From assembly GCF_027744825.2 (NCBI RefSeq), contig NC_071339.1, positions 26,397,501 to 26,461,500 on the forward strand: a stretch of DNA of 64,000 bases, given 5' to 3'. The notes beneath the pieces are model-generated. The model saw only the letters and a program-made list of their open reading frames with translations, was not told the origin of the DNA and did no database searches. Below, in pieces: positions 1-64,000 of the stretch. Source of the stretch: Synchiropus splendidus. Its lineage: Eukaryota > Chordata > Actinopteri > Syngnathiformes > Callionymidae. Position 1 is the stretch's first letter; every line of letters begins with the position of its first letter. Made by a program: the position numbers and the translations under genes.

Positions 1-1550
1 GGTCGATTACGGAACGCCAAACATAAAAATGTTGATAACTTTGGATAAACACTTCAGTCAGCTTAGATTTGATGTGCAACTACTAGAAAGACCATTTCTG
101 CGATTGTGGGAGGTGAAAATTTCATGTTCTGAAGCTTCCCTGCAAAGTTATGGAACAATGCGTTAAACGCGTTTTCAGCCTGAGATAAGGTCGATTCAGG
201 AACGCCAAACATAAAAAATATGATAACTTTTGAAATACACTTCAGACAGCTTAGATTTGCAAGTACTAGAAAGACCCTTTCTGCTATAGTGGGAGGTGAA
301 AATTTCATGTTCTGAAGCTTCCCTGCAAAGTTATGGCACAATGGAGAAAACGCGTTTTCAGCCTGAGATAAGGTGGGTTCCGGAACGCCAAACATAAAAG
401 TGTTAATAACTTTGGAAAAACACTTCAGACAGCTTAGATTTGATGTGCAAGTACTATAAAGACCTTTTCTGCTATTGTGGAACTTTAAAATGTCATTTTC
501 TGATGCATCCCTGCAAAGTTATGGCACAATGCAGAAAACGGGGTGTTCAGCCTGAGATAAGGTTGATTCCGGAACGTCAAACATAAAAATGTTGATGACG
601 TTGGAAAGCCACTTCAGACAGCTTAGATTTGATGTGCAACTACTGGAAAGACCCTTTCTGCTATAGTGGGAGGTGAAAATTTCATGTTCTGAAGCTTCCC
701 TGCAAAGTTATGCCACAATGCAGGAAACGCGTTTTCAGCCTGAGAAAAGGTGGGTTCCGGAAGGCCAAACATAAAAATGTTGATAACTGTTGAAAAACAC
801 TTCAAGACAGCTTAGATTTGATGTGCAACTACTAGAATGACCTTTTCTGCTATAGTGGCAGGTTAAAATTTCATGCTCTGAAACTTCCCTGCAAAGTTAT
901 GGCACAATGCAGAAAACGCGTTTTCGGCCTGAGATAAGGTCGATTCAGGAACACCAAACATAAAAATGTTGAAAACTTTGGAAAAACACATCAGACAGCT
1001 CAGATTTGATGTGCAACTACGAGAAAGACCCTTTCTGCTATAGTGGGAGGTGAAAATATCATGTTGTGAAGCTTCCCTGCAAAGTTATGGCACAATGCGT
1101 AAAATGCGTTTACAGCCTGAGATGAGGTTGATTTCAGAACACCAAACATAAAAATGTTGAGAACTTTGGAAGAACACTTCAGACAACTAAGATTTGATGA
1201 GCAACTACTAGAAAGACCCTTTCTGCTACAGTGGGAAATGAAAATTTCAGGTTCTGAAGCTTCCCTGCAAAGTTATGCCACAATGCAGGAAACGCGTTTT
1301 CAGCCTGAGATATGGTCGATTCCAGAACGCCAAACATAAAAATGTTGATAACTTCGGAAAAACACTTCAGACAGCTTAGATTTGATGTGTAAGTACTAGA
1401 AAGACCCTTTCAGCTATAGTGGGAGGTGAACATTTCATGTTCTGATTCTTCCCTGCAAAGTTATGGCACAATGCAGAAAACGCGTTTTCAGCCTGAGATA
1501 AGGTTGATTCCGGAACGCCAAACATAAAAATGTTGATAACTTTGGAAAAA

Positions 1551-3818
1551 CACTTCAAACAGCTTAGATTTGATGTGTAACTACTAGAAAGACCCTTTCT
1601 GCTATAGTTGGAGGTGAAAATTTCATATTCTGCAGCTTTCCTGCAAAGTTATGGCACAATGCAGATAACGCGTTTTCAGCCTGAGATAAGGTGGGTTCCA
1701 GAACGCCAAACATAACAATGTTGATAACTTTGGAAAAACACTTCAGACAGCTTAGATTTGATGTGCAACTACTAGAAAGACCCTTTCTGCTATAGTGGGA
1801 GGTTAAAATTTCATGTTCTGAAGCTTCCCTGCAAAGTTATGGCACAATGCGTAAAACGCGTTTTCAGCCTGAGATGAGGTTGATTTCAGAACGCCAAACA
1901 TAAAAATGTTGATAACTCAGGAAAAACTCTACAGACAGCTTAGATTTGATGTGCAGCTACTAGAAATACCCTTTCTGCTATAGTGGGAGGAGAAAATTTC
2001 ATGTTCTGAAGCTTCCCTGCAAAGTTATGGCAAAATATGTAAAGCGCGTTTTCAGGCTGAGATAAGGTCGATTCCGAAACGCCAAACATAAAAATGTTGA
2101 TAACTTTGGAAAAACACTTTCGACAGCTTAGATTTGATGTGCAACTACTAGAAAGACCCTTTCTGCTATAGTGGGAGGTTAAAATTTCATGTTCTGAAGC
2201 TTCCCTGCAAAGTTATGGCACAATGCGTAAAACGCGTTTTCAGCCTGAGATGAGGTTGATTTCAGAACGCCAAACATAAGAATGTTGACAACTTTAGAAA
2301 AACACTTCAGACAGCTTAGATTAGATATGCAACTACGAGAAAGACCCTTTCTGCTATAGTGGGAGGTGAAAATTTCATGTTCTGGAGCTTACCTACAAAG
2401 TTTTGGCACAATGCAGAAAACGCGTTTTCAGCCTGAGATAAGGTGGGTTCCAGAACGCCAAACATAAAAATGTTGATAACTTTGGAAAAACACTTCAGAC
2501 AGCTTAGATTTGATGTGCAACTAGTAGAAAGATCCTTTCTGTTACAGTGGGAGGTGAAAATTTCATGTTCTGAAGCTTCCCTGCAAAGTTGTGGGACAAT
2601 GCAGAAAACGATTTTTCATCCAGTGATAAGGTCGATTCCGGAACGCCAAACATAAAAATGTTGATAACTTTGGAAAAACACTTCAAACAGCTTAGATTTG
2701 ATGTGTAACTACTAGAAAGACCCTTTCTGCTATAGTTGGAGGTGAAAATTTCATATTCTGCAGCTTTCCTGCAAAGTTATGGCACAATGCAGATAACGCG
2801 TTTTCAGCCTGAGATAAGGTGGGTTCCAGAACGCCAAACATAACAATGTTGAGAACTTTGGAAAAACACTTCAGACAGCTTAGATGTGATGTGCAACTAC
2901 TAGAAAGATCCTTTCTGATATAGTGGGAGGTGAAAATTTCATGTTCTGAAGCTTCCCTGCAAAGTTATGGCACAATGCAGAAAACACGTTTTCAGCCTGA
3001 GATGAGGTGGGTTCCGGAACGCCAAACATAAAAATGTTGAAAACTTTGGAAAAACACTTCAGACAGCTTAGATTTGATGAGCAACTACTAGAAAGACCAT
3101 TTCTGCTATAGTGGGAGTTGAAAATTTCATGTTCTGAAGCTTCCCTGCAAAGTTATGGCAAAATATGTAAAGCGCGTTTTCAGGCTGAGATAAGGTCGAT
3201 TCCGAAACGCCAAACATAAAAATGTTGATAACTTTGGAAAAACACTTTCGACAGCTTAGATTTGATGTGCAACTACTAGAAAGACCCTTTCTGCTATAGT
3301 GGGAGGTTAAAATTTCATGTTCTGAAGCTTCCCTGCAAAGTTATGGCACAATGCGTAAAACGCGTTTTCAGCCTGAGATGAGGTTGATTTCAGAACGCCA
3401 AACATAAGAATGTTGACAACTTTAGAAAAACACTTCAGACAGCTTAGATTAGATATGCAACTACGAGAAAGACCCTTTCTGCTATAGTGGGAGGTGAAAA
3501 TTTCATGTTCTGGAGCTTACCTACAAAGTTTTGGCACAATGCAGAAAACGCGTTTTCAGCCTGAGATAAGGTGGGTTCCAGAACGCCAAACATAAAAATG
3601 TTGATAACTTTGGAAAAACACTTCAGACAGCTTAGATTTGATGTGCAACTAGTAGAAAGATCCTTTCTGTTACAGTGGGAGGTGAAAATTTCATGTTCTG
3701 AAGCTTCCCTGCAAAGTTGTGGGACAATGCAGAAAACGATTTTTCATCCAGTGATAAGGTCGATTCCGGAACGCCAAACATAAAAATGTTGATAACTTTG
3801 GAAAAACACTTCAGACAG
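1551..3818 (+). repeat. 6-monomer (1128-bp) higher-order duplication
   Basis: Marker variants recur exactly 1128 bp (6 x 188) apart. CACTTCAAAC occurs at 1551 and 2679, and the unusual CAAAATATGTAAAGCGCG occurs at about 2029 and 3157. The segment of about 2020-2690 is nearly identical to 3148-3818, including the rare variants CTAGTAGAAAGATCC and GATTTTTCATCCAGTG. Between these segments the match is weaker, so the multimer has been partly overwritten. The two copies are adjacent, as expected from unequal exchange. Confidence 0.8.
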
Positions 3819-5699
3819 CTTAGATTTGATGTGCAACTACTAGAAAGACCCATTCTGCTGTAGTGGGAGGTGAAAATATCATGTTCTGAAGCTTCCCTGC
3901 AAAGTTATGGCACAATGCGTAAAACGCGTTTTCAGCCTGAGATGAGGTTGATTTCAGAACGCCAAACATAAAAATGTTGATAACTCAGGAAAAACTCTAC
4001 AGACAGCTTAGATTTGATGTGCAGCTACTAGAAATACTCTTTCTGCTATAGTGGGAGGAGAAAATTTCATGTTCTGAAGCTTCCCTGCAAAGTTATGGCA
4101 GAATGCGTAAATCGTGTTTTCAGCCTGAGATAAGGTCGATTCCGGAACGCCAAACATAAAAATGTTGATAACTTTGGAAAAACACTTCAGACAGCTTAGA
4201 TTTGATGTGCAACTACTAGAAAGACGCATTCTGCTATAGTGGGAGGTAAAAATTTCATGTTCTGAAGCTTCCCTGCAAAGTTATGGCACAATGCAGAAAA
4301 CGCGTTTTCAGCCTGAGATAAGGTCGATTCCGGAACGCCAAACGTAAAAATGTTGATAACTTTGGAAAAACACTTCAGACAGCTTAGATTTGATGTGCAA
4401 CTACGAGAAAGACCCTTTCTGCTACAGTGGGAGGTGAAAATTTCATGTTCTGAAGCTTTCCTGCAAAGTTATGGTACAATGCGTAAAACGCGTTTTCAGC
4501 CTGAGATAAGGTTGATTGCGGAACGCCAAACATAAGAATGTTGATAACTTTAGAAAAACACTTCAGACAGCTTAGATTTGATGTGCAACTACTAGAAAGA
4601 CCCTTTCTGCTATAGTGGGAAGTAAAAATTTCATGTTCGGAAGTTTCCCTGCAAAGTTATGGCACAATGCGTGAAACGCGTTTTCAGCCTGAGATGAGGT
4701 TGATTTCAGAACGCCAAACATAAAAATGTTGATAACTCAGGAAAAACTCTACAGACAGCTTAGATTTGATGTGCAACTACTAGAAATACCCTTTCTGCTC
4801 TAGTGGGAGGTGAAAATTTCATGTTCTAAAGCTTCCCTGCAAAGTTATGGCACAATGCGTAAAACGCGTTTTCAGCCTGAGATGAGGTTGATTTCAGAAC
4901 GCCAAACATAAAAATGTTGATAACTTTGGAAAAACACTTCAGACAGCTAAGATTTGATGTGAGACTACTAGAAAGACCCTTTCTGCTATAGTGGGATGTG
5001 GAAATTTCATGTTCTGAAGCTTGCCTACAAAGTTATTGCACAATGCAGAAAACATGTTTTCAGCCTGAGATATGGTTGATTCCGGAACGCCAAACATAAG
5101 AATGTTGATAACTTTGGAAAAACACTTCAGACAGCTTAGATTTGATGTGCAACTACTAGAAAGACCCTTTCTGCTATAGTGGGAAATGAACATTTCATGA
5201 TCTGAAGGTTACCTGCAAAGTTATGGCACAATGCAGAAAACGCGTTTTCAGCCTGAGATAAGGTCGATTCAGGAACACCAAACATAAAAATGTTGAAAAC
5301 TTTCGAAAAACACTTCAGACAGCTTAGATTTGATGTGCAACTACGAGAAAGACCCTTTCTACTATAGTGGGAGGTGAAAATTTCATGTTCTGAAGCTTCG
5401 CTGCAAAGTTATGGCACAATGCGTAAAACTCGTTTTCAGCCTGAGATGAGGTTGATTTCAGAACGCCAAACATAAAAATGTTGACAACTTTGGAAAAACA
5501 CTTCAGACAGCTTAGATTTGATGTGCAACTACGAGAAAGACCCTTTCTGCTATAGTGGGAGGTGAAAATTTCATGTTCTGAAGCTTCCCTGCAAAGTCAT
5601 GGCACAATGCAGAAAACCTGTTTTCAGCCTGAGATAAGGTGGTTTCCAGAACGCCAAACATAAAAATGTTGATAACTTTGGAAAAACACTTCAGACAGC

Positions 5700-8470
5700 T
5701 TAGATTTGATGTGCAACTACTAGAAAGACCCTTTCTGCTATAGTGGGAGGTGAAAATTTCATGTTCTGAAGCTTCCCTGCAAAGTTATGGCACAATGCAG
5801 AAAACGCGTTTTCAGCCTGAGATAAGGTCGATTCCGGAGCGCCAAACATAAGAATGTTGATAACTTTGGAAAAACACTTCAGACAGCTTAGATTTGATGT
5901 GCAACTACTAGAAAGACCCTTTCTGCTATAGTGGGAGGTGAAAATTTCATGTTCTGAAGCTTCCCTGCAAAGTTATGCCACAATGCAGGAAACGCGTTTT
6001 CAGCCTGAGATAAGGTCGATTCCGGAACGCCAAACATAAAAATATTGATAACTTTGGAAAAACACTTCAGACAGCTTAGATTTGATGTGCAACTACTAGA
6101 AAGACCCTTTCTGCTATAGTGGGAGTTGAAAATTTCATGTTCTGAAGCTTTCCTGCAAAGTTATGGCACAATGCGTAAAACGCGTTTTCAGCCTGAGATA
6201 AAGTGGGTTCCGGAACGCCAAACATAAGAATGTTGATAACTTTGGAAAAACACTTCAGACAACTTAGATTTGATGTGCAACTACTTGAAATACCCTTTCT
6301 GCTATAGTGGGAGGAGAAAATTTCATGTTCTGAAGTCTCCCTGCAAAGTTATGGCACTATCCAGAAAACGCGTTTTCAGCCTGAGATGAGCTTGATTTCA
6401 GAACGCCAAACATAAAAATGTTGAGAACGTTGGAAAAACACTTCAGACAGCTAAGATTTAATGTGCAACTACTAGAAAGACGCATTCTGCTATAGTGGGA
6501 GGTTAAAATTTCATGTTCTGAAGCTTCCCTGCAAAGTTATGGAACAATGCAGAAAACGCGTTTTCAGCCTGAGATAAGGTCGATTCAGGAACGCCAAACA
6601 TAAAAATTTGATAACTTTGGAAAAACACTTCAGACAGCTTAGATTTGATGTGCAACTACTAGAAAGACCCTTTCTGCTATAGTGGGATATGAAAATTTCA
6701 TGTTCTGAAGCTTCCCTGCAAAGTTATGGCAGAATGCGTAAATCGTGTTTTCAGCCTGAGATAAGGTCGATTCCGGAACGCCAAACATAAAAGTGTTGAT
6801 AACTTTGGAAAAACACTTCAGACAGCTTCGATTTGATGTGCAACTACTCGAAAGACCCTTTCTGCAATAGAGGGAGGTGAAAATTTCATGTTCTGAAGCT
6901 TCCCTGCAAAGTTATGGCACAATGCGTAAAACGCGTTTTCAGCCTGAGATGAGGTTGATTTCAGAACCCCAAACATAAAAATGTTGATAACTCTGGAAAA
7001 ACTCTACAGACAGCTTAGATTTGATGTGCAACTACTAGAAAGACCCTTTCTGCTATAGTGGGAGGTGAAAATTTCATGTTCTGAAGCTTCCCTGCAAAGT
7101 TATGGCACAATGCAGAAAACGCGTTTTCAGCCTGAGATAAGGTCGATTCCGGAACGCCAAACATAAGAATGTTGATAACTTTGGAAAAACACTTCAGACA
7201 GCTTAGATTTAATGTGCAACTACTAGAAAGACCCTTTCTGCTATAGTGGGAGGTGAAAATTTCATGTTCTGAAGCTTCCCTGCAAAGTTATGCCACAATG
7301 CAGGAAACGCGTTTTCAGCCTGAGATAAGGTCGATTCCGGAACGCCAAACATAAAAATATTGATAACTTTGGAAAAACACTTCAGACAGCTTAGATTTGA
7401 TGTGCAACTACTAGAAAGACCCTTTCTGCTATAGTGGGAGTTGAAAATTTCATGTTCTGAAGCTTTCCTGCAAAGTTATGGCACAATGCGTAAAACGCGT
7501 TTTCAGCCTGAGATAAAGTGGGTTCCGGAACGCCAAACATAAGAATGTTGATAACTTTGGAAAAACACTTCAGACAACTTAGATTTGATGTGCAACTACT
7601 TGAAATACCCTTTCTGCTATAGTGGGAGGAGAAAATTTCATGTTCTGAAGTCTCCCTGCAAAGTTATGGCACTATCCAGAAAACGCGTTTTCAGCCTGAG
7701 ATGAGCTTGATTTCAGAACGCCAAACATAAAAATGTTGAGAACTTTGGAAAAACACTTCAGACAGCTAAGATTTGATGTGCAACTACTAGAAAGACGCAT
7801 TCTGCTATAGTGGGAGGTGAAAATTTCATGTTCTGAAGCTTCCCTGCAAAGTTATGGAACAATGCAGAAAACGCGTTTTCAGCCTGAGATAAGGTCGATT
7901 CCGGAACGCCAAACATAAAAATTTGATAACTTTGGAAAAACACTTCAGACAGCTTAGATTTGATGTCCAACTACTAGAAAGACCCTTTCTGCTATAGTGG
8001 GATATGAAAATTTCATGTTCTGAAGCTTCCCTGCAAAGTTATGGCAGAATGCGTAATTCGTGTTTTCAGCCTGCGATAAGGTCGATTCCGGAACGCCAAA
8101 CATAAAAGTGTTGATAACTTTGGAAAAACACTTCAGACAGCTTCGATTTGATGTGCAACTACTCGAAAGACCCTTTCTGCAATAGAGGGAAGTGAAAATT
8201 TCATGTTCTGAAGCTTTCCTGCAAAGTTATGGCACAATGCGTAAAACGCGTTTTCAGCCTGAGATGAGGTTGATTTCAGAACCCCAAACATAAAAATGTT
8301 GATAACTCTGGAAAAACTCTACAGACAGCTTAGATTTGATGTGCAACTACTAGAAAGACCCTTTCTGCTATAGTGGGAGGTGAAAATTTCATGTTCTGAA
8401 GCTTCCCTGCAAAGTCAAGGCACAATGCAGAAAACGCGTTTTCAGCCTGAGATAAGGTCGATTCCGGAAC
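5700..8470 (+). repeat. 7-monomer (1315-bp) higher-order duplication
   Basis: The variant TGAAGTCTCC lies at 6331 and 7646, and the CCAAACATAAAAGTG junction at 6781 and 8096. Both pairs are 1315 bp apart. This is 7 x 188 minus 1. The missing base is visible as AAAAATTTGATAAC (instead of AAAAATGTTGATAAC) near 6603 and again near 7918, so the deletion occurred before the duplication. Copy 1 is about 5700-7014 and copy 2 about 7015-8330, followed by a partial third. Confidence 0.82.
6028..6215 (+). repeat. Representative satellite monomer (188 bp) with its conserved sub-motifs
   Basis: One ordinary copy, taken from CGCC to the next GGAA. In order along a typical monomer one sees: an A-rich start (CATAAAAATGTTGATAAC); the hairpin AGAAAG-ACC-CTTTCT (in a neighbouring copy at 5722-5736); GTGGGAGGTGAAAATTTCATG (with T for G in this copy); the palindrome GAAGCTTC (5768-5775); the segment GTTATGGCACAATGC; the palindrome AAAACGCGTTTT, extended to the 14-bp GAAAACGCGTTTTC in copies with GCAG before it (5810-5823) and replaced by GCGT-AAA-ACGC in the other class; and TTCCGGAA (6020-6027). 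Two states recur at many places along the array: GCAG versus GCGT before the MluI core, GGTCGATTCC versus GGTGGGTTCC, and CTACTAG versus CTACGAG. These states make it possible to follow the higher-order repeats. Confidence 0.9.
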
Positions 8471-8849
8471 GCCAAACATAAAAATATTGCTAACTTTGGA
8501 AAAACACTTCAGACAGCTTAGATTTGATGTGCAACTACTAGAAAGACCCTTTCTGCTACAGTGGGAGGTGAAAATTTCATGTTCTGAAGCTTCCCTGCAA
8601 AGTTGTGCCACAATGCAGGAAACGCGTTTTCAGCCTGAGATAAGGTCGATTCCGGAACGCCAAACATAAAAATATTGATAACTTTGGAAAAACACTTCAG
8701 ACAGGTTAGATTTGATGTGCAACTACTAGAAAGACCCTTTCTGCCATAGTGGGAGGTGAAAATTTCATGTTCTGAAGCTTCCCTGCAAAGTTATGGCACA
8801 AGGCAGAAAACGCGTTTTCAGCCTGAGATAAGGTGGGTTCCTGAACGCC

Positions 8850-11800
8850 AAACATAAAAATGTCGATTACTTTGGAAAAACATTTCAGGCAGCTTAGATT
8901 TTATGTGCAACTACTAGAAAGACCCTCTCTGCTATAGTGGGAGGCGAATATTTCATGTTCTGAAGCTTCCCTGCAAAGTTATGGCAGAATGCGTAAATCG
9001 TGTTTTCAGCCTGAGATAAGGTCGATTCCGGAACGCCAAACATAAAAGTGTTGATAACTTTGGAAAAACACTTCAAACAGCTTTGATTTGATGTGCACCT
9101 ACTAGAAAGACCCTTTCTGCTATAGTGGGAGGTGAAATTTTCATGTTCTAAAGCTTCCCTGCAAAGTAATGGCACAATGCAGAAAACGCGTTTTCGACCT
9201 GAGATAAGGTCGATTCAGGAACACCAAACATAAAAATGTTGAAAACTTTCGAAAAACACTTCAGACAGCTTAGATTTGATGTGCAACTACTAGAAAGACC
9301 CTTTCTGCTATAGTGGGAGTTGAAAATTTCATGTTCTGAAGCTTCACTGCAAAGTTATGCCACAATGCAGGAAACGCGTTTTCAGCCTAAGATAAGGTCG
9401 ATTCCGGAACGCCAAACATAAAAATATTGATAACTTTGGAAAAACACTTCAGACAGCTTAGATTTGATGTGCAACTACTAGAAAGACCCTTTCTGCTACA
9501 GTGGGAGGAGAAAATTTCATGTTCTGAAGTCTCCCTGCAAAGTTATGGCACTATCCAGAAAACGCGTTTTCAGCCTGAGATAAGGTGGGTTCCAGAACGC
9601 CAAACATAAAAATGTTGATAACTTTGGAAAAACACTTCAGACAGCTTAGATTTGATGTGCAACTACTAGAAAGACCCTTTCTGCTATAGTGGGAGGTGAA
9701 AATGTCATGTTCTGAAGCTTCCCTGCAAAGTTATGGCAAAATATGTAAAGCGCGTTTTCAGGCTGAGATAAGGTCGATTCCGAAACGCCAAACATAAAAA
9801 TGTTGATAACTTTGGAAAAACACTTTCGACAGCTTAGATTTGATGTGCAACTACTAGAAAGACCCTTTCTGCTATAGTGGGAGGTTAAAATTTCATGTTC
9901 TGAAGCTTCCCTGCAAAGTTATGGCACAATGCGTAAAACGCGTTTTCAGCCTGAGATGAGGTTGATTTCAGAACGCCAAACATAAAAATGTTCAGAACTT
10001 TGGAAAAACACTTCAGACAGCTAAGATTTGATGTGCAACTACTAGAAAGACCCTTTCTGCTATAGTGGGAGGTGAAAATTTCATGTTCTGGAGCTTACCT
10101 ACAAAGTTTTGGCACAATGCAGAAAACGCGTTTTCAGCCTGAGATAAGATGGGTTCCAGAACGCCAAACATAAAAATGTTGATAACTTTGGAAAAACACT
10201 TCAGACAGCTTAGATTTGATGTGCAACTACTAGAAAGACCCTTTCTGCTATAGTGGGAGGTGAAAATTTCATGTTCTGGAGCTTACCTACAAAGTTTTGG
10301 CACAATGCAGAAAACGCGTTTTCAGCCTGAGATAAGGTGGGTTCCAGAACGCCAAACATAAAAATGTTGATAACTTTGGAAAAACACTTCAGACAGCTTA
10401 GATTTGATGTGCAACTACTAGAAAGACCCTTTCTGCTACAGTGGGAGGTGAAAATTTCATGTTCTGAAGCTTCCCTGCAAAGTTATGCCACAATGCAAGA
10501 AACGCGTTTTCAGCCTGAGATAAGGTCGATTCATGAACGCCAAACATAAAAATATTGATAACTTTGGAAAAACACTTCAGACAGGTTAGATTTGATGTGC
10601 AACTACTAGAAAGACCCTTTCTGCTATAGTGGGAGGCGAAAATGTCATGTTCTGAAGCTTCCCTGCAAAGTTATGGCACAATGCAGAAAACGCGTTTTCA
10701 GCCTGAGATAAGGTGGGTTCCAGAACGCCAAACATAAAAATGTTGATAACTTTGGAAAAACACTTCAGACAGCTTAGATTTGATGTGCAACTACTAGAAA
10801 GACCCTTTCTGCTACAGTGGGAGGTGAAAATTTCATGTTCTGAAGCTTCCCTGCAAAGTTATGCCACAATGCAAGAAACGCGTTTTCAGCCTGAGATAAG
10901 GTCGATTCATGAACGCCAAACATAAAAATATTGATAACTTTGGAAAAACACTTCAGACAGGTTAGATTTGATGTGCAACTACTAGAAAGACCCTTTCTGC
11001 TATAGTGGGAGGCGAAAATGTCATGTTCTGAAGCTTCCCTGCAAAGTTATGGCACAATGCAGAAAACGCGTTTTCAGCCTGAGATAAGGTGGGTTCCAGA
11101 ACGCCAAACATAAAAATGTTGATAACTTTGGAAAAACACTTCAGACAGCTTAGATTTTATGTGCAACTACTAGAAAGACCCTCTCTGCTATAGTGGGAGG
11201 CGAATATTTCATGTTCTGAAGCTTCCCTGCAAAGTTATGGCAGAATGCGTAAATCGTGTTTTCAGCCTGAGATAAGGTCGATTCCGGAACGCCAAACATA
11301 AAAGTGTTGATAACTTTGGAAAAACACTTCAAACAGCTTTGATTTGATGTGCACCTACTAGAAACACCCTTTCTGCTATAGTGGGAGGTGAAATTTTCAT
11401 GTTCTAAAGCTTCCCTGCAAAGTAATGGCACAATGCAGAAAACGCGTTTTCGGCCTGAGATAAGGTCGATTCAGGAACACCAAACATAAAAATGTTGAAA
11501 AATTTCGAAAAACACTTCAGACAGCTTAGATTTGATGTGCAACTACGAGAAGGACCCTTTCTGCTATAGTGGGAGTTGAAAATATCATGCTCTGAAGCTT
11601 CCCTGCAAAGTTATGGCACAATGCGTAAAACGCGTTTTCAGCCTGAGATGAGGTTGATTTCAGAACCCCAAACATAAAAATGTTGATAACTCAGGAAAAA
11701 CTCTACAGACAGCTTAGATTTGATGTGCAACTACTAGAAAGACCCTATCTGCTACAGTGGGAGGTGAAAATTTCGTGTTCTGAAGCTTCACTGCAAAGTT

Positions 11801-12540
11801 ATGCCACAATGCAGGAAATGCGTTTTCAGCCTGAGATAAGGTCGATTCCGGAACGCCAAACATAAAAATATTGATAACTTTGGAAAAACACTTCAGACAG
11901 CTTAGATTTGATGTGCAACTACTAGAAAGACCCTTTCTGCTATAGTGGGAGGAGAAAATTTCATGTTCTGAAGTCTCCCTGCAAAGTTATGGCACTATCC
12001 AGAAAACGCGTTTTCAGCCTGAGATAAGGTGGGTTCCAGAACGCCAAACATAAAAATGTGGATAACTTTGGAAAAACACTTCAGACAGCTTAGATTTGAT
12101 GTGCAACTACTAGAAAGACCCTTTCTGCTATAGTGGGAGGTGAAAATGTCATGTTCTGAAGCTTCCCTGCAAAGTTATGGCAAAATATGTAAAGCGCGTT
12201 TTCAGGCTGAGATAAGGTCGATTCCGAAACGCCAAACATAAAAATGTTGATAACTTTGGAAAAACACTTTCGACAGCTTAGATTTGATGTGCAACTACTA
12301 GAAAGACCCTTTCTGCTATAGTGGGAGGTTAAAATTTCATGTTCTGAAGCTTCCCTGCAAAGTTATGGCACAATGCGTAAAACGCGTTTTCAGCCTGAGA
12401 TGAGGTTGATTTCAGAACGCCAAACATAAAAATGTTGAGAACTTTGGAAAAACACTTCAGACAGCTAAGATTTGATGTGCAACTACTAGAAAGACCCTTT
12501 CTGCTATAGTGGGAGGTGAAAATTTCATGTTCTGGAGCTT
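8850..12540 (+). repeat. 12/13-monomer duplication (2256 then 2444 bp spacing)
   Basis: A distinctive segment at about 8894-9175 (with TTTTATGTGC, CCCTCTCTGC and a TTTGATTTGATG variant) is repeated at about 11150-11431, 2256 bp or 12 monomers away. Further along, markers are 2444 bp apart (13 monomers): GCTTCACTGC lies at 9341 and 11785, and CAAAATATGTAAAG at 9737 and 12181. The change in spacing shows that one additional monomer was gained or lost in one copy. The intervening sequence includes the perfect 376-bp duplication listed separately. Confidence 0.78.
10337..11088 (+). repeat. Apparently perfect tandem duplication of a 376-bp dimer
   Basis: The dimer 10337-10712 appears base-for-base the same as 10713-11088 when read side by side. 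It includes the private variants GCTACAGTGGGAGG, ATGCAAGAAACGCG, GATTCATGAACGCC and the GGTTAGATTTG change. Perfect identity against a diverged background means a very recent event, or alternatively an assembly duplication. All surrounding monomers differ from these at several positions. Confidence 0.85.
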
Positions 12541-12599
12541 ACCATCAAAGTTTTGGCACAATGCAGAAAACACGTTTTAAGCCTGAGATAAGATGGGTT

Positions 12600-15500
12600 C
12601 CGGAACGCCAAACATAAAAATGTTGATAAATTTGGAAAAACACTTCAGACAGCTTAGATTTGATATGCAACTACGTAAAAAACCTTTCTGCTATAGTGGG
12701 AGGTGAAAATTTCATGTTCTGAAGCTTTATGCAAAGTTATGGCACAATGCGTAAAACGCGTTTTCAGCCTGAGATAAGGTTGATTCCGGTACGCCAAACA
12801 TAAAAATGTTGATAACTTTGGAAAAACATTTCAGGCAGCTTAGATTTGATCTGCAACTACTAGAAAGACCCTTTCTGGTATAGTGGGAGGTGAAAATTTC
12901 ATGTTCTGAAGCTTTATGCAAAGTTGTGGCACAATGCGTAAAAAGCGTTTTCAGCCTGAGATAAGGTCGACTCCGGAACGCCAAACATAAAAATGTTGAT
13001 CAGTTTGGAAAAACACTTCAGACAGCTTAGATTTGATGTGCAACTACTAGAAAGACCCTTTCTGCCATTGTGGGAGGTGAAAAATTCATGTTCTGAAGCT
13101 TCCTTGCAAAGTTATGGCACCATGCGTAAAACGGGTTTACAGCCTGAGATAAGGTCGATTCCGGAACGCCAAACATAAAAGTGTTGATAACTTTGGAAAA
13201 ACACTTCAGACAGCTTAGATTTGATGTGCAACTACTAGAAAGACCCTTTCTACTATAGCGGGAGGTGAAAATTTCATGTTCTGAGGCTTCCCTGCAAAGT
13301 TACGGCACAATGCAGAAAACACATTTTCAGACTGAGATAAGGTGGGTTCCAGAACGCCAAACAAAAAAATGTTGATAACTTTGGAAAAACATTTCAGACA
13401 GCTTAGATTTTATCTGCAACTACTAGAAAGACCCTTTCTGCTATAGTGGGGGGTGAAAATTTCATGTTCTGAAGCTTTATGCAAAGTTATGGCACAATGC
13501 GTAAAACGCGTTTTCAGCCTGAGATAAGGTCGATTCCAGAACGCCAAACATTAAAATGTGGATAACTTTGGAAAAACACTTCAGACAGCATAAATTTGAT
13601 GTACAACTACTAGAAAGACCTTTTCTGCTATAGCGCAAGTTTAAAATTTCATGTTCTGAAGCTTCCCTGCAAAGTTATGGCACAATGCAGAAAACGCGTT
13701 TTCAGCGTGAGATAAGGTGGATTCCAGAACGCCAAACATAAAAATGTTGATAACTTTGGAAAAACACTTCAGACTGCTTAGATTTGATGTGCAACTACTA
13801 GAAATACCCTTTCTGATATAGTGGGTGGTGAAAATCCGATGTTCTGAAGCTTCCCTCGAAAGCTATGGCATAATGCGTAATACGCGTTTTCAGTCTGAGA
13901 TAAGGTGGGTTCCAGAACGCCAAACATAAAAATGATGATAACTTTGGAAAAACACTTCAGACAGCTTAGATTTGATGTGCAACTACTAGAAAGACCCTTT
14001 CTGCTACAGTGGGAGGTGAAAATTTCATGTTCTGAAGCTTCCCTGCAAAGTTATGCCACAATGCAAGAAACGCGTTTTCAGCCTGAGATAAGGTCGATTC
14101 AGGAACGCCAAACATAAAAATATTGATAACTTTGGAAAAACACTTCAGACAGCTTAGATTTGATGTGCAACTACGAGAAAGACCGTTTCTGCTATAGTGG
14201 GAGGTGAAAATTCGATGTTCTGAAGCTTCCCTGCAAAGTTATGGCACCATGCGTAAAACGCGTTTTCAGCCTGAGATAAGGTCGATTCCGGAACGCCAAA
14301 CATAAACACGTTCATAATTCTGGAAAAACACTTCAGACAGCTTAGATTTGATGTGCAACTACTAGAAAGACCATTTCTGCCATTGTGGGAGGTGAAAATT
14401 CGATGTTCTGAAGCTTCCCTGCAAAGTTATGGCACAATGCGTAAAACGCGTTTTCAGCCTCAGATAAGGTTGATTCCGGAACACCAAACAAAAAAGTGGT
14501 GATAACTTTGGAAAAACAACTCAAACAGCTTCGATTTGATGTGCAACTACTAGAAAGACCCTTTCTGCTGTCGTGGGAGGTTAAAATTTCATGTTCTGAA
14601 GCTTCCCTGCAAAGTTATGTCACAATGCAGAAAACGCGTTTTCAGCCTGACATAAGGTCAATTCCGGAACGCCAAACATAAAAATGTTGATAACTTCGGA
14701 AAAACACTTCAGACAGCTTAGATTTGATGTACAAGTACGAGAAAGACCCTTTCTGCTATGGTGGGAGGTGAAAATTTAATGTTCTGAAGCTTTCCTGCAA
14801 ATTTATGGCACAATGCGTAACATGCGTTTTCAGCCTGAGATAAGGTTGATTCCGGAACGCCAAACTTAAAAATGTTGATTACTTTGGAAAAACACTTCAA
14901 ACAGTTTAGATTTGATGTGCAACTACTAGAAAGACCATTTCTGCTATAGTGGGATGTAGAAATTTCATGTTCTGAAGCTTCCCTGCAAAGTTATGGCACA
15001 ATGCAGAAAACGCGTTTTCAGCCTGAGATAAGGTGGGTTCCAGAACGCCAAACATAAAAATGATGATAACTTTGGAAAAACACTTCAGATAGCTTAGATT
15101 TGATGTCCAACTACTAGAAAGACCTTTTCTGCTATAGCGCAAGTTTAAAATTTCATGTTCTGAAGCTTCCCTGCAAAGTTATGGCACAATGCAGAAAACA
15201 CGTCTTCAGCCTGAGATAAGATAGATTCTGGTACGCCAAACATAAAAATGTTGATAACTTTGGAAAAACACTTCAGACAGCTTAGATTTGATGTGCAACT
15301 ACGAGAAAGACCGTTTCTGCTATAGTGGGAGGTGAAAATTCGATGTTCTGAAGCTTCCCTGCAAAGTTATGGCACCATGCGTAAAACGCGTTTTCAGCCT
15401 GAGATAAGGTCGATTCCGGAACGCCAAACATAAAAATGTTGATAAATTTGGCAAAACACTTCAGACAGCTTAGATTTGATGTGCAACTACTACAAAGACC

Positions 15501-18500
15501 CTTTCTACTATAGTGGGAGGTGAAAATTTCATGTTCTGAGGCATCCCTGAAAAGTTATGGCACAATGCAGAAAACACGTTTTCAGCCTGAGATAAGATGG
15601 GTTCCGGAACGCCAAACATAAAAATGTTGATACGTTTGGAAAAACACTTCAGACACCTTAGATTTGATATGCAACTACGTAAAAAACCTTTCTGCTATAG
15701 TGGGAGGTGAAAATTTCATGTTCTGAAGCTTTATGCAAAGTTGTGGCACAATGCGTAAAAAGCGTTTTCAGCCTAAGATAAGGTCGACTCCGGAACGCCA
15801 AACATAAAAATGTTGATCAGTTTGGAAAAACACTTCAGACAGCTTAGCTTTAATGTGCAACTACGAGACAGACCCTTTCTGCTATTGTGGGATGTGAAAA
15901 TTTCATGTTCTGAAGCTTCCCTGCAAAGTTATGGCACAATGCAGAAAAAACATTTTCAGCCTGAGATAAGGTCGATTCCGGAACGCCAAACATAAAACTG
16001 TTGATAATTTTGGAAAAACACTTCAGACAGCTTAGATTTGATGTGCAACTACTAGAAAGACCCTTTCTGCCATTGTGGGAGGTGAAAAATTCATGTTCTG
16101 AAGCTTCCTTGCAAAGTTATTGCACCATGCGTAAAACGCGTTTACAGCCTGAGATAAGGTCGATTCCGGAACGCCAAACATAAAAGTGTTGATAACTTTG
16201 AAAAGACACTTCAGACAGCTTAGATTCGATGTGCAACTACTAGAAAGACCCTTTCTACTATAGCGGGAGGTGAAAATTCCATGTTCTGAGGCTTCCCTGC
16301 AAAGTTACGGCACAATGCAGAAAACACATTTTCAGACTGAGATAAGATGGGTTCCAGAACGCCAAACAAAAAAATGTTGATAACTTTGGAAAAACATTTC
16401 AGACAGCTTAGATTTTATCTGCAACTACTAGAAAGACCCTTTCTGCTATAGTGGGAGGTGAAAATTTCATGTTCTGAAGCTTTATGCAAAGATATGGCAC
16501 AATGCGTAAAACGCGTTTTCAGCCAGAGATAAGGTCGATTCCAGAACGCCAAACATTAAAATGTGGATAACTTTGGAAAAACACTTCAGACAGCATAAAT
16601 TTGATGTACAACTACTAGAAAGACCTTTTCTGCTATAGCGCAAGTTTAAAATTTCATGTTCTGAAGCTTCCCTGCAAAGTTATGGCACAATGCAGAAAAC
16701 GCGTTTTCAGCGTGAGATAAGGTCGATTCCAGAACGCCAAACATAAAAATGTTGATAACTTTGGAAAAACACTTCAGACTGCTTAGATTTGATGTGCAAC
16801 TCCTAGAAAGACCCTTTCTGATATAGTGGGTGGTGAAAATCCGATGTTCTGAAGCTTCCCTCGAAAGCTATGGCATAATGCGTAAAACGCGTTTTCAGTC
16901 TGAGATAAGGTCGATTCCGGAAAGCCAAACATAAAAATGTTGAAAACTTTGGAAAAACACTTCAGACAGCTTAGCTTTGATGTGCAACTACTAGAAAGAC
17001 CCTTTCTGCTATAGTGGAAGTTTAAAATGTCATGTTCTGAAGCTTCCCTGCAAAGTTATGGCACCATGCGTGAAACGCGTTTTCAGCCTGAGATAATGTC
17101 GATTCCCGAATGCCAAACATAAAAGTGTTGATAACTTTGAAAAGACACTTCGGACAGCTTAGATCTGATGTGCAACTACTAGAAAGACCCTTTCTGCTAT
17201 AGTGGGAGGTTGAAAATTTCATGTTCTGAAGCTTCCCTGAGAAGTTATGGCACAATGCAGAAAACACATTTTCAGACTGAGATAAGGTGGGTTCCAGAAC
17301 GCCAAACATAAAAATGATGATAACTTTGGAAAAACACTTCAGACAGCTTAGATTTGATGTCCAACTACTAGAAAGACCTTTTCTGCTATAGCGCAAGTTT
17401 AAAATTTCATGTTCTGAAGCTACCCTGCAAAGTTATGGCACAATGCGTAAAACGCGTTTTCAGCCTGAGATAAGGTTGATTCCGGAACGCCAAACATAAA
17501 AATGTTGATAACTTTGGAAAAACATTTCAGACAGCTTAGATTTGATCTGCAACTACTAGAAAGACCCTTTCTGCTATAGTGGTAGGTGAAAATTTCATGT
17601 TCTGAAGCTTTATGCGAAGTTATGGCACAATGCGTAAAACGCGTTTTCAGCCAGAGATAAGGTCGATTCCAGAACGCCAAACATTAAAATGTGGATAACT
17701 TTGGAAAAACACTTCAGACAGCATAAATTTGATGTACAACTACTAGAAAGACCTTTTCTGCTATAGCGCAAGTTTAAAATTTCATGTTCTGAAGCTTCCC
17801 TGCAAAGTTATGGCACAATGCAGAAAACGCGTTTTCAGCGTGAGATAAGGTCGATTCCAGAACGCCAAACATAAAAATGTTGATAACTTTGGAAAAACAC
17901 TTCAGACTGCTTAGATTTGATGTGCAACTACTAGAAAGACCCTTTCTGATATAGTGGGTGGTGAAAATCCGATGTTCTGAAGCTTCCCTCGAAAGCTATG
18001 GCATAATGCGTAAAACGCGTTTTCAGTCTGAGATAAGGTCGATTCCGGAACGCCAAACATAAAAATGTTGATAACTTTGGAAAAACACTTCAGACAGCTT
18101 AGCTTTGATGTGCAACTACTAGAAAGACCCTTTCTGCTATAGTGGAAGTTTAAAATGTCATGTTCTGAAGCTTCCCTGCAAAGTTATGGCACAATGCCGA
18201 AAACGCGTTTTCAGCCTGAGATAAGGTGGGTTCCAGAACGCCAAACATAAAAATGATGATAACTTTGGAAAAACACTTCAGACAGCTTAGATTTGATGTC
18301 CAACTACTAGAAAGACCTTTTCCGCTATAGCGCAAGTTTAAAATTTCATGTTCTGAAGCTTCCCTGCAAAGTTATGGCACAATGCAGAAAACACGTCTTC
18401 AGCCTGAGATAAGATAGATTCTGGTACGCCAAACATAAAAATGTTGATACGTTTGGAAAAACACTTCAGACACCTTAGATTTGATATGCAACTACGTAAA

Positions 18501-21200
18501 AAACCTTTCTGCTATAGTGGGAGGTGAAAATTTCATGTTCTGAAGCTTTATGCAAAGTTGTGGCACAATGCGTAAAAAGCGTTTTCAGCCTAAGGTAAGG
18601 TCGACTCCGGAACGCCAAACATAAAAATGTTGATCAGTTTGGAAAAACACTTCAGACAGCTTAGCTTTAATGTGCAACTACGAGACAGACCCTTTCTGCT
18701 ATTGTGGGATGTGAAAATTTCATGTTCTGAAGCTTCCCTGCAAAGTTATGGCACAATGCAGAAAAAACATTTTCAGCCTGAGATAAGGTCGATTCCGGAA
18801 CGCCAAACATAAAACTGTTGATAATTTTGGAAAAACACTTCAGACAGCTTAGATTTGATGTGCAACTACTAGAAAGACCCTTTCTGCCATTGTGGGAGGT
18901 GAAAAATTCATGTTCTGAAGCTTCCTTGCAAAGTTATTGCACCATGCGTAAAACGCGTTTACAGCCTGAGATAAGGTCGATTCCGGAACGCCAAACATAA
19001 AAGTGTTGATAACTTTGAAAAGACACTACAGACAGCTTAGATTCGATGTGCAACTACTAGAAAGACCCTTTCTACTATAGCGGGAGGTGAAAATTCCATG
19101 TTCTGAGGCTTCCCTGCAAAGTTACGGCACAATGCAGAAAACACATTTTCAGACTGAGATAAGATGGGTTCCAGAACGCCAAACAAAAAAATGTTGATAA
19201 CTTTGGAAAAACATTTCAGACAGCTTAGATTTTATCTGCAACTACTAGAAAGACCCTTTCTGCTATAGCGGGAGGTGAAAATTTCATGTTCTGAAGCTTT
19301 ATGCAAAGATATGGCACAATGCGTAAAACGCGTTTTCAGCCAGAGATAAGGTCGATTCCAGAACGCCAAACATTAAAATGTGGATAACTTTGGAAAAACA
19401 CTTCAGACAGCATAAATTTGATGTACAACTACTAGAAAGACCTTTTCTGCTATAGCGCAAGTTTAAAATTTCATGTTCTGAAGCTTCCCTGCAAAGTTAT
19501 GGCACAATGCAGAAAACGCGTTTTCAGCGTGAGATAAGGTCGATTCCAGAACGCCAAACATAAAAATGTTGATAACTTTGGAAAAACACTTCAGACAGCT
19601 TAGATTTGATGTGCAACTCCTAGAAAGACCCTTTCTGATATAGTGGGTGGTGAAAATCCGATGTTCTGAAGCTTCCCTCGAAAGCTATGGCATAATGCGT
19701 AAAACGCGTTTTCAGTCTGAGATAAGGTCGATTCCGGAAAGCCAAACATAAAAATGTTGAAAACTTTGGAAAAACACTTCAGACAGCTTAGCTTTGATGT
19801 GCAACTACTAGAAAGACCCTTTCTGCTATAGTGGAAGTTTAAAATGTCATGTTCTGAAGCTTCCCTGCAAAGTTATGGCACCATGCGTAAAACGCGTTTT
19901 CAGCCTGAGATAATGTCGATTCCCGAATGCCAAACATAAAAGTGTTGATAACTTTGAAAAGACACTTCGGACAGCTTAGATCTGATGTGCAACTACTAGA
20001 AAGACCCTTTCTGCTATAGTGGGAGATTGAAAATTTCATGTTCTGAAGCTTCCCTGAGAAGTTATGGCACAATGCAGAAAACACATTTTCAGACTGAGAT
20101 AAGGTGGGTTCCAGAACGCCAAACATAAAAATGATGATAACTTTGGAAAAACACTTCAGACAGCTTAGATTTGATGTCCAACTACTAGAAAGACCTTTTC
20201 TGCTATAGCGCAAGTTTAAAATTTCATGTTCTGAAGCTTCCCTGCAAAGTTATGGCACAATGCGTAAAACGCGTTTTCAGCCTGAGATAAGGTTGATTCC
20301 GGAACGCCAAACATAAAAATGTTGATAACTTTGGAAAAACATTTCAGACAGCTTAGATTTGATCTGCAACTACTAGAAAGACCCTTTCTGCTATAGTGGT
20401 AGGTGAAAATTTCATGTTCTGAAGCTTTATGCGAAGTTATGGCACAATGCGTAAAACGCGTTTTCAGCCAGAGATAAGGTCGATTCCAGAACGCCAAACA
20501 TTAAAATGTGGATAACTTTGGAAAAACACTTCAGACAGCATAAATTTGATGTACAACTACTAGAAAGACCTTTTCTGCTATAGCGCAAGTTTAAAATTTC
20601 ATGTTCTGAAGCTTCCCTGCAAAGTTATGGCACAATGCAGAAAACGCGTTTTCAGCGTGAGATAAGGTCGATTCCGGAACGCCAAACATAAAAATGTTGA
20701 TAACTTTGGAAAAACACTTCAGACAGCTTAGCTTTGATGTGCAACTACTAGAAAGACCCTTTCTGCTATAGTGGAAGTTTAAAATGTCATGTTCTGAAGC
20801 TTCCCTGCAAAGTTATGGCACAATGCCGAAAACGCGTTTTCAGCCTGAGATAAGGTGGGTTCCAGAACGCCAAACATAAAAATGATGATAACTTTGGAAA
20901 AACACTTCAGACAGCTTAGATTTGATGTCCAACTACTAGAAAGACCTTTTCCGCTATAGCGCAAGTTTAAAATTTCATGTTCTGAAGCTTCCCTGCAAAG
21001 TTATGGCACAATGCAGAAAACACGTCTTCAGCCTGAGATAAGATAGATTCTGGTACGCCAAACATAAAAATGTTGATAACTTTGGAAAAACACTTCAGAC
21101 AGCTTAGATTTGATGTGCAACTACGAGAAAGAACGTTTCTGCTATAGTGGGAGGTGAAAATTCGATGTTCTGAAGCTTCCCTGCAAAGTTATGGCACCAT
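12600..21200 (+). repeat. Transitional block: older and truncated copies of the 15-monomer repeat
   Basis: Here the 15-mer organisation appears in less uniform form. TACGTTTGGA occurs at 15631 and 18448, 2817 bp apart, and most monomers between follow this spacing. The second copy (about 18427-21055) lacks one monomer: its markers near 20779 correspond to those near 18150 at a spacing of 2629 bp (2817 minus 188). At about 18410-18430 the copy starts with a chimeric monomer (ATAGATTCTGGTACGCC joined to GATACGTTTGG). An even more diverged relative lies at 12.6-15.4 kb, with a 16-monomer spacing (3008 bp) between related monomers at 12993 and 16001. No unique sequence or gene is present. Confidence 0.8.
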
Positions 21201-24200
21201 GCGTAAAATGCGTTTTCAGCCTGAGATAAGGTCGATTCCGGAACGCCAAACATAAAAATGTTGATAAATTTGGCAAAACACTTCAGACAGCTTAGATTTG
21301 ATGTGCAACTACTAGAAAGACCCTTTCTACTATAGTGGGAGGTGAAAATTTCATGTTCTGAGGCATCCCTGCAAAGTTATGGCACAATGCAGAAAACACG
21401 TTTCCAGCCTGAGATAAAATGGGTTCCGGAACGCCAAACATAAAAATGTTGATACGTTTGGAAAAACACTTCAGACAGCTTAGATTTGATATGCAACTAC
21501 GTAAAAAACCTTTCTGCTATAGTGGGAGGTGAAAATTTCATGTTCTGAAGCTTTATGCAAAGTTATGGCACAATGCGTAAAACGCGTTTTCAACCTGAGA
21601 TAAGGTTGATTCCGGAACGCCAAACATAAAAATGTTGATAACTTTGGAAAAACATTTCAGACAGCTTAGATTTGATCTGCAACTACTAGAAAGACCCTTT
21701 CTGCTATAGTGGGAGGTGAAAATTTCATGTTCTGAAGCTTTATGCAAAGTTGTGGCACAATGCGTAAAAAGCGTTTTCAGCCTAAGATAAGGTCGACTCC
21801 GGAACGCCAAAAATAAAAATGTTGATCAGGTTGGAAAAACACTTCAGACAGCTTATCTTTAATGTGCAACTACGAGACAGACCCTTTCTGCTATTGTGGG
21901 ATGTGAAAATTTCATGTTCTGAAGCTTCCCTGCAAAGTTATGGCACAATGCAGAAAAAACGTTTTCAGCCTGAGATAAGGTCGATTCCGGAACGCCAAAC
22001 ATAAAACTGTTGATAATTTTGGAAAAACACTTCAGACAGCTTAGATTTGATGTGCAACTTCTAGAAAGACCCTTTCTGCCATTGTGGGAGGTGAAAAATT
22101 CATGTTCTGAAGCTTCCTTGCAAAGTTATGGCACTATGCGTAAAACGCGTTTACAGCCTGAGATAAGGTCGATTCCGGAACGCCAAACATAAAAGTGTTG
22201 ATAACTTTGAAAAGACACTTCAGACAGCTTAGATTCGATGTGCAACTACTAGAAAGACCCTTTCTACTATAGCGGGTGGTGAAAATTTCATGTTCTGAGG
22301 CTTCCCTGCAAAGTTACGGCACAATGCAGAAAACACATTTTCAGACTGAGATAAGGTGGGTTCCAGAACGCCAAACAAAAAAATGTTGATAACTTTGGAA
22401 AAACATTTCAGACAGCTTAGATTTTATCTGCAACTACTAGAAAGACCCTTTCTACTATAGCGGGAGGTGAAAATTTCATGTTCTGAAGCTTTATGCAAAG
22501 TTATGGCACAATGCGTAAAACGCGTTTTCAGCCTGAGATAAGGTCGATTCCAGAACGCCAAACATTAAAATGTGGATAACTTTGGAAAAACACTTCAGAC
22601 AGCATAAATTTGATGTACAACTACTAGAAAGACCTTTTCTGCTATAGCGCAAGTTTAAAATTTCATGTTCTGAAGCTTCCCTGCAAAGTTATGGCACAAT
22701 GCAGAAAACGCGTTTTCAGCGTGAGATAAGGTCGATTCCAGAACGCCAAACATAAAAATGTTGATAACTTTGGAAAAACACTTCAGACTGCTTAGATTTG
22801 ATGTGCAACTACTAGAAAGACCCTTTCTGATATAGTGGGTGGTGAAAATCCGATGTTCTGAAGCTTCCCTCCAAAGCTATGGCATAATGCGTAAAACGCG
22901 TTTTCAGTCTGAGATAAGGTCGATTCCGGAACGCCAAACATAAAAATGTTGATAACTTTGGAAAAACACTTCAGACAGCTTAGCTTTGATGTGCAACTAC
23001 TAGAAAGACCCTTTCTGCTATAGTGGAAGTTTAAAATGTCATGTTCTGAAGCTTCCCTGCAAAGTCATGGCACCATGCGTAAAACGCGTTTTCAGCCTGA
23101 GATAAGGTCGATTCCCGAATGCCAAACATAAAAGTGTTGATAACTTTGAAAAGACACTTCGGACAGCTTAGATCTGATGTGCAACTACTAGAAAGACCCT
23201 TTCTGCTATAGTGGGAGGTTGAAAATTTCATGTTCTGAAGCTTCCCTGAGAAGTTATGGCACAATGCAGAAAACACATTTTCAGACTGAGATAAGGTGGG
23301 TTCCAGAACGCCAAACATAAAAATGATGATAACTTTGGAAAAACACTTCAGACAGCTTAGATTTGATGTCCAACTACTAGAAAGACCTTTTCTGCTATAG
23401 CGCAAGTTTAAAATTTCATGTTCTGAAGCTTCCCTGCAAAGTTATGGCACAATGCAGAAAACACGACTTCAGCCTGAGATAAGATAGATTCTGGTACGCC
23501 AAACATAAAAATGTTGATAACTTTGGAAAAACACTTCAGACAGCTTAGATTTGATGTGCAACTACGAGAAAGACCGTTTCTGCTATAGTGGGAGGTGAAA
23601 ATTCGATGTTCTGAAGCTTCCCTGCAAAGTTATGGCACCATGCGTAAAACGCGTTTTCAGCCTGAGATAAGGTAGATTCCGGAACGCCAAACATAAACAC
23701 GTTCATAATTCTGGAAAAACACTTCAGACAGCTTAGATTTGATGTGCAACTACTAGAAAGACCATTTCTGCCATTGTGGGAGGTGAAAATTCGATGTTCT
23801 GAAGCTTCCCTGCAAAGTTATGCTACAATGCAGGAAACGTGTTTTCAGCCTGAGATAAGGTCGATTCCGGAACGCCAAACGTAAAAATGTTGATAACTTC
23901 GGAAAAAAAATTCAGACAGCTTAGATTTGATGTACAAGTACGAGAAGGACCCTTTCTGCTATAGTGGGAGGTGAAAATTTAATGTTCTGAAGCTTTCCTG
24001 CAAAGTTATGGCACAATGCGTAAAATGCGTTTTCAGCCTGAGATAAGGTCGATTCCGGAACGCCAAACATAAAAATGTTGATAAATTTGGCAAAACACTT
24101 AAGACAGCTTAGATTTGATGTGCAACTACTAGAAAGACCCTTTCTACTATAGTGGGAGGTGAAAATTTCATGTTCTGAGGCATCCCTGCAAAGTTATGCC

Positions 24201-26834
24201 ACAATGCAGAAAACACGTTTCCAGCCTGAGATAAAATGGGTTCCGGAACGCCAAACATAAAAATGTTGATACGTTTGGAAAAACACTTCAGACAGCTTAG
24301 ATTTGATATGCAACTACGTAAAAAACCTTTCTGCTATAGTGGGAGGTGAAAATTTCATGTTCTGAAGCTTTATGCAAAGTTATGGCACAATGCGTAAAAC
24401 GCGTTTTCAACCTGAGATAAGGTTGATTCCGGAACGCCAAACATAAAAATGTTGATAACTTTGGAAAAACATTTCAGACAGCTTAGATTTGATCTGCAAC
24501 TACTAGAAAGACCCTTTCTGCTATAGTGGGAGGTGAAAATTTCATGTTCTGAAGCTTTATGCAAAGTTGTGGCACAATGCGTAAAAAGCGTTTTCAGCCT
24601 AAGATAAGGTCGACTCCGGAACGCCAAAAATAAAAATGTTGATCAGGTTGGAAAAACACTTCAGACAGCTTATCTTTAATGTGCAACTACGAGACAGACC
24701 CTTTCTGCTATTGTGGGATGTGAAAATTTCATGTTCTGAAGCTTCCCTGCAAAGTTATGGCACAATGCAGAAAAAACGTTTTCAGCCTGAGATAAGGTCG
24801 ATTCCGGAACGCCAAACATAAAACTGTTGATAATTTTGGAAAAACACTTCAGACAGCTTAGATTTGATGTGCAACTTCTAGAAAGACCCTTTCTGCCATT
24901 GTGGGAGGTGAAAAATTCATGTTCTGAAGCTTCCTTGCAAAGTTATGGCACCATGCGTAAAACGCGTTTACAGCCTGAGATGAGGTCGATTCCGGAACGC
25001 CAAACATAAAAGTGTTGATAACTTTGAAAAGACAGTTCAGACAGCTTAGATTCGATGTGCAACTACTAGAAAGACCCTTTCTACTATAGCGGGTGGTGAA
25101 AATTTCATGTTCTGAGGCTTCCCTGCAAAGTTACGGCACAATGCAGAAAACACATTTTCAGACTGAGATAAGGTGGGTTCCAGAACGCCAAACAAAAAAA
25201 TGTTGATAACTTTGGAAAAACATTTCAGACAGCTTAGATTTTATCTGCAACTACTAGAAAGACCCTTTCTACTATAGCGGGAGGTGAAAATTTCATGTTC
25301 TGAAGCTTTATGCAAAGTTATGGCACAATGCGTAAAACGCGTTTTCAGCCTGAGATAAGGTCGATTCCAGAACGCCAAACATTAAAATGTGGATAACTTT
25401 GGAAAAACACTTCAGACAGCATAAATTTGATGTACAACTACTAGAAAGACCTTTTCTGCTATAGCGCAAGTTTAAAATTTCATGTTCTGAAGCTTCCCTG
25501 CAAAGTTATGGCACAATGCAGAAAACGCGTTTTCAGCGTGAGATAAGGTCGATTCCAGAACGCCAAACATAAAAATGTTGATAACTTTGGAAAAACACTT
25601 CAGACTGCTTAGATTTGATGTGCAACTACTAGAAAGACCCTTTCTGATATAGTGGGTGGTGAAAATCCGATGTTCTGAAGCTTCCCTCCAAAGCTATGGC
25701 ATAATGCGTAAAACGCGTTTTCAGTCTGAGATAAGGTCGATTCCGGTACGCCAAACATAAAAATGTTGATAACTTTGGAAAAACACTTCAGACAGCTTGG
25801 CTTTGATGTGCAACTACTAGAAAGACCCTTTCTGCTATAGTGGAAGTTTAAAATGTCATGTTCTGAAGCTTCCCTGCAAAGTCATGGCACCATGCGTAAA
25901 ACGCGTTTTCAGCCTGAGATAAGGTCGATTCCCGAATGCCAAACATAAAAGTGTTGATAACTTTGAAAAGACACTTCGGACAGCTTAGATCTGATGTGCA
26001 ACTACTAGAAAGACCCTTTCTGCTATAGTGGGAGGTTGAAAATTTCATGTTCTGAAGCTTCCCTGAGAAGTTATGGCACAATGCAGAAAACACATTTTCA
26101 GACTGAGATAAGGTGGGTTCCAGAACGCCAAACATAAAAATGATGATAACTTTGGAAAAACACTTCAGACAGCTTAGATTTGATGTCCAACTACTAGAAA
26201 GACCTTTTCTGCTATAGCGCAAGTTTAAAATTTCATGTTCTGAAGCTTCCCTGCAAAGTTATGGCACAATGCAGAAAACACGACTTCAGCCTGAGATAAG
26301 ATAGATTCTGGTACACCAAACATAAAAATGTTGATAACTTTGGAAAAACACTTCAGACAGCTTAGATTTGATGTGCAACTACGAGAAAGACCGTTTCTGC
26401 TATAGTGGGAGGTGAAAATTCGATGTTCTGAAGCTTCCCTGCAAAGTTATGGCACCATGCGTAAAACGCGTTTTCAGCCTGAGATAAGGTAGATTCCGGA
26501 ACGCCAAACATAAACACGTTCATAATTCTGGAAAAACACTTCAGACAGCTTAGATTTGATGTGCAACTACTAGAAAGACCATTTCTGCCATTGTGGGAGG
26601 TGAAAATTCGATGTTCTGAAGCTTCCCTGCAAAGTTATGCCACAATGCAGGAAATGCGTTTTCAGCCTGAGATAAGGTCGATTCCGGAACGCCAAACATA
26701 AAAATGTTGATAACTTCGGAAAAAAAATTCAGACAGCATAGATTTGATGTACAAGTACGAGAAGGACCCTTTCTGCTATAGTGGGAGGTGAAAATTTAAT
26801 GTTCTGAAGCTTTCCTGCAAAGTTATGGCACAAT
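21201..26834 (+). repeat. Two adjacent 15-monomer higher-order repeats of 2817 bp
   Basis: The two 2817-bp units differ by only a few substitutions over long stretches. The length is accounted for at base level: 15 x 188 is 2820, three monomers have GAAGCTTTATGC (one base shorter than GAAGCTTCCCTGC), one has CTACGTAAAAAACC (one base shorter than CTACTAGAAAGACCC), and one has GAGGTTGAAAA (one base longer). The sum is minus three. The same pair recurs at 34167-39800 and 46757-52390. Confidence 0.9.
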
Positions 26835-28619
26835 GCGTAAAATGCGTTTTCAGCCTGAGATAAGGTTGATTCCGGAACGCCAAACTTAAAAATGTTGATT
26901 ACTTTGGAAAAACACTTCAAACAGTTTAGATTTGATGTGCAACTACTAGAAAGACCCTTTCTGCTATAGTGGGATGTAGAAATTTCATGTTCTGAAGCTT
27001 CCCTGCAAAGTTATGCCACAATGCAGGAAACGCGTTTTCAGCCTGAGATAAGGTCGATTCCGGAACGCCAAACATAAAAATATTGATAACTTTGGAAAAA
27101 CTCTTTAGACAGCTTAGATTTGATGTGCAACTACTAGAAAGAGCCTTTCTGCTATAGTGGGAGTTGAAAATTTCATGTTCTGAAGCTTTCCTGCAAAGTT
27201 ATGGCACAATGCGTAAAACGCGTTTTCAGCCTCAGATAAGGTTGATTCCGGAACACCAAACAAAAAAGTGTTGATAACTTTGGAAAAACAATTCAAACAG
27301 CTTCGATTTGATGTGCAACTACTAGAAAGACCCTTTCTGCTTTCGTGGGAGGTTAAAATTTCATGTTCTGAAGCTTCCCTGCAAAGTTATGTCACAATGC
27401 AGAAAACGCGTTTTCAGCCTGACATAAGGTCAATTCCGGAACGCCAAACATAAAAATGTTGATAACTTCGGAAAAACACTTCAGACAGCTTAGATTTGAA
27501 GTACAAGTACGAGAAAGACCCTTTCTGCTATAGTGGGAGGTGAAAATTTAATGTTCTGAAGCTTTCCTGCAAAGTTATGGCACAATGCGTAAAATGCGTT
27601 TTCAGCCTGAGATAAGGTTGATTCCGGAACGCCAGACTTAAAAATGTTGATTACTTTGGAAAAACACTTCAAACAGTTTAGATTTGATGTGCAACTACTA
27701 GAAAGACCCTTTCTGCTATAGTGGGATGTAGAAATTTCATGTTCTGAAGCTTCCCTGCAAAGTTATGGCACAATGCAGAAAACGCGTTTTCAGCCTGAGA
27801 TAAGGTGGGTTCCAGAACGCCAAACATAAAAATGTTGATAACTTTGGAAAAACAATTCAAACAGCTTCGATTTGATGTGCAACTACTAGAAAGACCCTTT
27901 CTGCTATCGTGGGAGGTGAAAATTTCATGTTCTGAAGCTTCCCTGCAAAGTTATGTCACAATGCAGAAAACGCGTTTTCAGCCTGAGAAAAGGTCGATTC
28001 AGGAACACCAAACATAAAAATGTTGAAAACATTCGAAAAACACTTCAGACAGCTGAGATTTGATGTGCAACTACGAGAAAGACCCTTTCTGCTATAGTGG
28101 GAGATGAAAATTTCATTTTCTGAAGCTTCCCCGCAAAGTTGTGGCACAATGCAGAAAACACATTTTCAGCCTGAGATAAGGTTGATTCCGGAACGCCAAA
28201 CATAAAAATGTTGATAACTTTGGTAAAACACTTCAAACAGCTTAGATTTGATGTGGAACTACTAGAAAGACCCTTTCTGCTATAGTGGGAGGTGGAAAAT
28301 TTTTGTTCTGAAGCTTCCCTGCAAAGTTATGGCACAATGCGTAAAACGCGTTTTCAGTCTCAGATAAGGTTGGTTCCGGAACACCAAACAAAAAAGTGTT
28401 GATAACTTTGGAAAAACAATTCAAACAGCTTCGATTTGATGTGCAACTACTAGAAAGACCCTTTCTGCTATCGTGGGAGGTTAAAATTTCATGTTCTGAA
28501 GCTTCCCTGCAAATTTATGTCACAATGCAGAAAACGCGTTTTCAGCCTGACATAAGGTCAATTCCGGAACGCCAAACATAAAAATGTTGATAACTTCGGA
28601 AAAACACTTCAGACAGCTT

Positions 28620-31600
28620 AGATTTGATGTACAAGTACGAGAAAGACCCTTTCTGCTATAGTGGGAGGTGAAAATTTAATGTTCTGAAGCTTTCCTGCAA
28701 AGTTATGGCACTATGCGTAAAATGCGTTTTCAGCCTGAGATAAGGTTGATTCCGGAACGCCAAACATAAAAATATTGATAACTTTGGAAAAACTCTTTAG
28801 ACAGCTTAGATTTGATGTGCAAATACTAGAAAGAGCCTTTCTGCTATAGTGGGAGTTTAAAATTTCATGTTCTGAAGCTTTCCTGCAAAGTTATGGCACA
28901 ATGCGTAAAACGCGTTTTCAGCCTCAGATAAGGTTGATTCCGGAACACCAAACAAAAAAGTGTTGATAACTTTGGAAAAACAATTCAAACAGCTTCGATT
29001 TGATGTGCAACTACTAGAAAGACCCTTTCTGCTATCGTGGGAGGTTAAAATTTCATGTTCTGAAGCTTCCCTGCAAATTTATGTCACAATGCAGAAAACG
29101 CGTTTTCAGCCTGACATAAGGTCAATTCCGGAACGCCAAACATAAAAATGTTGATAACTTCGGAAAAACACTTCAGACAGCTTAGATTTGATGTACAAGT
29201 ACGAGAAAGACCCTTTCTGCTATAGTGGGAGGTGAAAATTTAATGTTCTGAAGCTTTCCTGCAAAGTTATGGCACAATGCGTAAAATGCGTTTTCAGCCT
29301 GAGATAAGGTTGATTCCGGAACGCCAGACTTAAAAATGTTGATTACTTTGGAATAACACTTCAAACAGTTTAGATTTGATGTGCAACTACTAGAAAGACC
29401 CTTTCTGCTATAGTGTGATGTAGAAATTTCATGTTCTGAAACTTCCCTGCAAACTTATGGCACAATGCAGAAAACGCGTTTTCAGCCTGAGATAAGGTGG
29501 GTTCCTGAACGCCAAATATAAAAATGATGATAACTTTGGAAAAACACTTCAGACAGCTTAGATTTGATGTCCAACTACTAGAAAGACCTTTTCTGCTATA
29601 GCGCAAGTTTAAAATTTCATGTTCTGAAGCTTCCCTGCAAAGTTATGGCACAATGCAGAAAACACGTCTTCAGCCTGAGATAAGATAGATTCTGGTACGC
29701 CAAACATAAAAATGTTGATAACTTTGGAAAAACACTTCAGACAGCTTAGATTTGATGTGCAACTACGAGAAAGACCGTTTCTGCTATAGTGGGAGGTGAA
29801 AATTCGATGTTCTGAAGCTTCCCTGCAAAGTTATGGCACCATGCGTAAAACGCGTTTTCAGCCTGAGATAAGGTCGATTCCGGAACGCCAAACATAAACA
29901 CGTTCATAATTCTGGAAAAACACCTCAGACAGCTTAAATTTGATGTGCAACTACTAGAAAGACCATTTCTGCCATTGTGGGAGGTGAAAATTCGATGTTC
30001 TGAAGCTTCCCTGCAAAGTTATGCCACAATGCAGGAAACGCGTTTTCAGCCTGAGATAAGGTCGATTCCGGAACGCCAAACATAAAAATATTGATAACTT
30101 TGGAAAAACTCTTTAGACAGCTTAGATTTGATGTGCAACTACTAGAAAGAGCCTTTCTGCTATAGTGGGAGTTGAAAATTTCATGTTCTGAAGCTTTCCT
30201 GCAAAGTTATGGCACAATGCGTAAAACGCGTTTTCAGCCTCAGATAAGGTTGATTCCGGAACACCAAACAAAAAAGTGTTGATAACTTTGGAAAAACAAT
30301 TCAAACAGCTTCGATTTGATGTGCAACTACTAGAAAGACCCTTTCTGCTATCGTGGGAGGGTAAAATTTCATGTTCTGAAGCTTCCCTGCAAATTTATGT
30401 CACAATGCAGAAAACGCGTTTTCAGCCTGACATAAGGTCAATTCCGGAACGCCAAACATAAAAATGTTGATAACTTCGGAAAAACACTTCAGACAGCTTA
30501 GATTTGATGTACAAGTACGAGAAAGACCCTTTCTGCTATAGTGGGAGGTGAAAATTTAATGTTCTGAAGCTTTCCTGCAAAGTTATGGCACAATGCGTAA
30601 AATGCGTTTTCAGCCTGAGATAAGGTTGATTCCGGTACGCCAAACATAAAAATATTGATAACTTTGGAAAAACTCTTTAGACAGCTTAGATTTGATGTGC
30701 AACTACTAGAAAGAGCCTTTCTGCTATAGTGGGAGTTGAAAATTTCATGTTCTGAAGCTTTCCTGCAAAGTTATGGCACAATGCGTAAAACGCGTTTTCA
30801 GCCTCAGATAAGGTTGATTCCGGAACACCAAACAAAAAAGTGTTGATAACTTTGGAAAAACAATTCAAACAGCTTCGATTTGATGTGCAACTACTAGAAA
30901 GACCCTTTCTGCTATCGTGGGAGGTTAAAATTTCATGTTCTGAAGCTTCCCTGCAAATTTATGTCACAATGCAGAAAACGCGTTTTCAGCCTGACATAAG
31001 GTCAATTCCGGAACGCCAAACATAAAAATGTTGATAACTTCGGAAAAACACTTCAGACAGCTTAGATTTGATGTACAAGTACGAGAAAGACCCTTTCTGC
31101 TATAGTGGGAGGTGAAAATTTAATGTTCTGAAGCTATCCTGCAAAGTTATGGCACAATGCGTAAAATGCGTTTTCAGCCTGAGATAAGGTTGATTCCGGA
31201 ACGCCAGACTTAAAAATGTTGATTACTTTGGAATAACACTTCAAACAGTTTAGATTTGATGTGCAACTACTAGAAAGACCCTTTCTGCTATAGTGTGATG
31301 TAGAAATTTCATGTTCTGAAACTTCCCTGCAAACTTATGGCACAATGCAGAAAACGCGTTTTCAGCCTGAGATAAGGTGGGTTCCTGAACGCCAAACATA
31401 AAAATGATGATAACTTTGGAAAAACACTTCAGACAGCTTAGATTTGATGTCCAACTACTAGAAAGACCTTTTCTGCTATAGCGCAAGTTTAAAATTTCAT
31501 GTTCTGAAGCTTCCCTGCAAAGTTATGGCACAATGCAGAAAACACGTCTTCAGCCTGAGATAAGATAGATTCTGGTACGCCAAACATAAAAATGTTGATA

Positions 31601-33990
31601 ACTTTGGAAAAACACTTCAGACAGCTTAGATTTGATGTGCAACTACGAGAAAGACCGTTTCTGCTATAGTGGGAGGTGAAAATTCGATGTTCTGAAGCTT
31701 CCCTGCAAAGTTATGGCACCATGCGTAAAACGCGTTTTCAGCCTGAGATAAGGTCGATTCCGGAACGCCAAACATAAACACGTTCATAATTCTGGAAAAA
31801 CACCTCAGACAGCTTAAATTTGATGTGCAACTACTAGAAAGACCATTTCTGCCATTGTGGGAGGTGAAAATTCGATGTTCTGAAGCTTCCCTGCAAAGTT
31901 ATGCCACAATGCAGGAAACGCGTTTTCAGCCTGAGATAAGGTCGATTCCGGAACGCCAAACATAAAAATATTGATAACTTTGGAAAAACTCTTTAGACAG
32001 CTTAGATTTGATGTGCAACTACTAGAAAGAGCCTTTCTGCTATAGTGGGAGTTGAAAATTTCATGTTCTGAAGCTTTCCTGCAAAGTTATGGCACAATGC
32101 GTAAAACGCGTTTTCAGCCTCAGATAAGGTTGATTCCGGAACACCAAACAAAAAAGTGTTGATAACTTTGGAAAAACAATTCAAACAGCTTCGATTTGAT
32201 GTGCAACTACTAGAAAGACCCTTTCTGCTATCGTGGGAGGGTAAAATTTCATGTTCTGAAGCTTCCCTGCAAATTTATGTCACAATGCAGAAAACGCGTT
32301 TTCAGCCTGACATAAGGTCAATTCCGGAACGCCAAACATAAAAATGTTGATAACTTCGGAAAAACACTTCAGACAGCTTAGATTTGATGAACAAGTACGA
32401 GAAAGACCCTTTCTGCTATAGTGGGAGGTGAAAATTTAATGTTCTGAAGCTTTCCTGCAAAGTTATGGCACAATGCGTAAAATGCGTTTTCAGCCTGAGA
32501 TAAGGTTGATTCCGGAACGCCAAACATAAAAATATTGATAACTTTGGAAAAACTCTTTAGACAGCTTAGATTTGATGTGCAACTACTAGAAAGAGCCTTT
32601 CTGCTATAGTGGGAGTTGAAAATTTCATGTTCTGAAGCTTTCCTGCAAAGTTATGGCACAATGCGTAAAACGCGTTTTCAGCCTCAGATAAGGTTGATTC
32701 CGGAACACCAAACAAAAAAGTGTTGATAACTTTGGAAAAACAATTCAAACAGCTTCGATTTGATGTGCAACTACTAGAAAGACCCTTTCTGCTATCGTGG
32801 GAGGTTAAAATTTCATGTTCTGAAGCTTCCCTGCAAATTTATGTCACAATGCAGAAAACGCGTTTTCAGCCTGACATAAGGTCAATTCCGGAACGCCAAA
32901 CATAAAAATGTTGATAACTTCGGAAAAACACTTCAGACAGCTTAGATTTGATGTACAAGTACGAGAAAGACCCTTTCTGCTATAGTGGGAGGTGAAAATT
33001 TAATGTTCTGAAGCTTTCCTGCAAAGTTATGGCACAATGCGTAAAATGCGTTTTCAGCCTGAGATAAGGTTGATTCCGGAACGCCAGACTTAAAAATGTT
33101 GATTACTTTGGAAAAACACTTCAAACAGTTTAGATTTGATGTGCAACTACTAGAAAGACCCTTTCTGCTATAGTGTGATGTAGAAATTTCATGTTCTGAA
33201 ACTTCACTGCAAACTTATGGCACAATGCAGAAAACGCGTTTTCAGCCTGAGATAAGGTGGGTTCCTGAACGCCAAACATAAAAATGATGATAACTTTGGA
33301 AAAACACTTCAGACAGCTTAGATTTGATGTCCAACTACTAGAAAAACCTTTTCTGCTATAGCGCAAGTTTAAAATTTCATGTTCTGAAGCTTCCCTGCAA
33401 AGTTATGGCACAATGCAGAAAACACGTCTTCAGCCTGAGATAAGATAGATTCTGGTACGCCAAACATAACAATGTTGATAACTTTGGAAAAACACTTCAG
33501 ACAGCTTAGATTTGATGTGCACCTACGAGAAAGACCGTTTCTGCTATAGTGGGAGGTGAAAATTCGATGTTCTGAAGCTTCCCTGCAAAGTTATGGCACC
33601 ATGCGTAAAACGCGTTTTCAGCCTGAGATAAGGTCGATTCCGGAACGCCAAACATAAACACGTTCATAATTCTGGAAAAACACCTCAGACAGCTTAAATT
33701 TGATGTGCAACTACTAGAAAGACCATTTCTGCCATTGTGAGAGGTGAAAATTCGATGTTCTGAAGCTTCCCTGCAAAGTTATGCCACAATGCAGGAAACG
33801 CGTTTTCAGCCTGAGATAAGGTCGATTCCGGAACGCCAAACATAAAAATATTGATAACTTTGGAAAAACTCTTTAGACAGCTTAGATTTGATGTGCAACT
33901 ACTAGAAAGAGCCTTTCTGCTATAGTGGGAGTTGAAAATTTCATGTTCTGAAGCTTTCCTGCAAAGTTATGGCACAATGCAGAAAACACG
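28620..33990 (+). repeat. 10-monomer higher-order repeat of 1880 bp, nearly three copies
   Basis: Markers recur at 1880 bp, exactly 10 x 188. The monomer with GTGTGATGTAGAAATTTC and CTGAAACTTC is found near 29416, 31296 and 33176. Monomers starting near 28960, 30840 and 32720, and near 30122 and 32002, are also almost identical. The third copy breaks off at about 33.97 kb, where it joins a monomer of the ACACGTCTTCAGCC class that leads into super-repeat copy 2. In super-repeat copy 2 the corresponding markers are 18 monomers apart (42336 and 45720, 3384 bp) instead of 20. Confidence 0.85.
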
Positions 33991-34166
33991 TCTTCAGCCT
34001 GAGATAAGATAGATTCTGGTACGCCAAACATAAAAATGTTGATAACTTTGGAAAAACACTTCAGACAGCTTAGATTTGATGTGCAACTACGAGAAAGAAC
34101 GTTTCTGCTATAGTGGGAGGTGAAAATTCGATGTTCTGAAGCTTCCCTGCAAAGTTATGGCACCAT

Positions 34167-37100
34167 GCGTAAAACGCGTTTTCAGCCTGAGATAAGGTCG
34201 ATTCCGGAACGCCAAACATAAAAATGTTGATAAATTTGGCAAAACACTTCAGACAGCTTAGATTTGATGTGCAACTACTAGAAAGACCCTTTCTACTATA
34301 GTGGGAGGTGAAAATTTCATGTTCTGAGGCATCCCTGCAAAGTTATGGCACAATGCAGAAAACACGTTTCCAGCCTGAGATAAAATGGGTTCCGGAACGC
34401 CAAACATAAAAATGTTGATACGTTTGGAAAAACACTTCAGACAGCTTAGATTTGATATGCAACTACGTAAAAAACCTTTCTGCTATAGTGGGAGGTGAAA
34501 ATTTCATGTTCTGAAGCTTTATGCAAAGTTATGGCACAATGCGTAAAACGCGTTTTCAACCTGAGATAAGGTTGATTCCGGAACGCCAAACATAAAAATG
34601 TTGATAACTTTCGAAAAACATTTCAGACAGCTTAGATTTGATCTGCAACTACTAGAAAGACCCTTTCTGCTATAGTGGGAGGTGAAAATTTCATGTTCTG
34701 AAGCTTTATGCAAAGTTGTGGCACAATGCGTAAAAAGCGTTTTCAGCCTAAGATAAGGTCGACTCCGGAACGCCAAAAATAAAAATGTTGATCAGGTTGG
34801 AAAAACACTTCAGACAGCTTATCTTTAATGTGCAACTACGAGACAGACCCTTTCTGCTATTGTGGGATGTGAAAATTTCATGTTCTGAAGCTTCCCTGCA
34901 AAGTTATGGCACAATGCAGAAAAAACGTTTTCAGCCTGAGATAAGGTCGATTCCGGAACGCCAAACATAAAACTGTTGATAATTTTGGAAAAACACTTCA
35001 GACAGCTTAGATTTGATGTGCAACTTCTAGAAAGACCCTTTCTGCCATTGTGGGAGGTGAAAAATTCATGTTCTGAAGCTTCCTTGCAAAGTTATGGCAC
35101 CATGCGTAAAACGCGTTTACAGCCTGAGATAAGGTCGATTCCGGAACGCCAAACATAAATGTGTTGATAACTTTGAAAAGACACTTCAGACAGCTTAGAT
35201 TCGATGTGCAACTACTAGAAAGACCCTTTCTACTATAGCGGGTGGTGAAAATTTCATGTTCTGAGGCTTCCCTGCAAAGTTACGGCACAATGCAGAAAAC
35301 ACATTTTCAGACTGAGATAAGGTGGGTTCCAGAACGCCAAACAAAAAAATGTTGATAACTTTGGAAAAACATTTCAGACAGCTTAGATTTTATCTGCAAC
35401 TACTAGTAAGACCCTTTCTACTATAGCGGGAGGTGAAAATTTCATGTTCTGAAGCTTTATGCAAAGTTATGGCACAATGCGTAAAACGCGTTTTCAGCCT
35501 GAGATAAGGTCGATTCCAGAACGCCAAACATTAAAATGTGGATAACTTTGGAAAAACACTTCAGACAGCATAAATTTGATGTACAACTACTAGAAAGACC
35601 TTTTCTGCTACAGCGCAAGTTTAAAATTTCATGTTCTGAAGCTTCCCTGCAAAGTTATGGCACAATGCAGAAAACGCGTTTTCAGCGTGAGATAAGGTCG
35701 ATTCCAGAACGCCAAACATAAAAATGTTGATAACTTTGGAAAAACACTTCAGACTGCTTAGATTTGATGTGCAACTACTAGAAAGACCCTTTCTGATATA
35801 GTGGGTGGTGAAAATCCGATGTTCTGAAGCTTCCCTCCAAAGCTATGGCATAATGCGTAAAACGCGTTTTCAGTCTGAGATAAGGTCGATTCCGGAACGC
35901 CAAACATAAAAATGTTGATAACTTTGGAAAAACACTTCAGACAGCTTAGCTTTGATGTGCAACTACTAGAAAGACCCTTTCTGCTATAGTGGAAGTTTAA
36001 AATGTCATGTTCTGAAGCTTCCCTGCAAAGTCATGGCACCATGCGTAAAACGCGTTTTCAGCCTGAGATAAGGTCGATTCCCGAATGCCAAACATAAAAG
36101 TGTTGATAACTTTGAAAAGACACTTCGGACAGCTTAGATCTGATGTGCAACTACGAGAAAGACCCTTTCTGCTATAGTGGGAGGTTGAAAATTTCATGTT
36201 CTGAAGCTTCCCTGAGAAGTTATGGCACAATGCAGAAAACACATTTTCAGACTGAGATAAGGTGGGTTCCAGAACGCCAAACATAAAAATGATGATGACT
36301 TTGGAAAAACACTTCAGACAGCTTAGATTTGATGTCCAACTACTAGAAAGACCTTTTCTGCTATAGCGCAAGTTTAAAATTTCATGTTCTGAAGCTTCCC
36401 TGCAAAGTTATGGCACAATGCAGAAAACACGACTTCAGCCTGAGATAAGATAGATTCTGGTACGCCAAACATAAAAATGTTGATAACTTTGGAAAAACAC
36501 TTCAGACAGCTTAGATTTGATGTGCAACTACGAGAAAGACCGTTTCTGCTATAGTGGGAGGTGAAAATTCGATGTTCTGAAGCTTCCCTGCAAAGTTATG
36601 GCACCATGCGTAAAACGCGTTTTCAGCCTGAGATAAGGTAGATTCCGGAACGCCAAACATAAACACGTTCATAATTCTGGAAAAACACTTCAGACAGCTT
36701 AGATTTGATGTGCAACTACTAGAAAGACCATTTCTGCCATTGTGGGAGGTGAAAATTCGATGTTCTGAAGCTTCCCTGCAAAGTTATGCCACAATGCAGG
36801 AAACGTGTTTTCAGCCTGAGATAAGGTCGATTCCGGAACGCCAAACATAAAAATGTTGATAACTTCGGAAAAAAAATTCAGACAGCTTAGATTTGATGTA
36901 CAAGTACGAGAAGGACCCTTTCTGCTATAGTGGGAGGTGAAAATTTAATGTTCTGAAGCTTTCCTGCAAAGTTATGGCACAATGCGTAAAATGCGTTTTC
37001 AGCCTGAGATAAGGTCGATTCCGGAACGCCAAACATAAAAATGTTGATAAATTTGGCAAAACACTTCAGACAGCTTAGATTTGATGTGCAACTACTAGAA

Positions 37101-40100
37101 AGACCCTTTCTACTATAGTGGGAGGTGAAAATTTCATGTTCTGAGGCATCCCTGCAAAGTTATGGCACAATGCAGAAAACACGTTTCCAGCCTGAGATAA
37201 AATGGGTTCCGGAACGCCAAACATAAAAATGTTGATACGTTTGGAAAAACACTTCAGACAGCTTAGATTTGATATGCAACTACGTAAAAAACCTTTCTGC
37301 TATAGTGGGAGGTGAAAATTTCATGTTCTGAATCTTTATGCAAAGTTATGGCACAATGCGTAAAACGCGTTTTCAACCTGAGATAAGGTTGATTCCGGAA
37401 CGCCAAACATAAAAATGTTGATAACTTTGGAAAAACATTTCAGACAGCTTAGATTTGATCTGCAACTACTAGAAAGACCCTTTCTGCTATAGTGGGAGGT
37501 GAAAATTTCATGTTCTGAAGCTTTATGCAAAGTTGTGGCACAATGCGTAAAAAGCGTTTTCAGCCTAAGATAAGGTCGACTCCGGAACGCCAAAAATAAA
37601 AATGTTGATCAGGTTGGAAAAACACTTCAGACAGCTTATCTTTAATGTGCAACTACGAGACAGACCCTTTCTGCTATTGTGGGATGTGAAAATTTCATGT
37701 TCTGAAGCTTCCCTGCAAAGTTATGGCACAATGCAGAAAAAACGTTTTCAGCCTGAGATAAGGTCGATTCCGGAACGCCAAACATAAAACTGTTGATAAT
37801 TTTGGAAAAACACTTCAGACAGCTTAGATTTGATGTGCAACTTCTAGAAAGACCCTTTCTGCCATTGTGGGAGGTGAAAAATTCATGTTCTGAAGCTTCC
37901 TTGCAAAGTTATGGCACCATGCGTAAAACGCGTTTACAGCCTGAGATAAGGTCGATTCCGGAACGCCAAACATAAAAGTGTTGATAACTTTGAAAAGACA
38001 CTTCAGACAGCTTAGATTCGATGTGCAACTACTAGAAAGACCCTTTCTACTATAGCGGGTGGTGAAAATTTCATGTTCTGAGGCTTCCCTGCAAAGTTAC
38101 GGCACAATGCAGAAAACACATTTTCAGACTGAGATAAGGTGGGTTCCAGAACGCCAAATAAAAAAATGTTGATAACTTTGGAAAAACATTTCAGACAGCT
38201 TAGATTTTATCTGCAACTACTAGAAAGACCCTTTCTACTATAGCGGGAGGTGAAAATTTCATGTTCTGAAGCTTTATGCAAAGTTATGGCACAATGCGTA
38301 AAACGCGTTTTCAGCCTGAGATAAGGTCGATTCCAGAACGCCAAACATTAAAATGTGGATAACTTTGGAAAAACACTTCAGACAGCATAAATTTGATGTA
38401 CAACTACTAGAAAGACCTTTTCTGCTATAGCGCAAGTTTAAAATTTCATGTTCTGAAGCTTCCCTGCAAAGTTATGGCACAATGCAGAAAACGCGTTTTC
38501 AGCGTGAGATAAGGTCGATTCCAGAACGCCAAACATAAAAATGTTGATAACTTTGGAAAAACACTTCAGACTGCTTAGATTTGATGTGCAACTACTAGAA
38601 AGACCCTTTCTGATATAGTGGGTGGTGAAAATCCGATGTTCTGAAGCTTCCCTCCAAAGCTATGGCATAATGCGTAAAACGCGTTTTCAGTCTGAGATAA
38701 GGTCGATTCCGGAACGCCAAACATAAAAATGTTGATAACTTTGGAAAAACACTTCAGACAGCTTAGCTTTGATGTGCAACTACTAGAAAGACCCTTTCTG
38801 CTATAGTGGAAGTTTAAAATGTCATGTTCTGAAGCTTCCCTGCAAAGTCATGGCACCATGCGTAAAACGCGTTTTCAGCCTGAGATAAGGTCGATTCCCG
38901 AATGCCAAACATAAAAGTGTTGATAACTTTGAAAAGACACTTCGGACAGCTTAGATCTGATGTGCAACTACTAGAAAGACCCTTTCTGCTATAGTGGGAG
39001 GTTGAAAATTTCATGTTCTGAAGCTTCCCTGAGAAGTTATGGCACAATGCAGAAAACACATTTTCAGACTGAGATAAGGTGGGTTCCAGAACGCCAAACA
39101 TAAAAATGATGATAACTTTGGAAAAACACTTCAGACAGCTTAGATTTGATGTCCAACTACTAGAAAGACCTTTTCTGCTGTAGCGCAAGTTTAAAATTTC
39201 ATGTTCTGAAGCTTCCCTGCAAAGTTATGGCAGAATGCAGAAAACACGACTTCAGCCTGAGATAAGATAGATTCTGGTACACCAAACATAAAAATGTTGA
39301 TAACTTTGGAAAAACACTTCAGACAGCTTAGATTTGATGTGCAACTACGAGAAAGACCGTTTCTGCTATAGTGGGAGGTGAAAATTCGATGTTCTGAAGC
39401 TTCCCTGCAAAGTTATGGCACCATGCGTAAAACGCGTTTTCAGCCTGAGATAAGGTAGATTCCGGAACGCCAAACATAAACACGTTCATAATTCTGGAAA
39501 AACACTTCAGACAGCTTAGATTTGATGTGCAACTACTAGAAAGACCATTTCTGCCATTGTGGGAGGTGAAAATTCGATGTTCTGAAGCTTCCCTGCAAAG
39601 TTATGCCACAATGCAGGAAATGCGTTTTCAGCCTGAGATAAGGTCGATTCCGGAACGCCAAACATAAAAATGTTGATAACTTCGGAAAAAAAATTCAGAC
39701 AGCTTAGATTTGATGTACAAGTACGAGAAGGACCCTTTCTGCTATAGTGGGAGGTGAAAATTTAATGTTCTGAAGCTTTCCTGCAAAGTTATGGCACAAT
39801 GCGTAAAATGCGTTTTCAGCCTGAGATAAGGTTGATTTCGGAACGCCAAACTTAAAAATGTTGATTACTTTGGAAAAACACTTCAAACAGTTTAGATTTG
39901 ATGTGCAACTACTCGAAAGACCCTTTCTGCTATAGTGGGATGTAGAAATTTCATGTTCTGAAGCTTCCCTGCAAAGTTATGCCACAATGCAGGAAACGCG
40001 TTTTCAGCCTGAGATAAGGTCGATTCCGGAACGCCAAACATAAAAATATTGATAACTTTGGAAAAACTCTTTAGACAGCTTAGATTTGATGTGCAACTAC

Positions 40101-43100
40101 TAGAAAGAGCCTTTCAGCTATAGTGGGAGTTGAAAATTTCATGTTCTGAAGCTTTCCTGCAAAGTTATGGCACAATGCGTAAAACGCGTTTTCAGCCTCA
40201 GATAAGGTTGATTCCGGAACACCAAACAAAAAAATATTGATAACTTTGGAAAAACTCTTTAGACAGCTTAGATTTGATGTGCAACTACTAGAAAGAGCCT
40301 TTCTGCTATAGTGGGAGTTGAAAATTTCATGTTCTGAAGCTTCCCTGCAAAGTTATGTCACAATGCAGAAAACGCGTTTTCAGCCTGACATAAGGTCAAT
40401 TCCGGAACGCCAAACATAAAAATGTTGATAACTTCGGAAAAACACTTCAGACAGCTTAGATTTGAAGTACAAGTACGAGAAAGACCCTTTCTGCTATAGT
40501 GGGAGGTGAAAATTTAATGTTCTGAAGCTATCCTGCAAAGTTATGGCACAATGCGTAAAATGCGTTTTCAGCCTGAGATAAGGTTGATTCCGGAACGCCA
40601 GACTTAAAAATGTTGATTACTTTGGAAAAACACTTCAAACAGTTTAGATTTGATGTGCAACTACTAGAAAGACCCTTTCTGCTATAGTGGGATGTAGAAA
40701 TTTCATGTTCTGAAGCTTCCCTGCAAAGTTATGGCACAATGCAGAAAACGCGTTATCAGCCTGAGATAAGGTGGGTTCCAGAACGCCAAACATAAAAATG
40801 TTGATAACTTTGGAAAAACAATTCAAACAGCTTCGATTTGATGTGCAACTACTAGAAAGACCCTTTCTGCTATCGTGGGAGGTGAAAATTTCATGTTCTG
40901 AAGCTTCCCTGCAAAGTTATGTCACAATGCAGAAAACGCGTTTTCAGCCTGAGAAAAGGTCGATTCAGGAACACCAAACAGAAAAATGTTGAAAACATTC
41001 GAAAAACAATTCAGACAGCTGAGATTTGATGTGCAACTACGAGAAAGACCCTTTCTGCTATAGTGGGAGATGAAAATTTCATTTTCTGAAGCTTCCCCGC
41101 AAAGTTGTGGCACAATGCAGAAAACACATTTTCAGCCTGAGATAAGGTTGATTCCGGAACGCCAAACATAAAAATGTTGATAACTTTGGTAAAACACTTC
41201 AAACAGCTTAGATTTGATGTGGAACTACTAGAAAGACCCTTTCTGCTATAGTGGGAGGTGGAAAATTTTTGTTCTGAAGCTTCCCTGCAAAGTTATGGCA
41301 CAATGCGTAAAACGCGTTTTCAGTCTCAGATAAGGTTGGTTCCGGAACACCAAACAAAAAAGTGTTGATAACTTTGGAAAAACAATTCAAACAGCTTCGA
41401 TTTGATGTGCAACTACTAGAAAGACCCTTTCTGCTATCGTGGGAGGTTAAAATTTCATGTTCTGAAGCTTCCCTGCAAATTTATGTCACAATGCAGAAAA
41501 CGCGTTTTCAGCCTGACATAAGGTCAATTCCGGAACGCCAAACATAAAAATGTTGATAACTTCGGAAAAACACTTCAGACAGCTTAGATTTGATGTACAA
41601 GTACGAGAAAGACCCTTTCTGCTATAGTGGGAGGTGAAAATTTAATGTTCTGAAGCTTTCCTGCAAAGTTATGGCACAATGCGTAAAATGCGTTTTCAGC
41701 CTGAGATAAGGTTGATTCCGGAACGCCAAACATAAAAATATTGATAACTTTGGAAAAACTCTTTAGACAGCTTAGATTTGATGTGCAACTACTAGAAAGA
41801 GCCTTTCTGCTATAGTGGGAGTTTAAAATTTCATGTTCTGAAGCTTTCCTGCAAAGTTATGGCACAATGCGTAAAACGCGTTTTCAGCCTCAGATAAGGT
41901 TGATTCCGGAACACCAAACAAAAAAGTGTTGATAACTTTGGAAAAACAATTCAAACAGCTTCGATTTGATGTGCAACTACTAGAAAGACCCTTTCTGCTA
42001 TCGTGGGAGGTTAAAATTTCATGTTCTGAAGCTTCCCTGCAAATTTATGTCACATTGCAGAAAACGCGTTTTCAGCCTGACATAAGGTCAATTCCGGAAC
42101 GCCAAACATAAAAATGTTGATAACTTCGGAAAAACACTTCAGACAGCTTAGATTTGATGTACAAGTACGAGAAAGACCCTTTCTGCTATAGTGGGAGGTG
42201 AAAATTTAATGTTCTGAAGCTTTCCTGCAAAGTTATGGCACAATGCGTAAAATGCGTTTTCAGCCTGAGATAAGGTTGATTCCGGAACGCCAGACTTAAA
42301 AATGTTGATTACTTTGGAAAAACACTTCAAACAGTTTAGATTTGATGTGCAACTACTAGAAAGACCCTTTCTGCTATAGTGTGATGTAGAAATTTCATGT
42401 TCTGAAACTTCCCTGCAAACTTATGGCACAATGCAGAAAACGCGTTTTCAGCCTGAGATAAGGTGGGTTCCTGAACGCCAAACATAAAAATGATGATAAC
42501 TTTGGAAAAACACTTCAGACAGCTTAGATTTGATGTCCAACTACTAGAAAGACCTTTTCTGCTATAGCGCAAGTTTAAAATTTCATGTTCTGAAGCTTCC
42601 CTGCAAAGTTATGGCACAATGCAGAAAACACGTCTTCAGCCTGAGATAAGATATATTCTGGTACGCCAAACATAAAAATGTTGATAACTTTGGAAAAACA
42701 CTTCAGACAGCTTAGATTTGATGTGCAACTACGAGAAAGACCGTTTCTGCTATAGTGGGAGGTGAAAATTCGATGTTCTGAAGCTTCCCTGCAAAGTTAT
42801 GGCACCATGCGTAAAACGCGTTTCCAGCCTGAGATAAGGTCGATTCCGGAACGCCAAACATAAACACGTTCATAATTCTGGAAAAACACCTCAGACAGCT
42901 TAAATTTGATGTGCAACTACTAGAAAGACCATTTCTGCCATTGTGGGAGGTGAAAATTCGATGTTCTGAAGCTTCCCTGCAAAGTTATGCCACAATGCAG
43001 GAAACGCGTTTTCAGCCTGAGATAAGGTCGATTCCGGAACGCCAAACATAAAAATATTGATAACTTTGGAAAAACTCTTTAGACAGCTTAGATTTGATGT

Positions 43101-46100
43101 GCAACTACTAGAAAGAGCCTTTCTGCTATAGTGGGAGTTGAAAATTTCATGTTCTGAAGCTTTCCTGCAAAGTTATGGCACAATGCGTAAAACGCGTTTT
43201 CAGCCTCAGATAAGGTTGATTCCGGAACACCAAACAAAAAAGTGTTGATAACTTTGGAAAAACAATTCAAACAGCTTCGATTTGATGTGCAACTACTAGA
43301 AAGACCCTTTCTGCTATCGTGGGAGGTTAAAATTTCATGTTCTGAAGCTTCCCTGCAAATTTATGTCACAATGCAGAAAACGCGTTTTCAGCCTGACATA
43401 AGGTCAATTCCGGAACGCCAAACATAAAAATGTTGATAACTTCGGAAAAACACTTCAGACAGCTTAGATTTGATGTACAAGTACGAGAAAGACCCTTTCT
43501 GCTATAGTGGGAGGTGAAAATTTAATGTTCTGAAGCTTTCCTGCAAAGTTATGGCACAATGCGTAAAATGCGTTTTCAGCCTGAGATAAGGTTGATTCCG
43601 GAACGCCAAACATAAAAATGTTGATAACTTTGGTAAAACACTTCAAACAGCTTAGATTTGATGTGGAACTACTAGAAAGACCCTTTCTGCTATAGTGGGA
43701 GGTGGAAAATTTTTGTTCTGAAGCTTCCCTGCAAAGTTATGGCACAATGCGTAAAACGCGTTTTCAGTCTCAGATAAGGTTGGTTCCGGAACACCAAACA
43801 AAAAAGTGTTGATAACTTTGGAAAAACAATTCAAACAGCTTCGATTTGATGTGCAACTACTAGAAAGACCCTTTCTGCTATCGTGGGAGGTTAAAATTTC
43901 ATGTTCTGAAGCTTCCCTGCAAATTCATGTCACAATGCAGAAAACGCGTTTTCAGCCTGACATAAGGTCAATTCCGGAACGCCAAACATAAAAATGTTGA
44001 TAACTTCGGAAAAACACTTCAGACAGCTTAGATTTGATGTACAAGTACGAGAAAGACCCTTTCTGCTATAGTGGGAGGTGAAAATTTAATGTTCTGAAGG
44101 TTTCCTGCAAAGTTATGGCACAATGCGTAAAATGCGTTTTCAGCCTGAGATAAGGTTGATTCCGGAACGCCAAACATAAAAATGTTGATAACTTCGGAAA
44201 AACACTTCAGACAGCTTAGATTTGATGTGCAACTACTAGAAAGACCTTTTCTGCTATAGTGGGAGGTGAAATTTTCATGTTCTGAAGCTTTCCTGCAAAG
44301 TTATGGCACAATGCGTAAAATGCGTTTTCAGCCTGAGATAAGGTTGATTCCGGAATGCCAAACATAAAAATTTTGGTGACTTTGGACAAACACTTCTGAC
44401 AGCTTCGATTTGATGTGCAATTACGAGAAAGACCATTTCTGCCATTGTGGGAGGTGAAAATTCGATGTTCTGAAGCTTCCCTGCAAAGGTATGCCACAAT
44501 GCAGGAAACGCGTTTTCAGCCTGAGATAAGGTCGATTCCGGAACGCCAAACATAAAAATATTGATAACTTTGGAAAAACTCTTTAGACAGCTTAGATTTG
44601 ATGTGCAACTACTAGAAAGAGCCTTTCTGCTATAGTGGGAGTTGAAAATTTCATGTTCTGAAGCTTTCCTGCAAAGTTATGGCACAATGCGTAAAACGCG
44701 TTTTCAGCCTCAGATAAGGTTGATTCCGGAACACCAAACAAAAAAGTGTTGATAACTTTGGAAAAACAATTCAAACAGCTTCGATTTGATGTGCAACTAC
44801 TAGAAAGACCCTTTCTGCTATCGTGGGAGGTTAAAATTTCATGTTCTGAAGCTTCCCTGCAAATTTATGTCACAATGCAGAAAACGCGTTTTCAGCCTGA
44901 CATAAGGTCAATTCCGGAACGCCAAACATAAAAATGTTGATAACTTCGGAAAAACACTTCAGACAGCTTAGATTTGATGTACAAGTACGAGAAAGACCCT
45001 TTCTGCTATAGTGGGAGGTGAAAATTTAATGTTCTGAAGCTTTCCTGCAAAGTTATGGCACAATGCGTAAAATGCGTTTTCAGCCTGAGATAAGGTTGAT
45101 TCCGGAACGCCAAACATAAAAATATTGATAACTTTGGAAAAACTCTTTAGACAGCTTAGATTTGATGTGCAACTACTAGAAAGAGCCATTCTGCTATAGT
45201 GGGAGTTGAAAATTTCATGTTCTGAAGCTTTCCTGCAAAGTTATGGCACAATGCGTAAAACGCGTTTTCAGCCTCAGATAAGGTTGATTCCGGAACACCA
45301 AACAAAAAAGTGTTGATAACTTTGGAAAAACAATTCAAACAGCTTCGATTTGATGTGCAACTACTAGAAAGACCCTTTCTGCTATCGTGGGAGGTTAAAA
45401 TTTCATGTTCTGAAGCTTCCCTGCAAATTTATGTCACAATGCAGAAAACGCGTTTTCAGCCTGACATAAGGTCAATTCCGGAACGCCAAACATAAAAATG
45501 TTGATAACTTCGGAAAAACACGTCAGACAGCTTAGATTTGATGTACAAGTACGAGAAAGACCCTTTCTGCTATAGTGGGAGGTGAAAATTTAATGTTCTG
45601 AAGCTTTCCTGCAAAGTTATGGCACAATGCGTAAAATGCGTTTTCAGCCTGAGATAAGGTTGATTCCGGAACGCCAGACTTAAAAATGTTGATTACTTTG
45701 GAAAAACACTTCAAACAGTTTAGATTTGATGTGCAACTACTAGAAAGACCCTTTCTGCTATAGTGTGATGTAGAAATTTCATGTTCTGAAACTTCACTGC
45801 AAACTTATGGCACAATGCAGAAAACGCGTTTTCAGCCTGAGATAAGGTGGGTTCCTGAACGCCAAACATAAAAATGATGATAACTTTGGAAAAACACTTC
45901 AGACAGCTTAGATTTGATGTCCAACTACTAGAAAAACCTTTTCTGCTATTGCGCAAGTTTAAAATTTCATGTTCTGAAGCTTCCCTGCAAAGTTATGGCA
46001 CAATGCAGAAAACACGTCTTCAGCCTGAGATAAGATAGATTCTGGTACGCCAAACATAACAATGTTGATAACTTTGGAAAAACACTTCAGACAGCTTAGA

Positions 46101-46756
46101 TTTGATGTGCAACTACGAGAAAGACCGTTTCTGCTATAGTGGGAGGTGAAAATTCGATGTTCTGAAGCTTCCCTGCAAAGTTATGGCACCATGCGTAAAA
46201 CGCGTTTTCAGCCTGAGATAAGGTCGATTCCGGAACGCCAAACATAAACACGTTCATAATTCTGGAAAAACACCTCAGACAGCTTAAATTTGATGTGCAA
46301 CTACTAGAAAGACCATTTCTGCCATTGTGAGAGGTGAAAATTCGATGTTCTGAAGCTTCCCTGCAAAGTTATGCCACAATGCAGGAAACGCGTTTTCAGC
46401 CTGAGATAAGGTCGATTCCGGAACGCCAAACATAAAAATATTGATAACTTTGGAAAAACTCTTTAGACAGCTTAGATTTGATGTGCAACTACTAGAAAGA
46501 GCCTTTCCGCTATAGTGGGAGTTGAAAATTTCATGTTCTGAAGCTTTCCTGCAAAGTTATGGCACAATGCAGAAAACACGTCTTCAGCCTGAGATAAGAT
46601 AGATTCTGGTACGCCAAACATAAAAATGTTGATAACTTTGGAAAAACACTTCAGACAGCTTAGATTTGATGTGCAACTACGAGAAAGAACGTTTCTGCTA
46701 TAGTGGGAGGTGAAAATTCGATGTTCTGAAGCTTCCCTGCAAAGTTATGGCACCAT
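34167..46756 (+). repeat. Super-repeat copy 2 (12,590 bp = two 15-mers + 37 monomers)
   Basis: This unit starts at 34167 and is followed by the next copy at 46757. It holds 15-mers at 34167-36983 and 36984-39800, then 6956 bp, exactly 37 x 188. Compared with copy 1 it is shorter by 376 bp (two monomers). The difference lies between about 43.47 and 44.56 kb, where monomers of another class, including one with TTTTGGTGAC at 44371, replace part of the 10-mer series. Outside this segment the two copies are nearly identical. Confidence 0.9.
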
Positions 46757-49700
46757 GCGTAAAACGCGTTTTCAGCCTGAGATAAGGTCGATTAGGGAAC
46801 GCCAAACATAAAAATGTTGATAAATTTGGCAAAACACTTCAGACAGCTTAGATTTGATGTGCAACTACTAGAAAGACCCTTTCTACTATAGTGGGAGGTG
46901 AAAATTTCATGTTCTGAGGCATCCCTGCAAAGTTATGGCACAATGCAGAAAACACGTTTCCAGCCTGAGATAAAATGGGTTCCGGAACGCCAAACATAAA
47001 AATGTTGATACGTTTGGAAAAACACTTCAGACAGCTTAGATTTGATATGCAACTACGTAAAAAACCTTTCTGCTATAGTGGGAGGTGAAAATTTCATGTT
47101 CTGAAGCTTTATGCAAAGTTATGGCACAATGCGTAAAACGCGTTTTCAACCTGAGATAAGGTTGATTCCGGAACGCCAAACATAAAAATGTTGATAACTT
47201 TGGAAAAACATTTCAGACAGCTTAGATTTGATCTGCAACTACTAGAAAGACCCTTTCTGCTATAGTGGGAGGTGAAAATTTCATGTTCTGAAGCTTTATG
47301 CAAAGTTGTGGCACAATGCGTAAAAAGCGTTTTCAGCCTAAGATAAGGTCGACTCCGGAACGCCAAAAATAAAAATGTTGATCAGGTTGGAAAAACACTT
47401 CAGACAGCTTATCTTTAATGTGCAACTACGAGACAGACCCTTTCTGCTATTGTGGGATGTGAAAATTTCATGTTCTGAAGCTTCCCTGCAAAGTTATGGC
47501 ACAATGCAGAAAAAACGTTTTCAGCCTGAGATAAGGTCGATTCCGGAACGCCAAACATAAAACTGTTGATAATTTTGGAAAAACACTTCAGACAGCTTAG
47601 ATTTGATGTGCAACTTCTAGAAAGACCCTTTCTGCCATTGTGGGAGGTGAAAAATTCATGTTCTGAAGCTTCCTTGCAAAGTTATGGCACCATGCGTAAA
47701 ACGCGTTTACAGCCTGAGATAAGGTCGATTCCGGAACGCCAAACATAAAAGTGTTGATAACTTTGAAAAGACACTTCAGACAGCTTAGATTCGATGTGCA
47801 ATTACTAGAAAGACCCTTTCTACTATAGCGGGTGGTGAAAATTTCATGTTCTGAGGCTTCCCTGCAAAGTTACGGCACAATGCAGAAAACACATTTTCAG
47901 ACTGAGATAAGGTGGGTTCCAGAACGCCAAACAAAAAAATGTTGATAACTTTGGAAAAACATTTCAGACAGCTTAGATTTTATCTGCAACTACTAGAAAG
48001 ACCCTTTCTACTTTAGCGGGAGGTGAAAATTTCATGTTCTGAAGCTTTATGCAAAGTTATGGCACAATGCGTAAAACGCGTTTTCAGCCTGAGATAAGGT
48101 CGATTCCAGAACGCCAAACATTAAAATGTGGATAACTTTGGAAAAACACTTCAGACAGCATAAATTTGATGTACAACTACTAGAAAGACCTTTTCTGCTA
48201 TAGCGCAAGTTTAAAATTTCATGTTCTGAAGCTTCCCTGCAAAGTTATGGCACAATGCAGAAAACGCGTTTTCAGCGTGAGATAAGGTCGATTCCAGAAC
48301 GCCAAACATAAAAATGTTGATAACTTTGGAAAAACACTTCAGACTGCTTAGATTTGATGTGCAACTACTAGAAAGACCCTTTCTGATATAGTGGGTGGTG
48401 AAAATCCGATGTTCTGAAGCTTCCCTCCAAAGCTATGGCATAATGCGTAAAACGCGTTTTCAGTCTGAGATAAGGTCGATTCCGGAACGCCAAACATAAA
48501 AATGTTGATAACTTTGGAAAAACACTTCAGACAGCTTAGCTTTGATGTGCAACTACTAGAAAGACCCTTTCTGCTATAGTGGAAGTTTAAAATGTCATGT
48601 TCTGAAGCTTCCCTGCAAAGTCATGGCACCATGCGTAAAACGCGTTTTCAGCCTGAGATAAGGTCGATTCCCGAATGCCAAACATAAAAGTGTTGATAAC
48701 TTTGAAAAGACACTTCGGACAGCTTAGATCTGATGTGCAACTACTAGAAAGACCCTTTCTGCTATAGTGGGAGGTTGAAAATTTCATGTTCTGAAGCTTC
48801 CCTGAGAAGTTATGGCACAATGCAGAAAACACATTTTCAGACTGAGATAAGGTGGGTTCCAGAACGCCAAACATAAAAATGATGATAACTTTGGAAAAAC
48901 ACTTCAGACAGCTTAGATTTGATGTCCAACTACTAGAAAGACCTTTTCTGCCATAGCGCAAGTTTAAAATTTCATGTTCTGAAGCTTCCCTGCAAAGTTA
49001 TGGCACAATGCAGAAAACACGACTTCAGCCTGAGATAAGATAGATTCTGGTACGCCAAACATAAAAATGTTGATAACTTTGGAAAAACACTTCAGACAGA
49101 TTAGATTTGATGTGCAACTACGAGAAAGACCGTTTCTGCTATGGTGGGAGGTGAAAATTCGATGTTCTGAAGCTTCCCTGCAAAGTTATGGCACCATGCG
49201 TAAAACGCGTTTTCAGCCTGAGATAAGGTAGATTCCGGAACGCCAAACATAAACACGTTCATAATTCTGGAAAAACACTTCAGACAGCTTAGATTTGATG
49301 TGCAACTACTAGAAAGACCATTTCTGCCATTGTGGGAGGTGAAAATTCGATGTTCTGAAGCTTCCCTGCAAAGTTATGCCACAATGCAGGAAACGTGTTT
49401 TCAGCCTGAGATAAGGTCGATTCCGGAACGCCAAACATAAAAATGTTGAGAACTTCGGAAAAAAAATTCAGACAGCTTAGATTTGATGTACAAGTACGAG
49501 AAGGACCCTTTCTGCTATAGTGGGAGGTGAAAATTTAATGTTCTGAAGCTTTCCTGCAAAGTTATGGCACAATGCGTAAAATGCGTTTTCAGCCTGAGAT
49601 AAGGTCGATTCCGGAACGCCAAACATAAAAATGTTGATAAATTTGGCAAAACACTTCAGACAGCTTAGATTTGATGTGCAACTACTAGAAAGACCCTTTC

Positions 49701-52700
49701 TACTATAGTGGGAGGTGAAAATTTCATGTTCTGAGGCATCCCTGCAAAGTTATGGCACAATGCAGAAAACACGTTTCCAGCCTGAGATAAAATGGGTTCC
49801 GGAACGCCAAACATAAAAATGTTGATACGTTTGGAAAAACACTTCAGACAGCTTAGATTTGATATGCAACTACGTAAAAAACCTTTCTGCTATAGTGGGA
49901 GGTGAAAATTTCATGTTCTGAATCTTTATGCAAAGTTATGGCACAATGCGTAAAACGCGTTTTCAACCTGAGATAAGGTTGATTCCGGAACGCCAAACAT
50001 AAAAATGTTGATAACTTTGGAAAAACATTTCAGACAGCTTAGATTTGATCTGCAACTACTAGAAAGACCCTTTCTGCTATAGTGGGAGGTGAAAATTTCA
50101 TGTTCTGAAGCTTTATGCAAAGTTGTGGCACAATGCGTAAAAAGCGTTTTCAGCCTAAGATAAGGTCGACTCCGGAACGCCAAAAATAAAAATGTTGATC
50201 AGGTTGGAAAAACACTTCAGACAGCTTATCTTTAATGTGCAACTACGAGACAGACCCTTTCTGCTATTGTGGGATGTGAAAATTTCATGTTCTGAAGCTT
50301 CCCTGCAAAGTTATGGCACAATGCAGAAAAAACGTTTTCAGCCTGACATAAGGTCGATTCCGGAACGCCAAACATAAAACTGTTGATAATTTTGGAAAAA
50401 CACTTCAGACAGCTTAGATTTGATGTGCAACTTCTAGAAAGACCCTTTCTGCCATTGTGGGAGGTGAAAAATTCATGTTCTGAAGCTTCTTTGCAAAGTT
50501 ATGGCACCATGCGTAAAACGCGTTTACAGCCTGAGATAAGGTCGATTCCGGAACGCCAAACATAAAAGTGTTGATAACTTTGAAAAGACACTTCAGACAG
50601 CTTAGATTCGATGTGCAACTACTAGAAAGACCCTTTCTACTATAGCGGGTGGTGAAAATTTCATGTTCTGAGGCTTCCCTGCAAAGTTACGGCACAATGC
50701 AGAAAACACATTTTCAGACTGAGATAAGGTGGGTTCCAGAACGCCAAACAAAAAAATGTTGATAACTTTGGAAAAACATTTCAGACAGCTTAGATTTTAT
50801 CTGCAACTACTAGAAAGACCCTTTCTACTATAGCGGGAGGTGAAAATTTCATGTTCTGAAGCTTTATGCAAAGTTATGGCACAATGCGTAAAACGCGTTT
50901 TCAGCCTGAGATAAGGTCGATTCCAGAACGCCAAACATTAAAATGTGGATAACTTTGGAAAAACACTTCAGACAGCATAAATTTGATGTACAACTACTAG
51001 AAAGACCTTTTCTGCTATAGCGAAAGTTTAAAATTTCATGTTCTGAAGCTTCCCTGCAAAGTTATGGCACAATGCAGAAAACGCGTTTTCAGCGTGAGAT
51101 AAGGTCGATTCCAGAACGCAAAACATAAAAATGTTGATAACTTTGGAAAAACACTTCAGACTGCTTAGATTTGATGTCCAACTACTAGAAAGACCCTTTC
51201 TGATATAGTGGGTGGTGAAAATCCGATGTTCTGAAGCTTCCCTCCAAAGCTATGGCATAATGCGTAAAACGCGTTTTCAGTCTGAGATAAGGTCGATTCC
51301 GGAACGCCAAACATAAAAATGTTGATAACTTTGGAAAAACACTTCAGACAGCTTAGCTTTGATGTGCAACTACTAGAAAGACCCTTTCTGCTATAGTGGA
51401 AGTTTAAAATGTCATGTTCTGAAGCTTCCCTGCAAAGTCATGGCACCATGCGTAAAACGCGTTTTCAGCCTGAGATAAGGTCGATTCCCGAATGCCAAAC
51501 ATAAAAGTGTTGATAACTTTGAAAAGACACTTCGGACAGCTTAGATCTGATGTGCAACTACTAGAAAGACCCTTTCTGCTATAGTGGGAGGTTGAAAATT
51601 TCATGTTCTGAAGCTTCCCTGAGAAGTTATGGCACAATGCAGAAAACACATTTTCAGACTGAGATAAGGTGGGTTCCAGAACGCCAAACATAAAAATGAT
51701 GATAACTTTGGAAAAACACTTCAGACAGCTTAGATTTGATGTCCAACTACTAGAAAGACCTTTTCTGCTATAGCGCAAGTTTAAAATTTCATGTTCTGAA
51801 GCTTCCCTGCAAAGTTATGGCACAATGCAGAAAACACGACTTCAGCCTGAGATAAGATAGATTCTGGTACACCAAACATAAAAATGTTGATAACTTTGGA
51901 AAAACACTTCAGACAGCTTAGATTTGATGTGCAAGTACGAGAAAGACCGTTTCTGCTATAGTGGGAGGTGAAAATTCGATGTTCTGAAGCTTCCCTGCAA
52001 AGTTATGGCACCATGCGTAAAACGCGTTTTCAGCCTGAGATAAGGTAGATTCCGGAACGCCAAACATAAACACGTTCATAATTCTGGAAAAACACTTCAG
52101 ACAGCTTAGATTTGATGTGCAACTACTAGAAAGACCATTTCTGCCATTGTGGGAGGTGAAAATTCGATGTTCTGAAGCTTCCCTGCAAAGTTATGCCACA
52201 ATGCAGGAAATGCGTTTTCAGCCTGAGATAAGGTCGATTCCGGAACGCCAAACATAAAAATGTTGATAACTTCGGAAAAAAAATTCAGACAGCTTAGATT
52301 TGATGTACAAGTACGAGAAGGACCCTTTCTGCTATAGTGGGAGGTGAAAATTTAATGTTCTGAAGCTTTCCTGCAAAGTTATGGCACAATGCGTAAAATG
52401 CGTTTTCAGCCTGAGATAAGGTTGATTTCGAAACGCCAAACTTAAAAATGTTGATTACTTTGGAAAAACACTTCAAACAGTTTAGATTTGATGTGCAACT
52501 ACTAGAAAGACCCTTTCTGCTATCGTGGGAGGTTAAAATTTCATGTTCTGAAGCTTCCCTGCAAATTTATGTCACAATGCAGAAAACGCGTTTTCAGCCT
52601 GACATAAGGTCAATTCCGGAACGCCAAACATAAAAATGTTGATAACTTCGGAAAAACACTTCAGACAGCTTAGATTTGATGTACAAGTACGAGAAAGACC

Positions 52701-55700
52701 CTTTCTGCTATAGTGGGAGGTGAAAATTTAATGTTCTGAAGCTTTCCTGCAAAGTTATGGCACAATGCGTAAAATGCGTTTTCAGCCTGAGATAAGGTTG
52801 ATTCCGGAACGCCAGACTTAAAAATGTTGATTACTTTGGAAAAATACTTCAAACAGTTTAGATTTGATGTGCAACTACTAGAAAGACCCTTTCTGCTATA
52901 GTGTGATGTAGAAATTTCATGTTCTGAAACTTCAAGTGCAAACTTATGGCACAATGCAGAAAACGCGTTTTCAGCCTGAGATAAGGTGGGTTCCTGAATG
53001 CCAAACATAAAAATGATGATAACTTTGGAAAAATACTTCAGACAGCTTAGATTTGATGTCCAACTACTAGAAAAACCTTTTCTGCTATAGCGCAAGTTTA
53101 AAATTTCATGTTCTGAAGCTTCCCTGCAAAGTTATGGCACAATGCAGAAAACACGTCTTCAGCCTGAGATAAGATAGATTCTGGTACGCCAAACATAACA
53201 ATGTTGATAACTTCGGAAAAACACTTCAGACAGCTTAGATTTGATGTGCAACTACGAGAAAGACCGTTTCTGCTATAGTGGGAGGTGAAAATTCGATGTT
53301 CTGAAGCTTCCCTGCAAAGTTATGGCACCATGCGTAAAACGCGTTTTCAGCCTGAGATAAGGTCGATTCCGGAACGCCAAACATAAACACGTTCATAATT
53401 CTGGAAAAACACCTCAGACAGCTTAAATTTGATGTGCAACTACTAGAAAGACCATTTCTGCCATTGTGGGAGGTGAAAATTCGATGTTCTGAAGCTTCCC
53501 TGCAAAGTTATGCCACAATGCAGGAAACGCGTTTTCAGCCTGAGATAAGGTCGATTCCGGAACGCCAAACATAAAAATATTGATAACTTTGGAAAAACTC
53601 TTTAGACAGCTTAGATTTGATGTGCAACTACTAGAAAGAGCCTTTCTGCTATAGTGGGAGTTGAAAATTTCATGTTCTGAAGCTTTCCTGCAAAGTTATG
53701 GCACAATGCGTAAAACGCGTTTTCAGCCTCAGATAAGGTTGATTCCGGAACACCAAACAAAAAAGTGTTGATAACTTTGGAAAAACAATTCAAACAGCTT
53801 CGATTTGATGTGCAACTACTAGAAAGACCCTTTCTGCTATCGTGGGAGGTTAAAATTTCATGTTCTGAAGCTTCCCTGCAAAGTTATGTCACAATGCAGA
53901 AAACGCGTTTTCAGCCTGACATAAGGTCAATTCCGGAACGCCAAACATAAAAATGTTGATAACTTCGGAAAAACACTTCAGACAGCTTAGATTTGATGTA
54001 CAAGTACGAGAAAGACCCTTTCTGCTATAGTGGGAGGTGAAAATTTCATGTTCTGAAGCTTTCCTGCAAAGTTATGGCACAATGCGTAAAATGCGTTTTC
54101 AGCCTGAGATAAGGTTGATTCCGGAACGCCAGACTTAAAAATGTTGATTACTTTGGAAAAACACTTCAAACAGTTTAGATTTGATGTGCAACTACTAGAA
54201 AGACCCTTTCTGCTATAGTGGGATGTAGAAATTTCATGTTCTGAAGCTTCCCTGCAAAGTTATGGCACAATGCAGAAAACGCGTTTTCAGCCTGAGATAA
54301 GGTGGGTTCCAGAACGCCAAACATAAAAATGTTGATAACTTTGGAAAAACAATTCAAACAGCTTCGATTTGATGTGCAACTACTAGAAAGACCCTTTCTG
54401 CTATCGTGGGAGGTGAAAATTTCATGTTCTGAAGCTTCCCTGCAAAGTTATGTCACAATGCAGAAAACGCGTTTTCAGCCTGAGAAAAGGTCGATTCAGG
54501 AACACCAAACATAAAAATGTTGAAAACATTCGAAAAACACTTCAGACAGCTGAGATTTGATGTGCAACTACGAGAAAGACCCTTTCTGCTATAGTGGGAG
54601 ATGAAAATTTCATTTTCTGAAGCTTCCCTGCAAAGTTGTGGCACAATGCAGAAAACACATTTTCAGCCTGAGATAAGGTAGATTCCGGAACGCCAAACAT
54701 AAAAATGTTGATAACTTTGGTAAAACACTTCAAACAGCTTAGATTTGATGTGGAACTACTAGAAAGACCCTTTCTGCTATAGTGGGAGGTGGAAAATTTT
54801 TGTTCTGAAGCTTCCCTGCAAAGTTATGGCACAATGCAGAAAACGCGTTTTCAGCCTCACATAAGGTCGATTCCGGAACGCCAAACATAAAAATGTTGAT
54901 AACTTCGGAAAAACACTTCAGACAGCTTAGATTTGATGTGCAACTACTAGAAAGACCTTTTCTGCTATAGTGGGAGGTGAAATTTTCATGTTCTGAAGCT
55001 TTCCTGCAAAGTTATGGCACAATGCGTAAAATGCGTTTTCAGCCTGAGATAAGGTTGATTCCGGAATGCCAAACATAAAAATTTTGGTGACTTTGGACAA
55101 ACACTTCTGACAGCTTCGATTTGATGTGCAACTACGAGAAAGACCATTTCTGCCATTGTGGGAGGTGAAAATTCGATGTTCTGAAGCTTCCCTGCAAAGT
55201 TATGCCACAATGCAGGAAACGCGTTTTCAGCCTGAGATAAGGTCGATTCCGGAACGCCAAACATAAAAATATTGATAACTTTGGAAAAACTCTTTAGACA
55301 GCTTAGATTTGATGTGCAACTACTAGAAAGAGCCTTTCTGCTATAGTGGGAGTTGAAAATTTCATGTTCTGAAGCTTCCCTGCAAAGTTATGTCACAATG
55401 CAGAAAACGCGTTTTCAGCCTATCATAAGGTCAATTCCGGAACGCCAAACATAAAAATGTTGATAACTTCGGAAAAACACTTCAGACAGCTTAGATTTGA
55501 TGTACAAGTACGAGAAAGACCCTTTCTGCTATAGTGGGAGGTGAAAATTTAATGTTCTGAAGCTTTCCTGCAAAGTTATGGCACAATGCGTAAAATGCGT
55601 TTTCAGCCTGAGATAAGGTTGATTCCGGAACGCCAGACTTAAAAATGTTGATTACTTTGGAAAAACACTTCAAACAGTTTAGATTTGATGTGCAACTACT

Positions 55701-56060
55701 AGAAAGACCCTTTCTGCTATAGTGGGATGTAGAAATTTCATGTTCTGAAGCTTCCCTGCAAAGTTATGGCACAATGCAGAAAACGCGTTTTCAGCCTGAG
55801 ATAAGGTGGGTTCCAGAACGCCAAACATAAAAATGTTGATAACTTTGGAAAAACAATTCAAACAGCTTCGATTTGATGTGCAACTACTAGAAAGACCCTT
55901 TCTGCTATCGTGGGAGGTGAAAATTTCATGTTCTGAAGCTTCCCAGCAAAGTTATGTCACAATGCAGAAAACGCGTTTTCAGCCTGAGAAAAGGTCGATT
56001 CAGGAACACCAAACATAAAAATGTTGAAAACATTCGAAAAACACTTCAGACAGCTTAGAT
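46757..56060 (+). repeat. Super-repeat copy 3, truncated on the right (about 9.3 kb)
   Basis: The copy begins with two 15-mers (46757-49573 and 49574-52390), spaced 12,590 bp from those in copy 2. The following block resembles the other copies but is rearranged. It carries an 8-monomer duplication of 1504 bp (markers at 53987 and 55491, and at 54175 and 55679) and a second example of the TTTTGGTGAC monomer (55082). Similarity to the super-repeat fades at about 56.06 kb, where monomers of a diverged type begin. The copy is therefore incomplete, about 3.3 kb shorter than copy 2. Confidence 0.85.
52391..56060 (+). repeat. 8-monomer (1504-bp) duplication in the tail of super-repeat copy 3
   Basis: Monomers at 53987, 54175 and 54302 reappear at 55491, 55679 and 55806, each 1504 bp (8 x 188) apart. 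Between them lies the segment with the TTTTGGTGAC monomer. This multimer length is not seen in super-repeat copies 1 or 2 at the corresponding place, so it arose after the super-repeat was formed. Confidence 0.75.
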
Positions 56061-59000
56061 TTGATGTGCAACTACGAGAAAGACCCTTTCTGCCATGGTG
56101 GGAGGTGAAAATTTCATGTTCTGAAGCTTCACGGCAAAGTTATTGAACAATGCGTAAAACGCGTTTTCAGCCTGTGATAAGGTCGATTCAGGAACGTCAA
56201 ACATAAAAAAGTTGATAACTTTTGAAATACACTTCAGACAGCTTAGATTTGATGTGCAACTACTAGAAAGACCCTTTCTACTATAGCGGGAAGTGAAAAT
56301 TTCATGTTCTGAAGCATCCCTGCAAAGTTATGGCACCATGCGTAAGACGCGTTTTCAGCCTGAGATAAGGTCGATTCCGGAACGCCAAACATAAAAGTGT
56401 TGATAACTTTGAAAAGACACTTCAGACAGCTTAGAGTTGATGTGCAACTACTGGAAAGACCCTTTATGATATAGTGGGTGGTGAAAATTCGATGTTCTGA
56501 AGCTTCCCTCCAAAGTTATGGCACAATGCGTAAAACGCGTTTTTAGCCTGAGATAAGGTCGATTCCGGAACGCCAAACATAAAAATGTTGATAACTTTGG
56601 AAAAACACTTCATACAGCTTAGATCTGTTGAGCAACTACTAGAAAGACCCTTTCTACTACAGTGGAAGGTGAAAATTTCATGTTCTGAGGCTTCCCTGCA
56701 AAGTTATGGCACAATCCAAATAAGACGTTTTCAGACTGACATAAGCTGGGTTCCGGAACGCCAAACATAAAAATGTTGATAACTTTGGAAAAACACTTCA
56801 GACAGCTTGCATTTGATGTGCAACTACTAGAAAGACCTTTTCTGCTATAGTGGGAGGTGAACATTTCATGTTCTGAAACTTCCCTGAGAAGTTATGGCAC
56901 AATGCGTAAAACGCGTTGTCAGCCTGAGATAAGGTCGATTCCGGAACGCCAAACATAAAAATGTTGATAACTTTGGAAAAACACTTAAGACAGCTTAGAT
57001 TTGATGTGCAACTACGAGAAAGACCCTTTCTGCTATAGTGGGAGGTGAACATTTCATGTTCTGAAGCTTCCCTGAGAAGTTATGGCACAATGCAGAAAAC
57101 GGGTTTTCAGCCTGAGATATGGTCGATTCCGAAACGCCAAACGTAAAAATGTTTATCACTTTGGAACAACACTTCAGACAGCTTAGATTTGATGTGCAAC
57201 TACTAGAAAGACCCTTTCTGCTATAGTGTTAGGTCAAAATTTCATGCTCTGAAGCTTCCCTGGAAAGTTATGGGACAATGCAGAAAACTATTTTTCATCC
57301 TGAGATACGGTCGATTCTGTAACGCCAAACATTAAAATGTTGATAACTTTGGAAAAACACTTCAGACAGCTTAGATTTGAAGTGCAACAACAAGAAAGAC
57401 ACTTTCTGCTATAGTGGGAGGTCGAAATTTCATGTTCTGAAGCTTCCCTGAGAAGTTATGGGACAATGCAGAAAACGATTTTTCAGCCTGAGACAAGGTG
57501 GGTTCCGAAACGCCAAACATAAAAATGTTGATAACTTTCGAAAAACACTTCGGACAGCTTAGATCTGATGTGCAACTACTAGAAAAACCCTTTCTGCTAT
57601 AGTGGGAGGTGAAAATTCCATGTTCTGAAGCTTCCTTGCAAAGTTATGGCACAATGCAGACAATGCGTTTTCAGCCTGAGATAAGGTTGATTCCGGAACG
57701 CCAAACATAAAAATGTTGATAACTTTGGAAAAACACTTCAAACAGCTTAGATTTGATGTGCAACTACTAGAAAAAACCTTTCTGCGATAGTGGGAGGTGA
57801 ACATTTCATGTTCTGAAGCTTCCCTGAGAAGTTATGGCACAATGTAGAAAACGCGTTTTCAGCCTGAGATAAGGTGGGTTCCGAAAAGCAAAACCTAAAA
57901 ATGTTGATCACTTTGGAATAACACTTCAGACAGCTTAGATTTGATGTGCAACTACGAGAAAGACCTTTTCTGCTATAGTGGGAGGTGAAAAATTCATGTT
58001 CTAAAGGGTCCCTGCAAAGTTATGGCACAATGCGTAAAACGCGTTTTCAGCCTGAGATAAGGTTGATTCCGGAACGCCATACATAACAATGTTGATAACT
58101 TTGGAAAAAAACATCAGACAGCTTAGATTTGTTGTGCAACTACTAGAAAAACCCTTTCTACTATAGTGGTAGGTTAAAATTTCATGTTCGGAAGCTTCCA
58201 TGCAAAGTTATGGCACAATGCAGACAACGCGTTTTCAGCCTGAGATAAGGTCGATTCTGGAACGCCAAACATAAAAATGTTGATAACTTTCGAAAAACAC
58301 TTCAAACAGCTTAGATTTGATGTGCAACTACTAGAAAGAGCCTTTCTGCTATAGTGGGAGGTCGAAATTTCATGTTCTGAAGCTTCCCTGCAAAGATATG
58401 GCACAATGCAGAAAACGCGTTTTCAGCCTGAGATAAGGTGGGTTCCGGAACGCCAAACGTAAAAATGTTGATAACTTTGGAAAAACACTTCAGACAGCTT
58501 CCATTTGATGTGCAACTACGAGAAAGACCCTTTCTGCTATAGTGCGAGGTCGAAAATTCATGTTCTGAAGCTTCCCTGGAAAGTCATGGGACAATGCAGA
58601 AAACGATTTTTCATCCTCAGATAAGGTCGATTCCGGAACACCAAACATAAAAATGTTGATAACTTTCGAAAAACACTTCAGAAAGCTTAGATCTGATGTG
58701 CAACTACTAGAAAGACCCTTTCTGCTATCGTGGGAGGTGAACATTTCATGTTCTGCAGCTTCCCTGAGAAGTTATGGCACAATGCAGAAAATGCGTTTTC
58801 AGCCTGAGATAAGGTGGGTTCCGGAACGCCAAACATAAAAATGTTGATAACTTTGGAAAAACACCTCAGACAGCTTAGATTTGATGTGCAACTACTAGAA
58901 AGACCCTTTCTGCTATAGTGGGAGGTAAAAATTTCATGTTCGGAAGCTTCCATGCAAAGTTATGGCACAATGCAGACAACGCGTTTTCAACCTGAGATAA

Positions 59001-61347
59001 GGTCGATTCTGGAACGCCAAACATAAAAATGTTGATAACTTTCGAAAAACACTTCAGACAGCTTCGATTTGATGTGCAACTACGAGAAAGACCCTTTCTG
59101 CGATAGTCAAGGTGAACATTTCATGTTCTGAAGCTTCCCTGCAAAGTTATGGCACAATGCGTAAAACGTGTTTACAGCCTGAGATAAGGTCGATTCCGGA
59201 ACGCCAAACGTAAAAGTGCTGATAACTTTGGAACAACACTTCAGACAGCTTAGATTTGATGTGCAACTACTAGAAAGACCCTTTCTGCTATAGTGGGAGG
59301 TAAAAATTTCATGTTCGGAAGCTTCCATGCAAAGTTATGGCACAATGCAGACAACGCGTTTTCAACCTGAGATAAGGTCGATTCTGGAACGCCAAACATA
59401 AAAATGTTGATAACTTTCGAAAAACACTTCAGACAGCTTAGATTTGATGTGCAACTACTCGAAAGACCCTTTCTGCTATAGTGGGAGGTCGAAAATTCAT
59501 GTTCTGAAGCTTCCCTGGAAAGTCATGGGACAATGCAGAAAACGATTTCTCATCCTCAGATTAGGTCGATTCCGTAACGCCAAACATAAAAATGTTGATA
59601 ACTTTGGAGAAACACTTCAGACAGCTTAGATTTGATGTGCAACTACGAGAAAGACCCTTTCTGCTATAGTGGGAGGTGAACATTTCATGTTCTGAAGCTT
59701 CCCTGAGAAGTTATGGCACAATGCAGAAAACGCGTTTTCAGCCTGAGATAAGGTGGGTTCCGAAACGCAAAACGTAAAAATGTTGATCACTTTGGAATAA
59801 CACTTCAGACAGCTTAGATTTGATGTGCAACTACGAGAAAGACCCTTTCTGCTATAGTGGGAGGTAAAAATTTCATGTTCGGAAGCTTCCTTGCAAAGTT
59901 ATGGCACAATGCAGAAAATGCGTTTTCAGCCTGAGATAAGGTTGATTCCGGAACGCCAAAAATAAAAATGTTGATAACTTTGGAAAAACACTTCAAACAG
60001 CTTAGATTTGATGTGCAACTACTAGAAAAACCCTTTCTGCTATAGTGGGAGGTGAACATTTCATGTTCTGAAGCTTCCCTGAGAAGTTATGGCACAATGC
60101 AGAAAACGCGTTTTCAGCCTGAGATAAGGTGGGTTCCGAAACGCAAAACGTAAAAATGTTGATCACTTTGGAATAACACTTCAGACAGCTTAGATTTGAT
60201 GTGCAACTACGAGAAAGACCCTTTCTGCTATAGTGGTAGGTTAAAATTTCATGTTCGGAAGCTTCCATGCAAAGTTATGGCACAATGCAGGCAACGCGTT
60301 TTCAGCCTGAGATAAGGTCGATTCTGGAACGCCAAACATAAAAATGTTGATAACTTTCGAAAAACACTTCAGACAGCTTAGATTTGATGTGCAACTACTA
60401 GAAAGACCCTTTCTGCTATAGTGGGAGGTGAACATTTCATGTTCTGAAGCTTCCCTGCAAAGTTATGGCACAATGCGTAAAACGTGTTTTCAGCCTGAGA
60501 TAAGGTCGATTCCGGAACGCCAAACGTAAAAATGTTGATAACTTTGGAACAACACTTCAGACAGCTTAGATTTGATGTGCAACTACTAGAAAGACCCTTT
60601 CTGCTATAGTGGGAGGTAAAAATTTCATGTTCGGAAGCTTCCATGCAAAGTTATGGCACAATGCAGACAACGCGTTTTCAGCCTGAGATAAGGTCGATTC
60701 TGGAACGCCAAACATAAAAATGTTGATAACTTTCGAAAAACACTTCGGACAGCTTAGATCTGATGTGCAACTACTAGAAAGACCCTTTCTGCTATCGTGG
60801 GAGGTGAACATTTCATGTTCTGAAGCTTCCCTGCAAAGTTATGGCACAATGCGTAAAACATGTTTTCAGCCTGAGATAAGGTCGATTCCGGAACGCCAAA
60901 CGTAAAAATGTTGATAACTTTGGAACAACACTTCAGACAGCTTAGATTTGATGTGCAACTACTAGAAAGACCCTTTCTGCTATAGTGGGAGGTAAAAATT
61001 TCATGTTCGGAAGCTTCCATGCAAAGTTATGGCACAATGCAGACAACGCGTTTTCAGCCTGAGATAAGGTCGATTCTGGAACGCCAAACATAAAAATGTT
61101 GATAACTTTCGAAAAACACTTCGGACAGCTTAGATTTGATGTGCAACTACTAGAAAGACCCATTCTGCTATAGTGGGAGTTGAAAATTTCATGTTCTGAA
61201 ACTTCCCTGCAAAGTTATGGCACATTGCAGAAAACGCAATTTCAGCCTGAGATAAGGTCGATTCAGGAACGGCAAACATAAAAATGTTGAAAACTTTCAA
61301 AAAACACTTCATACAGCTTAAATTTGATGTGCAAGTACGAGAAAGAC
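56061..61347 (+). repeat. Right array edge: diverged monomers of a distinct subfamily
   Basis: After about 56.06 kb the monomers no longer follow the super-repeat. They share other variants: GTGAACATTTCATG, TTCCCTGAGAAGTTATG, CGCCAAACGTAAAAATG, TTTGGAACAACAC and TGTTCGGAAGCTTCCATGC. Differences between neighbours are more numerous than in the interior. No gene or unrelated sequence was found. The last monomer is cut after GAGAAAGAC at 61347, where the retroelement begins. Confidence 0.85.
60230..61150 (+). repeat. 2-monomer (376-bp) higher-order repeat near the array edge
   Basis: The pair of monomer types marked by TGTTCGGAAGCTTCCATGC and by CGCCAAACGTAAAAATG repeats at 376 bp. The first marker lies near 60250, 60626 and 61002, and the second near 60517 and 60893. 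An older trace of the same dimer is visible near 58925 and 59301. The local dimer is separate from the 15-mer and 10-mer systems of the interior. Confidence 0.8.
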
Positions 61348-61668
61348 TGTAAATGTGAATGTTTTGGGTGCTTTGTTAATTGGTTGTGCATTGTTGTTGT
61401 TGTATTTTATTTTGAAAGTCTTTACCGGAAAGTACGTTTTTTATTGATGTTGCTTGAAAAAGACGAAAGAAAGTTTGTTTCCAGTCATCCATTTTTTGTT
61501 GAGGTATTTTTACTTTGCTGTTGCTGTTCACGATCCAAGTCTGCCGTCGATGCAAAGGAGACCAAAGTGGTTCGTTTGTCTATATTTGCGTTATTTTTCC
61601 GTGACAATTGAAGTTGTTCTTTGACCGAGCGAATGCTAATGACTGTGTCTGTTCAGTTCTACGGTGGC

Positions 61669-61674
61669 AATAAA
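61669..61674 (+). promoter_or_regulatory. Polyadenylation signal AATAAA in the putative LTR
   Basis: A canonical AATAAA, followed within about 15 bases by a CATCAGTG stretch. In LTR retroelements such a hexamer is usually near the R region, and an initiator-like TCAGTT lies 16 bases upstream at 61653. A single hexamer can occur by chance, so support comes only from its position. Confidence 0.4.
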
Positions 61675-61721
61675 CATCAGTGAAGACGCTGACGACTCTC
61701 TTCATTCCATCAACGGCATAG

Positions 61722-61805
61722 TAGAACACTCCGGTGCTTAAGTAGACGACTGCGGTGCAGAAGCAGATGACTCCGGTGCAGAAGTACTACACTCGTGCAG
61801 AAAAG
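61722..61805 (+). repeat. 21-bp minisatellite (about 4 copies) in the LTR/leader
   Basis: The core CGGTGC with following AGAAG or TTAAG recurs at 61732, 61753 and 61774, and a one-base-shortened version CGTGCAG lies at 61794. The period is 21 bp. Units share the form GACTCCGGTGCAGAAG with variations. It is unrelated to the 188-bp satellite. Such repeats in LTRs or leaders often vary in number between copies of one element. Function here is unknown. Confidence 0.75.
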
Positions 61806-62097
61806 GAAACACGAGTTGACGACGCTAGCAAGCAAGCGAAGTGCAACATCGGGACCGAATCCTGAAGCCAAGGTGATCTCTGGGCAAGGCCACACAAGCA
61901 AACACATCGAGAGGGTTGTGCTGAAGGTATCAAAGCAATCCCTGACCACGGAGGTCTGTTTTTCTGTAATACGTGGACGAGGCAGTGTCCAGTCAGTGAT
62001 CATCCGGCAAAGTAAAGTTGAACTAGACAATTAGTATTTAAGTTCTACAGCACTCAGTCTGATTTGATGTTAATTGTTTCATTGTATCTTTTGTTTG

Positions 62098-62115
62098 TGG
62101 TGACTACATTTGGGT
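62098..62115 (+). other. Candidate primer binding site (TGGTGACTACATTTGGGT)
   Basis: The sequence begins with TGG, the complement of a tRNA CCA end, and lies about 100 bases before the Gag start, a usual position for a retroelement primer site. I could not match the following bases convincingly to a known tRNA 3' end, and the preceding bases do not end in CA as an LTR should. It is therefore only a candidate, competing with an LTR end at 62147. Confidence 0.25.
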
Positions 62116-62199
62116 GTAACTATAGATCTATTTTATGTGTTATTACAGAATAGGGAAAGGAACGTTTAGTTCAAATACCATCCCACTGACAAATTTAAC

Positions 62200-64000
62200 A
62201 TGTCACACACTCAGGAAAGTGCGTCTGCGCTAACTGAAGAGGTTACCTCACTGTCACATCAAGCTAGATCAGGTGAGGAAGATGTGCAATCCCAGGTGAA
62301 TGTGAACAACACGCAGTTACCTCCTAACATAAGAAGAAGCACACGCATACGGAAACCTACTGAGAAAGGGCAAGCCTTGATGGATGGAAAGCTGAGATAT
62401 TTATATCAGGACTTTCTGAAGATCTACAGTAGATGGAAATATCACCTTAATGGACTGAAAAGAGCTATGAAGAACAAGGATGCGTCCGATTTAGTCGATG
62501 AAGTTATGACAGTAATCAACAGTATCCAAGTAGACATAGACAACATTTACCTGGAAATCAGAGCTATCTCAAGTCCTGAACCTGACATTAGGAGGATGAA
62601 TGACACGTGCCATGCATTCACAAAGATTGCTAATATAAAGGTGCAACAACTCTGCAGTGGTGAGAGTGTAGAAGATATCCCTTGGCCTGACTCCAAGTCA
62701 GTGTTTGAAAGCTCTGTCTCCAGCGTCTCAACAAATCAAACAAGCAACTCTAGGGCATCATCTGTATTGTCTAGACACGCTTCTGTTCTGTCATTAAGTG
62801 CTAAACAAGCAGCAGCTGAAGTTGCAGCAACACAAGAGGTGATAAAGATAATGGATGCTCAACATCAGCAAGAAGAAGAAATTAAAAAACTTGAAAAGGA
62901 GGATATCATCTTACAGGCTGAGAGAGAAGCTGAGGAGAAGGAGCTTGAAGCAAAGAATGCTAAAAAGAGAGCTCAGTTCATTGCAGAAAGTGCAGATCGA
63001 AAAATGAAGTTGGATGGGAAAAGGAAAGAGTTAGGACGACTGGAAGAACTCAAAAGACACAATGCAGCACAAGCAAGGCTACAAGTGTATTCAGATTCTT
63101 TACGTCCGTCACTTAAACTGGACCCTTCATGTGAACCCTTCTTTCCCTCACAACAAGATGCACACGTAGAAGCTACTCCTGTCCAACTTGCTCAGCCGAT
63201 TCAAGCTCACACTCAAGCAAATGTTCCTACTCACACTCAAGAGACTGCTAATGACCTGGTGAGAGCACTTGCTGAAGCAATCACAGCTAACAGAGTCCCT
63301 ATCGCAGAGCCTGAAATCTTCAAAGGAGATCCTTTAATGTACAATGATTGGAAACTTTCCTTCAGTACTCTAATTGATCGAAAAAACTTGCCCGCTCAAG
63401 AAAGGCTCTTCTTTTTACGAAAGTATGTGGGAGGCTCAGCAAAGAGGGCTATCGATGGACATTTCCTGGTGGGAACGGAGGCAGCGTATCGGGCTGCTTT
63501 GGATACACTTGAAGACAGATTTGGTCATCCGTTTGTAGTTGCCAAGTCGTATCGTGACAAGATACATTCATGGCACAAAATCAACCCCAGAGATAGTGAA
63601 GATCTCCGTGAGTTTGCTGATTTTCTGAGCAGTGTTGAGTCAGCCATGCCATATCTTCAAGGACTACAAACGCTTGACGATTGTGTGGAGAATCAAAGGA
63701 TTGCAGCCAAGCTTCCAGAGTGGTTAACTGCACGATGGAATAGAGAAGTCACTATGTTCTTGGATGAGCACAAGATGTTCCCTGACTTCAAATATTTTGT
63801 GAGATTTCTAAACATGGAGGCTCGCATTGCATGCAATCCGATTACTTCATTTCAGGCTATGAAGTCAAAGGACTTCGAAAAACCAAGAGTGTCAGACAAA
63901 GAGACATCCAAGTCTAACAGACATGCCAGTTTCAGTGTTAAAACATTTACTACAAGTACACGTGAGAAAACGAGTCTCATGTGTGTCTTTTGCGATAAAA
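62200..64000 (+). CDS. gag: BEL/Pao retrotransposon Gag (or Gag-Pol) N-terminal part, open at window end
   Basis: An uninterrupted frame of 600 codons starts at ATG 62200 and runs off the window without a stop. It would form the capsid/nucleocapsid part of a retrotransposon particle in the cytoplasm. Residues about 46-57 hold a basic stretch (RRSTRIRKPTEKG). Residues about 64-170 are charged and helical. A Ser-rich linker (about 185-200) precedes a coiled coil rich in E, K, A and Q (about 205-290), then a Gln/His/Thr-rich linker. From about 370 to 535 comes a region like DUF1759 of BEL/Pao Gag: PEIFKGDPLMYNDW, then LPAQERLFFLRKYVGGSAK, then LDTLEDRFGHP. At 595-598 CVFC starts what is probably a CCHC zinc knuckle, cut by the window end. 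The start is chosen as the first in-frame ATG before the conserved part. No stop or frameshift is seen, which suggests a young copy. Family assignment is from remembered family features, not a search. Confidence 0.88.
   Translation, partial: MSHTQESASALTEEVTSLSHQARSGEEDVQSQVNVNNTQLPPNIRRSTRIRKPTEKGQALMDGKLRYLYQDFLKIYSRWKYHLNGLKRAMKNKDASDLVDEVMTVINSIQVDIDNIYLEIRAISSPEPDIRRMNDTCHAFTKIANIKVQQLCSGESVEDIPWPDSKSVFESSVSSVSTNQTSNSRASSVLSRHASVLSLSAKQAAAEVAATQEVIKIMDAQHQQEEEIKKLEKEDIILQAEREAEEKELEAKNAKKRAQFIAESADRKMKLDGKRKELGRLEELKRHNAAQARLQVYSDSLRPSLKLDPSCEPFFPSQQDAHVEATPVQLAQPIQAHTQANVPTHTQETANDLVRALAEAITANRVPIAEPEIFKGDPLMYNDWKLSFSTLIDRKNLPAQERLFFLRKYVGGSAKRAIDGHFLVGTEAAYRAALDTLEDRFGHPFVVAKSYRDKIHSWHKINPRDSEDLREFADFLSSVESAMPYLQGLQTLDDCVENQRIAAKLPEWLTARWNREVTMFLDEHKMFPDFKYFVRFLNMEARIACNPITSFQAMKSKDFEKPRVSDKETSKSNRHASFSVKTFTTSTREKTSLMCVFCDK

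Follow-up and report, generated by a model that had tools for sequence, protein, structure and literature searches.

Alpha satellite has a monomer of about 171 bp, with a CENP-B box in a subset, and centromeric satellites are bound to CENP-A nucleosomes. A superHOR of human alpha satellite is a repeated string of higher-order repeats (HORs), for which a count of two is enough by default (CentromereArchitect, PMC8336445). The orangutan work uses the same word for an exceptionally long HOR and describes a 58-mer on the Y chromosome, alongside other units that reach 84 monomers in a preliminary analysis (PMC12428378); a 59-mer unit has also been reported (PMC11276891). The Y superHOR comprises 67 copies, 46 of which are canonical at 0.25% divergence, and 44 monomer types occur in the 58-mer (PMC12428378). 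Human chromosome 15 hosts cascading 15-mer and 20-mer HORs, in which monomer types recur within the unit (PMC11050224).

Among fish, the centromere satellite arrays of medaka measure 20-345 kb with long-range higher-order structure reported (PMC5705604), and the nearest fish case among the matches listed is the higher-order 5S rDNA organisation of pikes (PMC5437419). The available parts of the papers on medaka (PMC5705604), grass carp (PMC12204074) and koi (PMC12395963) make no mention of a third nesting level, nor, for medaka, of unit sizes. In the literature that we searched by title and start of abstract, with most subscription papers outside its scope, none of the matches listed described a three-level fish satellite, a 188-bp satellite with HORs or an apt 188-bp fish satellite, and the text of the satellite sequence had no match. 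The third level of the array described below had originally been put forward as possibly new. For human alpha satellite, superHORs are already defined (PMC8336445), and a 58-mer and, in preliminary analysis, an 84-mer have been reported in orangutan (PMC12428378), hence neither the level nor the size is new in kind.

We analyzed a window of 64,000 nucleotides of a probable fish genome (C6:26,397,501-26,461,500, in a 582.7-Mb assembly of 96 contigs). It very likely contains a nested superHOR in a chromosome-end 188-bp satellite, built by stepwise duplication and out-of-register exchange.

Anatomy of the 188-bp satellite array

Tandem Repeats Finder and monomer decomposition assigned window positions 1-61,347 to 326.5 monomers of 188 bp (326 full and one partial), with a mean identity of 93.9% to the consensus. 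The median identity between pairs of monomers is 88.8%, corresponding to a difference of around 11%. By average-linkage clustering at 2.5%, the monomers fall into 111 types, 63 of which are singletons. The spacing between identical 24-mers peaks at 2817 bp (10,463 pairs), 12,966 bp (9,687) and 12,590 bp (8,271), followed by 1880 bp (6,543), 564 bp (6,473) and 25,556 bp (5,530). Spacing and decomposition thus bear out all the periods of the original prediction (188, 1880, 2817, 12,590 and 12,966 bp). When single misses are allowed, a run of 54 monomers recurs at a lag of 69 (112-165 versus 181-234, 99.36% identity) and a run of 42 at a lag of 67 (170-211 versus 237-278, 99.62%). The longest strict run never exceeded 4 in 200 shuffles of monomer order, as compared to 42 in the real array.

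The anatomy of the long units can be read directly from the monomer string. Its features are the following, in window coordinates:

1..61347, + strand: 188-bp satellite array
15596..21229, + strand: older related 15-mer pair, monomers 83-97 and 98-112 (monomer comparison)
21230..34195, + strand: long unit U1, monomers 113-181, 69 monomers, 12,966 bp (monomer string)
21230..24046, + strand: 15-mer a1, 2817 bp
24047..26863, + strand: 15-mer b1, 2817 bp
28180..33819, + strand: three U1 10-mers, 1880 bp each
33820..34007, + strand: U1/U2 junction monomer 180, type 80, an exact hybrid with type 75 on its left and type 61 on its right
34196..46785, + strand: long unit U2, monomers 182-248, 67 monomers, 12,590 bp (monomer string)
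34196..37012, + strand: 15-mer a2
37013..39829, + strand: 15-mer b2
43026..44529, + strand: U2 8-mer variant, with two monomers in place of four of the 10-mer
46410..46597, + strand: second junction monomer 247, type 80, a hybrid like monomer 180 with one more change
46786..52419, + strand: partial unit U3, monomers 249-278, 5,634 bp, consisting of 15-mers a3 and b3 only
52420..52607, + strand: break monomer 279, a hybrid with type 60 on its left and type 58 on its right
52608..55992, + strand: shuffled tail, mostly of unit monomer types
55993..61347, + strand: diverged flank with few repeated types, best matches at a median identity of 95%

U1 is composed of two 15-mers, seven monomers, three 10-mers and two monomers, drawn from 24 monomer types, and U2 of two 15-mers, seven monomers, a 10-mer, an 8-mer, a 10-mer and two monomers, drawn from 27. 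Both unit lengths are exact and equal 2 x 2817 bp plus 39 or 37 x 188 bp, as had been calculated beforehand. The 8-mer variant is single and takes the middle 10-mer position of U2, while the first 10-mer of U1 opens with a monomer of type 78 rather than 75. Every U1 10-mer contains a doubled 3-mer (564 bp), which adds a small nesting level. The 10-mers and an 8-mer had been expected and are present, but not as repeats independent of the 15-mers, given that the monomer string 61-62-73 occurs in both. The older pair at 15,596-21,229 resembles the main 15-mers at around 98% over nine monomers, in a different register.

Rather than the three tandem copies initially proposed, we found two full units and a fragment, corresponding to approximately 2.4 copies. 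U3 is colinear with the other units for 30 monomers only, and a third complete copy is rejected: what stands in its place is the leading 15-mer pair (46,786-52,419) with the shuffled tail. Monomers 279-299 share only 85-95% identity with the partners expected from colinearity of U3; monomers 280-297, up to around position 55,992, are largely of unit types in altered order, and from monomer 298 onward the array is diverged. The multi-level nesting is therefore real and even gains the 564-bp level, whereas the clean tandem array of three is not there. The automated nesting count on the real array returned a depth of 3, through the 3-mer/10-mer chain, and not 4.

Copies of the long unit are far more alike than the monomers that compose them. 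In their colinear parts, U1 and U2 show 66 differences over 9,958 positions and 7 over 2,256. Over the 15-mer pairs with one preceding monomer, U3 differs from U1 at 26 and from U2 at 23 of 5,822 positions. Copies thus differ by 0.3-0.7% over colinear stretches and monomers by about 11%. With 99.3-99.7% identity between the colinear parts of U1 and U2 against 88.8% for the median monomer pair, the long unit qualifies as a HOR. It is not one of the Willard type, in which each monomer type occurs once per unit, because U1 has 69 monomers of 24 types. Smaller tandem repeats are found within the unit (the doubled 15-mer in U1, U2 and U3, the tripled 10-mer in U1 and the doubled 3-mer), and the pattern of HORs, followed by eye in the monomer string, occurs twice, the second time with the 8-mer variant. 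The array is distinct from alpha satellite in its 188-bp monomer and in having no minimal CENP-B box.

Farther left, where the array is older, a separate 7-mer HOR occurs in two copies at 98.7% identity (window 5826-8643).

Other possible contents of the array were considered and set aside. It has nine open frames of at least 120 amino acids, eight of which share a length of 124 amino acids and track the repeats (the longest has 141), and the window has no Rfam match at the gathering score; on these grounds we rejected the idea that the array matters for a coding or structured-RNA content. The minimal CENP-B box has no match on either strand of the array, and a CENP-B-like box in the satellite was likewise rejected. 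Exact pieces of the satellite have no match in bacterial, archaeal or viral contigs, where fish DNA is not expected.

Hybrid monomers and the order of duplications

If the long unit was doubled by an exchange within a monomer, the monomer at the junction should be a hybrid of two predictable parents. The parents can be named from their neighbours, since type 75 follows type 73 in the 10-mers and type 61 precedes types 62-63 to the left of U1. Monomer 180 is indeed a 75|61 hybrid with no mismatch, as compared to five mismatches to the best single parent, and this is the sole zero-mismatch pair among 11,990 ordered pairs of types, with one representative per type. Monomer 279, where U3 breaks off, is a hybrid of its expected neighbours as well: the 60|58 combination reduces the mismatches from 10 to 1 and is also the best pair when type representatives are used (4 mismatches). 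Because the search for chimeras is permissive and other types also improve (type 62, for example, goes from 5 to 0 mismatches), we put weight on the agreement with the predicted pair of parents.

The relative order of the duplications is recorded directly in shared variants, at few sites. The six 15-mers have 37 variable sites, of which 33 are private, 3 are common to b1, b2 and b3, and 1 is common to b2 and b3; none is common to both 15-mers of one unit. The a/b split therefore rests on 3 sites. Five canonical 10-mers have 36 variable sites: 17 join the first copies of U1 and U2 and 4 join the last copies. A further 13 are private, and the remaining 2 are conflicting or ambiguous. The first-copy sites are not independent events, because 13 of 15, as counted by consensus column, lie within one monomer (type 78 versus 75). 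Outside this monomer, around 6 sites favor the grouping and 2 conflict with it. To judge from these few shared sites, the 15-mer and 10-mer duplications appear to be older than the duplication of the 13-kb unit.

Between U1 and U2, the 15-mers show 20 differences and monomers 143-165 show 44, of which 25 are confined to two apparently replaced monomers (145/214 and 163/232). With differences clustered in two monomers, and four monomers turned into two in the 8-mer, the U2 patches look more like conversion than plain duplication. Differences are small throughout, which suggests that the duplication steps probably followed closely on one another.

These data fit a scheme of four steps. Diverged monomers would form the oldest layer. 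Local tandem duplications would then have produced the 3-mer and the 10-mer, presumably in this order, and a 15-mer that doubled. A single out-of-register homologous exchange within a monomer (type 75 x type 61) would have doubled the 69-monomer block, which would have been copied once more soon after. Finally, deletion and small exchanges would have cut the third copy short and swapped a few monomers of U2. We infer that the exchange was an unequal sister-chromatid crossover or break-induced replication.

Alternatively, the block could have been excised as a circle, multiplied by rolling-circle replication and reinserted. This route has been proposed for satellites generally (PMC8122249), and it would likewise yield tandem units with one common junction. 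The right parent of the junction, however, fits U1's own left neighbour (type 61, monomer 111), as predicted by exchange in place. As a circle cut from the array would give an identical junction, the sequence cannot separate the two routes, and we regard the circle as the unlikely one and retain unequal exchange within the array.

The same region on a second contig

The array ends at position 61,347, at a young insertion of a BEL/Pao-type retrotransposon, a kind of LTR element with DUF1759 in its gag. Two of its features lie within the window:

61348..61720, + strand: 5' LTR of the element, 373 bp (LTR pair and target duplication)
62200..63999, + strand: gag-like open frame with DUF1759, running beyond the window

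The two LTRs are identical at 372 of 373 positions and are accompanied by a 5-bp target duplication (AAGAC). The open stretch from 62,200 comprises 600 amino acids and matches DUF1759 with an E-value of 3.9e-10; 18 of 45 relatives of the gag carry an organism name, all of them fish, which makes a teleost the probable source of the sequence, and the best full-length match is 63% identical. Another long duplication is found to the left of the window (C6:26361930-26378200), where a 423-bp LTR-like stretch occurs twice, identical at 422 of 423 positions, with 45 monomers separating its copies. The first 37 of these monomers recur behind the second copy at 99.83%, and the whole 8.4 kb at 98.2%.

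The insertion into the satellite is common to C6 and to a second contig of 1.56 Mb, C23, where the element occupies C23:1200475-1207930. Positions 1,130,546-1,210,171 of C23 track C6:26,390,566-26,468,544 in blocks, as compared up to C6:26,461,500 and from 26,465,501 on. The blocks comprise 36, 80, 9, 210 and 20 monomers at 99.88-100% identity, together with 6,634 identical bases over the edge of the retrotransposon and 3,044 identical bases from C6:26,465,501 on. The block of 210 monomers, which includes both long units and the U3 fragment, differs at 13 of 39,480 positions (99.97% identity). C23 has 13 extra monomers to the left of U1 and, near the right end, 3 monomers versus 6 in C6, and colinearity is lost in the stretches compared to the left of the shared blocks. 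The 564-bp stretch around the type-80 junction is found at 100%, among the candidates scored, only twice on C6 and twice on C23, with the next best match at 97% on C17. The two contigs C6 and C23 probably represent alternative haplotypes of a single locus.

Just left of the shared region, C23:1100189-1130000 holds approximately 159 near-uniform monomers (mean pairwise identity 98.2%, minimum 93.1%) with no HOR peak at lags 1-16. By its uniformity it appears to be a recent monomeric expansion adjoining the HOR array.

It could be argued that the tandem 13-kb units are an artifact of assembly, either one unit written twice or two haplotypes joined end to end. The region does show signs of assembly trouble. 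Much of the locus is repeated in C23, a run of 20 Ns, which need not be a gap, lies right of the window (C6:26,468,545-26,468,564), and the stretch C6:26,479,501-26,484,500 recurs at 100% around 3 Mb away (C6:23465739-23470734). The N run and the duplicated flank suggest unpurged duplicate contigs or a wrong scaffold join, and the placement of the window's sequence on C6 may itself be wrong. The units nevertheless differ from each other, U1 and U2 at the 66 and 7 positions given above, in length (69 versus 67 monomers) and in internal patches, and the 15-mer pair of U3 from those of U1 and U2 at 26 and 23 positions. Moreover, C23 has the same two units and fragment with 13 differences, yet other indels and a non-colinear left side. 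That two differing contigs would both have received the same wrong join is unlikely, unless they were assembled from the same reads. Assembly duplication as the whole explanation was therefore rejected, on the 0.3-0.7% difference between copies and on the presence of both units in C23, and we consider an artifact quite improbable. The occurrence of the nested units in both contigs argues for their reality, short of proof.

The satellite across the genome and its relation to known systems

Among the matches listed, we identified 49 merged satellite loci on 16 chromosome-size contigs, none of them farther than 7.5 Mb from a contig end, with a median distance of 3.1 Mb. The count derives from 65 places among the matches listed (of 148 and 157, with 40 candidates scored of 7,335 and of 3,290), leaving out secondary matches of the same arrays and all matches on the short contigs C20, C22 and C23. 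Two chromosome-size contigs, C1 and C10, have no satellite match among those listed, which leaves 16 positive out of C1-C18; on C2, loci occur close to either end. Of the 49 loci, 47 share one polarity relative to the nearest end, the exceptions being one locus on C5 and one on C16; loci on one chromosome are not independent. Since the 7.5-Mb ends make up 54% of the length of those 16 contigs, the polarity is more striking than the distance. A shared polarity would be in keeping with DNA exchange between the ends of non-homologous chromosomes.

Three other arrays were sampled. A 12-mer was detected on C2 (46 monomers) and a 10-mer on C16 (53 monomers), with only a weak 17-mer signal on C15 (83 monomers). 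The best matches of these monomers in the window average 94.7-94.8% identity, and 5, 2 and 9 monomers of C2, C16 and C15, respectively, reach at least 97%. Judging from these three arrays, HORs seem to be chromosome-specific.

We simulated random segmental duplication and deletion of monomers. At least three nesting levels arose in 24 to 60 of 60 runs over six settings, and the longest period reached at least 60 monomers in 4 to 20 of 60 runs over the same settings. When duplications were short (mean of 5 monomers), no run yielded three levels with a period of at least 50 (40 runs for each of three settings). The rates and the distributions of lengths were chosen arbitrarily, and the simulation consequently speaks to sufficiency only. 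Under this model long duplications must occur, and beyond that nothing special would be required for nesting; the array would need no selection on the 13-kb unit itself. That the 13-kb unit is instead a selected functional unit, such as one of centromere chromatin, and was kept as such is highly improbable: one hypothesis gives large orangutan superHORs of low divergence a role in aiding kinetochore assembly (PMC12428378), and among the matches listed 16 of the 18 largest contigs have the satellite, no farther than 7.5 Mb from an end, but the unit has only two full copies of unequal length, its junction stretch occurs at 100% on two contigs only among the candidates scored, and neutral simulation is sufficient, while the absent CENP-B box neither helps nor excludes such a role.

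Stepwise duplication with out-of-register exchange would make this array a natural example in which ordinary unequal exchange gave rise to long higher-order units, and this in a vertebrate distant from primates. As a rule, large satellite units come into view only once they have been amplified many times. The present one seems to have been caught early, with two full units and one truncated, a recombinant junction monomer that can be followed at the level of single bases, and shared variants that still record the order of duplications. There is a small chance that no superHOR outside primates has been well resolved before this one, which would belong to an undescribed 188-bp satellite of a probable teleost, in the end regions of most chromosomes and with largely fixed polarity. 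If so, nested homogenisation of the alpha-satellite kind would be a general outcome for vertebrate centromeric or pericentromeric arrays, and the duplication of a unit could be caught at its first step, with two copies and a readable hybrid junction.

Like the superHORs of human centromeres (PMC8336445), the array has HORs within a larger repeated string, here of a 188-bp satellite and not of alpha satellite. The medaka arrays (PMC5705604) are teleost satellites too, with a different set of monomers. The cascading HORs of human chromosome 15 (PMC11050224) share the repeated monomer types and the sub-periods; unlike them, the sub-HORs described here are themselves in tandem within the unit (two 15-mers and three 10-mers). 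The cascading superHORs of orangutan are alike in their very long units (67-69 monomers here), recurring types and low divergence among copies. Against the 67 copies on the orangutan Y chromosome, the present array has around 2.4 copies at 0.3-0.7%, in another organism and another satellite family.
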